From Vulcanisaeta distributa JCM 11217 (GTDB taxonomy: Archaea > Thermoproteota > Thermoprotei > Thermoproteales > Thermocladiaceae): 64,000 nucleotides of DNA. This document shows, piece by piece, positions 1 to 64,000 of the stretch. The DNA lies in assembly GCF_001316005.1 (NCBI RefSeq), contig NZ_BBBJ01000004.1, forward strand, positions 62,001 to 126,000, written 5' to 3'. A program made the position numbers and the translations under genes. The first letter of the stretch is position 1; every line of letters starts with the position of its first letter. The notes under the pieces are model-generated. The model was given only the letters and a program-made list of their open reading frames with translations, made no database searches and was not told where the DNA came from.

Positions 1-6
1 CTTAGG

Positions 7-327
7 ATGATTGAGGATATGCAGAGACTATTCACGAAGCTTTATGACCTAGCCATGACAATACAGGGCGGCGTATTCGTAATACACATAGCAATGCCCA
101 ATGAACCAGGTACTCTAGGCAGGGTTTTAACCACGATAGAAGCAGCCACAGGACTCAACCTGCTGTTAGCCTATGCCTACGGTTGGCCCGGCGAGGCCAT
201 TGGCTACGCCCTACTTGTTTACCCAGCGGAGGGTGGTGATGAGGTTGGTAAGAAGCTTGTTGAGGCTTCGAAATCCGCTGGTGCAATAATACTTGGTGCA
301 TATAAGATTGAGAATAAGATGCTGTGA
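7..327 (+). CDS. ACT-domain protein, possibly 5'-truncated
   Basis: The product is 106 residues if it begins at this ATG, but the frame is still open at base 1, so the real start may lie outside the window. Residues about 20-60 look like an ACT ligand-binding fold: a hydrophobic strand (VFVIHIAM), then NEPGTLGRV, the usual Gly-containing turn and helix start, then a second strand. ACT domains bind amino acids or similar small ligands and regulate an attached or partner enzyme; no catalytic domain is visible here. It converges on the CoA-transferase B gene across a 16-bp gap. Family assignment is moderate, specific role unknown. Confidence 0.6.
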   Translation: MIEDMQRLFTKLYDLAMTIQGGVFVIHIAMPNEPGTLGRVLTTIEAATGLNLLLAYAYGWPGEAIGYALLVYPAEGGDEVGKKLVEASKSAGAIILGAYKIENKML

Positions 328-343
328 TTATAATTTTAATAAA

Positions 344-1069
344 TTACGAATACCTAACACCGCCTGGGTCCAGCTTATTTAGGAATTGTAGCTCATCCTG
401 CGTTACGGTTTCAAGAACACTCAATGTCTCCCTAACCCTTGGTTTAAAGGCCATATTATTAATCACTTCATCAACGCTTATACCAGGGAATAAACCGGTC
501 AGTACCAATTCACCTAATTCATGGTCAAACTCGAACATGGCCTTTGGCGTACATATGGTTAAGCGTGGACCCTGCCTTGTGGGCCCTGGGGCGGTTATGA
601 AGTCAACCCTCTCAACAAGCGTCCTCCTCGAGTGCTCCTTAAGCCACATCACGATCCTACGGGCTCTCCTGTATAGGTAAGCCGCAGCTGCACCACCTGG
701 TAGTCGAACTCTAGGCTTCTCATAGCTACCAATGACTGATAGGTTCATGTTACCACGGCGATCGACCTGGGCCGCGGAGAAGAACATAACGTCAAGCTGC
801 CCACGCCTGGCTAGGTCAAAGGCGTCTAGGCTTGTTACGAAACCTTTACCATCAATGAATAGGTATGGGTCTCCCGATGATGGTGTTATCAATATATCCT
901 TAGGCTCGTATATCTCGGCCACGTTTATGAACCAAATATTCAATCCCCAATACCTAGCCAACGCAACTGCCAACACCGCTGGGACTGAGGCGAGGCCCGT
1001 ATATATAATGTCCCCCCCATCCTTTAATTGCTTAGCCATGCACTTAATGACGTTATCCATGTCAGCCAT
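344..1069 (-). CDS. CoA-transferase family I, subunit B (glutaconate CoA-transferase-like)
   Basis: A 241-residue product starting at the ATG at 1069 resembles subunit B of family I CoA-transferases, which moves CoA between acyl donors and acceptors through a glutamyl-CoA intermediate. Visible marks are the early GDIIYTGLASVPAV segment, the FFSAAQVDRRGNMNLS stretch, and the RLPGGAAAAYL segment, all typical of the GctB/3-oxoadipate CoA-transferase B family. The ORF can be read back to 1186, but that extension overlaps subunit A and has no family similarity, so I chose 1069. Its start overlaps the end of subunit A by 8 bases, implying translational coupling. The acyl substrate cannot be told from sequence. 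Confidence 0.8.
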   Translation of the reverse strand: MADMDNVIKCMAKQLKDGGDIIYTGLASVPAVLAVALARYWGLNIWFINVAEIYEPKDILITPSSGDPYLFIDGKGFVTSLDAFDLARRGQLDVMFFSAAQVDRRGNMNLSVIGSYEKPRVRLPGGAAAAYLYRRARRIVMWLKEHSRRTLVERVDFITAPGPTRQGPRLTICTPKAMFEFDHELGELVLTGLFPGISVDEVINNMAFKPRVRETLSVLETVTQDELQFLNKLDPGGVRYS

Positions 1070-1882
1070 GGGCAAACACCTCAAGCACCTTCTCAATACT
1101 AAGCCCAGCCTTAACACTATCAAAGTACCTCTTGATAATTTCGTAATCAGCCTTATAATAACCGTACATAGACGTCGGCCACGCACCCCCTTGGCGAATG
1201 CACAACCGCGGTTATCATGAAGCCAGGTATTGTTAATCGCTCTGGGTGCTCCCTAAAGTAATCCTCACTGACTATCTCCTCCGCCGTAACTATAACCTTC
1301 TTGGCAGCCTGAATCTTAAGTAAATCCTCGTATTTAGGGCCATAAATCTCAACATCACCCCCCCTCTCATCAGCCCTATGAACATGCACTAGGGCCACGT
1401 CAGGCCTTATCGCCTTAACCGCGACCAACTCCTGGTCATTAAACGGATCCCTAATCACCTTCCAAATACCCCTCTTGACGTTCAACGGGACTAAATCGCT
1501 ATCTAACGCTATTGCCGATGGCATGAAGGGAAGTCCATAAGCCCTGCACGGAGTCCCGCCATTACACCCTCACAAACATCCTCTATGAACTCCACCTCGC
1601 CACTCTCAACCATTCTCCTGAACCCAGGGGGGGCAATGCCGAAGTGCTCGAAGGTCACCATGGCAGCTCTAATTCTCTTAACCCTACCCGATATCGTTAA
1701 TAAATCGAAGGCAAGCCAGGTTCCCTATCCACCAGCGCCAAGTCCCTCTTATTTGACCTTGCTATGGCTATGGCCATAGACATGGGATTGCGGTGAAAGG
1801 ACATGCCTCCAATCGCTATTTCATCGCCATCGTTTATCAAATCTAATGCCTCGTTAATGCTCATTAACTTGTTCCTAGCCAT
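1062..1882 (-). CDS. CoA-transferase family I, subunit A, frameshifted in three places
   Basis: Read through three frame breaks, this gives about 273 residues of GctA-type CoA-transferase subunit A: ISINEALDLINDGDEIAIGG-like N-terminus, FDLLTISGRVKRIRAAMVTF, then the C-terminal MYGYY segment. Breaks are near 1725 (a G missing in GG), near 1541 (G missing in GGGG) and at 1186-1190, where five C replace an expected four (family motif PRGAWPTS). An ATG at 1882 is preferred to the TTG six bases upstream. The heterodimer partner is the overlapping subunit B. With B, MoaD-like and a small unknown gene it forms a same-strand cluster. I think the breaks are sequence errors, but a decayed gene is possible. 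Confidence 0.72.
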
Positions 1883-1926
1883 TCGCAATCACGAGTACTA
1901 AATTACTTAAGTGGAGGTATTAAGTT

Positions 1927-2204
1927 TTACGATATGAACGCCTTAGGCGCAATTAGCACTTCATCGCCATCACTTAGATTAGTGAGCAAGCCCTTTAGCC
2001 AGTATATATCCCTACCATTCACGATCACGACATAATTCTCATTAAGTTCACCACCCTAAGCAGTATCCTCGGAATCTCCGGATTCACCTCACCAAGCTTC
2101 ATTATTAAATCCCTAACCGTATACCCACTCGGTACCTCCAAGGTGATACTCACAGCATTGGCAAGTTCATGAAGATTCGCTGACAATACCACCCTTACCT
2201 TCAT
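1927..2204 (-). CDS. MoaD/ThiS-type sulfur-carrier fold protein, frameshifted
   Basis: About 92 residues with the beta-grasp order of MoaD/ThiS: a first strand MKVRVVLSANLHEL, then LEVPSGYTVRDLIMKL, and, after a frame break near 2053 (one G missing in a GGGG run), VIVNGRDIYW and LSDGDEVLIAPK, which is the classic D-x-V-x-I-x-P strand. MoaD/ThiS proteins carry sulfur for molybdopterin, thiamine or tRNA thiolation on a C-terminal Gly-Gly. Here the chain ends in KAFIS, without the Gly-Gly, so it may be a MoaD-like protein needing trimming, or not a carrier at all. A molybdenum enzyme lies 6 kb away but not in the same operon. Confidence 0.6.
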
Positions 2205-2209
2205 AACAA

Positions 2210-2458
2210 TCAAGAACAAACGGAATCAACAAATGCCCTCGCTAACTCCCTGGCTCTGTCTATTGAGTTCGTTTCCTCGATACACGCATTCTCCTCATCC
2301 TTCATGTATACTAAGTACTTACCACCAACGTCGTAAATCATGCTCCTACCGAAGCAGTTCTCCTCAAGCAGTGTCTGATAAGCCTCAATGGGTTCCTTAT
2401 CCGATAAAGCCTCAATAATGCTTCTCACCTTATCATTATTGCACTCCATTGGATACAC
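2210..2458 (-). CDS. Small conserved-looking protein of unknown function
   Basis: An 82-residue acidic product (GTG start; an ATG three codons in is equally possible) ends a few bases before the MoaD-like start, so the two are probably co-transcribed. It has a helical N-terminal half (VRSIIEALSDKEPIEAYQTL) and a short strand-rich segment (IYDVGGKYLVYMKD), with three cysteines at spread positions. A TATA-like stretch on this strand near 2474-2485 lies about 25 bases before the start. I do not recognise the family. Confidence 0.5.
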   Translation of the reverse strand: MYPMECNNDKVRSIIEALSDKEPIEAYQTLLEENCFGRSMIYDVGGKYLVYMKDEENACIEETNSIDRARELARAFVDSVCS

Positions 2459-2524
2459 CGTGCCATGAACCCTTTTAAATATAGCGTTAATACTTAATTA
2501 ACTTAAGACATGCCAAGCCACTAA

Positions 2525-3010
2525 ATGAGTAGGGAGTACCCAAGGTATCCATTAGTTGGCGTTGGCGCCATAGTCATTAAAGACGATAAGATACTGCTAA
2601 TAAGGAGAGACGCCGAGCCCAATAGGGGGGGTAAGTGGTCAATACCTGGTGGTATGGTTGAGCCAGGCGAGGACCCAGATAAGGCAGCATTGAGGGAGTT
2701 ACAGGAGGAGACCAGCATTATTGGCAAAGTGACTGGCCTCTTCGGTATTTACCAATACATAGAACGAGATAAGGAGGGCAGGGTTAAGTACCACTTCTTA
2801 CTGCTGGATTATTTAATTGAGCCCGTTGGTGGTGAGCCCAGGGCATCGAGTGATGCCATTGAGCTGAGGTTTGTCGATTTAAGGGAGTCATTAAGCCTTG
2901 ACTTGACAGATACAGCTAGGCAGTTGATAATGGACCTCCTGGATTCGGGACCTAGACCGTGCGGCGGCGGCTTAATTAAGTACGTTAATAAAGTATCTCA
3001 AAATCGCTAA
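2525..3010 (+). CDS. NUDIX hydrolase
   Basis: A complete 161-residue NUDIX protein. The catalytic box runs from about residue 41: GGMVEPGEDPDKAALRELQE followed by ET, matching G-x5-E-x7-R-E-x-x-E-E. The N-terminal VGVGAIVIKDDKILLIRR strand pair is typical. NUDIX enzymes cut nucleoside diphosphates linked to another group, using Mg2+ bound by the box glutamates; ADP-ribose or oxidised nucleotides are possible substrates but not determinable. The G7 at 2625-2631 makes NRGGKW where relatives usually have N-R-G-K-W, so one Gly may be spurious. Its 3' end overlaps the convergent acylphosphatase gene by 26 bases. A TATA-like box lies near 2492-2504. Confidence 0.9.
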   Translation: MSREYPRYPLVGVGAIVIKDDKILLIRRDAEPNRGGKWSIPGGMVEPGEDPDKAALRELQEETSIIGKVTGLFGIYQYIERDKEGRVKYHFLLLDYLIEPVGGEPRASSDAIELRFVDLRESLSLDLTDTARQLIMDLLDSGPRPCGGGLIKYVNKVSQNR

Positions 3011-3266
3011 ACTCATTCCTGGGCTCCTCATACTCCACATCAACATCCTCAACCACAGCCCCCCCGGGAGGCCCCCCCTTACTAACAATACTTATTAATT
3101 GGTCGACGGCATCATCAGGCCCTTCCGCAACTATCTCTACCGTGAAGCCATCAGGTAAATTCCTAACAAAGCCCTTAACGCCCAGTCTCTTGGCATTCCT
3201 CCTCACAAATGCCCTGAAACCAACTCCCTGGACCAGGCCTTTAACGAGTACGTGAACCCTCTTCAT
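2985..3266 (-). CDS. acyP: Acylphosphatase
   Basis: A full-length 93-residue acylphosphatase that hydrolyses carboxyl-phosphate bonds. The signature VKGLVQGVGFRAFVRRNA (residues about 8-25) contains the Arg that binds phosphate, and GFVRNLPDGFTVEIVAEG supplies the conserved Asn and the second signature. The family is small and usually 90-100 residues, as here. Its 3' end overlaps the end of the NUDIX gene in a tail-to-tail arrangement. The C7 and G-rich stretches near the C-terminus (KGGPPGGAVVED) include homopolymers whose length may be inflated. Confidence 0.93.
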   Translation of the reverse strand: MKRVHVLVKGLVQGVGFRAFVRRNAKRLGVKGFVRNLPDGFTVEIVAEGPDDAVDQLISIVSKGGPPGGAVVEDVDVEYEEPRNEFSDFEILY

Positions 3267-3314
3267 TCATTATCTAAATAACGTTTTAAATTAGGACTTT
3301 AAAGAATAACTAAC

Positions 3315-4982
3315 GTGCTGATTACCGACGTTAATAAGGTACTTAAGGCATTACCGGGGGGGATTGTGCTTTTCATAAGTTTACTATTTATAACCGGTAT
3401 TAATGCTGCACGGGCGTTAATCGTGGTTTCATTATTCGTGTTATTTTATGAATTATTTAGGAAGTATCCATTGAGAAATAACTGGTTCTTAATACCGTTG
3501 ATTTCAGAGATAATCCTTGCATTATCCATGGTATTTATCATGAGTAATGTCTATGTTTATGATGTATTAGCGGTATTTCTAGGGATTATAGTGCTGGTTT
3601 TATCGTTAAGGGTTGCTGATTTAAGGGCTATGATTGTATTAATGTTGCTATACGTTCTATACCTATTCTATAGGGGTTATGTAAATCCCGCACCTCCGGC
3701 GCTCTATTTACTAATTAATTCGCTCCTTATATTCGCATCATCCTTCATAATAGCGATTAGAAGTTCAATCCTAATGTATAGGATTGACTTCCCTGAGGAT
3801 GTAATTGATAAGGCGATAACATATATTGGCGTGCTTCTAATAATACCTGCCGCCGTGTTTCTCCTAGTGCTAAATCAACCCTACGTATACATGGCATTAA
3901 TACCGTCAATAATATCCGCAGTGCCCATGATGCGCAAATTCCCTGGCTACGTCTCGGTGGCTGTATTACTGGTGACCTTGGTTTACGGTGTATACCCGGT
4001 GATTAGGGTTTATTGGCTGAGCATTACCGCCTTAATACTCGTCTTTATAATAATGTACTTAAGACCAACCAGGCTAAGGTTTGTTAGGGGATTGAAACCA
4101 CCATTATCATGGTTAGGCGCGTGGTTAGGCGGTAAGTACTTAATAGACGATGTCGTTGCCACCGGTGGTTTTAGTTACGTGCTTAGAGGCAGGGATGAGT
4201 GGGGGGGTAGAGTTTACGCCATTAAGGTTCTTAAGGATAGGGATTCGAGGGGGGGTAACCCGCTGGCTAATGACCCAAAGGTGCTCTCGTCATTCAAGAA
4301 GGAGATGAGTGAGTACCTACTTATTGAAAGCCCGCACATTGTTAAGGTGTTCGAGGTCCACATACCACCTGACGAGAAGCTCCCGTACAAGTCACTGGAG
4401 GATTACCTGGGTGAGCCGCCTTACGTGGTTATGGAGTTCATGGAGGGAGGATCACTGAGGGATTTAATGAGGGAGAAGGGACCGCTAGAACTCGGTGAGT
4501 TCTTGAGGTTGGCGTACTCAATAACGCTTGCGCTGGCCGAGCTCCATAAGGCGAATATAATACACCTAGACCTTAAGCCCGAGAACATACTATTTAAGGA
4601 TAGGGAAAGGAGGATCGTTAAGATTGGCGACTTAGGCGCGGCTAAGATAATGGTTGGCGGTAAGTCCTACGTATCGCAATTCTCAATCGCTTACGCGGCC
4701 CCCCCTGAGGTTAGTAAGGGTATTGCCGACGTTAGGTCGGATATCTACTCACTATCATGCATATTCTACGAAATGTTAACGGGAGTAAACCCACATATTC
4801 ATAGGCTAAGTAGTGGGCAGGCCATAATACCCTTAATAACCAGTTATAGACCTGACGTACCGCCTGAAATCGCATCATTGATAATGAGGGGGGGTCTTGA
4901 GTTAAACCCATCATTAAGACCGTCAAGTACTAATGAAATACTGGCTGTGTTAAGTAGGTTCGTGAATCCACAAGCTACTTAG
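3315..4982 (+). CDS. Membrane-anchored Ser/Thr protein kinase
   Basis: A 555-residue protein with about eight hydrophobic segments in the first 255 residues, followed by a cytosolic Hanks-type kinase domain. Kinase marks: glycine loop near residue 280 (ATGGFSYVLRG), VYAIKVL lysine near 300, catalytic HLDLKPENILF near 416, DLG in place of DFG near 438, and an activation-segment end reading AAPPE near 461. The last is normally A-P-E; the C7 at 4699-4705 probably adds one Pro. WGGRVYAI likewise carries a G7. The many-helix N-terminus could be a sensor. The gene ends 2 bases before the end of a convergent FHA gene, a plausible phosphothreonine-binding partner. Starts with GTG. Confidence 0.85.
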   Translation: MLITDVNKVLKALPGGIVLFISLLFITGINAARALIVVSLFVLFYELFRKYPLRNNWFLIPLISEIILALSMVFIMSNVYVYDVLAVFLGIIVLVLSLRVADLRAMIVLMLLYVLYLFYRGYVNPAPPALYLLINSLLIFASSFIIAIRSSILMYRIDFPEDVIDKAITYIGVLLIIPAAVFLLVLNQPYVYMALIPSIISAVPMMRKFPGYVSVAVLLVTLVYGVYPVIRVYWLSITALILVFIIMYLRPTRLRFVRGLKPPLSWLGAWLGGKYLIDDVVATGGFSYVLRGRDEWGGRVYAIKVLKDRDSRGGNPLANDPKVLSSFKKEMSEYLLIESPHIVKVFEVHIPPDEKLPYKSLEDYLGEPPYVVMEFMEGGSLRDLMREKGPLELGEFLRLAYSITLALAELHKANIIHLDLKPENILFKDRERRIVKIGDLGAAKIMVGGKSYVSQFSIAYAAPPEVSKGIADVRSDIYSLSCIFYEMLTGVNPHIHRLSSGQAIIPLITSYRPDVPPEIASLIMRGGLELNPSLRPSSTNEILAVLSRFVNPQAT

Positions 4983-4984
4983 TG

Positions 4985-5395
4985 CTATGGGTTTTCCTCC
5001 GTCATTAATGATAGTTTAATAACGGTGTAGTAACCAAGCCTAATAACAACATCGCCACTAAACCTATACTCACTTATCTTCTTAAATGCCCCCCCACCCT
5101 CAAGTACGTACGTGCCATTCGTACTATTTAAATCCTTAATTAATAACTCATTACCAACCATCGTTATTACCGCATGCTTCCTAGATACTGTTGGGTCGGG
5201 TATTATGACCATGTTCTCAGGACTCCTACCAAGCGTTATTTCCCTTATTATTGATAAGTCGAAAACCACCTTAAAGTCCTTCATAAAGTCTCTGGGGGGG
5301 CTCTCGATAAACACCAGTTCAAGCTTACCTGGACCCCTCCTCACAGTTTCTGTGTTGGGCAGCTCCATCCTCCTTGTTTCCTCATTATGCTCCAT
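4985..5395 (-). CDS. FHA-domain protein
   Basis: A 136-residue soluble protein with one forkhead-associated domain in residues about 50-130. The hallmarks are ITLGRSPENMVIIPD, SRKHAVI and NSTNGTYV, giving the Gly-Arg, Ser-Arg-Lys-His and Asn-Gly residues that read phosphothreonine. The N-terminal 25 residues are charged and contain a T-x-x-V stretch that could itself be phosphorylated, as in other short FHA adaptor proteins; that is inference. Tail-to-tail with the membrane kinase at 3315-4982, suggesting a kinase-reader pair even though the two are not co-transcribed. It lies 60 bp downstream of S26e on the same strand. Confidence 0.9.
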   Translation of the reverse strand: MEHNEETRRMELPNTETVRRGPGKLELVFIESPPRDFMKDFKVVFDLSIIREITLGRSPENMVIIPDPTVSRKHAVITMVGNELLIKDLNSTNGTYVLEGGGAFKKISEYRFSGDVVIRLGYYTVIKLSLMTEENP

Positions 5396-5454
5396 TATGC
5401 ATTATCATGAACTTGAAATGTCTTATAAGAGTTACTGCCGTACATTATTTAAAC

Positions 5455-5855
5455 TCAGGGTTTTGCTGGCGCTCCCTGAGTATTTTGTGATGTTGAGGTT
5501 GCTGGTGCCTGTGTTTGAGCGGGCTTTGTTACCGGCGGCGCTGTTATCGTCTCTCTACGCACAGGCGCCTTCGTTAATGAAATCCTCCTCTTCCTCTCAT
5601 CCTCAGCCCTGACCTTCAGTATGCCTAGGTAAATTGCACAATTTATGCAGTAGGTCTTTGTGACGTAGTACCTAGGGACGATAGCGCCCTGCTTCTCAAG
5701 CTCTCTGGCGAGGTCGGCTGGCACTGGTGAGTAAGGCACAGTGACCCTAACGGCCTTAGACTAGGTACTAGCTTACCGCAATTGTCGCAATAAACCATCG
5801 GTTCCTTGCCCTTATCTCCTTTGTGTCTTCCTCGATTCTTTCTTTTCTTTGGCAT
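5455..5855 (-). CDS. rps26e: Small ribosomal subunit protein S26e, frameshifted
   Basis: Archaeal/eukaryotic S26e binds near the mRNA exit site of the 30S subunit. The start MPKKRKNRGRHKGD, the zinc-site cysteines in VYCDNCGKLVP and the later YCINCAIYLGI pair are diagnostic. The gene is split near 5763, where GTACCTAGTCTAAG lacks one G relative to the expected VPRSKAVRVT frame; joining the two frames gives about 133 residues, the normal length plus a Pro/Thr/Gln-rich C-terminal tail of about 40 residues. As S26e is essential, an error in the sequence is far likelier than a real break. Divergent from AmrS at 5973. Confidence 0.88.
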
Positions 5856-5972
5856 ATCTTGGTTTCATGCAGTGGGCCGTTTAAAAAACATACCCCCCCC
5901 TCCGTAACCACGTGCTGATTAAGGAAACTTGCTTGCCTCATAAGGTTTTTAATCATGAATTAATGATTAAAT

Positions 5973-7131
5973 GTGAGCCTAATGAAGGAGGCGACATTAT
6001 ACAAGGCGTTGCCGGACGGTAGGGTCGAGTGCACGGCATGCGCAAGGAGGTGTAGGCTTTCTGATGGGCAATATGGATTTTGCGGTGTTAGATGGAATTT
6101 AGGTGGCAGGCTTTACTTAATGGTTTATGGCAAGATATCGGCAATAGCGTGGACCCAATCGAGAAGAAGCCACTTTACCACTTTAACCCAGGCTCCATGG
6201 TCTTATCCTTCTCAACGTACGGCTGCAGCTGGGCATGCCAATACTGCCAGAACTTCGACATAAGCCAGAGAAGAGTCCTCGAGGGGGTTCGAGGTAACCC
6301 CCAGAGAAGATCGTTGAACTAGCTGAGACCTACGGGACCCAGGGAATCACATATACGTATAATGAACCATCGATATTCGCAGAGTTCGCGTATGACGTCG
6401 GAATCCTCGCAAAGAAGAGGGGGTTGTTTAATACATTCGTTACTAACGGGTACATGACCGACGAGGCCGTTGACTACATATCTAAGTTCCTCGATGCAGC
6501 TACCGTGGACTTTAAGGGTAATGCCGAGCCCAAGTTCCTAAGGAAGTTCTCATTAGTCCCAGACCCAGAGCCCATATTCCAGACGCTCCTTGAGATGAAG
6601 AGGAAGGGGGGGATATTCATCGAGGTTACAGACCTCGTAGTCCCGGAAATAGGCGATAACCTTGAGTACGCCCGTAAGCTGGCTAGGTGGGTTGTGGATA
6701 ACCTAGGGCCTGAGACACCCATGCACTTCCTTAGGTTTCACCCCCCCGATTATAAGGTTGATTACCTACCGCCAACACCCATAGAGACGCTGGAGAAACA
6801 TGCTCAGGTGGCTAAGGAGGAGGGGGGGCTTAAGTACGTTTACATTGGTAATGTTCCAGGGCATAAGCTCGAAAACACCTACTGTCCAAACTGCGGTAGG
6901 GTTGTTATTAGGAGGAGGGGCTTCGACATATTAGAGGTTAACTTAACGGAGGATGGCAGGTGCAAGTTCTGCGGCGCCAAAATAAACATTGGCGGTAAGG
7001 TGTGGCCAACCTGGAGATTAAGTGATAGGTTCGCCTATGTGCCTATTGAATTACTTTCTAGGTATGTCAAAATAACCAGGGAACAAATAGAGGAGTTTAG
7101 GAGGAAAGTCCACGTTAGAATGCAGGAATAA
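5973..7131 (+). CDS. amrS: AmmeMemoRadiSam-type radical SAM enzyme, frameshifted
   Basis: About 385 residues when three breaks are repaired: near 6148 (G missing, expected IAVDPIE), near 6282 (G5 for G4) and near 6300 (C5 for C4). The radical SAM cluster motif is [11 protein letters not shown], spacing C-x3-C-x2-C. The N-terminal [10 protein letters not shown] and C-terminal [17 protein letters not shown] cysteine pairs are typical of this family, which sits beside AMMECR1 and Memo genes in many archaea; neither is nearby here. The reaction in archaea is unproven (related enzymes include glycyl-radical activases). Start is GTG at 5973 or ATG at 5982. Confidence 0.85.
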
Positions 7132-7132
7132 G

Positions 7133-7535
7133 TTAGGTCACAATCCTAATCCTAATATTGGATATGCAGAATACCCTGCCCGACAAATTAACGGTACCTC
7201 CATTAATTAGCATTGTTATTCCCGTGACCTCGTCAGTAAGGTTAAGCTGATTAATGGGAAATACCATGCTTATGGTGCTGACGCTAACGTAAATCCTAAC
7301 CACGTACTCCCTATTATACCTATCGATGAGCGTTAATACGAAGATTGATGAGTAATCACTGGCTTTATGCTCCTTCCAACCAAGTAACCAATAATCATCC
7401 CCCATATTTACTATTAATACTCCTCAACAATGATGTGAACTCAAAATCATCAAAACACCTACCCACGGTTAAGCCCAGATTCTTCAGCAACCTCCTTAAA
7501 TTCCTGGTGGACCCTTTAGTAAGCTCTACGACCAT
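7133..7535 (-). CDS. Unknown protein of about 133 residues, frameshifted once
   Basis: The frame from the ATG at 7535 (MVVELTKGSTRNLRRLLKNL) stops after about 46 codons exactly where a second frame starts; removing one G from the GGGGG run near 7403-7407 fuses them into a single 133-residue protein. The N-terminal third is basic and helical; the C-terminal part is strand-rich (EYVVRIYVSVSTISMVFP, GITMLINGGTVNL) and looks like a small beta-barrel or sandwich. I know no family for it. It ends one base after the AmrS stop, tail to tail. Confidence 0.5.
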
Positions 7536-7685
7536 TTTACCCCCCCGTTAATGGTCATAGTTTAAAAACATGTCCCTAAAAATAATAATTCCACACCGTA
7601 AAAATAAGCTACTATTAACTCACTTATTACCGTAAGCAATGCAAAAATAACTAAGTTTATCAATGATAAGTTGATAAAACATACG

Positions 7686-9495
7686 TTATTTACCCACGAC
7701 CCTAACCCTAGCCTTAACACCGTTAAGCAATGGCGTACCTGCGTACTTACCCTTAACACGACCCGTGATTGCGTTTATAGGTTTGCCATCAAGATCGACA
7801 AGGCTACTCTTGTAAATTAATGCAACACCGGGAGGCACATTACTATCCTTAACGGCCCTAACCCTAACATTGCCAAACTCATTCTCCAGGATAACGATGC
7901 CCTCATAATCATGGGTATAAACCACGGGCTCTAAATCACCATAAACCTCGCGGAACTGCGTATTAGTGTAAAGTGGGTGTGAGGTAAAGATTAGGCGAAC
8001 TTCGTTATCCCCCCCAATTCACTGGGTTCTACGGGGTTTGGCAGTGGGGCTGCGTCAGGCTCGTTAATGGCAGGTATCTTGGCTTGATCTTAACGATTTT
8101 TCTTTCCCTCAACTCCTCCAGTGTAACTCCGGTCGGCCTTATGGCCTTATCCACGGCCTCCCAGGGATCCTCAAGAAGCAGTGGATGAGAGATCTCAAGC
8201 TCCCTAGCCAATCTACGTATTAAGTCAACCTCCGCTATACCCTTAGGGGGACTTAATTGGTTCGTTGTAAACCAGGTAATCATGCCAATAACTATAAACT
8301 ACGTCATACTTCTCGAGGAATGTCGGCGCTGGGATAACGACATTAGCCAACTTAGCCGTTTCGGACCAATACGGGTCATGAACAATCAACGCAACCCTAC
8401 CCTCACGGACAGCCTCAATCAGCTTGTCACCACCTGGTAGGGTAACCACGGGGGGGTTCTCATTCCAGGCATACACGATATCGACCTCGCCACGCTCAAT
8501 ATAATCCCCAAAGTCAGCCATGGGTATAACCCTGGATGACCTAGCCATGTGAAGACCCCCTAAGGTAGTCAAAGTCTATTCCCCCAACCCAAGGAGTTCG
8601 AGTAGTAATAACCCCTCTCAAGACCGACCAGGGCTGGGATTAACGAGATCATGCCTATGGCATCACCACCATTTAATGAGCGGCCAAGGGCGAAGCCAAT
8701 CAATGTTAATGGTTTATGATCATGGTAAAACTCGGCAAGCCACCTAATGTCATCAACAGACACGCCACTAACCCTTGACAGGTAATCAAGCGAAAACCTC
8801 CCAACGTAGCTTACTAATTCCTCGAAGTGCCTGACCTTACCCTCGACAAGGCCCTCCTCAATCAACACCTTAATAATGCCTATGGCAAGAAACACGTCGG
8901 TACCAGGCTTAACTATGACTGCCTTATCCGACTTCTTAGCCGTGTCGCTAAGCCTAACATCAATAGCCACCTTAAACTTCTTAATAAATAAGGCCCATAT
9001 GTGCGGTGCCGACACGCTGGCCGGGAATGCCCAGAACACGGCAGCTTTATACTTAATGAAATCCTCCGGCAAAGCGCCCATACTAGTGCCGTAATGCGCC
9101 TTAATGGCTGCATGACCCTCGGCAGAGCATATCGACCTATCAGTCTGTGAAGCTCCAATCACATTAAATAACCTGTCTGGATAATACCACGTGAGTAATC
9201 CCTGGTTTCCGTCATAGTCCGTGCGTAGTATCCTTGCCGGATTCCTCTTTATGACTTCCCTGAGCAGCTTTGCCACGTATTTAATGGCCTCGTCAACACT
9301 AACCTCCTTACCATCTATGTAAGCTGAAGTAACCCTATTCCTCTCATTCCTAATTAGGTCGGCCCTACCCCCCCTAGCGCATGTGAAGCCGTTAATTGGG
9401 AATATGTTAAGTGGTTTGTAGTTCTCGTCGAATATGCATGTGTCGTAGCAATCCCTCGTGCATGCAATTACCATGCTAATCAATTGGTCAGTCAC
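7686..9495 (-). CDS. Molybdopterin oxidoreductase (DMSO reductase superfamily), frameshifted
   Basis: About 600 residues read across roughly five breaks (near 8577, 8556-8560, 8245, 8070 and the C7 at about 8010). N-terminal cysteines at residues 12, 16, 20 and 39 (CTRDCYDTC ... FTCARGGR) hold a [4Fe-4S] cluster; the middle carries the molybdopterin-binding lobes ([36 protein letters not shown]); the C-terminal [15 protein letters not shown] part is the dinucleotide-binding barrel. No Tat signal, so it is probably cytoplasmic. Substrate unknown; a putative Mo-ligand Cys lies in [10 protein letters not shown]. It is the largest broken gene in a catabolic-looking cluster with the FAD oxidase and amidohydrolase downstream on the map. 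No electron-transfer subunit is adjacent. Confidence 0.8.
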
Positions 9496-9539
9496 GTACT
9501 AGTTATAAACTGATTCCCAGTGACAAGTGAGGATTAGCC

Positions 9540-10685
9540 ATGAATAAGGCATTCGATGTTGCTGTGATTGGTGCAGGTTCCACGGGAGTGACGACGGCGT
9601 ATTACCTCGCTAAGGAGGGCTTTAGGGTTTTGGTAATTGATAAGCGTGGGGTTGCCCAGGGAATGACGGCCTACTCCCTAGGTCTCGTTAGGAGTTATTA
9701 CGCCAATGAGGATGTGGCTCGAATGTCGCATTACAGTCATGGCTTTTTCATGAACTTTGAGAGGGAATTCGGCGTTGATGTATTTACGAAGACGGGCCTC
9801 CTGGTTATTAGTAATGATGAGGCCGGCATGAGGAGAACCTTTGATATGCTACGTAGTATTGGCGCTAATGTTCGATTATTAAGTGGTGATGAGGTACGTG
9901 AAGCGCTTAACGCCAGCACTACGTGGGGGGGTGAGGTTGGCGTTTACGAGGAGGACGCCGGCTATGTTGATACGGGCCTATACACAAACACCGTAATGAA
10001 TAGGGCTAGGGAGTTGGGTGTTGAGCTTGTGATTGATGAGGCCCAGGTCAAGTTTGAAGGTAATGAGGTAGCTGGCGTGAGGCTCATTAATAGTGGTGAG
10101 GTTGTGAGGGCCAATCACTACGTTATTGCAACCAACGTTTGGACCCAAAAACTACTACCACAATTAAACCTGCCGATCAAGAACATCATTGAGAGGGTGA
10201 TTAGGGTCGAAATAGGCAGGTCACTGCCTAACGTGTTTGATTACGTGAACAACTTCTACATAAGGCCCGAGGGCTCTCGCTACGGTTTAATGGGCTTACT
10301 ATACCCACCAGAGGATGCTTGGCCCAACCCAGACGACTTCAACCCACTAGCTGAGCCTGAGTTTGACTATGCCGTTAATGTGATGGAGAATGCCGCCAAG
10401 AGAATGCCGTGGTTCATAAACGCCAAATACCTGGGTGGTTGGAGGGGGGGTTTATACGACGTTACCCCTGACTGGATGCCTATAATTGATGAGCCGGTTA
10501 AGGACTTAATAGTGGTTGTTGGCTTGAGCGGTCATGGCTTTAAGTTGGCGCCAGCCTTCGCCCTAATAGTCACGGAATTAGTAAAGTATGGGAAAGTGAG
10601 GACATTCAAAGACATATTCAGGCTGAGCAGGTTTAAGGAGGGAAGGTTAATACAGGGAACTGTGCAGGAGAGGGCTGCATTTTAA
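9540..10685 (+). CDS. FAD-dependent amine/amino-acid oxidoreductase (DAO family)
   Basis: An intact 381-residue enzyme. The Rossmann start FDVAVIGAGSTGVTTAYYLA (GxGxxG at residues 11-16) binds FAD; the end has GLSGHGFKLAPAFA, the second FAD-contact motif of the D-amino acid oxidase/sarcosine oxidase beta/glycine oxidase family. The middle has the usual substrate lobe. Such enzymes oxidise secondary or primary amino groups to imines. WRGGLYDVTPDWMP is the conserved 'G-x-x-D-x-T-P-D' region, with a G7 that may add one Gly. Divergent from the molybdoenzyme (45 bp) and tail-to-tail with the amidohydrolase (6 bp). Confidence 0.87.
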   Translation: MNKAFDVAVIGAGSTGVTTAYYLAKEGFRVLVIDKRGVAQGMTAYSLGLVRSYYANEDVARMSHYSHGFFMNFEREFGVDVFTKTGLLVISNDEAGMRRTFDMLRSIGANVRLLSGDEVREALNASTTWGGEVGVYEEDAGYVDTGLYTNTVMNRARELGVELVIDEAQVKFEGNEVAGVRLINSGEVVRANHYVIATNVWTQKLLPQLNLPIKNIIERVIRVEIGRSLPNVFDYVNNFYIRPEGSRYGLMGLLYPPEDAWPNPDDFNPLAEPEFDYAVNVMENAAKRMPWFINAKYLGGWRGGLYDVTPDWMPIIDEPVKDLIVVVGLSGHGFKLAPAFALIVTELVKYGKVRTFKDIFRLSRFKEGRLIQGTVQERAAF

Positions 10686-10690
10686 TGAGG

Positions 10691-12293
10691 TTATGGGTGC
10701 ACTCTTTGTCCTCCCACGTATGTTTCTATTATCTTTATGTTTCTTAATTCCTTATCGCTTATGCTTAGTGGGTCTTTATCAATTATTATGAAGTCGGCCA
10801 GGTAACCTGGCTCGAGCCTTCCAAGCTCATTCTCCTCACGGAGTAGGTATGCAGAGCCGTATGTGTAGTAATGAAGTGAACCTGCCACGCTTACCCTCTC
10901 ATTCTCCGTGTACTTACACAGCTCTATACCCTCATAGCAACCCCCCCTAGTGACCGCCGCATACACCGTTTCCCATGGATTCAATGGCTCGACGGGTGCG
11001 TCTGTGCTGAAGCCGAGCATTACGCCATTATCGATCAGCGTCTTGAATGGGTATACGTACCTAGCCCTATCAGCGCCAACCCTATTCACAACCCACCAAT
11101 CAGTAATTACGAAGTGAGGCTGAACGGCTAACGCGATGCCAAGCTCCCTAATCCTCTTGATTAGGTCTTCCCTTAACACGGATGCATGCTCAATCCTATG
11201 CCTAAGCACCTGGGCGTTGCCCAGCTTACCGTAAATATCGAGTATTACCTCAACCATTTTATCCCCAATACCGTGAATGGCGAGTTGAAGACCAGCTCAC
11301 TACTCCTCCTGGCAATACTCATTAACTCCTCAAAACCGTAATTCGGTCTACCGGAATTACCTGGGTCATCACTGTACGGTCTCGATAACCAGGCGGTCCT
11401 GGCGCCAAGCGAGCCGTCGGCGATGACCTTAATACCATTAATCCTCAGGTACTGAGAGCCGAAGCCAGCCCTAATGCCGAGCTGCCTCAGTAACTCAATG
11501 GCATCAATCCCATGGTCGAATGGGTTTAGGTAAGCCCTAACCCTAATCGGTAACTTACCGAACTCCCTCTCAATCATTATCAGTGATTGTAGGCTCTTGA
11601 GATCCACCGATACGAAGCCTACGGTCGTGACACCAAGCGATGCTGCGTATTTCATGGAGTTCATCATGAACCCCCCCTATAATCATCAAGTGTGTATGAG
11701 CCCCCCCTCACCAACTCCTCAACCCTATCCAAAGCCCGCTCAACAACTACACCCGTGGCACTACCCCCCCTCTCATCCCTAATCACATCCCTATCCACCG
11801 CATTTAAGAGCCCAGTTAACTCCATAGCCCTCGTGTTAAGCACGGCAGCATGACCACAGACCCTAACCAGCACAACGGGCCTATCGCTAACCACCTCATC
11901 GATGTCAAACCTACTCGGCCAACGCCTCTCCCTAAATAACTCCTGATCCCAACCCCCCCTACCCATTACCCACCTGGTCTTAACACTCTTCACATACTCC
12001 CTGAGCCTACCCTTCAACTCCTCAATACTACCAACACCCCCCCTTAAATCCAGAGTCGCCAGGTTAATGCCTATCGAGTCCAGGTGTGTATGGGCGTCGA
12101 TAAATCCCGGCATCACAACACGGCCCTTTAAATCCACCTCCTCGAGCCCTAGGGCATCCGCAATCCTCAACGCCCTTGCTTCATCACCGACATAAGTAAC
12201 CCTATCACCAACTACAACCATAGCCTCAGCCCTAACCAAGGGCTTGAATGACGAATAAACCAAACCATTAAACATAACAAAGCCGCTAACCAT
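10691..12293 (-). CDS. Amidohydrolase family 3 (YtcJ-like), frameshifted
   Basis: About 530 residues after repairing two breaks: near 11265 (one base missing in the GLQLAIHGIGDK region) and at the G7 near 11674, where five G keep frame (YRGFMMNSM). The metal-binding start is GFIDAHTHLD, about residue 60, with further ligands in AIHGIGD and FSTDAPVEP. Enzymes of this group hydrolyse N-acyl, formamide-like or cyclic amide substrates; the true substrate is unknown. The N-terminal MFNGLVYSSF and C-terminal GYLADFIIIDKDP form the usual composite beta-sandwich. It faces the FAD oxidase, supporting a role in amine or amide catabolism. Confidence 0.82.
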
Positions 12294-12379
12294 TATCTAG
12301 AGTTACTAAAGCGCCTATGTAAGCGTTACTCAGGGAAACATTAACCACTGCGTATTAAGGGTTAAATTGAGATTTTAAT

Positions 12380-12580
12380 TTACGTAAATAAATCAGGGCG
12401 ATCGACCAAGGTACGTTGGTGGATAACCTTGAACAAATTCATTATCAGCCAGGTCTCATTAAACTCGACACTGGGCGTGGGTATGGCGTATGCCTGACCG
12501 TTATAATTCACGTAACTGATGCCAGGAATAACATTGTAATAGATATACTGCCCAGAAGAAGGGCTTTTTGGCGCGGTAAT
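12380..12580 (-). pseudogene. Coding remnant without a recognisable start
   Basis: In the 374-bp gap between the amidohydrolase and PaREP1 genes one minus-strand frame is open for 66 codons, ending at 12380, with protein-like composition (for example GISYVNYNGQAYAIPTPS and WLIMNLFKVIHQRTL). No good start is present; an overlapping frame upstream begins MNYRAKKPFFWAVY and would join it after a one-base change, so this may be the C-terminus of a decayed or deleted gene. I do not recognise the family. The remainder of the gap holds only the PaREP1 promoter. Confidence 0.35.
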
Positions 12581-12634
12581 TCATAAAAGCTGTTCAGAGA
12601 AAACTGAAGGATGTACCACTCATTCAGGAGGAGG

Positions 12635-12647
12635 ATTTATATACTTA
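12635..12647 (+). promoter_or_regulatory. TATA box of the PaREP1 gene
   Basis: TTTATATACTTA lies with its centre about 27 bases before the ATG at 12668, preceded by a purine-rich stretch (GGAGGAGGA) that could act as BRE. The spacing predicts transcription starting at or next to the start codon, so a leaderless mRNA. Confidence 0.55.
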
Positions 12648-12667
12648 TGGCCTTTATGATTTAATGA

Positions 12668-13142
12668 ATGAGTAATATTGATGAATTAATCAGGAAGTTA
12701 ATGAGTAAGGGAGTAAACGTGGCCGATTTATTACTTGATGCCTTAAGTATTCAAGACCCTGAGGAGAGCATGAGGGAAAGAATGAGCATCGCGGAGAAAT
12801 ACTTGAACGAGGCCAGGGAATACATTAATAAGGGTGATGCTGTTCAGGCCAGTGAGAAGCTTTACAAGGCTGCTGAGGAGGTTATCAAAGCATTAGCCGA
12901 GAAATATAAAATACCCGAGTACCAAGAGTTTATGAGAGGGTAGATGGCACACGTACTTACTCGGCATGGCTAGTAAGACACTGGCGAAGGAACTCGGTTA
13001 TTGGGTACTTGATGGCTGGAATGCTGCATATGATCTACACGTATGGGGATTCCACGAGAGGAAATACACGATTGAATATGTGAAGGTAAGCATGGCCAAA
13101 ATAGAGGAGATGGTTAGGGAGGCTAGGAGGATAGTCTCGTGA
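12668..13142 (+). CDS. PaREP1 family protein, frameshifted
   Basis: The protein is about 157 residues after removing one G from GGG near 12940; the frame then continues RWHTYLLGMASKTLAKELG to VREARRIVS. PaREP1 is a repeated family of Thermoproteales, made of HEPN-like helices (SIAEKYLNEAREYINKGDAV followed by QASEKLYKAAEEVIKALA). HEPN proteins often pair with nucleotidyltransferases as toxin or RNA-processing modules; no MNT-type partner is next to it here, so that role is only a family-level possibility. Acidic N-terminal half, full length. It has its own TATA box and ends 13 bp from tRNA-Ala. Confidence 0.78.
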
Positions 13143-13155
13143 GTATTGATTGTGG

Positions 13156-13253
13156 TGGACCGGCCGGGATTTGAACCCGGGATCTCCCGCGTGCAAGGCT
13201 TATGCGGGGCGTTAGCCCCCCCTGGGCATCCTTCCAGGCTAGACTACCGGCCC
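13156..13253 (-). tRNA. tRNA-Ala(UGC) with intron in the anticodon stem
   Basis: The minus strand folds as a tRNA: acceptor GGGCCGG with CCGGUCC, carrying the G3-U70 pair that marks alanine tRNA, T arm CCGGG-UUCAAAU-CCCGG, and discriminator A. The anticodon arm closes only if 24 bases (13200-13223) are removed, giving stem CCCGC/GCGGG and loop CUUGCAC with anticodon UGC. CCA is not encoded. A TATA-like AAGCTTAAATTTC lies on the minus strand around 13275-13288, inside the end of the GNAT gene. Confidence 0.93.
13200..13223 (-). other. 24-nt tRNA intron at position 29/30
   Basis: The intron interrupts the 5' strand of the anticodon stem between CCC and GC, not the usual 37/38 site; the flanking sequence fixes the junction uniquely. 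It contains a potential hairpin GGGGC-UAAC-GCCCC, but the G side is written as seven G where four would pair, another case of the tract inflation seen across the window. Cutting by the archaeal splicing endonuclease would need a relaxed bulge-helix-bulge. Confidence 0.8.
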
Positions 13254-13278
13254 AAGGGAAAGCCGAGAACCAAGAAAT

Positions 13279-14001
13279 TTAAGCTTTTGCCTGTGCTTGG
13301 CCTAGTTCCTTCTCGTAAACAATGAACCTGCCGTAATAATTCTCGAAATCGCCATTCTCCGTGGCCAATACCTCGGTTTTGGTGGGTATTGTCGGTGGTC
13401 CTACCGAGAATTCGCCGAGGCCTATGCCCCTACCAATATATACTTCGTCTATCATGGTCATTACGAAATCCTCGGTTGCCCTCGTACACATCCAATGCTT
13501 CTTCGTGGTGCAGAAATAACCATTGGTTCTTCCCAACGCATTTCTGATTACCTCCCGCATTGCCTCTCCACGGACTGTACTTACCTGGCTTGGTCTCGCC
13601 ACGCCTGTGAATAGGGTTAGCACCTCGTGGAATCCCAGGGATTTTGCCAGGCGTTGGCTTGGTTCATTCCAATCAGCGATCATCAACATTGCGTACTTGA
13701 TACCGTTTTTCACGGCCTCATTGAGTACGTACTCCGTTAATGCCCTACCAATTCCCATCCGCCTATAGCTGGGGTGAACCCTTAATCCCTCGAGCCATGC
13801 CGTGCTCATTTCCCTTATTAATACCATGTTCACAACACCCACCACTCTGTCCTTGATAATTGCGACGTAGGCCGTGCCCTCACTAACCCACTCATTAATA
13901 GCACTAGGTACGTAATCGCCCCATTGAAACGTATTCCTAGTGAACCCTATTACCTGCTCTACGTCGCTCAGTATTGCCCTCCGTATCATTAACTCGTTCA
14001 T
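13279..14001 (-). CDS. GNAT-family acetyltransferase
   Basis: An intact 240-residue protein with a GCN5-type N-terminal domain. The acetyl-CoA loop reads VHPSYRRMGIGRALTEYVL near residues 77-95 (R-x-x-G-x-G/A), followed by the strand YAMLMIADWNEPSQRLAKSL with the usual Asn and the GF turn. The last 90 residues are an extension with several cysteines and a strand-rich C-terminus (FVMTMIDEVYIGRG), not part of the core fold. Substrate, protein or small molecule, is unknown. Divergent from the Clp1-like gene; the start region of the two overlaps only if the longer Clp1 reading is used. Confidence 0.85.
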   Translation of the reverse strand: MNELMIRRAILSDVEQVIGFTRNTFQWGDYVPSAINEWVSEGTAYVAIIKDRVVGVVNMVLIREMSTAWLEGLRVHPSYRRMGIGRALTEYVLNEAVKNGIKYAMLMIADWNEPSQRLAKSLGFHEVLTLFTGVARPSQVSTVRGEAMREVIRNALGRTNGYFCTTKKHWMCTRATEDFVMTMIDEVYIGRGIGLGEFSVGPPTIPTKTEVLATENGDFENYYGRFIVYEKELGQAQAKA

Positions 14002-14071
14002 TACAGCCGTAAATGCTAAACACCGCTATTTTTGCCTTTCCTCACTTGCAATAAAGCACTTAAACGCATCT

Positions 14072-15208
14072 ATGGCTTACTCCCCCGTGGGTTCCTTAAC
14101 ACTGAGTTTTAGTGATGGTACTTTAATCGTGGAGGGCCCCGCCACGGTAAATGTGGTCAATGGACAATGCGAGGTATTGGGTTGCCCCCCCGTGAGTGGT
14201 TCCCTAAGTGTTGAGAGGTTTAGGGCATTGCCCATATTTGCCAGGGGGGGTTCATGCACATTGTCCGTTAATGGTGGCTCGGTTAGGTATGTTGATGGTA
14301 GTACGATACCGAGTGATTGGGATGGAATTAGCCTCGAGGGTATTGCCTTGATCGTAGGCGATATTGATTCCGGCAAGACCACGCTAACAACGTACCTATT
14401 GAATAAGCACGTGACAAAGGGCTTGAGCACATGCGTCGTGGATGCCGATGTTGGTCAGTCATCAATAGGGCCTCCAGGCGTCATTGGGCTTTCATGCGTT
14501 GGATTACCAACGCCGACACTCGAAGATCTGCACATGATGAGTGGATTCTTCATTGGCTGTAATAGTCCATCGCAATGCGTTGGTAGGTTTATCAGTGGTG
14601 TTAGCGCCATGGTTAGGGAGGCCTTCAGTAGAACACCTGGTCTCGTGCTAATCGACATGCCTGGCTGGGTTGAAGATGGAGGTATCGAGTTGATTAGAAA
14701 CGTGGTTGATGCCGTTGGCGCGGATTACGTCGTGTCCATAGGCATCAACCTACACCTGCGATCAGGCGTTAAGGTGATTAATGTTTCTAGGCCAAAGTAC
14801 GTGAGACCTAGGACTCCGGACGAGAGGAGATTTCTGAGGAATCAAGCCTTACGTAGGTACTTGAGTAACGAGTTAATTAGTGTCAATATAGGGTTGGACA
14901 GGCTCATTGGAAACTCGGTGGTTGAGTGCGTGGTTAATAATTGTGGTCATTACGTAATTGATAATGTGGCCGAGGTCACTAGGCATGGTGGCGTGGTTAA
15001 GGTGCCGTCCAGGCTCTTTAATAATATATTCATTGGCTTAATGCGTAGGGGTTTCCTGGCGGGTTTTGGCGTGATTAAGGAATTTAATCTTAAGGAGGGT
15101 ATAGCCAACGCCCTCGTCACCACTGATTACTTTGAGGAGGCGGTCATGGGTAGGCTACGTGTTGACCCGGAGAAGCTTGAGGAGATTGAACCATTTCCAC
15201 TACTTTAA
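14072..15208 (+). CDS. Clp1/Grc3-type polynucleotide 5'-kinase
   Basis: A 378-residue P-loop protein of the Clp1/Grc3/Nol9 group, which phosphorylates 5'-OH ends of RNA or DNA. Walker A is GDIDSGKTTLTTYL near residue 97; VVDADVGQSSIGPPGVIGL follows, matching the family's D-x-D-x-G-Q-S motif, and LIDMPGWVED resembles Walker B with the lid region later. The ATG at 14072 is chosen because the longer frame back to 13940 overlaps the GNAT start and lacks similarity. G7/C7 tracts occur at GCPPVSG and ARGGSC. Role in archaeal RNA processing is inferred from family. Confidence 0.85.
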   Translation: MAYSPVGSLTLSFSDGTLIVEGPATVNVVNGQCEVLGCPPVSGSLSVERFRALPIFARGGSCTLSVNGGSVRYVDGSTIPSDWDGISLEGIALIVGDIDSGKTTLTTYLLNKHVTKGLSTCVVDADVGQSSIGPPGVIGLSCVGLPTPTLEDLHMMSGFFIGCNSPSQCVGRFISGVSAMVREAFSRTPGLVLIDMPGWVEDGGIELIRNVVDAVGADYVVSIGINLHLRSGVKVINVSRPKYVRPRTPDERRFLRNQALRRYLSNELISVNIGLDRLIGNSVVECVVNNCGHYVIDNVAEVTRHGGVVKVPSRLFNNIFIGLMRRGFLAGFGVIKEFNLKEGIANALVTTDYFEEAVMGRLRVDPEKLEEIEPFPLL

Positions 15209-16553
15209 TAGCCCGAGACGTAGATTGCTGTGACAATGTTTAGGTTACTGCCCGTCCATCCGGTACGTATTATGGTGCTTGATCTTTCGAATATGACCGC
15301 GGTATTGTTATTACGTAACTCATTTACTGGGTCAATGCCCAATTTAATGGCTTCATCAATTAAGTGGCCATCGGCGACGCAGCCCGCCGCATCCATGTTT
15401 CCGTCAATTCCGTCAGTTGCCATGGAAATCATGGAGATCCCATCAACGCCCCCCCTCACTGATAATGCGAAGCCCATGCACATTTCTGTCGTCCTACCAC
15501 CCCCCCTACCGTTACCCACCACCGTAACCGTCGGTTCACCACCAGATAGGATTAGGCCGCGCCGAATTGGGACACCCCCCCTAAACCTGGCCTCTAGGGC
15601 TATACTCGCCAAGTACCTACCAACCTCCCTGGCCTCCCCCCCATCCATCCTAGACGTGAGTATTAAGGACTCCATACCAAGTGACTTTGCATAATTTGCC
15701 AAGTCAGTGAGCACGTCCATATTACTCGCAATCACGTAATTCCACGTATTAACCAACTCCTTAGGCGTCTCCTCAACCATGCCCTTCAAACCCTGCTCAA
15801 GAACCTCCCTAACGGTGCTAGGTACCTTATCCCAAAGACCCCCCCTATTCCTCAGTATGGTTATGGCATCCTTATACGTGGTTGGGTCGGGAACCGTTGG
15901 CCCGCTGGCAACTGTTGCCGGGTCATCGCCAGGTACATCGCTTGCTATTAACGTTATTACCCTACCGCCCCTCTTAATCACCTCCTTGGCTAGTCTTCCT
16001 CCCTTCGTCATTGATAGGTGCTTTCTCACGGTGTTTATCTCATGAATAGTAGCTCCACTCCTCAGTAGCAGGTTATTTACCTCTTTAATGTCCTCGAGAC
16101 CCAGACCCTTCATGGGTACTTCAACCAGGCTGAGCCGCCACCGCTTATTAGGAATAGTACATAATCACCACCCCCCCTAACATTACTTAGTAAATCAAGT
16201 ATCTTCAAGCCAGCATTAACACTCGCCTCAGTTGGTAATGGATGCGTTGACTCTAGAATCTTTATTTTCCGTAGGTTGCCCGGAGTTCCCTTGGGCACCA
16301 CGGCAATGCCATCAATTATTTTGTCGTAAGCAGCATCCTCAATGGCCTTGGCCATCCCAATCGAGCCCTTGCCAATGGCTACCACATAGAAACTATCAAT
16401 TTCATGCCCCATGATCCTTACCCTACCATTACTAATGCTAATGGCCTTCGAGGTCCTGAGATACAGGTCCGAGGACTTAAGGATAAGGCCTAGTAAATCA
16501 CTTAATAAATCGCCACCGAATACGGGAAATACCACATGAATTATTAATGGCAA
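15205..16553 (-). CDS. gckA: Glycerate 2-kinase (MOFRL family), frameshifted
   Basis: About 450 residues after repairing one break near 16130, where a C is missing and the sequence should read SGGGSALVEVPMKGL. The N-terminal part has AIGKGSIGMAKAIED and SGGGSA; the C-terminal MOFRL part has ILSGGEPTVTVVGNGRGG and ATDGIDGNMDAAG. The family converts glycerate to 2-phosphoglycerate with ATP and is used in the non-phosphorylative or semi-phosphorylative Entner-Doudoroff pathways of thermophilic archaea. Three C7 tracts in this gene add probable spurious Gly residues. It ends on top of the Clp1-like stop codon (4-base tail overlap). Confidence 0.9.
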
Positions 16554-16588
16554 TTGATTTTTAAGGTTTGGGCTAATGCCATAACCGT

Positions 16589-17203
16589 ATGATTGACACC
16601 GATGGATTGAGGACGAGGTTGAGGGAGCTTGAGGAGGTTAAGGATGAGGTTATTGAGACTGGGGTTAAGGTGAATAGGCTTTCTAAGTCCGTAATATACT
16701 CATTGATTAGGGATGACATTGAGACTGCGCGTAAATACATAAGAGAGATGCAGGATCTCGTTAATAAACTCAGGGAATTGATCGCCAAGTACCCAATGTA
16801 TTATAATAACGCAGTAATTAGTCTCCAGGAGTACGTTGAGGCCATGACAATGTGGTTCTTCATGACCGAGAACAGAATACCAAGCCCGGGCGAGTTAGGT
16901 GTCGATGCCGAGCCCTACATAAACGGTATTGCCGACTTCACGGGCGAGCTCAGTAGAAAGGCAACTGAGGAGATGATTAAGAATAACTTGGACTTCGCGT
17001 TAAAGGCTAAGAGGGTTATGGAGGAGCTTTACCTGGATTTACTCAGTCTAGAGCCCAGGGATTACGAGATGAGGAAGAAGGTTGATTACGTGTCCTCCAA
17101 CATTAACTGGCTTAATGAAAAGATATTTTACAAGACATTAAATATTAAGGTGGTTCAGGAGCAATCATCGAAAAACTCCAACGTAAATAATTCACTGGAG
17201 TAA
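16589..17203 (+). CDS. Translin-family protein
   Basis: An intact 204-residue all-helical protein resembling translin/TRAX. The EYVEAMTMWFFMTENRIPSP segment (residues about 83-100) is the family's E-Y-x-E-A core, and the pattern IADFTGELSRKATEEMIKN continues the same helix. Translin proteins form octameric shells that bind single-stranded RNA or DNA; TRAX relatives have RNase acidic residues, and the E-A and D residues are partly present here, but activity cannot be judged. It stands alone, divergent from glycerate kinase by 35 bp. Confidence 0.82.
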   Translation: MIDTDGLRTRLRELEEVKDEVIETGVKVNRLSKSVIYSLIRDDIETARKYIREMQDLVNKLRELIAKYPMYYNNAVISLQEYVEAMTMWFFMTENRIPSPGELGVDAEPYINGIADFTGELSRKATEEMIKNNLDFALKAKRVMEELYLDLLSLEPRDYEMRKKVDYVSSNINWLNEKIFYKTLNIKVVQEQSSKNSNVNNSLE

Positions 17204-17234
17204 AGCTTAAAAATTTTCTAAATATCTCGATCTC

Positions 17235-17820
17235 GTGACCCCCCTTCACCAGAAATATAGGAAATGAACAAAGTTCTACAGCAAATACAGGTGTAAAGCT
17301 GAGAAAGGCACTGACGTTTTGGGACCTGCTCTTCCTATCAATATCGGGGGGGATATATATATATATTGTGATAACGGCCTTTGGCTTACCATTACTAATA
17401 CTAGGTTGTAGAAAGGCCATTGGTATGGGCAATGGCGAGGCCATGGCTTTCTCAGCGATTTTCTGGATCGCGTTAATTATGGTGATTTATTACGGATTCG
17501 TAGTCGGCGCACTACCGTTTTACGAGTATTGGTCTGCGTTCGCATTAATATTGATTGGGGGTATTACGTATCTATACTATAGGTCGAGGAATGATTACGT
17601 TAGTAAGGAGGTTAAGGCGAGTACCTGGTTCATTGGCTACATGATCGTGTTTGGCGCTTTATCCTACATGGGCTCGCTGGGAATGGGCTACATTCAATAT
17701 CCATGGGACTACCTAATTGCGTTAGCCGTATCAATAGTATTCTTCATAGTATCAGTGAAACAGGGATTTGAGACCAAGGAAATAAGGCAGGTTAAGGAGG
17801 GTAACCTGCCTATTGAGTAG
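17235..17820 (+). pseudogene. Internally deleted amino-acid permease (APC family)
   Basis: The reading frame begins with a normal APC-family N-terminus (KLRKALTFWDLLFLSISG) and then passes through GGGGGGG-ATATATATATAT directly into what looks like the last four to five membrane helices of the same family (ITAFGLPLLILG, ... FWIALIMVIYYGFVVGALPF, and on to the end). The central 250-300 residues, with most of the transport core, are absent. The N-terminal frame reaches a GTG at 17235 only if the C6 at 17239-17244 is read as C7. Deletion junction at a G-run plus TA repeat suggests slippage or recombination there. Non-functional as a transporter. Confidence 0.7.
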
Positions 17821-17884
17821 TCATGTGGTAATGCAATGCTTAGGGTTTAAATCAAAACAATGAATACCTATTGTTGAATTCCTT

Positions 17885-18690
17885 ATGTGTGAGGATGAGG
17901 TGTTGAGGGATGTAATACCCAGTGAGGCTTTGTTTATGTTCAGGAAACTCATAGGTAAGGATGTCGGCGCTGCCTGTGACTTCCTAATGAGGCATTATAG
18001 GGATGAGTACTGGCCCAGGAGGGCTGGCGTAATGCCTCCATTGAGGATGGTGAGGAGTAGCCATGTGATTAAGTTGCCAAGTCCCAAGGGCATAACAATG
18101 ACTGTAAGCAATGCAATTACCATAAGAAGAAGTGCGGAGGACTTCATCGATGAACCGATAAGTATTGATGACTTAGCAACAATATTGTTCTTAGGGCTGG
18201 GTATTACGGGCTGGACCCAGGCCTATGGGCTTGATAAATACCCACTTCGTGCATACCCATCCGCGGGTGCTTTACAGCCCATTGAGGCTTACCCAGTGAT
18301 TCATAACGTGACGGGGTTAAGGGAAGGGCTTTATCACTATGACCCATTCAGCCACGCATTAGAAATCCTTAGGTTGGGTCGGTTTAATTCATTAATGGCT
18401 GACCTAGCCCTTGGACAGGACCATGTCAGTAGGGCGTCGATAGTAATCATACTCACGGCATTTTACTCACGAACACGCTGGAAATATTGGAAGAGGGCCT
18501 TGAGGTATGTCCTTATTGACGCTGGCGCGGTCATGGAGAATATGTATATTGCGGCCACTGGTTGGGGCTTGGTGTTAGGGCCGTGGGCGCCTTCTATGAT
18601 GAGGAATTGTGCAGATTCCTTGGTATTGACTGTATTGAGGAATTTCCCGTACTCCTAATGCTTATTGGTAAAGAGGCACGTGGTTTTTAA
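17885..18690 (+). CDS. SagB-type nitroreductase-family enzyme, frameshifted
   Basis: 268 residues after adding one G to the GGG near 18565; the end then reads VRAVGAFYDEELCRFLGID and continues to the stop at 18690. The FMN-binding nitroreductase fold is shown by TIRRSAEDF, YPSAGALQPIEAYP and the ALRYVLIDAGAVMENMYIAA helix, all features of SagB/ThcOx-like dehydrogenases. Bacterial SagB oxidises azolines in peptide natural products, but many archaeal relatives stand alone, as here, with unknown substrates. No precursor peptide or YcaO gene is nearby. An ATG at 17885 follows a short AT-rich leader. Confidence 0.83.
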
Positions 18691-18712
18691 TTAAGGGCGG
18701 ATTATTCAATGC

Positions 18713-19161
18713 TCATATCGAGCCTATTATGCTCCTTATCTTCTCAATCTTCCTTTCCAACTCACCGCATTTCTCATCAACAATCTTACTCACTTCATCC
18801 TCCGTGTATAATCTTTCAATCTTCAAATCAGAGAAATTAAGCTTATTTGCCTTTTGATCGTATGAAACCACGACGCTTATCCTCACGAGAGCCAGCTTAT
18901 CAATGTTCCTCTTAATCATCTCTCATACACAGCCTTATTCAACTCCGCTATATCCCTAAGTATAACGTCTTCAGGAACCATCTTCGAAAAAGCCGCGAAT
19001 GCCGCACGCCTTAACTTATCCGCGAACCTAGCAGCTATTATAATGCCTGTCCTTAACTCAACGGTTAATGGTCCATGGAATGTGAATCCGCTGTATAGTT
19101 TTTCATATTCTGCAGCTCGTTCCTTATCTCGTTCTATATCCTCACTTGGTTTCCAAGACAT
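18713..19161 (-). CDS. DUF2258-like protein, split by a frameshift or two coupled ORFs
   Basis: Two minus-strand frames overlap by 4 bases (ATGA at 18916-18919). The first, 81 residues, has ELRTGIIIAARFADKLRRAA; the second, 68 residues, has LALVRISVVVSYDQKANKLN and an acidic coiled C-terminus. Together, in this order, they resemble the single-domain archaeal DUF2258 family from memory, so a one-base loss near 18918 is a good explanation. The alternative is a genuine translationally coupled pair. Function unknown. Lies between the nitroreductase end and the divergent DUF211 gene. Confidence 0.55.
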
Positions 19162-19258
19162 ATTACACTATTTAGTTGGGCTTCATTTAAAACTTATTTT
19201 CCGATGCTGGGTTAAATACTTAAGTAGGGGGGGTATACTCTATTTGTTTTGATCTAAA

Positions 19259-19552
19259 TTGGGTGGGTTACGTAGGGTTGTGCTTGATGTTGATATACCA
19301 AGTAGTGTCTCTACCGTGGAACTTGCGGATAGGTTGGGCAGAGTTAGCGGTGTTAAGGCCGTTAACGTCACCGTGACCGACACGGACGTCGAGGTTCTCG
19401 GCCTGGTTATCGTTATTGAGGGTGACAACATAAATTATGACGATGTTAAGAGGGTTATTGAGGACCTGGGTGGTGCAATTAGGAGCATTGACCAGGTGAT
19501 TGTTGGTGAGTACATACTTGAGCTTAATCCTCAACTACTTAAGGAGAGGTGA
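19259..19552 (+). CDS. DUF211 family protein
   Basis: A 97-residue ferredoxin-like-fold protein starting at TTG. VVLDVDIPSSVSTVELADRL, KAVNVTVTDTDVEVLGLVI and YDDVKRVIEDLGGAIRSID are the typical three blocks of DUF211. The G7 upstream at 19227-19233 lies in the leader, not the gene. DUF211 proteins commonly sit beside VIT/CCC1-like membrane genes in archaea, and that is exactly the arrangement here: the next gene begins at the stop codon. Suggests a shared role, perhaps metal handling, but that is inference. Confidence 0.82.
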   Translation: MGGLRRVVLDVDIPSSVSTVELADRLGRVSGVKAVNVTVTDTDVEVLGLVIVIEGDNINYDDVKRVIEDLGGAIRSIDQVIVGEYILELNPQLLKER

Positions 19553-20034
19553 GTATGGTAAGTATTGACGGTAGGTACCTAGTGCTTGGTTTCCTGGATA
19601 GTGTTTTGACGACGCTCGTGTTGGGCGAGACCATGCGAAGTACCGTTAAATTAGTGGTTATAGTTACGACGATAAATCTAATAACGGCGTTCATGGCTGA
19701 GTATATCGAGGAAAGGAGCTCATTAAGCCATATCGAGAGAGCATTATTGATGAGGAGGGGTTCGTTACTGAGGACGAGCTTGCATAGGAGGGCCATATAC
19801 GATGCGTTAATTAAGGGCTTGGTATTTGGCGCCGTGTCGCTGCTGGGCGCCTCAGTTACGAATTATACGATGTACCTGGTTAGGGTGTTTTGGATACCCG
19901 TGATTCCGGTGATCATTCTTGGAGTCTTTGGCACATTAATGAGTAGGTACTTTAGGGGGGGTAATGCCGTACTGTGGCTTATCCTCTATGTAATGCTTGG
20001 TATTGTAATGTCATTTATAGGAACCGTTGTTTAA
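19549..20034 (+). CDS. VIT1/CCC1-like membrane protein (TIGR00267 type)
   Basis: A 161-residue membrane protein with four to five hydrophobic segments. The N-terminal part, LVLGFLDSVLTTLVLGETM and ITAFMAEYIEERSSLSHIER, follows the pattern of VIT1/CCC1-like iron/manganese transporters (helix with acid residues, then a charged cytosolic helix). Shorter than eukaryotic VIT1. Translation start overlaps the DUF211 stop (GTGA arrangement), so expression is coupled. The RGGNAVLW near residue 140 contains a G7. Substrate is not proven. Confidence 0.68.
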   Translation: MSMVSIDGRYLVLGFLDSVLTTLVLGETMRSTVKLVVIVTTINLITAFMAEYIEERSSLSHIERALLMRRGSLLRTSLHRRAIYDALIKGLVFGAVSLLGASVTNYTMYLVRVFWIPVIPVIILGVFGTLMSRYFRGGNAVLWLILYVMLGIVMSFIGTVV

Positions 20035-20063
20035 TGATGAGCGGTAATTCATGATAATAATAT

Positions 20064-20483
20064 TCATGATGATAAGTTAACTGGTTTGCCCTCCTTCAAT
20101 ATCTTATTTCCAAGCTCAGGATTAACCTTAACTAGTTGATCCTTAACCCTGTCAAGGAAGGCCTTATCCTCCTCCTTATTCCTGAGCTCGTCAGGTAGTA
20201 ATATCGGTATTTCATCCTTTATTGGGTACCAACGACCGCACTTGGGGCAGTACAATATGCCCTCGACGACCTCCCTCTTGATGCATTCATCGCAGGGTAG
20301 TTCCTGCGGGTTTGGGTAATTCTTTATGAAGACATTCTTAAGGGCGCAATACTCCTCACAAAACGGTCTCTTATTCCACTCATACTTTCGTTCAGGGTAT
20401 TCCTTCTCCCTGAGCACTATTAATGTTAGTGGGAATGTCTTGTCGTATGGACATGCCAATACATCCATTAACCTGTACTTCAC
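20064..20483 (-). CDS. Trm112-like zinc protein
   Basis: A 139-residue protein with the Trm112 pattern: start MKYRLMDVLACPYDKTFPL, then a central loop with CEEYC and CDEC, and an end of YCPKCGRWYPIKDEIPILLP. Trm112 is a small zinc-ribbon activator that stabilises several SAM-dependent methyltransferases acting on tRNA, rRNA and release factor; archaeal versions do so as well. Longer than bacterial homologues because of an inserted cysteine pair. Its usual partners (Trm-G10-like, aKMT-like) are elsewhere in this window, at 24466 and 58507, which is suggestive only. Confidence 0.82.
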   Translation of the reverse strand: MKYRLMDVLACPYDKTFPLTLIVLREKEYPERKYEWNKRPFCEEYCALKNVFIKNYPNPQELPCDECIKREVVEGILYCPKCGRWYPIKDEIPILLPDELRNKEEDKAFLDRVKDQLVKVNPELGNKILKEGKPVNLSS

Positions 20484-20540
20484 GAGAAAGCCCTGTTAAT
20501 ACCCTTTAATTACTTTTACCTTTAGTGAATTTTGAGCGCC

Positions 20541-22309
20541 TCAGTACTTCCTCTCCTCGGGTTTCCATCTAGTTATGCGGACGGGTACGTAGCTAAGCCT
20601 TGGACCGTCAGTCGTGTAGAAGTACAGTGTGTGCTTCAACCAATTAACATCATCCCTCTTTGGATAATCAAGCCTGTAGTGGGCACCTCTTGACTCGGTC
20701 CTCGTTAATGCACCAACTATTATCAACTCCGCCTGCTCAAGCAGGAAGTCTAACTCAAGCACATCCCTAAGGTTCGTGTTGTAGTACCTGCCCTTATCCT
20801 CAATCCTAACATTCGGGAATCTCTCCCTCAATCTCTTTATTGTTGAATAGGCCTCCTCAAGCCCGCTCTTATCCCTAAACACGTAGACGTAGGTGTCCAT
20901 CGTCCTATTCATCTCCTCCCTAATGGAGTACGGATTCTCGGCACCAACCTCCTTATGCAATAACTTATCGAATATCCTACTCTCCTCATTGGCTACCTTC
21001 GTCGCTATATCACCAGTGTACTCCAGCATTGAGTCTGGGGGGGCAGACATTGCATACTTAGCGGCAGCCTCACCAGTTAACCTACCCCAAACGAGACACT
21101 CACTCAGCGAGTTACTACCTAGCCTATTGGCTCCATGGACGCTGACATTGGCAGCCTCGCCGGCAGCCCATAGGTTTGGTACCCTGGTCTTATCCTCATC
21201 AAGCATTACCTGGCCGTATAAATCAACGTGTATGCCACCCATCATGTAGTGCATTGCTGGTCTAACTGGTATTGGCTCGTCGACTGGGTCTATACCCAAT
21301 GTTTTAATGGCTATTTCCCTAATCATAGGTAACCTCTTGTTGATTCTCTCCTCACCAAGGTGCCTTAGGTCCAGTAGGACGTAGCAGAGCCCGGATTCCT
21401 CATCTATAAAGCCTCTACCCTCCATGCACTCCGTAATTATTGCCCTACTAACTATGTCTCTAGGAGCAAGCTCCATCTTACTCGGTGCGTACCTCTTCAT
21501 AAACCTCTCGCCCTCCTTATTGATTAAGTAACCACCCTCGCCCCCCCTTGCACCCTCCGTTATTAAGATGCCATTGGGTACTAAGGCTGTTGGGTGGAAC
21601 TGTGGAAATTCCATGTCCTTAAGTGGTATTCCAGCCCTATACGCCAGTGAGTAACCATCGCCTGTTGATGACCAGGCCATTGTCGTGAACTTGTAAACCC
21701 TACCATTACCACCCGTTGCTATTATACCCGCTTTAGCAAGGATTACCTTAAACTCGCCAGTCCTTAGGTCAATTGCCGTAACGCCTCTAAATACCCCCCC
21801 ATGATCCATCAATAGCGATGTAACGAAATGTTCATGAAGCATTTCAACATTATCGAATCTAAGTACGTTGTCGTATAACGTACTCATGAGGAAGAAGCCA
21901 CTCTTATCCTGGGCGAATGTCGTCCTGGGTATGGACATACCACCGAAGGGTCTCTGTAATATCCTGCCCTTCTCATCCCTGGACCAAGGAACTCCCAGGT
22001 GATCCATGAATATTATCTCCTTAGGAGCCTCTCGTACCAGTAGCTCAACGGCATCCTGATCCGCTAAGAAGTCGCTGCCCTTAACCGTATCGTATGCGTG
22101 TAAATCAAGGCTATCACCCGTCTCCTTTGGATATAAAACCGCGCTTGCACCGCCTTCGGCACTCACAGAGTGGCTTCTCATTGCGTGAACCTTTGATAGA
22201 ACAGCAATCCTGATTTTGCCTGAGAAACCCTGGCAGCCTCAAAGGCAGCCCTTAAACCAGCTAAGCCGGAACCAATAATTACTAAGTCGTACTTAAGTAC
22301 TTCAGTCAT
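20541..22309 (-). CDS. sdhA: Succinate dehydrogenase/fumarate reductase flavoprotein subunit, frameshifted
   Basis: About 589 residues after adding one A to an AAAA run near 22213, giving [20 protein letters not shown]-... then [13 protein letters not shown] (FAD attachment His and TH-like motif region). Downstream, [21 protein letters not shown] and [14 protein letters not shown] are typical catalytic and FAD-binding segments; the C-terminal domain is intact. The enzyme oxidises succinate to fumarate, feeding quinone. The iron-sulfur and membrane subunits are not adjacent, so the complex is encoded elsewhere. A C7 at 21541-21547 makes GEGGYL from what is probably GEGYL. Confidence 0.92.
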
Positions 22310-22413
22310 ATCCTAACTCGTTTTACATAGGTGGTTTATATTTTCTTCCCTTATCGAGATCTCAGGACCGGGATAAGCATTATTAATACCTTCCTTAGTA
22401 TGGCTTATTTTGA

Positions 22414-23411
22414 ATGGCGTTTTTAAATGAGGAGGAGCTGGAGAGCAAGATTAAGGAGTTGAGTGGTGAAATTCTTAAGATTAGGAGCGAGATTGAGAGT
22501 AGGGAGAAGGAGCGGGAGGGTCTTCGTAATGAGTTGAATAGGGTTAGGGAGGAATTGAGCGCGTGATCAATCAACTTAATAGTAAGAGGGCTGAGTTGAA
22601 GGGTGTTAAGGATGAAATTGCTAGGTTGAGGAAGAATAGGGATGATATAGTTAGCACATTGAAGCAGCTTAAGGATAGGAGACTCGAGTTGCTTAATAGG
22701 ATTAAGGAGTTGATAGATAGGGTGAGGAAGTATAGGGAGTTAATGAAGATGATTAATGATTTAGTTGGCGGTAAGCCTGTTGATAAGGATAAGCTGAAGG
22801 AGTTAATCGATAAGCTTGAGTTTGAGCATGAGATCTCGCCCACAGACCCTGAGAAGGAGTGGGAGTTTTTCAGGACGATACAGCAGTTGGAGAGGGAGTT
22901 GAATGCGGCCGAGGTCCTCTCAAGGATTAAGGAGTACATAAGCCGTGATTCTCAGGAGATTGAGAAAATGCGTAAGGAGAGGATGGAGTTAGGTCAACAA
23001 ATGAGGGACCTCTACAGTAATGCCCTCGCCAATATTAAAGCTCAGATACAGGAATTGAGGAAGAAGAGGGAGTCCATCGTGAATGAGATCATTCAATTAA
23101 AGAGCAAAAGGGATTCGCTTAAGGCTAGGAGGGATGAGTTGAAGAAGGCGATATTGAGTAAGTCGGCTGAGATAAAGGAGTTGAGGGCTCGTTTAAGGGA
23201 ATTGAATGACGAACTAAACAAGTACCAATTATTACTAGCCGCTGCGCGCAAGTCAAAGAACTTAGCCATAAAGAGGCAGGAGGAGGCGAGAATTAAGGAG
23301 GAGTTGAGGAGGAGGGCTGAGGAGGGTCTTCAGAAATTGATGAGGGGGGGCGAGAGGGTATCACTGAATGATTTATTAGGTCTGGAGTCTGATGAAGATA
23401 ATGAGAAGTAA
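22414..23411 (+). CDS. Long coiled-coil protein (COG1340-like), frameshifted
   Basis: About 332 residues once a missing G near 22562 is added, joining LNEEELESKIKELSGEILK to VINQLNSKRAELKGVKDEI. Nearly all of it is charged heptad repeat (Lys/Glu/Arg, Leu spacing), with one short break PTDPEKEWEFFR. This looks like the archaeal coiled-coil family COG1340. Function unknown; such genes recur next to DUF373 genes, as here (3-bp gap). No membrane segments. Confidence 0.7.
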
Positions 23412-23414
23412 GCC

Positions 23415-24521
23415 ATGTCTAAGCTCGTAAGAAGACTAATAGTGTTGTACGTTGATAGGGATAATGACGTAGGCGAGAGACTTGGTGTCCCAACGCCAAT
23501 AATTGGTAGGGATAACGTGCTTAAGGTGGCTACGGAGTACATACTTAGGTACCCAGATGACTCCGATGCAAATGCCATGTTTGGCGCAATACAACTCTAT
23601 GACACGTTGATCTCCACGTTCGGGATTAACAACGTGGAGATAGCCGTGGTTACAGGAACAAGTTCTGAGGATGTCACGGCCGACATGAAGATACTTAATG
23701 AGGTTGATAAAGTACTCCAGGTATTTGATGCTGATGGCTTCGTCGTAGTTTCAGATGGACCTTCTGATGAGGTCGTCGTCCCGCTTATTCAATCGAGGAG
23801 GCCCGTAGTTTCAGTCAGAAGGATTGTCGTTAAGCAGACAAGGGGTTTTGAGGAGTTTGCGGTACTCGCCAGGTATTATATTGGTAAATTATTTAGTGAG
23901 CCCAGGTATAGAAGGTATGCACTTGGTGTGCCTGGAGCTCTATTACTCATTTACGGCGCATTCTACAGCGTGTGGCCGTACATACCCACCATGATTAGGA
24001 CTATGATCGTGGCGAGCATAACGATTTTATTGGGCGTCACGTTTATACTTTACGGCTTTAATCTCCATGAAAGTTTGCTTAGATTTCTTAGGATGTATGA
24101 GGCCACATTCTTCATATCGGCACTATCAATATTCTTCGTAATAATATACTCACTATCTACTTATTATATGCTACATCAGACCATACCACTTTGGGGTGCG
24201 TTGAATTTATTTGACTTAATCGGGCTTGTGGTTGGTGCAATACTCACAGTTAATGCGATTGAAGTTTACATAAAGTTTAGGGCTAGGCCCTTCGGTAGGA
24301 TAGCCGCTGATGTTCTCCTGACGGTATTCCTATTACTGGTGGCGAGCGACTTGGCTGGTTATATGCTTGGTAAGGTAAGTACATACACATTACTCTCCAA
24401 TTTAATGATCTACACTGTGGTAGGGTTAATAACGTTGATCATACTGGGTATTTTGAGGAATAGGTATGGTAAGGTTAAGGGTGGAGGTAAGCCAGGACCT
24501 AAGGGCGTTAGCGTACGGTGA
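23415..24521 (+). CDS. DUF373 membrane protein
   Basis: A 368-residue protein. The N-terminal 150 residues form a soluble domain with RRLIVLYVDRDNDVGERLGV and AVVTGTSSEDVTADMK, the marks of DUF373; the C-terminal 200 residues hold about six membrane helices. The family is archaeal and uncharacterised. It directly follows the coiled-coil gene, and its own last 18 codons overlap the start of Trm-G10. The C-terminal end GGGKPGPKGVSVR could be shortened by an error in the overlap, but the frame is otherwise intact. Confidence 0.82.
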   Translation: MSKLVRRLIVLYVDRDNDVGERLGVPTPIIGRDNVLKVATEYILRYPDDSDANAMFGAIQLYDTLISTFGINNVEIAVVTGTSSEDVTADMKILNEVDKVLQVFDADGFVVVSDGPSDEVVVPLIQSRRPVVSVRRIVVKQTRGFEEFAVLARYYIGKLFSEPRYRRYALGVPGALLLIYGAFYSVWPYIPTMIRTMIVASITILLGVTFILYGFNLHESLLRFLRMYEATFFISALSIFFVIIYSLSTYYMLHQTIPLWGALNLFDLIGLVVGAILTVNAIEVYIKFRARPFGRIAADVLLTVFLLLVASDLAGYMLGKVSTYTLLSNLMIYTVVGLITLIILGILRNRYGKVKGGGKPGPKGVSVR

Positions 24522-25253
24522 GTTGGAGGCATTGAGCGAGTTATCTGGAGGTTCCCTGGACCTTATTGAGGATTCCAGGGATTTGGTGGTGGAGTATAGG
24601 GGCGATCTTGAATCGTTAAGGAGGAGGATCTGTAGGGCCGCATTAATTAAGCGTGCCTGGATTAGTAACGGTGCTGGCGAGAAGCTCTTTGCCGAGCTTG
24701 ATAGGTCGAGGTATAGAGTCTTAAGGAGGGGGGGTAGGTGGGGGGGTGACACCGTTGTTATTGACCTACGCATTGCGAGACTTCTTGTTAATTTGGCGAG
24801 GACTGAGGAAGGTGGGGGGGTCTTCCTCGACCCATTTGTTGGCTCTGGGATAATTGCCCAGGAGCTATGTTAATAGGCGCCCACGTAATTGGGGGGGTAG
24901 ATATTAACCCTAAGTACCTGGGTTTCTTAAGCAATAATGTGTACGTTGATTCTGTGAATTCAGATTCCCTATTGAGCCCCCCCATTAGGAGTGGATCCAT
25001 TCATTCAATAGCAACGGACCCACCATACAATAGGTTATCAATAAGTGATGTTGACCTTGACTCATTATACAGGGGCTTCGCCGAGGAGGCCTTTAGGGTT
25101 TTGAGGAGTAACGGTTATGTGGCCTTTTCACACCCAACATACGTTAACTCTCTTGATTGGTTTCTAAATGCCGGCTTTGAATTAGTAATTAGCGGTCTGC
25201 AGTACGTTCATGGCGGATTAACACGGTTAATCTATGTTTTTAAGAAGCCTTAG
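24466..25253 (+). CDS. tRNA guanine-10 N2-methyltransferase type enzyme (Trm-G10), frameshifted
   Basis: About 263 residues with one T added to TTAATAGG near 24872, giving DPFVGSGIIAQELC followed by LIGAHVIGGVDIN. The SAM motif DPFVGSG and the catalytic TDPPYNRLS (N/D-P-P-Y for exocyclic amine methylation) are clear. The N-terminal 100 residues resemble a shortened THUMP-like RNA-binding domain. The expected target is G10 of tRNA. The first 56 bases overlap the DUF373 gene, so it may be translated by coupling. Tail-to-tail overlap with HPS (4 bases). Confidence 0.85.
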
Positions 25254-25914
25254 TCAATACCGAGTAATCTCCTGAGGTTCTTGGCCGCCACTACGGGGTC
25301 TGGGGCCTGCGTTATTGCCCTGCCGACGATGACCACGTCGATGTTCGTACCCCCCCTGATCTTGGGTGCCACCCTCTCATCAATGCCGCCGGCTATTGCA
25401 ACGGCTAAACCATAACTATTCTTAATGCTCACAGCCTCACTTATCAAGTCATCAATCGTTAAGCCCCCCCTACTCCTCTGAACGTCAATCCCAAGGTGGA
25501 GGCCGACGTAGTCGGGCCTTAACCCTGCATTGAGCAGTTCCCTAATCCTAGCCGTAGGTCCTTAACGCTTATCATATCTACCAATGACTTACCACCAAGT
25601 CTCCTTGCCTCATTGATAAAATCGCTGATTGTCTCATTGGCTGCGGCGCCCAGGACACTGACTATGTTGGCCCCCCCCGCGTTAATTGCTAGCCTGGCTC
25701 GAGAGCACCGACATCCATGGTCTTGAGGTCAGCCATTATTTCCATGTTTGGGCAGGCAACCCTTAATGCACTAACTATGAACATGCCCGCTGCCTTTATC
25801 AGGGGGAGTTCCTGCCTCAACAATATCCACAGCCCCCCCCGCACTGCACAGTCTACGTGCTAAATCAACAGCTAAACTAGGCTCTGTTAAATCTAGTGCC
25901 ACCTGTAGTTTCAA
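25250..25914 (-). CDS. hps: 3-hexulose-6-phosphate synthase, frameshifted
   Basis: About 220 residues of OMPDC-fold HPS after repairing breaks near 25813 (extra C), 25697 (G lost) and 25567 (A lost). Marks: LQVALDLTEPSLAVDLARRL, DIVEAGTPLIKAAGM and MADLKTMDVGALE, the D-x-K-x-x-D core, then AVAIAGGIDERVAP, the phosphate site. HPS interconverts ribulose 5-phosphate plus formaldehyde with hexulose 6-phosphate; many archaea use the reverse reaction to make ribose because they lack the oxidative pentose pathway. No isomerase (PHI) is adjacent. The TTG start is the first in frame after a stop. Confidence 0.83.
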
Positions 25915-25920
25915 TTAGAC

Positions 25921-26361
25921 TCACCAACTCCTAAATATTATCTTAACTGGAACACCCATCTTTAACTCAACGAGTATTGGCACCTCAGCCTTATCACCAA
26001 GTTTATTAACAATGACATCAAGCACATCCCTAACCCTCGTTAAGGCAGCCAACCTATCCGCCATGGCCTTCCTACTCTCGTCAAGGGTCTCGTACTCATC
26101 AATGGGCCTTGGGTCAAAGATTATCTTTAAACCCGTGAGCTCTATTGCCGTGGATAGCGGTAATTGCTGACCCTTACCGACTATCTCCTCTATCATCTTC
26201 ATGAGCGCCATATACTTATCGGCCTTAACCTTCAACTCACTCATCATACCCTCGATATCCTTAATCCTCCTCTCAAGGTCACTTATTTGATTGTTTACAT
26301 AGTTAAGAAGCTCCTTAACTCCATTAAAGGTCATTAATTCGAGGTCGGGCGCACTTGACAT
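25921..26361 (-). CDS. Unknown coiled-coil protein upstream of HPS
   Basis: A 146-residue intact protein. Residues about 10-60 form a heptad helix (VKELLNYVNNQISDLERRI, MSELKVKADKYMALMK) and a second helix ends in ALTRVRDVLDVIVNKLGD, followed by a short strand segment VELKMGVPVKIIFRSW. It runs into HPS with a 6-base gap, so the two are co-transcribed. I do not recognise it; the shape recalls prefoldin-like or scaffold proteins, but no such family is claimed. Confidence 0.6.
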   Translation of the reverse strand: MSSAPDLELMTFNGVKELLNYVNNQISDLERRIKDIEGMMSELKVKADKYMALMKMIEEIVGKGQQLPLSTAIELTGLKIIFDPRPIDEYETLDESRKAMADRLAALTRVRDVLDVIVNKLGDKAEVPILVELKMGVPVKIIFRSW

Positions 26362-26422
26362 ATCATTGATGTATTAACGAGGTACTTTAAAAAAATATCG
26401 CTTATGAAAAATTGAGAGTAAT

Positions 26423-27795
26423 CTAAACCAACCACCAGGGCCGTGACCAAAGAAACTCCTCAATGACGGCCTTCTCGACCTGTCCAAAGTTATTTAGGTC
26501 ATTAAGTGATCTTATTTTTACGTATTGAGCATTATTAATGGAATCCCTTAAGTGCTTTAATGATACCGCGGACGCTAGGTGTTTAATTGCGTCGACAACG
26601 TCATAAAACCTCCTTCTCCTGACCACGAACCAACGTGAACCCTTTATGAAGGGTCCAATAACGCTTAGATCATTAACGTACTTCCTGATAAATCCCTCAG
26701 CAGCATTTGAATTAATGGGAGGACCCTCATGTAATTCGTATGGAGGAAGCTCAAGCTCGTTTAGGGAAATCATTAGGAGAATCGTTGATTTATCATCACT
26801 CCAAGCCATTAATCGAATTACCTCAAAATCAAGTTTCTTAAGGTTCTTATTCAATGATGACATTAACTTCCTAATTTCACCCCCCCACACGATATCTGGC
26901 GATGTATTTCCTGGGTAGGGAATCCTCATAACCACCGTGGGTAATACCCAGGTCGGCTTCACAGTCTTATGTACTCTCATGAAGAATTCTATTCGTGGAT
27001 TCCTAAGGAATTCCCGTGATGCCGCTATGGCAGTAGACAGCGCATCCCTACTTATTGATGCTGCAGCATTTCGATTTGGATCAACAGGGTCTATTATTAT
27101 AACCGGCGACTTAAACTTCTTTACGGCGTCTTTCTCGTTATACGTGCCCGTCATGTCTATGAACACGTGCCTTGTTGACCAATTACTGATGGCTTTAACC
27201 GCGTTAAGGAATGAACCATAGTATATTATTAGTAACTCGCTTACGTAACCGCTGAATCCCTGAACCTTAATCTCAGCGCCATAAACACCCACCGACTTAA
27301 GGAATGCCTTCAATAACCTAACGTCGGTAGTCCTCTGACCAAGCTTACTATTTACGAACTCGGTATGTAATGGCGTTCTATCTGCCGCGGTTAATGGCTT
27401 CTCACCAGGCTTATGCGTATGCATGGTACCACGTCGATCTCGAAATCATTAATTAGCAATTGAATGTATGGATGCTGGGCATACTTAATGTTCCAATTAA
27501 GGTTATTCTCAACGGCTATGCCTATTAAATCATTAGATATACTACCATCCCTAATCCTGCCGATGTAATCCCTGGGCAGGATAATGAAGATATCAATATC
27601 CCTATCACCAGGTAACCACGTATCCTTAGCCACGGAGCCCTGAACCGTTACATTAAAATCCCTGTAACCACGCTTTGATAAACCATCTATTAACAGCTTA
27701 ACAACCTCGTTCGCCGTATTTACAACCCTGGCTCTCTCCTCAGGGCCTGGCGTAACAATCCTCACGGCCTCCGACAAAACCTCCTCAATATTCAC
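26423..27795 (-). CDS. cca: CCA-adding tRNA nucleotidyltransferase (archaeal class I), frameshifted
   Basis: About 458 residues with one T added near 27422, giving DVVPCYTHKPGEKPLTAADR. Adds CCA to tRNA 3' ends without a template. Class I archaeal features: GSVAKDTWLPGDRDIDIFI with the two catalytic aspartates, LTAADRTPLHTEFV and the tail domains with IDPVDPNRNAAASISRD, WSRPWW. The C-terminal motif and the central domains are intact. A G-tract at 26880 (WGGEIRKL) is a suspected inflation. Followed upstream by an unrelated TPR-like gene 53 bp away. Confidence 0.9.
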
Positions 27796-27848
27796 AATGT
27801 ATATTCAAATTACTAATGAGTTAATAAAGCCACCCTTAATAACCGACA

Positions 27849-29249
27849 TTACCTACCAATGATGTTATTAAGCCTATCCTTAATCTTAATCAATAAATCC
27901 CTGACCTTATTAAGGAAATCCTCATCCACAATAAACCCATGCAATTCCTCCATCATTTCGTCAACGCCCATATCCAGTGGGTTCAAGCCAAGCCCCGCCA
28001 AATAGGCAAGTACTTCAAGGGCAGTATCCTCGCTCAATCCCTCCTCCCTAACCACATCCATTATTACTTTACCAACTACGTACAACTTAAGCGTATTAAC
28101 ATCAGTATTAAGTACATGAGCAAGATTCTCATAATCGCCCTTACGGAACTCCTCAATAAATGCCTTAAAGTCTCCATACCTATCCTTAACTATGCCATCG
28201 AAGTACTTACTCACGGCCTTAACATACTTTGAGTATATCCTGACGGCATCATCGATCTCCTCAACATTGTCTATGGCACCCCTATAGGACATTACCGCAC
28301 CCTCCGTAGTTAATTCATCGATTAGGCCCTCATTTATTAACTCGAGGAATTTATCACCGGCCTCCTCATAAGTCCTCCAATCACCCTCCTCAATGGCCTT
28401 ACATAGTAGGAAAAACGCTGAGCATAAATCGCCCTTTATCTTCACGGCACTCCAATAATCCTCACTTAGACCCTGGACATTATTTAAGGCGCTCCTGCAG
28501 GTATCGTAGTACTGCATGGCCCTAGTTATATCACCATGCGTGAAGTAGTAATTGGCGAGGACCTCGGAGGAATCCATCATGCTCAATACTTCATTAGCCC
28601 TCGCCTCCTCAATGCCTACGGCCTCCCTAAAGTTCACAACAGATGATGCATATAGTTTAGAGGCATCCTCAATTATGCTCCTCTCCGCATCATGATCACC
28701 CTCCTCATGAAGCCTTGAAGCCTTAACCCTAAGCTCCTCCGCCCTGGCTATCTTCGACATGGCCTCCATAAATCGCGCCTTACTAACATTACCAAGACCC
28801 TCGTAAACCGCGGCTGCCGCACTAAACCTTGTAATGGCATTGTCGTAGGCGGCTATTGAGTATAGCGCTACCCCAAGTACCTCATTTACCCTAGCGCCCA
28901 ATTCACCCTTTATATCGATACTAACATTCTCATCAATCGCGACTATGCCCGGCTCTAAATCCATATTAATTAATAATTGCACCAGGTCTGGGATGTCGCT
29001 TAAGTCTATGAGCTTGATGACCTTAGTAACGCCATCCTTAATACTCACCTCATCTAAACCCCCCCTAATAATTGAGTAATCATTAATAGGTAAGGTGCAC
29101 CTCTCATTGCAGGATGCCAATTTGCGAAATGCACTATTACTGACTAAATCCTTAGGTACGAAACCCTTCAATAACTGCATAATTACTGATGCTATGGAAT
29201 TCACTATGCACTCATGATCCCAATGACAAGCATCAGGTATATTGCTCAC
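27849..29249 (-). CDS. Large helical TPR-like protein of unknown function
   Basis: An intact 466-residue protein made almost wholly of helices. The region about residues 120-270 has TPR-like pairs (YDNAITRFSAAAAVYEGLG, ARFMEAMSKIARAEELRVKA, VLANYYFTHGDITRAMQYYD), and the end resembles a helical repeat with acidic loops (MGVDEMMEELHGFIVDED). N-terminus has four cysteines (CHWDHEC, CNERC), possibly a metal site. No catalytic motif. It is unrelated in sense to the neighbouring CCA gene, though same strand. I do not recognise the family. Confidence 0.6.
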   Translation of the reverse strand: MSNIPDACHWDHECIVNSIASVIMQLLKGFVPKDLVSNSAFRKLASCNERCTLPINDYSIIRGGLDEVSIKDGVTKVIKLIDLSDIPDLVQLLINMDLEPGIVAIDENVSIDIKGELGARVNEVLGVALYSIAAYDNAITRFSAAAAVYEGLGNVSKARFMEAMSKIARAEELRVKASRLHEEGDHDAERSIIEDASKLYASSVVNFREAVGIEEARANEVLSMMDSSEVLANYYFTHGDITRAMQYYDTCRSALNNVQGLSEDYWSAVKIKGDLCSAFFLLCKAIEEGDWRTYEEAGDKFLELINEGLIDELTTEGAVMSYRGAIDNVEEIDDAVRIYSKYVKAVSKYFDGIVKDRYGDFKAFIEEFRKGDYENLAHVLNTDVNTLKLYVVGKVIMDVVREEGLSEDTALEVLAYLAGLGLNPLDMGVDEMMEELHGFIVDEDFLNKVRDLLIKIKDRLNNIIGR

Positions 29250-29354
29250 ACCGATCCCTTATATTGCCAAGGCACACCCTTTTAATTCTTATTAACTTCG
29301 AATGGGGCAATAATGCAATAAAAAAATTAAAGCTAGAAAGTAAATTACCACTAT

Positions 29355-30476
29355 ATGAGAAGCTATGATGTGATTATACTAGCCGGTGGATTAGCAACAA
29401 GGCTTAGGCCTCTTAGTTATTCACGTCCAAAACCCCCCCTACTGCCAATACTTGATAGGGAGATTATTGATTGGATTATGGAGTCTATAACGAAAATACC
29501 GTTGAATAGGGTCTTCATATCAATAAGGTATATGGGTGATTTAATCAAGGAGCACATGGAGAGAGAGTGGAGTAATTTTAAGGATAAATTAATATTCGTA
29601 ATGGAGAATAAGCCGCTTGGAGATGCAGGCCCAATCTCATTAATTAATGAGAAGTATGAACTCTCGGATACGTTCCTCGTGGTTTACGGAGATATACTAA
29701 GCGACATAGATGCCTCTGCCCTCGTTAATTTCCATGAGAAAATGAGTGGGATAGCCACAATAACGCTCACCAGGGTGGATGACGTGTCTAGGTACGGAGT
29801 TGCCCAATTAGATGAAACCAATAGAATAATAAACTTCATTGAAAAGCCCAAGCAGTACGTTGGTTCAAACTTAATAAATGCCGGCTTTTACGTATTTACC
29901 AAGGAAATTACTAAACTAATACCAAGAAACCCAGAGAATCAGGTCAAACTGGCCATTGACGTTATACCAAAGCTTTTGAGGATGGGTGAGGTTTATGGGT
30001 ATATACACAATGGCCTATGGTTTGATATAGGGACACCCGAGGATTACATGAGGGCAAACTTTAGTGTCTTAACCAGCAGGTGTAGGGATGCCAATAGTGG
30101 TTGCATAAATATTGATTTGCCATCAACAGTAACAATACAGCCCCCTGTTTACTTAGGGCCTAACGTCACCATTGGAGGCAATACGGAGATTGGGCCGAAC
30201 GTCATAATACATAGGAATACCAAGATTGGGAGTACTGTTAAGGTTGTTAATTCACTTATCTTTGAAGGATCCTCACTATGTGATGGGGCTTATGTATCGG
30301 GAAGCATCATTGGAAGTAATACATACATTGGTAAGTGGGCTAGGGTCGAGGATGGATCGGTGATCGGCGATGGCGTTTACATAAAGGATTCGGTATTCAT
30401 AGCGAAGAATACGAAGATTGGGCCGTATAGGGAAATAATGGAACCGATATATAGGGAGGGCGAGATCATTCTATAG
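29355..30476 (+). CDS. Sugar-phosphate nucleotidyltransferase with hexapeptide C-terminus
   Basis: Intact 373 residues. The GT-A-type N-terminal domain starts VIILAGGLATRLRPLSYSRP with the K-P-x-L-P-x-L segment (KPPLLPILD; one Pro may come from the C7 at 29431-29437). NAGFYVF and IWFDIGTPEDY-like residues (LWFDIGTPEDYMRAN) match the mannose-1-phosphate guanylyltransferase and glucose-1-phosphate thymidylyltransferase group. The C-terminal 130 residues are left-handed beta-helix repeats (YLGPNVTIGGNTEIGPNVII). The sugar is not determinable. It is monocistronic with its own AT-rich leader. Confidence 0.85.
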   Translation: MRSYDVIILAGGLATRLRPLSYSRPKPPLLPILDREIIDWIMESITKIPLNRVFISIRYMGDLIKEHMEREWSNFKDKLIFVMENKPLGDAGPISLINEKYELSDTFLVVYGDILSDIDASALVNFHEKMSGIATITLTRVDDVSRYGVAQLDETNRIINFIEKPKQYVGSNLINAGFYVFTKEITKLIPRNPENQVKLAIDVIPKLLRMGEVYGYIHNGLWFDIGTPEDYMRANFSVLTSRCRDANSGCINIDLPSTVTIQPPVYLGPNVTIGGNTEIGPNVIIHRNTKIGSTVKVVNSLIFEGSSLCDGAYVSGSIIGSNTYIGKWARVEDGSVIGDGVYIKDSVFIAKNTKIGPYREIMEPIYREGEIIL

Positions 30477-30480
30477 ACTA

Positions 30481-30491
30481 AAATTTAAATA
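30481..30491 (+). promoter_or_regulatory. TATA box of rps13
   Basis: AAATTTAAATA lies about 28 bases before the ATG at 30514, right after the preceding gene's stop, so S13 appears to have its own leaderless promoter. Confidence 0.5.
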
Positions 30492-30513
30492 CCCATAGGT
30501 GCATTAGAGCCGA

Positions 30514-30999
30514 ATGTCCCAGGAAGTTAGGCAAATAGTGAGGATTGGCGATACTGACTTAGACGGATTTAAGCCCGTGGCCTATGCCCTAACTAAAATT
30601 AGGGGTATTGGAATATCAACGGCATACGCAATATGCAGGTACTTGGGGATAAACCCATCAATTAGACTAGGCCAACTCGATGATGAGACTGTAAGGAAGC
30701 TTGATTGGGCCGTGAGAAACCTACACCAGTTTGCACCTGGTTGGTTTGTGAATAGGCCTAAGGATCCAGAGACTGGGCGAAATGTTCATTTACTAGGTGC
30801 GGATTTAGTGTTAGCGGCTAAGAAGGATATTGACTTGATGAAGAAGTTAAGGAGTTGGAAGGGCATTAGGCATAACCTTGGGCTTAAGGTTAGGGGACAG
30901 AGGACTAGGACAACGGGTAGATTAGGCCTAACGGTAGGCGTAACAAAGGGTAAGGCAGCGCCCGGTGGCGGTGGAGGAGGTGGAGGCAGCAGTAAGTGA
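30514..30999 (+). CDS. rps13: Small ribosomal subunit protein S13
   Basis: Intact 161 residues. S13 sits at the head of the 30S subunit and contacts tRNA and 50S. Archaeal features: LTKIRGIGISTAYAICRYLG helix-turn, GKGIRHNLGLKVRGQRTRTT-like end (SWKGIRHNLGLKVRGQRTRT). The tail after the conserved part is KAAPGGGGGGGGSSK, with eight consecutive glycines coded by mixed codons (GGT, GGC, GGA), so it is a real feature rather than a tract error. Its Arg-Gly pairs use AGG GGT and AGG GGA without inflation. Usually followed by S4 and S11 in archaea; those are absent here. Confidence 0.95.
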   Translation: MSQEVRQIVRIGDTDLDGFKPVAYALTKIRGIGISTAYAICRYLGINPSIRLGQLDDETVRKLDWAVRNLHQFAPGWFVNRPKDPETGRNVHLLGADLVLAAKKDIDLMKKLRSWKGIRHNLGLKVRGQRTRTTGRLGLTVGVTKGKAAPGGGGGGGGSSK

Positions 31000-31226
31000 T
31001 TCTTAATTCAATTTTTAATTTCATTTAAGCGCTACCGTTATAGCATGATCAATATTTAACGTGATTATTCATTATAGGTATTCTTAAGTATTCAATTCTA
31101 TTCTATATAATAATGTTCGTGAGAATTTATCGTTATTTCTTTGTATATGATACTTCTACTGGTTATGTTTTACACTTGAAGAGAAAGAAATTTAAAAGGA
31201 TTAATAGTGATAATGCGTGATCGAGA

Positions 31227-31724
31227 ATGAGTGTCGTGAAGCCATTAGTTAAGCTTGAATTTAGGGAGTTGAAGAGTAGTGATATGAAAAAAGTTCTTGA
31301 TTTATATAATTCATTAAGTAATGAAAGTATTTACTATAGATTTAGGGGCTTCTTTAAGGATTTTGAGAGATACGTAAAATCCGTCTTTTCTGACCCGCGC
31401 AATATAATTTACGGTGCCTTTCTCAGTAATGAATTAGTCGGTGTTTTAGAGGCCGTATACATAAGTGATGGTTGTTACGAAATGGCCATAGTCGTTAAGG
31501 ACAATTACCAGGGTAGGGGCATAGGTACGAGGCTTGTGGCATACGCAATAAACGATTTAAAGAGAAGGGGGGGTGCCAAGACCTTGATAGCGTATACAAC
31601 CCCTGACAACCATAGGATATTAGCCATATCTAGGAAGTTCAATGGAATAATAAAGTGCATGTATGATGAGTGCACCACGATATTTAATTTACAGGGCATA
31701 AACGTTGATCAGTTCTTAAATTAG
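31227..31724 (+). CDS. GNAT-family acetyltransferase
   Basis: Intact 165 residues with GNAT core: VGVLEAVYISDG, then the acetyl-CoA loop VVKDNYQGRGIGTRLVAYAI (Q-x-R-G-I-G), and ending strand TLIAYTTPDNHRILAISRKF. The substrate is unknown. RRGGAKT carries a G7. A TATA-like GAAATTTAAAAG is near 31187-31198, about 30 bases before the ATG. The 227-bp stretch before it (31000-31226) is AT-rich and holds only this promoter. Followed by nep1 after 20 bases, possibly in one transcript. Confidence 0.83.
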   Translation: MSVVKPLVKLEFRELKSSDMKKVLDLYNSLSNESIYYRFRGFFKDFERYVKSVFSDPRNIIYGAFLSNELVGVLEAVYISDGCYEMAIVVKDNYQGRGIGTRLVAYAINDLKRRGGAKTLIAYTTPDNHRILAISRKFNGIIKCMYDECTTIFNLQGINVDQFLN

Positions 31725-31744
31725 CATTCACTTAACTAATTACT

Positions 31745-32432
31745 GTGGATAAGGTAGTACTATTACTCACCGAGGCTTCACTCGAGACAGTGCCTAAGGA
31801 ATTGCTGAATGATCCCGTAATAATTAGGGATGCAAGGAGAAGAGGGGTAAACCCAAGGTATCTAATTCTTGATAGGGCTAGGCATCACAGGGCCATGACT
31901 AGGTTATCTAATGCGGAGAAGCGGGGTAGGCCCGATATTCTTCACCAAGCACTTCTCCTTATACAAGGTAGTCTACTTGTACGGAATAACATGGTTAAGA
32001 CGTACATACATACAATAAATGATTTAGTAATTGATGTTGACCCAGAAATACGTCCACCGCGTAATTACGAAAATTTTATTGGATTAATGAGCCAATTATT
32101 TGAGGTGGGTAGGGTACCACCCGTGGGTAAGCCATTGATGAGGTTTGTGGGTGGAATTGATTATGTATTAAATACTGAGCTACCTGATCGCAAAATACTT
32201 CTTGATGACGTGAGGGGGTAAAGAAATATCTTTAAGGTCATTTATTGATTACGTGAGAGGTTTTAAGAGACCTTTGATAATGATTGGAGCATTTCCCAGA
32301 GGCTCGTTCGAGGAGCGTACTTACGGACTTGCTGACGATATTTTAAAAATCGGTAAGTATGTCATGGATACATCATCAATACTATGTAGATTACTTACAG
32401 CACTTGAGATTGAATTAGGATTCATATCTTAG
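31745..32432 (+). CDS. nep1: Ribosome biogenesis methyltransferase Nep1/Emg1, frameshifted
   Basis: About 229 residues. Nep1 methylates N1 of a pseudouridine in 16S rRNA helix 35. Features: VVLLLTEASLETVPKELLND, ILDRARHHRAM, GRPDILHQALLLIQGS and RPPRNYENFIGLMSQLFEVG. The frame stops at the G5 at 32214-32218; with four G it continues EISLRSFIDYVRGFKRPLIM-IGAFPRGSFEE and LTALEIELGFIS, the family's C-terminal region. GTG start. Co-directional with glmS, which begins 53 bases on with its own AT-rich leader. Confidence 0.88.
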
Positions 32433-32485
32433 GGCTAAATATTTATTAATTCTAATTAATTTATTTAGGATTAAGTGCTTGGGTT

Positions 32486-34330
32486 ATGTGCGGTATTATT
32501 GGTATTACGTCGTTGCCGAATAACCTTAGGGAACCCATTGGTAAAGTGGTTAGGAGATGCCTTGAAAGGCTTGAGTATAGGGGGGGGTTATGACTCAGTT
32601 GGTATTGCGGTTATTAAGGGTAATTACATAGAGGTTAGGAAGGGTAAGGGTAAAATTGCTGAGGTTAGCACTAGGCTAAACTTCGATGAAGTCAATGGCA
32701 CAACCGCCATTGGGCACACTAGATGGGCCACCCATGGAAAACCAAGCGATGAGAACGCACATCCACACACGGACTGCACGGGTAATGTTGCCGTTGTTCA
32801 TAACGGAATAATCTCGAATTTCCTGGAACTTAAGGAGGAACTGATTAGTAAGGGTCACGTATTCAAGAGCGAGACGGATACTGAAGTCGTTGCCCATTTA
32901 ATTGAGGAATATTTAAAGCTTGGTTACAAGCCCTTCGATGCGTTTAAGGCCGCGTTATCTAGATTGAGGGGGGGTGCTTACGCATTCGTTGTTGCGATAG
33001 CCCAGGAACCCAATAGGCTTTACTTCGCTAGAAACACTTCGCCGTTGGTTATCGGCATCGGCAACGGCGCTAATTTTGTTGCCAGTGACATACCGGCCTT
33101 TCTCGAGTTTACCAACATGGTGATAGTACTTAGGGATGGTGAGTATGGGTATATCGAGCCTGGCAAGGTCTATATTGAGAAAGATGGCATTCCCGTCAAT
33201 GTTGAGGAGAGGGTTAGGCTCATTAGTTGGACACCTGAGATGGCGAGTAAAGAAGGCTACCCGCACTTCATGCTGAAGGAAATACATGAACAACCCTTCG
33301 CCATAAGCTCGACATTAGCGGGAATTAATGAGAAGGAATTTGATGATGTGGTTAATCTCCTCTTAAATTCGAGAAAAGTGCTAATAATTGGCGCTGGCAC
33401 GTCATATCACGCCGGCCTTGTCGGTGATTACCTGTTCACGTCAATGCTTGGTCTCGATACGCATACAATCATATCCTCTGAGTATAAGAAGTATGTTAAT
33501 GCGATCAATGAGGATGATGCCGTGATTGCCATTAGCCAGTCAGGCGAGACTATAGATACCCTGGTTGCCGTGAGGGCGTTTAAAGAGAGAGGTGCCAAGG
33601 TTATTGCCATATCGAATGTCATCGATAGTGCAATACCTAGGGAGTCGAATTACGTACTTTACACGAGGGCGGGTCCCGAAATCGGCGTTGCCGCCACTAA
33701 GACCTTCACCACACAATTGATTATTCTTACAATACTCGCCTTAAGGCTGGTATTGCCATGGGTAGGCTGGACCAGGGTGAGTATAGGAATCTCATGGACT
33801 CCCTCAATAAGGTGCCGGGGATCCTTCAGAACGTTATAACTAAGACCGAGGGCAGGGTTAAGGCGTTAAGTGAGTATATGAAGAATAGAAACAATGCGTA
33901 TTACCTGGGTAGAGGTATTGGCGTCCCACTGAGTATGGAGGGGGCCCTAAAGCTGAAGGAGATAGCGTATATACATGCTGAGGCATACCCAGCAGGTGAG
34001 AGTAAGCATGGGCCAATAGCGCTTGTTGAGGAGGGTTACCCCCCCGTCGTATTCTCGATACTTGATGATGATAATGTAGATGCGCTGCTTGGTAATGTTA
34101 TGGAAATGAAGGCTAGGGACGCATACACCATAGGTTTTGTCCCTGAGAAATACGTTAGTAAGTTTAAGGAATTACTGAGTGTAACGTTTGAATTGCCAAA
34201 CATTGACTATAGAATCGCGCCGATAATATACGTAGTGCCTATGCAATTACTCGCCTACTACACAGCAGTTGCGCGTGGTTATGACCCGGACAAGCCGAGG
34301 AATTTGGCGAAGACGGTGACCGTGGAATGA
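32486..34330 (+). CDS. glmS: Glucosamine-6-phosphate synthase (isomerising), frameshifted
   Basis: About 614 residues. GlmS makes glucosamine 6-phosphate from fructose 6-phosphate and glutamine. N-terminal MCGIIGITSLP with nucleophile Cys2, HTRWATHGKPSDENAHPHTD, VHNGIISNFLELKE; two SIS domains with AISQSGETIDTLVA, and the C-terminal RGYDPDKPRNLAKTVTVE. The G8 at 32580-32587 breaks frame where all relatives read LEYRGYDS (four G expected). A second break near 33753 lacks a G (RLGIAMGRL). It overlaps glmU by 4 bases (ATGA), so the two are coupled. Confidence 0.93.
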
Positions 34331-35538
34331 ACAGCATATTGAATTACAGGGAGGTTCTCGGGGGGGTAATACTCGGTGGTGGTAGAGGTACTAACATGGA
34401 GCCATTAACGCCCTATCTCGATAAGCCACTCATTAAGTTGCTAGGTAAGCCACTCATTTATTACCCAACGAGTAACCTGGTTCACCTGGGCTTAAGGACC
34501 ATCTACATTATTTCTAGGGACCCAACTAAGGTGGGTAATGAAGTTGGTCGATACTTCAATAATGTTTCAATAGAAAATGTTGGTCAGAAGGGTGATGATA
34601 TTGATAGTGCATTAAAGATGATTAATGAAATTGCCGGTAGGGGTACAACAATAATATCATTTGGCGATGTCATACTGCCCCAGGAGGCCTATGAACTCGC
34701 CTTAAACAGTCACGTGAGCTCAGGTAAGTCAGTAACCATATTAATGACCCCACTATCGGATTTACAGGGCTACTTTGAGGTTCAGGTGGATGATGTTGTG
34801 GCGATCAATAAAGTAAGCGAGCATAAATCAGGCTATGCGTGGACGGGGGGGATATTAATTGCCGAGAAGGAGTTCCTAACCTCCTTACAGGACTTTAATG
34901 GTAACATAAGCAACGCCTTAAGGCAATTTAGGGGGGGCAATATTAATGTGGCCCTTTGGAGCGGGTGGTTCGTCGACGTTAGTTATCCCTGGGACCTATT
35001 AAGCGCCATAAAATACTTAATGAACGACCTAAGGGAGGCTAGGATTAGTAAGGACTCCGATGTATCACCCAGGGCGGTAATAGAGGGGGGGCCGGTGATG
35101 GTGGACGAAGGCGCTAGGATAGACCATGGCGCAATAGTTAGGGGGGGCCTGTGTACATTGGCAGGAATGCGTACGTCGGTAACAACGCATTAATTAGAAA
35201 CAACACATCACTTGAGGAGGAGTCTGTGATAGGCGCTGACGCTGAAATAACGGAGTCGCTCATTGGGTATAGGGCTACCGTGGGTAGGGCTCATTCATAG
35301 GCAGCTCAATAATCGGTGATGAGAGCACAATAGAACCCGGTGTTGTAACCCTAAACGTGCTACCGAGCGGTGTTGAGGTATCGCACTTATCACCGATTGT
35401 TATTAAGGGAAAGCAAATAGCTAAATTGGGCGCTATCGTGGGGGGGCCTAAGGCTAGGTTGGTGCTAATTCCGTGATTTACCCAGGATCAATAATAGAAC
35501 ATAGTAAGTACATACCGCCACTATCAATATTGAAGTAA
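34327..35538 (+). CDS. Bifunctional-type sugar nucleotidyltransferase (GlmU-like), frameshifted
   Basis: About 404 residues with three breaks: the G7 at 35144-35150 (five expected, RGPVYIGRNAYVG), near 35289 (G lost, VGRGSFIGSS) and near 35464 (G lost, RLGANSVIYPG). The N-terminal GVILGGGRGTNMEPLTPYLD is a nucleotidyltransferase start with GGG-x-G-x-x-M in place of the usual G-T-R-M, and the C-terminal third is left-handed beta-helix. In archaea such enzymes make UDP-GlcNAc from glucosamine 1-phosphate or acetylate it; the coupling to glmS strongly supports this pathway. Bifunctionality is not proven. Confidence 0.82.
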
Positions 35539-35551
35539 TAATGAGGTAAAG

Positions 35552-36367
35552 ATGTACGTTGAGATATTCACATCAAGGCAGGACTACACCTCAAGGCTTG
35601 GGGGGGTGGGTACCTACTTAAGGCCTAGGTGTGATTACGCATTATGGCTATGGAACGCGTATGAATTAGTCAATGCTGAGGTGGATTATTGCGGTGATGA
35701 GTTAATGGCTAGATATCTGGACGTGTATAGGAGGTTGCGGTGGGAGAAAAGTGTTAAGTTGATTGCGGGTTTAAAGAATGAGATTGCGAGATTAAGAGGT
35801 GAGTTGAGGAGGGGTTGTGCTGATGAGCTAATATGTTTAGCAAATAGGTTATACGAGTATAATAAAGCGGTAAACATGCTATATAATTATTACAGAAAAC
35901 TGAAGGAGTTGAACCCAGAGGACCTCTCTAAATTAACCATCGCGCTTAATAGATATAACATGCCCTTAATGAGCCTTAAAGTACTCGATGAACTAATGCT
36001 CTCACCAAATGAGGAACTGAAGTACCTAACATTCCTATCACTGCTTAATCCAACAACATGGCCCTCGCACATAACAATGGATACGAAGGTCATGCCATAC
36101 CTCAACTGGGTTCTCATGCACATAAACAATCACTTCATAATCCTCATAGTAAGCCTAAACCGTGCGTATGTAATTAGTGATTTGGACATTAATATTAATG
36201 GTGGTAGAGTGGTTCTTAGGAATGATTATGAGGTCATGTCGATAATGCCCACGCACATAATGACTAGGATTGAGTCCTTGGATGGCCATGGGCTAATATT
36301 TATGGGTAATTGGAGCGAGTACGCAATTGACTTTAACATTGACTTTAAGCCAAGGGAGGCTCTATAA
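35552..36367 (+). CDS. Unknown protein downstream of glmS-glmU
   Basis: Intact 271 residues, 13 bases after GlmU, so likely in the same operon. The N-terminal 25 residues YVEIFTSRQDYTSRLGG then a central helical bundle (VDYCGDELMARYLDVYRRLR, LKNEIARLRGELRRG) and a C-terminal strand-rich segment (YVISDLDININGGRVVLR, HGLIFMGNWSEYAID). The beginning recalls carbohydrate-active proteins (glycoside-type strands) but I cannot assign a family. The neighbour context suggests a role in cell-surface polysaccharide or glycosylation; this is guesswork from position only. Confidence 0.55.
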   Translation: MYVEIFTSRQDYTSRLGGVGTYLRPRCDYALWLWNAYELVNAEVDYCGDELMARYLDVYRRLRWEKSVKLIAGLKNEIARLRGELRRGCADELICLANRLYEYNKAVNMLYNYYRKLKELNPEDLSKLTIALNRYNMPLMSLKVLDELMLSPNEELKYLTFLSLLNPTTWPSHITMDTKVMPYLNWVLMHINNHFIILIVSLNRAYVISDLDININGGRVVLRNDYEVMSIMPTHIMTRIESLDGHGLIFMGNWSEYAIDFNIDFKPREAL

Positions 36368-36500
36368 AGGCTTATCACTTGATGCCAATATCTCCCAATT
36401 AATGCCAATAATGGTGCCTCCTCATGATTACTTATCAATTAAGTATAGCGTATAATAAATTAATAAATATATTATTATGTAAATTATTCGATTTGAGGGG

Positions 36501-37432
36501 TTACGCCACTCTAGGCGCTAGGTAGAATTGTATTGACCCAATCGCGAAGTCCATCGTTAATTTTAACGGCTTATTATTATCAAATTCTATTGTAACAGTC
36601 TCGCTAATCTGCTTCATGGGTTTAATGAAGTCAAGCAGTAATTCGACGGAGTATGTGGAATCATGGGAACCCTGCACTGAGTATTCGTAGAAAACCTCAT
36701 CGCTGCTGGAGTAGGTTGTTTCAATTGCCTTACCACCCTCGCCCTCGGCCAATATGGAGAATGAATCCTCCTTAGCTATGAGCTTCACGGAGTCGGAAAC
36801 CTCATTGGCGGTGCTTAATACGTCGACAAAGACGTCCATGTCCATCCTAATCCTGACAGGGTACTCAAGCTTGGGTTCAGGGACCTCCTCCTCGGCTATG
36901 TTAATTATTGGGAGCCCAAACCTCCTGTAGAAGCCACCCTCTCTACCCTTCTTCGTGTATATCGTTATGAAGAACCTATTCTTGCAGTATCAACGCCTAG
37001 CTCCACCTTCTCCCTAGCCTTAACCCTCTTCAAAATCTTCTTAACGAGGTCAAAGCTTATCCCAACCTTCAACTCCTTAGTCACTGTGTACTCCTCAAGG
37101 CTTGAACCAGGTATGTTCAGGATTACCAGGGAAACCTTACTCGGGTCTATTGACTTCATCTTAATACCCTCAGAATCAATCACTAGGTTTGATTCCTGAA
37201 GTAGATTAGCTAAAGCCGTGAATACGTACCTAAACTCCTTACCCTTCGGGAACATTATCCTGTAATACTCCTCACTCTCAACAACACCGCCTGCACCACC
37301 CTCCTCACCTCCACCAACCTCCTCCGCTTCTTCGGTTGTTTCTTCCGTAGCCTCCTCAGCCTCAACGCCCTCAGTCTCCTCTTCCTCACCCTCCTCACGT
37401 TCCTCCCTCTCAGGCTCCTCACTCTCAACCAT
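36501..37432 (-). CDS. pcn: PCNA sliding clamp with acidic N-terminal extension, frameshifted
   Basis: About 310 residues with one base added near 36987 (a G, expected DTGKNRFFI). The clamp body starts near residue 57 with YRIMFPKGKEFRYVFTALAN and contains LVIDSEGIKMKSIDPSKVSL, TVTKELKVGISFDLVKKIL and ends FAIGSIQFYLAPRVA. It encircles DNA and tethers polymerase, FEN1 and others. The first 55 residues are mostly Glu, with Gly. A TATA-like element on this strand near 37453-37470 is about 30 bases before the ATG at 37432, so the long start looks real. Other archaeal clamps I know begin near the residue-57 methionine or a few residues before. Confidence 0.88.
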
Positions 37433-37553
37433 AATTGATTGCTATTAAACTGGTAATTTAATTTAAAAGGCTTTCATCGCCTAAATTAAGATAATTTCGG
37501 CAGGGCATTATGAGGAAGGAATTATATTATTCCTCATAGGCCTTATCGCATAA

Positions 37554-38832
37554 ATGCCCTACTTAATGATTGGTATTGATGATACCGATTGGGAGGGCGG
37601 TGGATGCACAACTTATGTAATGTACTCATTTGTAAAATATCTAATTAAGGACGGATTGATAAATAATGTTGTTGGACTACCTCGACTAACTAGGTTGAAT
37701 CCATACGTACCATTCAAGACCAGAGGTAATGCATCACTCTCAATAATTATGCAAATTAAGTATGAGGATGATGCTGTGAATTACGTTGAATTAATGAATT
37801 CATTAATTGATCAAATGGTTAAGAGGGTTGGTAAGACGAGCCCTGGAATAGCGTATATGGTGGTGAATGACCTATCGAGTATTAATGAGAAATTGCGTTG
37901 GTTTTATAGAAAAAGCGTTAGGGATGTGGTTACGCTGGACCTCGCACGTAAAGTCGCCGATAAGTCAATGCCAAGCTCATGGGCGGTAGGGGGGGGTCAT
38001 TGGGGGGGCGTTAGCATCCTTAGGATTTGTTCCGGTCGACGCTACGTACGAATTCATCGCATATAGGCCTGAGAATGAGGATAGACCAGCCATTGAACCC
38101 AACGATGTTAGTGCGTGGGATGATACAACGAGACCATTCACGTTCCTAAACATGTATGGTGAGCAGGTACTCATCGAGCCCCCCCACGGGCCCGACCCAG
38201 TACTTTTTGGCGTTAGAGGTGACTCGCCTTATCACGTGTTAGCCATGGGCAATTACCTAGCTAGTATGTATAATGCCATTGGTTGGATCATCTACCTAAC
38301 AAACCAGGGAACTGAGGAGCATAGATCACGTAATGGCGAGTTCATACCTTATAGGAATATTGACCTCATGGGTATTATTACGAACGTAGCATTTAATGAT
38401 AAGGGTCACGCACTCATCACATTCGATCATAACAGGAAGGCCCTGGCATATAGGCACCTAGGGATTTCCAAGGAATTAATGAACTGTATTGGCTGCTTCG
38501 CCCAGGTGTGGGGGTGGTATTAAGCCAAACGGTGATTTTAGCCTTTACGTTGAGGGTATGAGGGTTCTTCATGATAGGCTTGTTGAGGTGAGGAATCCGA
38601 GGTGCCCAGTGTGTGGTGGCCCCCCATGGAGTCTGTGGGAAAGTCGGGCTTACTAAGGTGTAAGCGGTGTGGTTTTCAGGGTAGGTTGCCCAGGGTATTG
38701 ATGCCGAGAAATAGGTGGTTCCTAGTGAATCCCAGGGCCAGTGAGTATAGGCATTTAATGAAGCCCAGCGAGAGGGTTGGCCTTGAGGGTCTTGCACTCT
38801 ATATGCCTAAACCATTTCTATGGGTTTATTGA
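37554..38832 (+). CDS. tiaS: tRNA(Ile2) 2-agmatinylcytidine synthetase TiaS, frameshifted
   Basis: About 426 residues. TiaS attaches agmatine to C34 of tRNA-Ile2 so that it reads AUA. N-terminal MPYLMIGIDDTDWEGGGCTT is diagnostic; then VVGLPRLTRLNPYVPFKTRG and the C-terminal zinc ribbon RCPVCGGP ... LRCKRCGFQG. Three breaks: the G8 at 37989-37996 (seven keeps frame, perhaps four originally), the G5 at 38510-38514 and the C6 at 38620-38625 (CCCC gives GGPMESVGKSG). Single-copy essential gene in archaea, so these are likely sequence errors. It is preceded by the divergent PCNA. Confidence 0.9.
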
Positions 38833-38885
38833 TTACTATAGAGAAAGGTTTTTAACTAATTTAATTACGGCACTCAAGAAGCCTA

Positions 38886-39025
38886 TGAAGGTTGAGGGCA
38901 TTACTGAGTCTAGGGTCATTAACTCTCTTAGAATTGATTTAAAAGTAAGCATTAATTATGAGATTAAGTTACGGCGATTAAGCAGGTTAATTCGACTACG
39001 GAAGTTAATGAACCTTGGACTTTAA
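38886..39025 (+). CDS. Possible small basic protein, 46 residues
   Basis: A short ORF, MKVEGITESRVINSLRIDLK and on, rich in Lys and Arg, sits after a good TATA-like GGTTTTTAACT near 38848-38857. It overlaps the end of the HAD phosphatase on the other strand. It could be a genuine basic small protein or a chance ORF; I have no family. Confidence 0.3.
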
Positions 39026-39778
39026 AACCGAGAGCAAATCACCGAGAAACGCGGGTAGCTCATCCTCACGAACCCACAGCAATACCGGCAGGTCAAGACC
39101 CTCATTATACCTATGCCTAATACCAATGGGATACTCAACAACCTTCATGGCTGGAATATCATTCTCTGAGTCACCCATGTACATTACCGGCCCCCTTATG
39201 CCCATAAGCTCCCTGAGCCTTACTACAGCGTAGCTCTTATCAATTTGAATCCCCCCCGGGTATACATCTATGAATGGGTGGCCCCTATACTTAATCACCC
39301 TGAGTCCTAACTCGGTTGCTAATTTAATGATGTTATTAAGGGCCTCAATGCTTATGTAACCCCCCCTATTTCTCCAGTCAATCCCTAATCCACCGATTAA
39401 ATCACCAACTCGCTTAATTTCTAAGTAAACGCCCCCCCTTAATTCATTAACGCCGTTTATAGCATTGATTAAGGACTTAAGCCTATCCTGCCACTTAGGT
39501 AGGTCCTCATGCACGTAGCGGTTATTATTAATCCTTATCTCGAGACCGTTTGTGCAGGACCATGCCCTGGCGAAACCTGTCCTTGGTATTAGGAAGTCAC
39601 AGTCCTTAGTGCTTATTACGGCTATTGGTATATACCTACCTATTTCACTCAATTTTTCATAAATAGGCCCAGGGGGGCTTACTCAGGCTTCTGGCAACGT
39701 CTATTGGCGCTATTGTGCATCATAATCAGTAAATAATGCTGAGACATTCCTAAATATGTCGATTTTACTATTGGGCAT
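39005..39778 (-). CDS. HAD-superfamily phosphatase (HAD-IIB type), frameshifted
   Basis: About 257 residues after two repairs: one G near 39725 (SALFTDYDGTIAPIDV gives the DxDGT nucleophile motif) and one C near 39668 (C6 for C7 or C4). Downstream, AVISTKDCDFLIPRTGFARA, then GPVMYMGDSENDIPAMKV, the C-terminal DxxxxD acid motif. Similar to mannosyl-3-phosphoglycerate or trehalose-type phosphatases of thermophilic archaea; substrate not fixed. The N-terminal part is the piece carrying the nucleophile, so without repair the enzyme would be dead. Divergent from aconitase X. Confidence 0.8.
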
Positions 39779-39845
39779 TATCGAGTTCGTGTAATATAAT
39801 TAATTTAATAAGATTTATTTTCCCTCATAGATTTCAAGGCACCGA

Positions 39846-41043
39846 ATGTACCTTAGTAAGTATGAGGAGGCGATGCTCCGTGGTGACTATGGAGATGCCA
39901 TAGCAAGGGCTATGCAGGTAGTGGTTAAGGTCGGTGACGTGCTAAAGGCCGATAAGTTACTCGAGATTGAGACCGCGCATATTGCCGGCGTATCCTACTT
40001 AACAATAGGCGATCCAGGCCTTGAGTATCTCGAGGATTTGGCTAAGCTCAATGCCAGGTTCCGCGTATTTACGACGGTCAACCCGGTGGGTATTGACGTA
40101 TTCAACGATTGGGGAATAGATAAGGAATTCATCGATAAGCAATGGAGGATAATAAACGCATTAAGAAGTATGGGCGCCAGTCTATGGTTGACATGCACTC
40201 CATATGAGTATCTACGAATTAGACCAAGGACCTACCACGCTTGGCGGAGTCGAACGCGGTCGCCTACGTAAACGCAGTCCATGACGCGTGGACCGAGAAA
40301 TTGCCGGGACCCTTCGTAGTCCTATCGGCATTGGTCGGTAGGGTTCCAAGGTATGGGCTTTACACGATTAATGGCAGGATACCAACACACGTGGTTAAGG
40401 TTAATGGGAAGCAACCAATTAGTGACCCATTGATTGCGGGGGGGCTTTTGGGTAGGAAAATAGCTGAGTTGGTTGGTGATGGTAAGCCATACCTAGTGGT
40501 TAGGTTTAGTAGTAATGCCGTAATTAAGCAATTATTGGCTAGTTACGCGACATACTCACCCCCCACGCATTCATGGTGATTGACGAATTAACACCAAATC
40601 ATAGGGAGTACTTTTCAATGATGGACAAGCCGGAGGTAATCGATATAGACCTAAATGACATTATTAAGAATGCAAGGTCTGAGGTGCGGGATTTCGATGC
40701 GGTATTCCTGGGATGCCCCCCACTACGGTATTGATGAGGTGATGTCGGTCATTAATTACGTAAGGAATAGGGGATTTAAGAAGCTAAGAAGCCTGTTTAT
40801 ATAGCCACGACCCCCTTCGTAATCAATTCATTGGGTCAGGACGTCATTAATATGCTCAGGGACTCCAATATACACTTGGTATTGACCACGTGCCCTGTTG
40901 TGTCACCATTCCTCAGGAGTGTTGGGGGTTAATACCGTAGCTACGGAGTCGGTTAAGCAAATGTACTACTTACCTAAGATGGTTGGTATTAATTATATAA
41001 GTTGTAATGGCATTGAGTGCCTAGACCTGGCATTCGATGGCTG
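39846..41043 (+). CDS. Aconitase X large subunit, frameshifted
   Basis: About 399 residues with some six breaks (near 40244, 40559-40564, 40715-40720, 40783, 40926). N-terminal YLSKYEEAMLRGDYGDAIARA and THVAGVSYLTIGDPG-like segments (AHIAGVSYLTIGDPGLEYLE) identify AcnX. In archaea this is the large subunit of phosphomevalonate dehydratase, the Fe-S enzyme of the archaeal mevalonate pathway, or a hydroxyproline dehydratase. C-terminal cysteines are in FLGCPHYGIDE and TTCPVVSPF. The small subunit (DUF126) is not adjacent. The gene has the highest break density in the window, so a true pseudogene cannot be excluded. Confidence 0.8.
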
Positions 41044-41047
41044 AGGG

Positions 41048-41496
41048 GTGGTTATTATTAAGTACGTGTCCTTTGACATAGACGGAGTACTGGTAAATTC
41101 AGAAAATAGGTTGAGATTGTGCCTTAAACCTAATAATGAGGTTGATTGGGACTGCTTCCTTGACTGCAATAAGCTATTCATGGATAGCCCAAAGCCGAGG
41201 AACATAAACTTCCTCAGGTTACTAAGGGATAGGGGGGGTTTTGGCATAATAATAGTGACGGGTAGGAGGGAATCAATGAGGGAGTGCACGATAAAACAGC
41301 TAAGGAGTTTTGGCGTGGGTGATTTTGAGGGATTATTCATGAGACCTGATGATAATACCCAACCAGATCCAATTTATAAGTCATGGATGATTAAGAACCT
41401 GGCAAAGAGGTATGAAATACTCGTGCACTTTGATGATAATGCCGATACCGTATCAACCTGGTAAGTAATGGTATTGATGCAGTGGTAATATCCTGA
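41048..41496 (+). CDS. HAD-like hydrolase, frameshifted at its end
   Basis: About 149 residues. KYVSFDIDGVLVNSENRLRL contains the DxDGxL nucleophile; IIIVTGRRESMRECTIKQLR is motif II-like, and VHFDDNADTVSTLV gives the final acidic residues after adding one C near 41458. These small HAD enzymes, similar to polynucleotide phosphatase/5'-nucleotidase types, handle nucleotide or sugar phosphates. GTG start, overlap-free but only 4 bases after the AcnX stop; co-transcription is probable. Followed 10 bases later by the CobQ-like gene. Confidence 0.75.
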
Positions 41497-41506
41497 GTGA
41501 CCGCGC

Positions 41507-42937
41507 ATGAAGAGGATTGGCGTATTAAGCGTTAGAGGTGCGATGCCTTATTATGAAGAATTACCATTTAATGTACGTATTAATGAACCAGGCATTATTA
41601 AGGACCTCGACCTGTTAATACTACCTCCAGGAACCCTGGTTGAGTCCCAGGTATTACAGCGCTATGGCTGGATTGAGAGGGAGATTTGGGATTACGTTGA
41701 GAGGGGGGGTGGTTTTACCGTAGGTGTTTGCTCAGGTACTCAATTATTATCAAGGGCCGTGAACCTCAACGTTAAGGGATTACCTGGTTACTCCAGGGGG
41801 GGTCTTGGCATTCTAGACATAGTCTTTGAGCCCCTAATCGTCACAGGACCCGTGAGGGTTAGGATAACCAGCGAGACCTGGGTCACTAGAGATCTCGTGG
41901 GTACCGAGTTAACTGGTTGGCAGGCTCATACGTATGGTAGGATGAGAGTCTTATCAGATAACGTTCAGGTTATTGGAGTATCACACATACCTAGGTATAA
42001 TTATAGGAATGAGGAGATCAATGCACCCACGCTAGTTGTATCACGTAAATACAATGTATTTGGAACGATGGTTCACGGAATACTTGGGCAGAATTCTCCA
42101 ATAATGAGGAATATACTCAGTGAGATTGGGGTTACTGAGGATGAGGTGCCGAATTATTACAGGGGGGGTTACCGTGAGAATGACTGGGTAAGTAAGAGAG
42201 GCGGTGACTCTGGAGTTGGTACAAGGGTTATTACCGTTGCATCGACAATGACTGGTGAGGGTAAGACGCTAATAACAAGCGCATTAATGCACTGCCTTAG
42301 CGGGGGGGCTGGTTATTATGTGGGGGGGGTTGCCAAGTTGGCTGGTGACATTAGGGATTTACACCCGAGCCTTTACATCCTTAATAGGCCGCTTAAACCC
42401 TGGATGAGCATTAAGTTAAGGTGGGGGGGTAGTAAGTCACTTGGTTGGGTTAATTGGCGGGAGGTGCTGAGGACCGTCAGGAGTATTGGGTTGGATGTGC
42501 TGATTGTCGAGGGTGTTATGGGACTCTTAACGGGCTCATCAAGGAGGTATAGGCGTGGCTTCTCATCGACGCTTGACTTCATAAGGCAGGTAAATACTGA
42601 TGTCGTGTTGATAGCCTCCGCGAATTTTGATGGAATTGAAGGCGCACTGCTCAGGCTTAAGACCCACATCGACATACTCGCTAGGTATGGTAGGAAGCCT
42701 ATCCTCGCAATACTCAACAACGCTTACACGGGGTCCCGTGAAAATAGGATGCTTAGGAACTTTGAGAGAAAAATTAGTGAATTAGGTATATTATTCGTAA
42801 CAGTCGAACCACTGCCTATACACTCAAAACCTGAGGAATTGATTGACCTTGAGGATTATAAGGAGGCTTCAATGAAGATCTCCGGCACGCTCTGTAACGC
42901 CGTTATTAATGCGCTAGGTAAATCACGGTTATTATAG
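41507..42937 (+). CDS. CobQ/CbiA-like protein with amidotransferase domain first
   Basis: Intact 476 residues. The N-terminal half (to about 225) is a CobQ-type glutamine amidotransferase domain: GVCSGTQLLSRAV with the nucleophile Cys near residue 80 and MVHGILGQ near 190. The C-terminal half is a BioD-like P-loop ATPase, VASTMTGEGKTLITSALMHC near residue 245, with VEGVMGLLTG. CobQ and CobB normally have the ATPase first and the amidotransferase last, so the order is reversed. Probable role: amidation in cobamide synthesis or a related ligase. Many RGG runs carry G7. It ends 31 bases past the end of the CPBP gene on the other strand. Confidence 0.75.
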   Translation: MKRIGVLSVRGAMPYYEELPFNVRINEPGIIKDLDLLILPPGTLVESQVLQRYGWIEREIWDYVERGGGFTVGVCSGTQLLSRAVNLNVKGLPGYSRGGLGILDIVFEPLIVTGPVRVRITSETWVTRDLVGTELTGWQAHTYGRMRVLSDNVQVIGVSHIPRYNYRNEEINAPTLVVSRKYNVFGTMVHGILGQNSPIMRNILSEIGVTEDEVPNYYRGGYRENDWVSKRGGDSGVGTRVITVASTMTGEGKTLITSALMHCLSGGAGYYVGGVAKLAGDIRDLHPSLYILNRPLKPWMSIKLRWGGSKSLGWVNWREVLRTVRSIGLDVLIVEGVMGLLTGSSRRYRRGFSSTLDFIRQVNTDVVLIASANFDGIEGALLRLKTHIDILARYGRKPILAILNNAYTGSRENRMLRNFERKISELGILFVTVEPLPIHSKPEELIDLEDYKEASMKISGTLCNAVINALGKSRLL

Positions 42938-43685
42938 ATAGGTAATCATTAATCCAATGAATAATTATATCAGGTATTACATTCCTCGTTGATATAAATA
43001 TAACGCCGGAAATTACCCCCCCATAAACGAGTATGTAAGCAAGCGTATAAATCAATGGAGTTACGTTATTCATTCCGTAAACGGCCAGGTAAACGGGTAC
43101 GTGCGCCACGGTAAAGTAGATGGCGTCTATAATCACCGCGGGCATTGCCGTGATCACACCAACGGAACCATTCCTAGGTAGTAACCTATTAAGCATGAAG
43201 CCCCTAAACACCACTTCTTCACTAACGGCTATTGGGTATAGCGTGTAAACCATGATGAGGATGTTCGTTAGTGAGACCTGGGGGGGTATAAAAATCATGA
43301 GGGTATTAAACCGCTAATTAGGAACCATATTAGTGCTAAGGCAATGATTATGGGTACGGTTAACTTACCAAATAGGGGTTTCCATGATAGGCCTAGTTCA
43401 TTACGTAGCTCATGAATTCTTCGCCTATTTACTATGAGTAAAACCGCAATTACTACGTATAGGTATGGGGGCCAGGTCTCCGAGGAGGTATGTTGATAGG
43501 GCATTGATTGGGTTTTTCACGGCATTACTTAGGGTTTGCGTTATTGATGATGCAATGTCGTAGTGGGTATTCGTTAGTATGTATGGCTCGTAGGTGATGA
43601 ATACAGGAATCACTATCGCTATTAGGAGTATCGTGGGCCAAATAACATCGCCTAAATACCTACTCATTGCTCGATTAACCAGCAC
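42906..43685 (-). CDS. CPBP-family intramembrane metalloprotease, frameshifted
   Basis: About 258 residues with two breaks: near 43468 (C5 for C4, GDLAPYLYVVIAV) and near 43297 (one C missing, SGLIPLMIFIPPQ). Membrane helices with the CPBP/CAAX motifs SEEVVFRGFML (E-E-x-x-x-R), YFTVAHVPVY and IIIHWINDY. These proteases cut in the membrane near conserved Glu and His. Target unknown. The start may be ATG at 43667 rather than the GTG at 43685. Tail overlaps the CobQ-like gene by 32 bases. Confidence 0.8.
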
Positions 43686-43791
43686 ACCCTACTTAATAAT
43701 TCTACTCACACATGGGCGTGAAAGCCGTAGTACCTAAGGCAGGGAAGGCGGCGACTTAATAAGTCAGTTATTATAGCTATATTGCTGAGAA

Positions 43792-46435
43792 ATGAGAGTT
43801 AAGGAGTATAGGGAGGAGGATGAGGAAGAGGAGGAAGAGTTTGAAGAGGAGGAGTTTGAGGAACGTGAGGAGGAGGAAGAGGAGGAAATAACGATAAAGG
43901 CTGAGACACCGCAAAACACGCCGCCATCAATAGTGCTAACGGTGACCTATGACGGGAAGGTCGGTAAAGCCCTTGTTAAGCTTTATGACCCAGTCAATGA
44001 TAGAATTTACTTCTGGTATGATAACACAGGGCATAAACCCTACCTACTAACTAACGTAAGGCCTGAGGAGTTGATTACTAAGTTCACGAAGGTGATTTTA
44101 CACCCAGGATTCAGCCACGTAGAGGCTGTTGAGAAGTATGACCCACTAAGTGATAGGAGGGTTGTACTCACGAAAATAAACGCCAAGGACCCACTAAGCA
44201 TTGGAGGTAAGGCTGACTCAATAAGGGAGTTGCTTCCAAAGACGTGGGAGTCAAGGATTAGGTATCACCTATGCTATATATACGATAACGAGATCATACC
44301 CGGCATGTTCTATAGGATTGAGGATGGGAAATTGGTGCAGGTACCATTGAGGTGCCCGCCGAGATTGAGGAGTTCATAAACAAGTTATATGCGAATGATA
44401 AGGAATTCCTTGAGGAGGCGAGGAGGTGGATACCGCTGTTCCAAGCCCCCCCTGTACCAAACATTAAGAGGCTGTCTCTCGACATAGAGGTGTTTACACC
44501 GCAGGAGAATAGGGTGCCGAATCCTAAGGAGGCTAATTACGAGATCATAGCCATAGGCTCGCAGGTAGTGATGGGTTAAAGAAGGTCTTGGTCTTAAGGA
44601 GACCGGACATGGAGTTAAAGCCCGAGGATCTCGAGGACCTCATGTACGATGATGTCGAGGTCGAGTTCTTCGATAGCGAGTATGAAATGCTTAGGGAGTT
44701 ATTCTCAATAATACTACAATACCCAATATTAATTACGTTCAATGGCGATAACTTTGACCTGCCCTACATATACCATAGGGCCTTAAAGCTCGGCTTTAAG
44801 AAGGAGGAGATACCAATAATACTGAGGAGGAATGAGGCATCAATAGCCCTTGGGATACACCTCGATCTATATAAGTTCTTCAACATTAGGGCCATTGAGG
44901 TTTATGCCTTTGGTGGTAAGTACAGGGGGGGTATGGATAGGACGCTGGATACCATAGCCCATGCAGTGATAGGCATGTCTAAGCTGAGTAGGGATAAACC
45001 CGTGTCTCAAATGAGCTATGTCGAGCTAATTAATTATAACTTCAGGGATGCATTCCTAGGGCTTTACCTGACGACGTACGACAATAACCTAGTGCTGAGG
45101 TTAATAATATTAATGTCGAGGATCTCTAAAACACCGCCCGACGACTTGGTCAGGAGCCAAATATCGGCATGGATTAGGAACATGCTCTATTACGAGCATA
45201 GGAGGAGGGGTTGGTTAATACCTGAGAAGGAGGATATCGTTAAGGTTAAGGGTGACGTAGCGACTAAGGCTATTATCAAGGGTAAGAAGTACGCGGGCGC
45301 CATAGTCCTGGAGCCAATGCCTGGCATATTCCCGAACGTCTACGTACTTGACTTTGCAAGTATGTACCCATCAGTGATTAAGCGTTGGAATATATCTTAC
45401 GAGACCGTTAAATGCCCAAGCGAGAAGGAGCAAGGCAATAAGCCAATACCTGAACTACCCCCCCATTGGGTGTGTAATGATAGGAGGGGGTTAACGGCGC
45501 TAATAGTTGGTTTGCTCAGGGACTTGAGGGCCTACGTATATAAGAAGTTGGCGAAGACGGCACAAAGCGAATTATTGAGGAGCTACTATAATGTGGTGCA
45601 GAGCGCCCTCAAGGTCTTCATCAACGCATCATACGGCGTACTAGGGGGCTGAGGTATTTCAGCTATACTGCCCACCCGCCGCTGAGTTAACGACCGCCCT
45701 GGCCAGGTACGTACTATCTAGGACCGTGCTGAAGGCGCTGGAGCTTGGGTTAGTGCCTATCTATGGTGATACCGATAGCCTATTCATATGGAACCCTGAT
45801 GAGGAGAAGCTCAAGGAATTAATTGAGTGGGTGGATAGGGAGTTCGGGATAGAGATTGAGCTTGATAAGGTCTATAAGTTGGTCGCCATGAGTGGTAGGA
45901 AGAAGAACTACGTGGGCATACTACAGAGTGGTGAATTAGACATAAAGGGATTAGTTGGTAAGAAGAGGAATACCCCCCCCGACTTCGCTAAAGAGGCGTT
46001 TAACGAGGTCGTAGGACTACTCTCGGACATCCAGGGGCTCGAGGATGTCAGTAAGGTCGTTGAGGAGGTTAGGGATAAGGTAAGGGACTACTACAGGAAA
46101 TTACAGAGGAAGGAAATACCACTTAATAAACTAGCGATAAGAACAGCCTTAACAAAGCCCCTTGAATCATACACAAAGAACACGCCGCAGCACGTCAAGG
46201 CCGCACTGCAGTTGAAGAGCCTTGGTTATAACGTGAGGCCCGGCGATATAATAATCTATGTTAAGACCACAGGTAAGGAGGGGGGGTAAGGCCGATACAG
46301 TTGGCTAGGATTGATGAGATCGACCCTAATAAGTACATTGAGTACCTAAGGACGTCGCTTGAGCAGGTCCTTGACGCCTTTGGGATAGAGTTTGAGAGTA
46401 TAATGGGTTCATCAATAATAGATAATTATTCGTGA
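43792..46435 (+). CDS. polB: Family B DNA polymerase with acidic N-terminus, frameshifted
   Basis: About 880 residues over four breaks (near 44350, 44570, 45646-45650 where G5 replaces G4, and 46269-46275). Exonuclease sites: SLDIEVF (exo I, near 44480), ITFNGDNFDLP (exo II, near 44740), NYNFRDAFLG (exo III, near 45045). Polymerase sites: VLDFASMYPSVI (motif A), KVFINASYGVLG (motif B), YGDTDSLFI (motif C). Proofreading replicative or repair polymerase. The first 32 residues are nearly all Glu/Asp. A TATA-like CTTAATAAG is near 43755-43763. C7/C8 tracts in LPPHWVC and NTPPDF add probable extra Pro. Confidence 0.9.
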
Positions 46436-46472
46436 AACTACGTAACAAGTACTAATGCGGAATACGAGGCAT

Positions 46473-46922
46473 TCACTCCTCAAGAAATTCCTCACCCTCC
46501 CCCCCCTCACTCTCGGAGGCTAATGATGACAATATGTTATTCACTACTTGGTTTATGACGTCATCATTTATGTAGGGCATTATCACGACGAACCTGTCGG
46601 CCTCCATGTCCTCACCCATCCACCTATTGCTATATATTATCTCGTAGGTCGGTATCTCAACCTCAGCCTTATTACCAACCCTCTTAACGCCGTACTTCTC
46701 AACCTTCCTATAAAGCTCCTTACTCAGCGGTAGGTTTAGGCTCACGGTCTGAGGCACCTTAAGGACTATGAAGTCTGACTCCTCCGGATTCCACTTATCC
46801 AATAGCTTCTTAACGTAGCTCTTCACAGTATCCGTGAGACTCGACTTAACAATCTCCTTATTGGCTATGTTCTCATTCTCTATGTAAATAACCACATTCT
46901 CACTCTCCTCAGGCATACCCAC
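46473..46922 (-). CDS. Small acidic archaeal protein, possibly DUF2286
   Basis: Intact 149 residues. Strand-helix composition with KWNPEESDFIVLKVPQTVSL in the middle, VKRVGNKAEVEIPTYEIIYS and a C-terminal acidic tail (SEGGEGEEFLEE). The 'W-x-P-x-S-D-F-I-V' element resembles archaeal DUF2286 from memory, with moderate certainty. Convergent with polB (37 bp). No further clue to function. Confidence 0.5.
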   Translation of the reverse strand: MGMPEESENVVIYIENENIANKEIVKSSLTDTVKSYVKKLLDKWNPEESDFIVLKVPQTVSLNLPLSKELYRKVEKYGVKRVGNKAEVEIPTYEIIYSNRWMGEDMEADRFVVIMPYINDDVINQVVNNILSSLASESEGGEGEEFLEE

Positions 46923-46998
46923 AATTACTGTGTCTAAGGATTAATTAATAAAGCTTAACTTTCCCCCCCAACCACTAAAGCTGTTAATCTGCATTCAA

Positions 46999-47621
46999 TC
47001 ATCCCGAGGAACCCAAGGACTTAACAACAGTGACTATCCTCTCTATGGCCGTTATATTCGTTAACAACGCAAGGAGGAGTAAGCCATACAACGCCACAGC
47101 GCCTGCGCCCGTGATTATGAATATCAAGAGAATGAGAAGAATCAGGATAAGTCTCTCCTCCCTCTCAAGAAGCCCAACACCAATCATTTTAATACCGAGC
47201 GCCTCAGCCCTGGCCCTGGTATAGCTCGTCATTAGGGAACCCAATATGGCGAGTAATAACGAGACCATACTTAGTAGGTCCATATTACTGACGATCCAAA
47301 GATCAATCAACGCTATGAAATCAACATACCTATCCAACGTGGAGTCCAGGAAGGCGCCAAGCCTGGACGTCCTCCCCCCCCAATACCTCGCTATTAATCC
47401 GTCAAGCATGTCGAAGGCACTCGCAATTATTAATAATGCAAACGTTAATACGTAAGCCCAATAATGATGCAGCCACATCAGGTAGGGTGTCGGCAGCGCT
47501 ATGATTAAGGACGATACCGTCAACGCGTTGGGATTCCTAGGCATTACCCTAACGAGGCCCCCCCCTCAAGGAGCTTCCTACCAACCCTTTCCACCTTATC
47601 CTTGAGTCTTCCCAGAACCAC
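46999..47621 (-). CDS. CDP-alcohol phosphatidyltransferase (archaetidylinositol-phosphate synthase-like), frameshifted
   Basis: About 207 residues once the G8 near 47568-47575 is read as six. Membrane protein with five to six helices and the CDP-alcohol motif DGLIARYWGGRTSRLGAFLD followed by STLD, containing all eight signature residues (one Gly is probably from a G7). Such enzymes link CDP-activated archaeol to inositol phosphate or another alcohol. The start is one of the GTG or TTG codons at 47621-47633, inside the end of padR, so the genes overlap and are co-expressed. Confidence 0.82.
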
Positions 47622-47955
47622 AGTCAACACCACAGTTAAAGATTTGCTTGAGGATTGAGGATATGAAGTCCCTAGCCCTTAACCAAAGCTCTACCGTTTC
47701 CGGCTTTAACCTATACATCTTGGAACCGTCACTAACATACGTCTCGACAAGGCCATCCCTCTCCATTTTATAAAGCACCACGTAAACCCCAACGTTTGTT
47801 ATATTAATATTAAAGCGTTCCCTTATCTCCTTCGCTATTTCATAACCATACATGGGCCTCTCCATTAATAGCTTAACTACGTAAATCCACAGATTCTCCT
47901 TGGTCAACTTAGTCATTAACCTATTAAGCGCCTTCTGGCTCATTGCATTTCTCAA
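47596..47955 (-). CDS. PadR-family transcription regulator
   Basis: Intact about 115-119 residues (ATG at 47943 is the likely start, MSQKALNRLMTKL). A winged-helix PadR protein: ENLWIYVVKLLMERPMYGYE, then VGVYVVLYKMERDGLVETYV, the wing. The C-terminal segment has CGVDCG, unusual for the family and possibly redox or metal sensitive. It lies directly upstream of the CDP-alcohol gene and 116 bp from gdhA, whose promoter it could control in divergent fashion; this is inference. Confidence 0.83.
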   Translation of the reverse strand: MRNAMSQKALNRLMTKLTKENLWIYVVKLLMERPMYGYEIAKEIRERFNINITNVGVYVVLYKMERDGLVETYVSDGSKMYRLKPETVELWLRARDFISSILKQIFNCGVDCGSGKTQG

Positions 47956-48036
47956 TAATGGCGTTGATTAATAATTTTAAATGCTAACCTTTGACCTTAA
48001 TACCCATAGTGCGCTCGTATTACATAAGCCAATAGA

Positions 48037-48050
48037 GAAAGATTTAATAA
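48037..48050 (+). promoter_or_regulatory. BRE/TATA box of gdhA
   Basis: GAAAGATTTAATAA is centred about 27 bases before the ATG at 48072, so the transcript should be leaderless. It sits in the 116-bp divergent region shared with padR. Confidence 0.55.
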
Positions 48051-48071
48051 CCCATCACTTACATAGTCTCG

Positions 48072-49358
48072 ATGTCACTAAGGGGGGGAACTACATTCCT
48101 AGAAAGTGTGTTACAAACACTAAAGAGAGCTATAGAGCTAGGCGGGTACCCACAGGAGGTCTATGAAATCCTAAGTAGGCCCCCCCAGAGAATAATAACC
48201 GTCAACATACCCGTTAGGATGGACAACGGAAAAATACAGGTATTCACGGGTTACAGGGTACAGCACAACAACGCCTTAGGACCATACAAGGGCGGTATAA
48301 GGTTCCACCCAGAGGTCACGCTTGAGGAGGACATAGCGCTGGCCACGGTAATGACCTTTAAGAACGCGTTAAATGGCTTGCCATACGGTGGAGGCAAGGG
48401 TGCTGTTGCCGTTGATTACAAGAAGTTAAGCAAGAGGGAGCTTGAGGAGTTAAGCAGGGGGGGTTATGCAAGGGCGTTGGCACCATTCATAGGCCCTGAG
48501 GTTGATATACCGGCGCCCGACGTTGGTACTGACCCACAGATAATGGCTTGGATGGTTGATGAGTATAGCAAGATCGCAGGCCACAACGTGCCTGGCGTAT
48601 TTACGGCAAAGCCTGTGGTGCTATGGGGGGGCAACCCAGTTAGGGAGTATTCAACGGGCTTTGGCGTAGCTGTCTGGGCTAGGGAGGCGGCGAAGAAGCT
48701 GTGGGGGGGTGGCATTGAGGGTAAGACTGTGGCTGTTCAGGGATTTGGCAATGTTGGTTATTGGGGGGGAGCGTACTGGCTGGAGAAGATGGGTGCTAAG
48801 GTCGTCGCCGTAACGGATAGTAAGGGCGGTGTTTATAACCCGAACGGCCTTAACCTGGCAGAGGTTAAGGCTGTTAAGGATAAGACTGGCACCGTCATGA
48901 ACTACGATGCTCCAGGAACTAGGAAGATAACGAATGACGAAGTCTTGGAGCTACCGGTCGATATTCTAGTACCTGCCGCGCTCGAGAACGTGATACACAA
49001 GGGCAATGCCAATAACATAAAGGCTAAGTTAATAGTTGAGGGTGCGAATGGGCCAACGACGGCTGACGCAGAGAAAATACTGCACTCAAAGGGTGTTTGG
49101 ATACTACCTGACCTTGCGGCTAATGCCGGCGGTGTCGTGATGTCATACCTGGAGTGGGTTGAGGATCTACAGTGGTACTTCTGGGATGAGGAGGAGACAA
49201 GGAATAGGCTAGAGAGGATATTGCTTGACACATTCAATAGGGTAATGAATAGGTGGAGTAAGCTGGGTACGAGCCAGGTAACGATAAGGGAGGCCGCATA
49301 CGTAGAGGCTGTGGACAGGATATACAACGCAATGAAGGTTAGGGGGGGCTGGATCTAA
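48072..49358 (+). CDS. gdhA: Glutamate dehydrogenase
   Basis: Complete 428-residue hexameric GDH: reversible oxidative deamination of glutamate. [12 protein letters not shown] and [16 protein letters not shown] (catalytic Lys), [37 protein letters not shown] (NAD(P) Rossmann), [14 protein letters not shown]. The gene contains seven G/C runs of exactly seven (48082, 48180, and others) and none of four to six. At several of them the archaeal GDHs I know have one residue fewer (LSRGY-, LWGNPVRE, KLWGGIEGK, TRGWI). Frame is intact since each excess is three bases. Divergent from padR. Confidence 0.95.
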
Positions 49359-49496
49359 TGAATAAATTTGAATAAGAATAAATATAAAAACATAATTTTT
49401 CATATTTTAGTATATTAATTTTAATTGAAATAAAGAAGTTATTTTAAATAAACATACTATCCTTGACTTAAAATTCACATTATTTTAAGTATTGTA

Positions 49497-50723
49497 ATGA
49501 AAATCGAGAATAACGTAGTCATAGATAAGGTGAGTAAGGATCTAATTATTCTAAGATACAATGACACATCAACTAAGTACTTTGAGGCTTTATGGGAAAT
49601 ACCGGAGGGGGTCACGTATAATGCGTATTTACTGATTGATGGCGATACTACGGTACTTTTCGATACCTGGAAGAAGGGCTTAGAGAGTGAGTTTCTTAAT
49701 GCCCTAAATTCCGTAATCGATATACGTGACCTGAATTACGTCGTAATTCATCACATGGAGTCAGACCACAGCGGCTCAATAAGGGCTTTGTATGAGAGGA
49801 ATCCAGGAATTACCTTCATTGGTCATCCAATGACTAGCAAGTTAATGAGGAGTCTCTATGGAATAAGCCTAGATTTAGGGCTGTTAAGGACGGTGAGACA
49901 TTGAGTACGAAGAATTACCAGTTAATGTTTATTCACGTGCCATGGCTTCACTGGCCCGAGACCATGGTCACATACATACCCCCCCCAAATAAAGGCCTTG
50001 ATAACCTGTGATGTCTTTGGTGCATATACAATACCTAAGTCGGTATTCATTGATTACCTAAATGATGAGTATGTATCGTCAATGAGGAAGTACTTCGCAA
50101 ATATAATTGGCTTTTACAGGGATAATGTCATTAAAAATCTCGATAAGGTGTTGGCAGCAACTAAAGGCAACATTGAAATTATCGCACCTGCACATGGCGC
50201 GGTGATTAAGGGAAGTCTCGTAAATAAGGCAATTGACCTATATAGGGAGTTCGCGTTAAAGACTCCTGTTGACAGGAAAGTGATGGTTGTGTATTCCTCA
50301 ATGTATGGCTTCGTAGATGGAATAATGAGTCATGTAACCCACGTACTCAGTGATTGGGGATTCAACGTTGGTATCTATAAGTTTACGGATAAGGAAAGAG
50401 CAAGTATTGGTGATTTAATTGGAGAGGTAAATAACGCGCTTGGCATAGTTCTTGGAGTGTCCACATACGATACCGAGCCATTCCCACTAATGGATTACGT
50501 AATCAACCTATTGATAAAGAAATTAAGGGGGGGTGGAAAGCCAGTACTACTAATAGCGGATTATGGATGGGGTGATGTGGTGCTTAGGCATGTAAAAACA
50601 AGGCTTGAGAAGGCGGGCTTCACAGTAATAGATGCGATAAGTGTAAATGGTATACTAACAAAGGAGGACTTAGACAAAATAGATATAGCATTACAAAGCT
50701 TTAAACAGGCACTTACCCAATGA
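49497..50723 (+). CDS. Flavodiiron protein (A-type flavoprotein), frameshifted
   Basis: About 408 residues. Lactamase-like N-terminal part with HHMESDHSGSI (H-x-E-x-D-H iron ligands) and the flavodoxin domain VMVVYSSMYGFVDGIMSHV (FMN binding) from residue about 265. It reduces O2 or NO to water or N2O using electrons from rubredoxin or F420. Breaks near 49877 (T lost, SLDFRAVKDGETL) and near 49995 (extra G, NKALITCD), beside a C8 run. No rubredoxin gene follows. An AT-rich 138-bp leader precedes it. Confidence 0.88.
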
Positions 50724-50747
50724 GATGATCAACTATAATCAGGGCAA

Positions 50748-50760
50748 AAAACTTAAATTC
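50748..50760 (+). promoter_or_regulatory. TATA box of tRNA-Asn
   Basis: AAAAACTTAAATT lies about 25-30 bases before the tRNA start at 50782, in the short gap after the flavodiiron gene. Confidence 0.45.
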
Positions 50761-50781
50761 TAACAAAGGCATCAATGACCA

Positions 50782-50855
50782 GCCGCCGTAGCTCAGCCCG
50801 GTAGAGCGGCGGGCTGTTAACCCGTAGGTCCCGGGTTCAAATCCCGGCGGCGGCG
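50782..50855 (+). tRNA. tRNA-Asn(GUU)
   Basis: Seventy-four bases form a complete cloverleaf: acceptor GCCGCCG/CGGCGGC, D arm GCTC..GAGC, anticodon stem GCGGG/CCCGT with loop CTGTTAA giving anticodon GUU (Asn), T arm CCGGG-TTCAAAT-CCCGG. Discriminator G and genomic CCA at 50856-50858. No intron. Confidence 0.96.
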
Positions 50856-50988
50856 CCACCTTGCATTCAATCACTAAACTAAATATGCACGTGTCATTCT
50901 CGATCCTCATGCTATGAAATTATTAATGATCAATGTTTTTCGTTATTAGGAAGTTTATGATTGTTAATTGAGGCTTGTTAGCGATTAC

Positions 50989-51534
50989 TTACCATTTATG
51001 CGGTTCTGCTTCGCCTGTGGCTATGGTCTTTAGTCTTTCTATTCCGTTTATCTTTCTTATTATTTCAGCCACTGATTTTGGTACGAGACCTTCCCACTCA
51101 GGATCATCTTTAAGCATTAATTCTCTAATCCTTGTGGAGTTATACCTCTGCCTATCATAAAGTGGTTGTTGCCTTACTTCAATGCCTGCCTCCCTGAGTA
51201 ACATGGCCACGAATGGATTGCCCGTGTAAGCCACTTGGAATGGTGGTACGTATGACCTTAAGTAACCGAACCATGCCGCGTTATTCTCAATATTGGGTAT
51301 TGGCACTATTATCACCCTCGACAAATCCACACCGCCCTCCCTCAAAGCCTCCCTTAGCATCCAAATCCTCTCCCCCCCAACCGTGAATGGATCCTTAATT
51401 ATGTAATTGAATTGTGCAGAACCAATTACTACTATTAACTCATCAACCTCATTGAGTATATCCCTTACCGCCCAAACATGTCCCCCCCAGTGCGGTGGTT
51501 GAAACCTGCCAATGAAAAGACCCCCCCTAATCAT
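50989..51534 (-). CDS. nadM: Nicotinamide-nucleotide adenylyltransferase
   Basis: Intact 181 residues. NadM joins NMN and ATP to NAD. The start RGGLFIGRFQPPHWGGHVWA is the adenylyltransferase motif, but relatives have G-R-F-Q-P-x-H-x-G-H; here HWGGH has an additional Gly encoded by the C7/G7 at 51482-51488. STRIRELML near residue 142 is the second (ISSTxxR-type) signature. A second tract RGGLF at the very start is also G7. Divergent from citrate synthase across 165 bp. Confidence 0.88.
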   Translation of the reverse strand: MIRGGLFIGRFQPPHWGGHVWAVRDILNEVDELIVVIGSAQFNYIIKDPFTVGGERIWMLREALREGGVDLSRVIIVPIPNIENNAAWFGYLRSYVPPFQVAYTGNPFVAMLLREAGIEVRQQPLYDRQRYNSTRIRELMLKDDPEWEGLVPKSVAEIIRKINGIERLKTIATGEAEPHKW

Positions 51535-51664
51535 TAAGGATTAGAAAACTCATGCAGTATTAAGCCTTTTATTGCCCACGCACATGAACAAAATTTTCTA
51601 GCCATCTATTAGAAATTCGACGCTTGACTAACACCTTAAATATAATTAAATTATATACTAGGAT

Positions 51665-51677
51665 AGTATTTAAATAA
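51665..51677 (+). promoter_or_regulatory. TATA box of gltA
   Basis: AGTATTTAAATA is centred about 29 bases before the ATG at 51700 in the nadM-gltA divergent region. Confidence 0.5.
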
Positions 51678-51699
51678 GTGCTTGTTGGGTTAAATACGT

Positions 51700-52896
51700 A
51701 TGAGCGAGGAGGTTAAGGAGGTTAAGATTGAGACAAGTGGTAAAGTTATTCAAAGTCCGTGTGGGCCAATAATTCACGGCCTTGAGGATGTCCTCGTAAA
51801 GACCACCACAATAAGTGATATTGATGGTAAGAATGGCATTCTTTGGTATAGGGGGTTATAGGATTGATGATTTAGCTAAGTACTCAACATTTGAGGAAGT
51901 TGCGTACTTAATACTGTATGGTAAATTACCTAATAAGAAGGAGCTGGATGACTTTAAGGCATTGCTGGCGTCATATAGGGACCTACCCAGTGAAGTTTAC
52001 TCAATAGTGACCACGTTAGGCAAGGTTAAGGCGCATCCGATGCTCGCCCTGGAGGCGGGTGTGGCTGCCCTAGGCGCGTTTGATGATAATCCAAGCGATT
52101 ATAGTAAGGAGGCTAATCTTAGGAGAGCTATCAAGTTAACGTCGGCCCTACCAATAATGATAGCGGCGCATTACAGAGCGAGTAGGGGCCTTGATCTGGT
52201 CCAGCCCAGGAGAGACCTAAGTCATGCCGCCAACTTCCTCTATATGATGTTTGGGAAGGAGCCTGATGAAACATCAACAAAGGCGATAGACCTTTACCTA
52301 GTCCTCCACATTGACCATGAGGTACCTGCATCGACATTCGCGACGTTAGTCGCAATATCAACATGGACAGACCTGTACTCAGCGATAGCGGCCGGTATTG
52401 CTGCATTGAAGGGTCCACTTCACGGTGGTGCGAATGAAGCGGCAATGAAGCAGTACCTGGAGATTGGGAAGCCCGAGAATGCCAGGCCATACGTGGAGAA
52501 GCTACTTGCTGAGGGTAAGAGGTTGATGGGTGTTGGTCACAGGGTTTATAAGGCCTATGACCCGAGGCTAGGATATACAAGGAACTCGTTAGGCAGTTGA
52601 GTGAGACTAAAGGTGAAATGACGTGGTATAGAATTGCTGAGGAGGTGGAGAAGGTGGTCCTAGAGAAGTTGGCTCCCAAGAAGCTTTACCCGAACATTGA
52701 CTTCTGGAGTGGCATAGCGATGTACCTACTGGGTATACCCTACGAGTACTACACACCGATATTTGCAATGTCTAGGGTAGTTGGGTGGGCTGCGCATGCC
52801 ATTGAGTACTTAGACCAACATAGGCTGTTTAGGCCCAGGGCGTGCTACATAGGTCCTCATGACCTGCCCTACGTACCCATTGATAAGAGACAGTAA
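51700..52896 (+). CDS. gltA: Citrate synthase, frameshifted
   Basis: About 398 residues, the usual thermophile citrate synthase length. The ATG at 51700 starts MSEEVKEVKIETSGKVI; the G5 at 51851-51855 should be four (LWYRGYRIDDL). Then LHIDHEVPASTFATLVAIST, GPLHGGANEAAM, and VGHRVYKAYDPRARIYKELV after a missing G near 52570, with the catalytic His and Asp. Ends with ACYIGPHDLPYVPIDKR. Condenses acetyl-CoA with oxaloacetate. Confidence 0.92.
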
Positions 52897-52950
52897 TGAA
52901 TCTTCGTTGGTAAAAAGTATTAAAAGGCATTATTTCATTAATCGATTTCA

Positions 52951-53181
52951 ATGAGCAATAATGAATTATTAAAGGAGTTGAAAAGCATGCAGTCCAGCCT
53001 AAGGGGGGGATTGGCTGCCAGGGCTGTGATTAATTACATAATGACTGAGCTTAATGAGATTGATTCAGTAGCTAAAGATGAATTTAATGCCATACTACAT
53101 AATGCCCTAAGCCTAATAGAGATCGAGGAGGTTGACATCCGTAGGGTTAAGGAATTTATTGAAAAGATGATTAATCAATGA
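52951..53181 (+). CDS. Unknown small protein A of a coupled pair
   Basis: Intact 76 residues, helical and acidic: LLKELKSMQSSLRGGLAARA, then ALSLIEIEEVDIRRVKEFIE. It overlaps the next gene by 4 bases (ATGA), so the two are translationally coupled. The RGGL has a G7. It follows gltA after 54 bases with an AT-rich leader. I do not recognise it. Confidence 0.55.
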   Translation: MSNNELLKELKSMQSSLRGGLAARAVINYIMTELNEIDSVAKDEFNAILHNALSLIEIEEVDIRRVKEFIEKMINQ

Positions 53182-53555
53182 GCCTAGTATACTTAATTAA
53201 GTGGAGGGAGTGCCTTGATAACGTTATTAGGAATAGAGATGTAAACATAATCAATCTAAGTGGTGAGGGGGCGCTCGTAATGATAGATGACGATGCAGAC
53301 TTTGTGAATGAAGCCCTTGATAACGGGTGCACGGCATACGCCAGGTATTACAGGTTTAGGTTAATTAAGCTAGGTAATTTAGAACATGCTCAGAGAGCGA
53401 TCAAGCCCCCCCTTGATATCTGGATTGAGAATAATACACTCAACATAATCATTAACCCATTAAGACTCAGCACATTCGATATCGCCAAGATTCTTTATGA
53501 ATTAAACTTTGAGCTGGAGTTAATAAGTGAGGATGATGTTGAGTATACGAAATGA
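53178..53555 (+). CDS. Unknown small protein B of a coupled pair
   Basis: Intact 125 residues of mixed alpha/beta: VIRNRDVNIINLSGEGALVM, FVNEALDNGCTAYARYYRFR, and ending KILYELNFELELISEDDVEY. Coupled to protein A by ATGA, so the pair is likely a complex or functional unit. The PPLDIW run is a C7 where four may be real. NucS follows 46 bp later. Function unknown. Confidence 0.55.
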   Translation: MSLVYLIKWRECLDNVIRNRDVNIINLSGEGALVMIDDDADFVNEALDNGCTAYARYYRFRLIKLGNLEHAQRAIKPPLDIWIENNTLNIIINPLRLSTFDIAKILYELNFELELISEDDVEYTK

Positions 53556-53601
53556 ATATACGGAAGAAAGTTCTTATGTTTAAATAATAAGTAACATCAT
53601 A

Positions 53602-54362
53602 ATGGATATCACAAACTTCATAAATAAGGAAGCAACACCAGACCTTGAGTACTTAGTTGATCCATCGCCGACCGAGGCCCTCAGGCTCATAAACCTTAGG
53701 AAGAGCACACATGTAATACTCATCTATGGGGGGGACATGACCGCATCCTACGAGGGCAGAGCAAAGTCCCAGCTTGAAGACTTAATGCCTAGACTGGTCA
53801 TTTCGAAGCCTGATGGGACGTTTATGGTTCACGAATCCAATAAGGAGAAGCCCAGGCTTTGGAACCCACCACCGTCTACGTTATATGCCTCAATAAACCT
53901 TGGCGTGCTAACCTTAGGAGCGTTAGGGCTAGCCCAAGGGAGGTTGTTATTGTTGAGGTACCCGTGATTAGGCTCGTAAGCGCCTTGAGACTTGGCGTTA
54001 CATTGAATTACAGGGTCTTTGGTACTGAGGAGGACTTGGTAAATGCCATAGTGAGTAATCCAGGCATTGTTGAGGATGGGCTACAAATAATTGCCAGGGA
54101 GTACCACACGATTGTTGGTGACATAGACCTATTGGGTAAGGACTCTAGAGGTAATTTGGTGGTTATTGAGTGCAAGAGAAGCCAGGCGGGTCCAGATGCC
54201 GTTAATCAGCTTAAGCGTTATGTCGAGCACCTAAGCCAGAAAGAGGGTAGGAACGTTAGGGGGGGTATTCTCGTTGCGCCCTCCATCTCATCCGCGGCTT
54301 ATCATTACCTGAGGCAATACGGTCTTGAGTTCAGGCGTGTTGAACCAAAAGGCCTTGTTTGA
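53602..54362 (+). CDS. nucS: Mismatch endonuclease NucS/EndoMS, frameshifted
   Basis: About 253 residues with one C added near 53912 (LGVLTLRSVRASPREVVI). The C-terminal nuclease domain has VGDIDLLGKDSRGNLVVIEC (D-x15-E-x-K motif, EC-K) and GGILVAPSISSAA; the N-terminal DNA-binding domain has TASYEGRAKSQL and MVHESNKEKP. NucS cuts both strands at mismatches in archaea and actinobacteria. The IYGGDM tract (G7 at 53729-53735) is suspected inflated from G4. Four bases of gap to the next gene in opposite sense. Confidence 0.9.
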
Positions 54363-54914
54363 TTATGGTATTGCCGCGAATAGTATTAGTAATACGATGG
54401 CTAGGATTGCGGACATTATGTACCAACGTAGGGAGAGTATCGCCAGGTCTCTGAAGTTCCTATCTCTTCCGTAGTTAATTAATAATAGGGTTAGTAATAA
54501 ACCGTCGGTTGAGGGTATCGCGATTATGAGTGATAGTAATATTGTCTCCGCCATTATTGACACCGCAATATTGCTGGAAACAGCATTCGTGGCGATACCC
54601 GCATAGACCCACTGCTCAGCTGTATTCCAAATACCAAACAGTGGTATTAATGATGGACCCAACGACATCATTAGGTTTGTTAACTTATATGAGAATGCGG
54701 CGATCTGGGATACCGATGATAACTTGTTTATCATTGACTCCTCCTGATTAACCTCCTGATTAACCTGGGCTGCGAATTCCTGGCTTGGCTTTACGGCATA
54801 GCCGAGGAAGTAAGCCGCTAGGAAAAGCAGTAGTAAAATTAGGTATAGGTATATTCTGAATCTCCCTATCCTACCTATTACTGATGCCCTTATTCTCTCC
54901 TCCTGCGTAAGCAT
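54363..54914 (-). CDS. Membrane protein of unknown function
   Basis: Intact 183 residues with about four membrane helices: YLYLILLLLFLAAYFLGYAV near the start, two in the middle (IAVSIMAETILLSLIIAI) and one at the C-terminus (WYIMSAILAIVLLILFAAIP). A polar stretch between helix 1 and 2 (EVNQEESMINKLSSVSQIAA) would be extracellular or cytoplasmic. The shape recalls the archaeal SpoIIM-like membrane family, without certainty. Tail-to-tail with nucS. Confidence 0.5.
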   Translation of the reverse strand: MLTQEERIRASVIGRIGRFRIYLYLILLLLFLAAYFLGYAVKPSQEFAAQVNQEVNQEESMINKLSSVSQIAAFSYKLTNLMMSLGPSLIPLFGIWNTAEQWVYAGIATNAVSSNIAVSIMAETILLSLIIAIPSTDGLLLTLLLINYGRDRNFRDLAILSLRWYIMSAILAIVLLILFAAIP

Positions 54915-54967
54915 TCATGACACATTAATCGCCGGCTTTAAAAATGATTACTCTCTCGCCTTAGTAA

Positions 54968-55672
54968 TCATGACTTAAGCGTTATGTGCTCAACACCATC
55001 CTTATAGGTCCTGGTTATCACGCCCTGCCTCTCCAGGTTCCTTAGGGCTAGGTCTATGTAGGTGACCTTAACCTTGAGTATCTCATCCCCCCCATACCAA
55101 TCAACCATCCTATTAATAATCTCATTTAATGTCCACTCCCTCTTACCACCCCCCCTGGACTCCTCAGTTAATACTCTCTTTATGAAGTTAGTGGTGTCCT
55201 CGGTGATGTTCCATGGATAGACGAACCACGTCCAATCCCTAACCTCAATAGCCCAATAATCAGGTTTAAACTTAGCAACGGTTGAGATCCACTGAAGAGC
55301 CGCGGTCCTCACCTCCACATTCCTATTATTACGCTCTATGTGTTCCTTGGCTAATTGAATGGAATCCCCCCCGGTATCAACGATGTCATCAATCACGAGC
55401 ACCCTCTTACCACTTAAGTCAACGGATAGCGGATACTTAATGTATGCCTTCTCAGCAACCTGGGCTGTTGATGGCCAATGAACAACCTGGAGACTAATTA
55501 AGTCGGTAATGCCTAGGTAATCACAGACTAGCCTAGCCGGCGCATAACCACCCCTGGCTATCGCAACGACTATGTCGGGCAGCCAACCCGAATCCTTTAT
55601 TTTCATTGATAATACCCTAGCCCACTCAGCTATTTCATCCCAACTGACAAGCCTTATTGGTACCTTAACCAC
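54968..55672 (-). CDS. Purine-type phosphoribosyltransferase
   Basis: Intact 234 residues. The PRPP loop is VLVIDDIVDTGGDSIQLAKE near residue 92, and the family normally has D-T-G-D-S; the G7/C7 at 55366-55372 probably adds the second Gly. Preceded by VVAIARGGYAPARLVCDYLG with the PP-loop. The end has a helical domain with VTYIDLALRNLERQGVITRT, which looks like a winged helix and could link the enzyme to regulation. Similar to xanthine/guanine or hypoxanthine PRTases (Gpt-like). Alone in its orientation. Confidence 0.87.
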   Translation of the reverse strand: MVKVPIRLVSWDEIAEWARVLSMKIKDSGWLPDIVVAIARGGYAPARLVCDYLGITDLISLQVVHWPSTAQVAEKAYIKYPLSVDLSGKRVLVIDDIVDTGGDSIQLAKEHIERNNRNVEVRTAALQWISTVAKFKPDYWAIEVRDWTWFVYPWNITEDTTNFIKRVLTEESRGGGKREWTLNEIINRMVDWYGGDEILKVKVTYIDLALRNLERQGVITRTYKDGVEHITLKS

Positions 55673-55779
55673 GTTTTTTGATAATTCTCATGGCTAATTT
55701 ATAAATTTCATGCCCACGTTAGGATTGATGTATTATTAACAAATTTAAACCTTGATTCTTGTTAATCAGGAAATGCGTT

Positions 55780-56650
55780 ATGGCAATTAAATACTATGCA
55801 GTACTTACGGTAGCTGTGGTGGCGATATCCTGGGCATCAATATTAATACTATTGTCTGGCGCTCAACCAATAGCCGTGGCCTTTTGGAGAACGGCAATAG
55901 CCGCGGCTGTGTTATCGCCATTACTCATAATTGAAAGAAAGAAGGACGCTTACACACCGTCGAAAAATGAGTTAATACTTATGGTAATTAGTGGCGTTGC
56001 TTGGCAACGCACTTCATGACTTGGATCGAGAGCCTATACCTAACCACAGTGGCCGCGAGCACCACGTTAGTCTCAACATACCCAATATTCACATTGGCAA
56101 TGGGTAAATTAATTGGTGAAAGGCTGGTAAGCGTTCAGTAATAGGCACATTAACAGCCTTCCTGGGCATCGTATTAATTACGGTACCTGAATTCTACGTG
56201 AGCATGAGAGCACTAATTGGCGACTTACTCGCACTTGCTGGTGCCGTATCTGGTGCCGTGTATTTCCTGGTTGGTAGGTTCATTAGGGTCAGGGCTTCCC
56301 TAGCGACGTACACAGTACCCGTCTATAGCGTCTCGGCAATAACAACATTAATTGTCGGCCTAATGATGCATACGAAGTTCTGGCCATACCCACCATATAC
56401 CTGGTTTTACATATTAATGATTGTTCTTGGACCAATGTTACTCGGCCATACATTATTGAATTATTCCCTTAGGTATTCGAGGGCCATAACTGTAACTACA
56501 TCAACATTGGGCGAACCAATTGGTGCATCGTTGCTTGCACTTGCGATATTTCACCAAGTTCCCCCCCAGACATTAACCATCATTGGCATTGCCGTGACGT
56601 TATTCGGCATTTACATGGTTGTCTCCGAAGAGGCTCATGGAGTGGCTTAA
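55780..56650 (+). CDS. EamA/DMT-family transporter, frameshifted
   Basis: About 290 residues, ten helices. Two breaks: near 56003 (T missing, GVALATHFMTWIESLYL) and near 56128 (G missing, GERLGKRSVIGTL). EamA repeats: first domain VAISWASILILLSGAQPIAVAFW, second domain YFLVGRFIRVRASLATYTVP and EPIGASLLALAIFHQVPPQT. Metabolite or drug export is typical; substrate unknown. The tract in QVPPQ is a C7. The chosen ATG is the first with a helix after it. Confidence 0.8.
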
Positions 56651-56691
56651 GTATGGATTAGGTAAATTAATTAGTTCCTATCTTAATTTCA

Positions 56692-57499
56692 TTGAGTGAG
56701 GACTCTGTGGATTGCGTTATAATAGTCGATTCGCGGGAGTATGAAACGGCCGAGGAAGTTATTAAGTGGATTAAACGACTGGGTTGTAGTGTCGTTCCTC
56801 GTAAACTGGATATTGGCGATTACGTACTACCGAGCGACATTGGTGTTGAGCGTAAAAGGGCTATGGACTTCATATCATCGATAGTGGATGGTAGGTTATT
56901 CGAGCAGAGCAGGGAGTTATTACGGGCATTTAGTAGGGCCTACGTAATTATCGAGGGCGATTTATGGAGAGCCCAAAATAGGAGAGACGTGCATAGACAC
57001 GCCGTGCTTGGTGCGTTAAGTACGCTGGTTGATATGGGCATTAAGGTATTGTATACGCCTGATGAGGAGGGCACGGCTTACGCCCTGAAGTCGTTAGTGG
57101 AGAAGATGGGGGGGAGTAAGGGCATTAAGCTGTGCCCGTTAAGAGGAGTGAAACGATTAGGGATGCCCAGATTCAATTCCTCTCATCACTACCCGGAATA
57201 GGCCCAAAAAGGGCTGAGGCATTATTGAGGGCCTTTGGAACCCCACTTGACGCACTAAATAATTTGGGGGGGCAGTGGACTAGGAGGGTTGATAATATCA
57301 ATGAGGGCATAGTTAGCTTGTTAGGAAGGTATTGACTACGAGATATGGTGATGAAGAAAATACTGCAGTGATTCCAATAGATGAGGCTATTAAGGAGACT
57401 GAGGAGAGCAAGGGTAACACTAGTGATAGTGGGGATAAAAAGGTTGGAGATAGCATTAATAATAGGCGCAATATAATGGATTTCCTCGGTGATGGATAA
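56692..57499 (+). CDS. xpf: XPF/Mus81-family structure-specific nuclease, frameshifted
   Basis: About 269 residues. VERKRAMDFISSIVDGRLF has the catalytic ERK-x3-D motif, and DSREYETAEE the first acidic site; the C-terminal HhH2 domain reads QFLSSLPGIGPKRAEALL. Breaks near 57130 (G missing, GIKAVPVKRSE) and near 57333 (T missing) hide a tail that ends NNRRNIMDFLGDG, resembling a PCNA-interacting (PIP) box. Crenarchaeal XPF works with PCNA, and this window carries PCNA too. TTG start. Its stop overlaps the next start (TAATG). Confidence 0.87.
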
Positions 57500-57678
57500 T
57501 GGTGATTACCTGCCCATACTGCGGCATGAATAATTGGACAATGATACAATTCCTAAGTAGAAGAGGCAGTGAGAACTTCATAATCGCATGCCGCTGTAAT
57601 AACTGCGGTAAAATCTTTTACTTATATAAGACGAAATTCGCAACGTTAACCTATAAATTAGAGGATATTGGTCTTTAA
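57499..57678 (+). CDS. Small zinc-ribbon protein
   Basis: A 59-residue protein starting directly on the XPF stop: MVITCPYCGMNNWTMIQFLS then ACRCNNCGKIFYLYKTKFAT. The four cysteines (CPYC and CRCNNC) make a zinc ribbon of the transcription-factor or RNA-polymerase-subunit type. Shorter than RPB12-like but similar in shape. Coupling to XPF suggests co-expression with DNA repair, and the histone follows 70 bp later. No family certainty. Confidence 0.6.
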   Translation: MVITCPYCGMNNWTMIQFLSRRGSENFIIACRCNNCGKIFYLYKTKFATLTYKLEDIGL

Positions 57679-57717
57679 TACACGCTTAATTTCTTATGTG
57701 TAGAAAGAGGAAAAATC

Positions 57718-57727
57718 CTTAAATATT
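57718..57727 (+). promoter_or_regulatory. TATA box of the histone gene
   Basis: CTTAAATATT is centred about 26 bases before the ATG at 57749. Confidence 0.5.
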
Positions 57728-57748
57728 AATCCCTAAAGAATATCATTA

Positions 57749-57979
57749 ATGCCGGAATTACCACTGGCACCAATAGATAGAATTTTCCATAAAGCAGGTG
57801 CTGAAAGAGTGGGTGAAGATGCAATACAAGCATTGAGAGATATTCTTGAATATATTGCGTTTGATATAGCCTCAAAGAGTATAGAGTTGGCGAGACATGC
57901 TGGAAGAAAGACGGTAACAGCTGATGATGTAAAAACAGCAATTAGGATTCTTAGATGTATACCTGCGCCAACATCATAA
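57749..57979 (+). CDS. Archaeal histone
   Basis: Intact 76 residues of HMf-like histone fold, with no tails. APIDRIFHKAGAERVGEDAI is the first helix; RDILEYIAFDIASKSIELAR the long middle helix; GRKTVTADDVKTAIRIL the R-T pair and last helix. Wraps and compacts DNA as dimers and hypernucleosomes. In crenarchaea, histones occur in Vulcanisaeta/Caldivirga-type and Thermofilum lineages but not in Sulfolobales, which supports the taxonomic call. The neighbouring genes are DNA repair related. Confidence 0.93.
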   Translation: MPELPLAPIDRIFHKAGAERVGEDAIQALRDILEYIAFDIASKSIELARHAGRKTVTADDVKTAIRILRCIPAPTS

Positions 57980-58030
57980 TGCCATTATTTAAATAATAAA
58001 TATTATTAAACTTATATTTTAAATCATTAA

Positions 58031-58431
58031 TTACTCACTTGATCTATCTGCATAATTAACAACGTATTTCCTTGGCTTAAGAACACTAACGATGTAGTTA
58101 AATGCCTTGTCGGGCATGCTGTGGTCGCCACACGTGTATACGTCGACCGTGGCAAACCTGTAGACAGGCCATGTATGTATTGCTATGTGACTCTCCACAA
58201 CCAATGCCAATACACTTACCCCCCCCTCCTTATCACCGTTAATGAACTTCCACGACTTAACCTCGACTAGATGGACATTGGCTACTTCGGCAGCTTTATC
58301 ACCAGTGACCGTAGGAATTTCTCATCACTTAGAATGCTTGGGTCAACCCCCCCGTATAAATTACCGTACACGTGCTTACCGATCACCCCCCCATTTAACC
58401 TTTCATATTCCAACTGGGATGTTGTGGACAT
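58031..58431 (-). CDS. speH: S-adenosylmethionine decarboxylase proenzyme, frameshifted
   Basis: About 133 residues, the usual length for archaeal SpeH, with a G added near 58292 ([17 protein letters not shown]). Autocatalytic cleavage site before the Ser in [30 protein letters not shown] follows. The pyruvoyl enzyme makes decarboxylated SAM for spermidine-type polyamines, abundant in hyperthermophiles. C-tracts in LYGGVDPS and KEGGVSV are G7 and G8. Divergent from the methyltransferase; TATA elements for both genes fall in 58467-58490. Confidence 0.9.
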
Positions 58432-58506
58432 GGCTTTGGGTTCTAAGACCTCGATATGAGCACGCCTTTAAATTCTTTTCCTTTAAATAAAAGAGGGAAT
58501 ACGGAT

Positions 58507-58974
58507 ATGGCTGTACCCTATGTGCCCACACCACGTGATATCGCGATTGAAATGCTTAAACTAGCTAATGTAAGGCCTGGAGAGGTTGTCGTTGACCCCC
58601 CCGGTGCTGGCGAGTGCGGCATCATTACGTTGGCCGTCACCATGTTTAATGCGATTGGTATAGGTATTGAGATTAACCCAGCATTGGTTAGGTCTTGTAT
58701 TGAATCCTTTGAGAAGCTTGGGTTGAGGGGGGGTAGGGCGTATGTGGTGTGGGGGGGTGATCTTTTCGATTTCGATTACTCAATAGCGGATGTGGTGACG
58801 CTGTATCTGGGTAGTGACGTTAATGAGAAATTAAGGCCGAAATTAAACAGGGAACTTAGACGTGGCTCCCGCGTGGTTAGTCATGACTTTGAGGTACCTG
58901 GTTGGCGACCCATAAAGTCAATAGTCGTTGATGGACCATTTAGAGCACACAGAATTTATTTATATACCATCTAG
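58507..58974 (+). CDS. aKMT-type protein lysine methyltransferase
   Basis: Intact 155 residues if started at ATG 58507 (MAVPYVPTPRDIAIEML), since a TATA-like CTTTAAATA lies at about 58480-58490. Class I SAM fold: VVVDPPGAGECGI (D-x-G-x-G; the second Pro is from a C7), IGIGIEINPALVRSCIES, SIADVVTLYLGSDVNEKLRP, and RVVSHDFEVPGW, which match the archaeal lysine methyltransferase aKMT that methylates chromatin proteins such as Cren7. A longer start at 58456 exists but overlaps the promoter. Near the histone, which makes a chromatin role possible. Confidence 0.75.
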   Translation: MAVPYVPTPRDIAIEMLKLANVRPGEVVVDPPGAGECGIITLAVTMFNAIGIGIEINPALVRSCIESFEKLGLRGGRAYVVWGGDLFDFDYSIADVVTLYLGSDVNEKLRPKLNRELRRGSRVVSHDFEVPGWRPIKSIVVDGPFRAHRIYLYTI

Positions 58975-58988
58975 GGTGAGGGTGTTCC

Positions 58989-60028
58989 GTGGATTATAGC
59001 AATAATTTAATAGAGGTGTTAGGCGCATACCTTCTGCCGCTTAGGGATATTGAGGATGCTTTAGGCAGGAATAACGCAGGTGCGAAGATACTAGTCGAGA
59101 CCCCCCCCTTGGATTTAAGAATGTTGGGTTGGAGGTTGTACGGTACTTAAATAATAAGGGCTATAGAACGTATTTAAGTGGTCAGAATGTTTGGGGCGCC
59201 TGTGATTTCTCGGTAGTGAATAATTATCAGTACGTAATTCACTTAGGTCACGCATTACCACCTAATATTTTCCGTATAATAAGTAATAACTTCAGAGTGA
59301 GGAGGAGGGGGGGTTCTGGTGACGTTATTATTATTGAGGTTGAGAATGGACCCACGGTATTATTCTCGGCCATTTACTACGAACCAAAGCCTGAATTATT
59401 GAGTAGGGCTAGGGATGTTCTTAATGATCTTGTTAAGTCAGGTATTAATCCCTTCATTGCGTATTCATTACCATACAAGCTATACGCCCATGAAATTGCG
59501 GAGATGCTTAATGCGCCAATGGCACCCGACCCAATAACCGGCTGTTTTATACAATTTTCAATACCGAATACGGTCTTATTCATAAGCTCCGGATACTTCT
59601 ACCCATTGACGTTTAAGTTCCTGAGGCCTCAAACGACTGTTTATTTATTTGACGTATTTAGAGGAACGCTTGAGAATGTGGATACAGTGTACCGCAGGTA
59701 CTTAGCTATGAAGGTTAAGGCAATTCAGGATTTCAATAATGCGAAGCTAGTGGGTATTGCCATCTCGAGAAAGCCCGGCCAATATAGGCCTGACCTGGTT
59801 GAGGCATTGATTAATAGGTTGAGGAGGTTGGGTAAGGATTTCGTAATTATTGATTTAAATGAGGTTTCGCCTGATTACGTTAATAACCTGCCCGTGGATG
59901 CCGTGGTAAATACTGCATGCCCGAGAATTGGAATTGATGATCTAGACAGGTTTATGAAGCCTGTTGTTAATGCTGGTGATGTTCTTAAGGTGAATAGTCT
60001 CGATTTAAACAATTTATTGGTGTGGTGA
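58989..60028 (+). CDS. dph2: Diphthamide synthase Dph2-like protein, frameshifted
   Basis: About 345 residues with two extra C in the C8 at 59101-59108 (six keep frame: ETPLGFKNVGLEVVRYL). The noncanonical radical SAM family that transfers the 3-amino-3-carboxypropyl group to histidine of EF2. The three cluster cysteines are in NVWGACDFSVV, DPITGCFIQ and NTACPRIGIDD. GTG start 15 bases after the methyltransferase stop, so an operon with it is likely. The C-terminal helix LDLNNLLVW ends 62 bp before the thermosome. Confidence 0.87.
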
Positions 60029-60053
60029 TGCGAGGGTTTACCCTTCATGGGAA

Positions 60054-60067
60054 AGAAAGGTTTTTAT
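60054..60067 (+). promoter_or_regulatory. TATA box of the thermosome gene
   Basis: GAAAGGTTTTTATA is centred about 30 bases before the ATG at 60091; a strong purine BRE precedes the TATA stretch. Confidence 0.55.
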
Positions 60068-60090
60068 AGAAGTGCTTTACGGAGTCGCCG

Positions 60091-61787
60091 ATGAGCAGCG
60101 GTACACAGGCATATCTAGCACAAATCGGTGGTGTGCCAGTACTGGTATTGAAGGAGGGGGGGACTCAAAGGGCCTTTGGTAAGGAGGCAATGAGGATAAA
60201 CATAATGGTTGCTAAGGCAGTTGCTGAGGTTATGAAGTCAACGCTTGGCCCCCCAAGGGTATGGATAAGATGCTCATTGACAGCCTTGGTGACATAACAA
60301 TCACGAATGATGGAGCTACAATACTCGATGAGATGGACATTCAGCATCCAATTGGTAAGCTACTCGTTGAAATTTCTAAGACTCAGGATGATGAGGTTGG
60401 TGACGGGACAACAACGGCAGTAATACTAGCTGGCGCATTGCTTGAGGAGGCGGAGAAGCTACTTGATAAGAACATACACCCAACAGTCGTGGTTTCAGGG
60501 TTTAAGAAGGCACTAGATGTGGCAACAGAGCATTTAAAGAAGATAGCGGTTCCAGTGAAGAGGGATGATGTTGCAACGCTTAAGAAGGTTGCGTCCACGG
60601 CAATGCATGGCAAAATAAGCGAGACGGTCAAGGATTACTTCGCAGAGCTTGCGGTTAAGGCTATGCTACAGGTCGCTGAGGAGAGAAATGGTGAATGGGT
60701 TGCAGACTTAGATAATGTGCAGATCGTTAAGAAGCATGGCGGTGCCCTTGAGGATACACAGTTAGTTTATGGCATTGTGATCGATAAGGAGGTTGTTCAT
60801 GCGGCAATGCCAAAGAGGGTTGTTAATGCTAAGATAGCATTACTCGATGCACCACTTGAGGTTGAAAAGCCTGAGATCGATGCTGAGATTAGGATTAATG
60901 ACCCCCCCAACCAGATAAGGGCATTCCTTGATGAGGAGGAGAACATATTGAAGTCTTACGTTGATAAGTTCAAGGCGCTTGGAGTAAATGCGGTCTTCAC
61001 AACGAAGGGCATTGATGACATGGCCCAGTACTACCTGGCCAAGGCCGGCATCTTAGCAGTTAGGAGGGTTAAGAGGAGCGACATTGAGAAGCTCGTTAGG
61101 GCAACCGGCGGCAGGTTAGTGACTAACATTGAGGACATGACGGAGGCTGACCTCGGCTTCGCAGGCCTTGTTGAGGAGAGGAGGGTTGGAGATGAGAAGA
61201 TGGTATTTGTCGAGCAGTGTAAGAATCCAAAGGCCGTCAGCATACTAATTAGAGGAGGCTTTGAGAGGCTTGTTGATGAGGCCGAGAGGAATCTAACGGA
61301 TGCGCTCAGTGTTGTCTCTGACGTCATTGAGGAGCCCTACGTACTACCCGGCGGTGGCGCGCCTGAGATGGAGGTTGCTAAGGTGGTTAGGCAGTTTGCT
61401 GCTAAGGTCAGCGGTAGGGAGCAGTACGCTGTGGAGGCCTTTGCAAACGCCGTTGAGGTAATACCGAAGACCCTCGCTGAAAACGCCGGCCTTGACGCCG
61501 TTGATGTATTAACTGAGCTGAGGCACATACATGAGAGTAAGGAGGATGGTTGGAAGTACGGTATTAATGCCTTCACAGGTAAAGTAGCCGACATGTGGTC
61601 GCTGGACGTCATTGAGCCCTTAACCGTTAAGTTACAGGCTTTGAAGGCTGCCGTTGAGGCTGCAACAATGGTGTTGAGGATTGATGAGATAATCGCCGCA
61701 AGTAAGATTGAGAGTGAGAAGAAGGAGGAGGAGAAGAAGGAGGGCGAGGAGAGTAAAAGCGGAGGTTCAAGTTCATCATTTGAGTAA
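60091..61787 (+). CDS. thsA: Thermosome (group II chaperonin) subunit, frameshifted
   Basis: About 565 residues with C6 at 60249-60254 read as four (STLGPKGMDKML). DGTTTAVILAGALLEEAEKL (ATP site), GGAPEMEVAKVVRQFA and NAGLDAVDVLTELR are diagnostic. It forms the double-ring ATP-driven protein-folding complex. The G7 at 60156-60162 (EGGTQR for E-G-T-Q-R) and the C7 at 60902-60908 (DPPNQ for D-P-N-Q) add one residue each. The C-terminal tail is KKEEEKKEGEESKSGG, acidic, without the usual GGM repeat. Converges with the T2SSF gene by 12 bases. Confidence 0.95.
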
Positions 61788-62564
61788 GGTCAAAAGAATT
61801 AAACTCAATAAGATACTCAAAATAATCGCCGTAAGGGGGGGCATGTACATATTAATGTCAATATTAAATTCTCTCCTCATTATTCTCGCAAAGATAATTA
61901 TCATGACCGATATCACCGCCTGGATTAAAATTATGAAAAGAGTATTCCAGTGGATTCCGAGGTATTGAAGGGACTTCGCCACCGCAGGTATTGCGAAAAG
62001 CAGTATGTAGTAGCTAAGCATTACCGTTCTTAAGCCCCCCCTCTTCAATGCGCTAATTGTTATCTTATCGCTAGCATACCTTAGCGCCAGTACGTACCTA
62101 GCAAGGCTTAATTCGTTCATTGATAGATTACCCTGCAACTCCCTGGATAATATGGAATCAAGAATGTCGCCATTGACGCCGTATAAGGACCTCAGCAGGT
62201 AAATCCACCTACGTGAATCATCAGCCCCCCCAAGAATGCTCATGACTAACGACCCATCACCACTTAATAACTCACTCACAAAGCCATCCTTAGAATCCAT
62301 GGAGCTTAATAACTCATTATTGAGCCTAGCCCTGAACCTGAGGAACATTCTCCTAATGAGGATTGCCGTGAATGTCACGAAGAGAGGTATCAAGAGTGAG
62401 AGATATGGGTTTACTAACGTAGAGAATACGAACAGGGCTATGGGTCCTATCGATGTTATTCCAATGAGTATTGTTAAGGACTTATCAAGCGAATCAATTA
62501 TTTCCTGAGCCCTAGCCCTGGCATTACCCAGTAGGTATTCATTTAGGCTCATTACCATCACCAA
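61776..62564 (-). CDS. Type II/IV secretion system membrane protein (T2SSF/FlaJ-like)
   Basis: Intact 262 residues, with hydrophobic helices at ILIGITSIGPIALFVFST, LLIPLFVTFTAILI, LSYYILLFAIPAVAKSL, ILIQAVISVMIIIFAR and ILSILLSLILLTLLK. The polar central domain with RYVLALRYASDKITISAL and the position after the ATPase suggest the inner-membrane platform of a type IV pilus-like or archaellum-like system. T2SSF sequence similarity is weak, so the call leans on the pairing. Starts 18 bases after the ATPase stop, same operon. Overlaps the end of the thermosome gene. Confidence 0.6.
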   Translation of the reverse strand: MVMVMSLNEYLLGNARARAQEIIDSLDKSLTILIGITSIGPIALFVFSTLVNPYLSLLIPLFVTFTAILIRRMFLRFRARLNNELLSSMDSKDGFVSELLSGDGSLVMSILGGADDSRRWIYLLRSLYGVNGDILDSILSRELQGNLSMNELSLARYVLALRYASDKITISALKRGGLRTVMLSYYILLFAIPAVAKSLQYLGIHWNTLFIILIQAVISVMIIIFARIMRREFNIDINMYMPPLTAIILSILLSLILLTLLK

Positions 62565-62582
62565 TGCTATTCAATAGCTTGT

Positions 62583-63980
62583 TTAATTGAATTGAATACT
62601 CAATATAATCGTTATTAACGGCATTGCTACCCTCATTAACGCATTAATTACTGCGTTTATTTCCCATCTTCCTGGATTGAAACTCTTCGGGTAAATAATG
62701 GACTTGACCCGACGCATTGAGTTAGTCCTCTCCATCGTCACTAACACGAATTTGCCCAGGTCAATTAATTCATTCAATGAGAAGGCTCTCAACCTATTCA
62801 TTAATGATTCAACACCATCAGCATGCGTGGTACCTAATACCTGAAGGCCTGCATTAACGCCGTGTATTAAGGCTTCAAAGTGATCCCTCTCCCTTAACTC
62901 ACCGATTATTAACACGCCATAACCCCTATGCAATGACTTAAGTACCTCCTCAGTCTTACCAATTATTGATTTAACCTTAACACTTGATGTTGGTAATTCC
63001 AAGGATTCATCAGTCTCATCAATATATATCCTCCTTAAATTAAGTGGTAGCGCCATATCCAGTGCATTCAATAGCGTTGTTTTACCACTTGATGGTGGAC
63101 CCATTATCAAGATATTAAGCCCATGACGCAGTGCCAGAATTAACTCACCAGCTTCCTCAATACTAATTGAACCTAAATCAATCAACTCATTAATTGTGAA
63201 GGGCTTCTTATGAAGCCTAACGTGCACTGACAAACCCTCAACCAAGGGCCATCTATCAACCGAAACCCTAAGTCTCTTATTACCCACCATAATTGAGAAC
63301 TTACCACTTGGATTATCTACAGAAACTCTAACACCGCTTATGTTTGCGATCTTAAGGAACTGCCTCGCTATGGCCTGGGCATCGGCATTGATAACCCTGC
63401 AAACCCCCCCATACATACTATGATTAATGTATACCGAGTCCTGGGTTATGAATATATCCTCAACCTCCTGACTCAGAATGAGTGGTGCTAAATCACCCAA
63501 GCCTAAACTGGCGAGTACTAATGATGATTTAAGCGTGGAATCGTCAATTAGCATTGATAGGAATATCTCCCTTGATGATAATAGTGATGATAAGGAATAC
63601 TCATTATTAGGAACAACCCTACTCACCAATTCAACCAGGTAATTCAAATAGTCATTATTAATTTTATGAAGCTCAATTAAGCACTCGCCATCCTTAACCA
63701 TTGTATTAAAGGATGAGGCCATGGATTGCCTACTCACCGATTTAACGTTATCGATAACTAATGAGAATCCATCCATTGTAATGATTAAACCCTCCTTAAA
63801 CGATTCTATTCTTAAATGAGACTTGGTGCCATACTTAATCAATAAATTAAGAACCCTACTTATGAATCCCTCATTACTGCCTGAATTACGTACGGCATTA
63901 AGTAATGACTTTAGATTCGTAAACTCACAGGTACTTAGTGTCTCAATGGCGTCAATGTCGATCTTACCCTCCATAGCCAT
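62583..63980 (-). CDS. Type II/IV secretion ATPase (GspE/VirB11-like)
   Basis: Intact 465 residues. The N-terminal 250 residues form a sensing domain with little family similarity; then Walker A NILIMGPPSSGKTTLLNALD near residue 290, YIDETDESLELP (Asp box), GVLIIGELRERDHFEALIHG (Walker B) and LGTTHADGVESLMNRL (His box). Hexameric motor ATPase for assembly of pili or archaella, or for secretion. The window ends 20 bases before its start, so upstream genes, for example pilins, are unseen. The YGGVCRV tract is a C7. Confidence 0.85.
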   Translation of the reverse strand: MAMEGKIDIDAIETLSTCEFTNLKSLLNAVRNSGSNEGFISRVLNLLIKYGTKSHLRIESFKEGLIITMDGFSLVIDNVKSVSRQSMASSFNTMVKDGECLIELHKINNDYLNYLVELVSRVVPNNEYSLSSLLSSREIFLSMLIDDSTLKSSLVLASLGLGDLAPLILSQEVEDIFITQDSVYINHSMYGGVCRVINADAQAIARQFLKIANISGVRVSVDNPSGKFSIMVGNKRLRVSVDRWPLVEGLSVHVRLHKKPFTINELIDLGSISIEEAGELILALRHGLNILIMGPPSSGKTTLLNALDMALPLNLRRIYIDETDESLELPTSSVKVKSIIGKTEEVLKSLHRGYGVLIIGELRERDHFEALIHGVNAGLQVLGTTHADGVESLMNRLRAFSLNELIDLGKFVLVTMERTNSMRRVKSIIYPKSFNPGRWEINAVINALMRVAMPLITIILSIQFN

Positions 63981-64000
63981 GTTCGAGAGTTTCTTCGTAA

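Follow-up and report, generated by a model that had tools for sequence, protein, structure and literature searches.

The runs of seven G or C that fill the genome record of Vulcanisaeta distributa JCM 11217 are in all likelihood errors of that record, most probably G/C homopolymer miscalls of a flow-based platform (Ion Torrent PGM), and not a property of the organism's DNA; judging from comparisons between sequences, we give this reading a probability of about 0.93. The extra amino acids encoded at these runs almost certainly do not exist in the organism. An earlier note on this DNA had offered two options, a systematic base-calling or assembly error and a genome-wide in-frame expansion. The former is supported by the way in which run lengths of relatives map onto the record, by changes in ribosomal RNA and by broken reading frames.

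Run lengths of G and C in the window and in the genome

The window, i.e. the whole stretch of 64,000 nucleotides analysed here, corresponds to positions 62001-126000 of contig C4 of the JCM 11217 genome (G000; 2,076,046 bases, 19 contigs, completeness 67%). The runs under study are:

1..64000, both strands: 116 runs of seven and 13 runs of eight G or C, distributed along the window at sites that in relatives are mostly four or five long

The 116 runs of seven (59 of G and 57 of C) compare with about 8.6 expected from a geometric model based on how often GG and CC occur in the window itself. For lengths of three to eight, the window holds 1,238, 75, 24, 6, 116 and 13 runs of G or C and none of nine or more, the expected numbers for lengths four to eight being about 353, 102, 30, 8.6 and 2.5. 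Runs of seven are thus approximately 13 times too common and runs of four approximately 5 times too rare, and the excess of sevens with a shortage of four to six, described in the earlier note, is confirmed. The statement that the runs are of exactly seven holds for the position of the peak, but eights are also in excess (13 against about 2.5). The G4 tracts said to survive near 31840 and 31920 are indeed present, at 31844 and 31923. A/T runs show no peak at seven in the window, where two A7 and no T7 were found.

The pattern extends beyond the window, with 3,857 isolated runs of seven within the 2.08 Mb of the genome. In 604 kb of it, G/C runs of length four to eight number 612, 190, 78, 1,021 and 101, again with none of nine or more. 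A/T runs are normal. A stand-in count of runs of four gave 211 for JCM 11217 and 243 for V. distributa JCM 11216 (G003, NZ_BBBI01), compared to 566 to 693 for four other genomes of the genus (G002, G004, G008 and G010), in a measure on which smaller genomes of the genus score lower and G011 reaches 1,330.

Recorded lengths, reading frames and RNA genes

The complete genome of a relative, G008, was used as the length reference for the window. In all run-length tables only sites with at least 5 of 6 matching bases on each flank were retained, and alignments under a set identity (75, 78, 80 or 90%, depending on the test) were left out. The G/C runs of four in the reference are read in the window as three (2 sites), four (22), five (5), six (1), seven (29) or eight (1), while another 32 differ by substitution; 38 of the 60 pure sites are therefore changed. 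At runs of three G or C, 445 sites stay three, 5 become two and 156 are altered by substitution, and among A/T runs of four, 46 stay four and 48 are altered by substitution. The error thus depends on length. A cleaner comparison is provided by V. distributa JCM 11216 and JCM 16159 (G002, NZ_BBDN01), which differ by 4.1% substitutions. G/C runs of four in JCM 16159 are read in JCM 11216 as four (61), five (11), six (3) or seven (85), and runs of five as five (4), six (3), seven (10) or eight (1). By contrast, the A/T runs of JCM 16159 are identical in JCM 11216 at all pure sites, that is 180 of 180 runs of four and 68 of 68 runs of five. Conserved runs of six become seven or eight. Since true runs of five turn into seven or eight, seven acts as an attractor and the rule is not an addition of three; the appearance of an extra codon arises because the step from four to seven happens to be of three bases. 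These results show that long G/C runs tend to be recorded as seven and sometimes as eight; only G and C are concerned, the effect begins at a length of four, and no run in the stretches examined exceeds eight.

The consequences for proteins were followed in genes of the window, three of which are:

48072..49358, plus strand: glutamate dehydrogenase gene; it contains seven G/C runs of seven, and its product gains seven residues, all Gly or Pro
32475..33839, plus strand: gene with SIS and glutamine amidotransferase domains (GlmS-like; Pfam), with a run of seven at 32968 and a run of eight at 32580
60261..61787, plus strand: Cpn60/thermosome gene (Pfam), with a C run of seven at 60902

A protein kinase was also detected in the window by Pfam; it, the GlmS-like protein and the thermosome belong to the families that the earlier note names. 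The claim that runs of seven bring an extra Gly or Pro was fully checked for one gene, glutamate dehydrogenase, and proved correct there: the protein has 428 residues in JCM 11217 and JCM 11216, seven more than the 421 found in JCM 16159 and three further relatives. The gene has a run of seven at seven places in each of the two strains with the longer protein. Six of the added residues occupy positions common to both, and one is private to each strain. Identity between the window gene and its counterparts at seven named loci of Vulcanisaeta is 92 to 96% over the best segment.

As runs of five or six become seven or eight and some runs of four become five or six, frames are often broken. Compared to G008, the window carries at G/C runs of at least four an insertion of one base in 12 places, of two in 10 and of three in 88; the corresponding figures for a control comparison of the complete genome G004 with G008 are 0, 2 and 1. 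The window has 39 additional insertions of three bases that were not assignable to any single-base run. Split genes were counted with 71 ORFs of at least 120 amino acids from the matching region of G008, of which 11 were absent from the window and 3 were covered over less than 85%. A gene was scored as split when its best single-frame match covered less than 93%, an outcome that a plain gap could also produce. On this basis 27 of 57 genes are split in the window, 35 of 62 in JCM 11216 and 33 of 69 in JCM 16159, versus 1 of 67 in G004. The JCM 11217 record is full of indel errors. It should be noted that the JCM 16159 loci (L162-L166), with their split genes, have normal G/C runs yet show the loss of a single base at many G/C runs of two or three, which makes this another error-rich draft. 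JCM 16159 thus has indel errors without sevens, and the two faults are separable.

The same changes are found in genes without codons. In the 23S gene of JCM 11217, which is only partial and located at the start of contig C10, conserved runs of four read seven at 22 of 43 sites and stay four at 12, and conserved runs of five read seven at 7 of 18 and eight at 6 more. In 16S stretches with about 1.5 kb of flank, runs of four are read as seven at 14 of 34 sites in JCM 11216 and at 18 of 36 in G020, a genome of another genus; a conserved run near the 3' end of the 16S is also lengthened in G020. An archaeal 16S sought in the JCM 11217 assembly gave no match, nor did a 23S sought in JCM 11216 and G020. 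No difference in the spread over lengths four, five and seven was seen when the gene-rich window was set against the 23S alignment, whose row takes in one site outside the gene (p = 0.37). As rRNA undergoes the same changes without having codons, the reading of the runs as inserted codons is unsupported. The insertions sit in conserved rRNA tracts, and G/C runs also carry changes of one and two bases, which is not the pattern of an inherited expansion compatible with gene and rRNA function. A genuine G7 occurs in the 16S of the six unaffected relatives examined (L123-L128), and this run reads eight in G020.

The window also contains a transfer RNA gene, detected by ARAGORN:

13153..13253, minus strand: tRNA gene; an additional segment inside it has a run of seven at 13216 opposite a run of four at 13206

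With introns disallowed, ARAGORN reports a tRNA-Ser; with introns allowed, it reports a tRNA-Ala(tgc). The internal segment comprises about 24 bases and is missing at that place from the tRNA-Ala genes of relatives. The run of seven lies opposite the run of four as if they formed a stem of four or five pairs with one arm miscounted.

Distribution among genomes and agreement between sites

The earlier note had proposed counting run lengths against other genomes, and this count placed a genome-wide peak at seven in JCM 11217 and in two other genomes. Among 702 genome handles, which include duplicates (G041 is the same as G003, G084 as G002 and G085 as G005), thousands of isolated runs of seven were found only in JCM 11217 (3,857), JCM 11216 (4,803) and G020 (7,958), three distinct genomes with completeness of 67, 67 and 47%, respectively. 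All three belong to one family, G020 being of another genus than the two others. The highest count outside these three was 865 (G345), and the count in the ten remaining genomes of the genus ranges from 0 to 5. The ratio of sevens to sixes is 14, 16 and 8 in JCM 11217, JCM 11216 and G020, and below 0.4 in 17 others compared, eleven of which have high counts of sevens. Around glutamate dehydrogenase, 1 of 80 named loci shows the peak at seven, that of JCM 11216 alone. When JCM 16159 was checked at 96 sites where JCM 11216 reads seven, it read seven at none. Sharing by descent with close relatives, as an inherited expansion would show, is thus not seen, and inheritance would need the loss of every expansion in JCM 16159. 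The draft of JCM 14467 (G005, NZ_BBDM01), like JCM 16159 a JCM draft, also lacks sevens; these two drafts indicate that the platform of the culture collection alone is insufficient as an explanation.

Expanded sites of JCM 11217 and JCM 11216 are associated. At 205 sites, both strains read four at 45 and both read seven at 86, the mixed classes holding 26 and 48 (odds ratio 3.1, p = 0.0002). Independence of the two strains had been suggested by 48 sites of the window (odds ratio 0.58, p = 0.54) and was rejected by this larger test, which covers the same stretch too, so that independence is not usable as an argument. No motif was found around the expanded tracts when 12 flanking positions of surviving runs of four and of runs of seven in the window were compared (lowest p = 0.09). 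The proposal of the earlier note that a modified base in GGGG or CCCC is the cause accordingly gained no positive support, as none of the 12 positions separates the two classes. Logistic models of context reached mean AUCs of 0.55 and 0.54, and values of 0.54 to 0.59 when transferred between the two strains, a weak prediction. Neighbouring sites show no correlation in JCM 11217; in JCM 11216 there is a weak one over distances of up to 200 bases. An effect of context on the signal would be able to produce agreement of sites between the two strains. Internal repeats, considered as a further test, yielded one repeat pair in the stretches examined and zero usable sites.

Origin of the runs of seven and its consequences

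Errors of flow-based sequencing at homopolymers are usually off by one base, and calibration by the vendor includes a step that treats each nucleotide separately and applies to homopolymers of four or more. We propose that the draft most likely derives from flow-based (Ion Torrent PGM) data in which true G/C homopolymers of at least four would often be written as seven and less often as eight, five or six, runs of up to three and A/T runs being recorded almost always correctly. Because a length of four predominates among such runs, an addition of three bases would be the commonest error and would resemble an inserted Gly or Pro codon. JCM 11217 and JCM 11216 would share platform and batch, and the faulty step would somewhat sooner lie in the per-nucleotide calibration of the homopolymer signal from length four than in the assembler. 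With regard to the platform, the V. souniana draft BBBK01 was made on Ion Torrent PGM (PMC9872577), and NZ_BBBI01 of JCM 11216 is a neighbouring accession. As with known errors of 454 and Ion Torrent sequencing, the changes described here concern homopolymers only, occur on both strands and in genes as well as RNA genes, and break many frames; unlike these errors, they mostly take G/C runs of at least four to seven and spare A/T. A search of titles and the beginnings of abstracts returned no account that we recognised as this fault, and no homopolymer error jumping to seven instead of five was met in the literature searched.

A fault of assembly or consensus is a serious though less favoured possibility; the reads would then have four bases, and seven would have been introduced by the assembler or in a subsequent correction. 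The outcomes are nearly discrete, mostly four or seven with a ceiling of eight, which is what one expects of a defective model or table, and another JCM draft of 2014 is described, in the part of the report available, as assembled from PGM reads with Newbler 2.8 (PMC3961731). However, assembly and base calling are inseparable from the consensus sequence alone, and a chemical signal explains the specificity for G and C at least as well. A real modification of G/C tracts in these archaea, or a structure of these tracts, could instead distort the sequencing signal and cause the miscall. This would account for the specificity for G/C and the threshold of four, and it would also explain why sites agree in part between two species and why all three genomes lie in one family, but it is very unlikely: the expanded tracts have no surrounding motif, context is weak, and JCM 16159 and JCM 14467, though closely related, show normal runs. 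According to the available portion of PMC8044849, long G-runs occurring in pairs, hundreds of them, are also present in three archaea that are distant from one another in evolution, every one a JCM strain and one of them Thermocladium modestius; such a distribution hints at a cause outside the organisms.

There is next to no chance that GGGG and CCCC tracts grew by three bases in living cells. Changes of three bases are the majority, the expanded sites of two species are associated, and a single family holds the three genomes, all of which would fit such growth. Against it, rRNA carries the same changes, runs of five become seven, frames are broken, the expansion is absent from JCM 16159 at 4.1% divergence from JCM 11216, and ten other genomes of the genus have at most five sevens. 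Phase-variable or expanding homopolymer tracts likewise vary in length between related genomes; unlike them, the runs described here occupy thousands of sites with one preferred length, include rRNA and leave a close relative normal. The earlier interpretation is therefore partly supported: the artefact option is right, and the in-frame expansion is wrong, as runs of five become seven or eight with frequent loss of frame and with rRNA changed too.

The long paired G-runs of PMC8044849 resemble the present runs in being odd long G-runs in genomes of JCM strains, one of them a Thermocladium, but their lengths, in the portion available, exceed seven, whereas the ceiling here is eight. A common cause for both is offered as a suggestion. 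Thermocladium modestius JCM 10088 is also listed, in the available extract of PMC7565180, among the archaea richest in potential quadruplexes.

The ratio of sevens to sixes provides a simple screen for affected records: it set the three genomes with the fault apart from all 17 of the others compared. If the runs of seven are indeed miscalls, proteins taken from these records contain inserted Gly and Pro residues that do not exist, the rRNA genes are likewise incorrect, and the genomes look only 47 to 67% complete. Surveys of G-runs would be exposed to the same fault, and some of the quadruplex signal of JCM archaea, as far as the available parts of PMC7565180 and PMC8044849 describe it, may be artefact.
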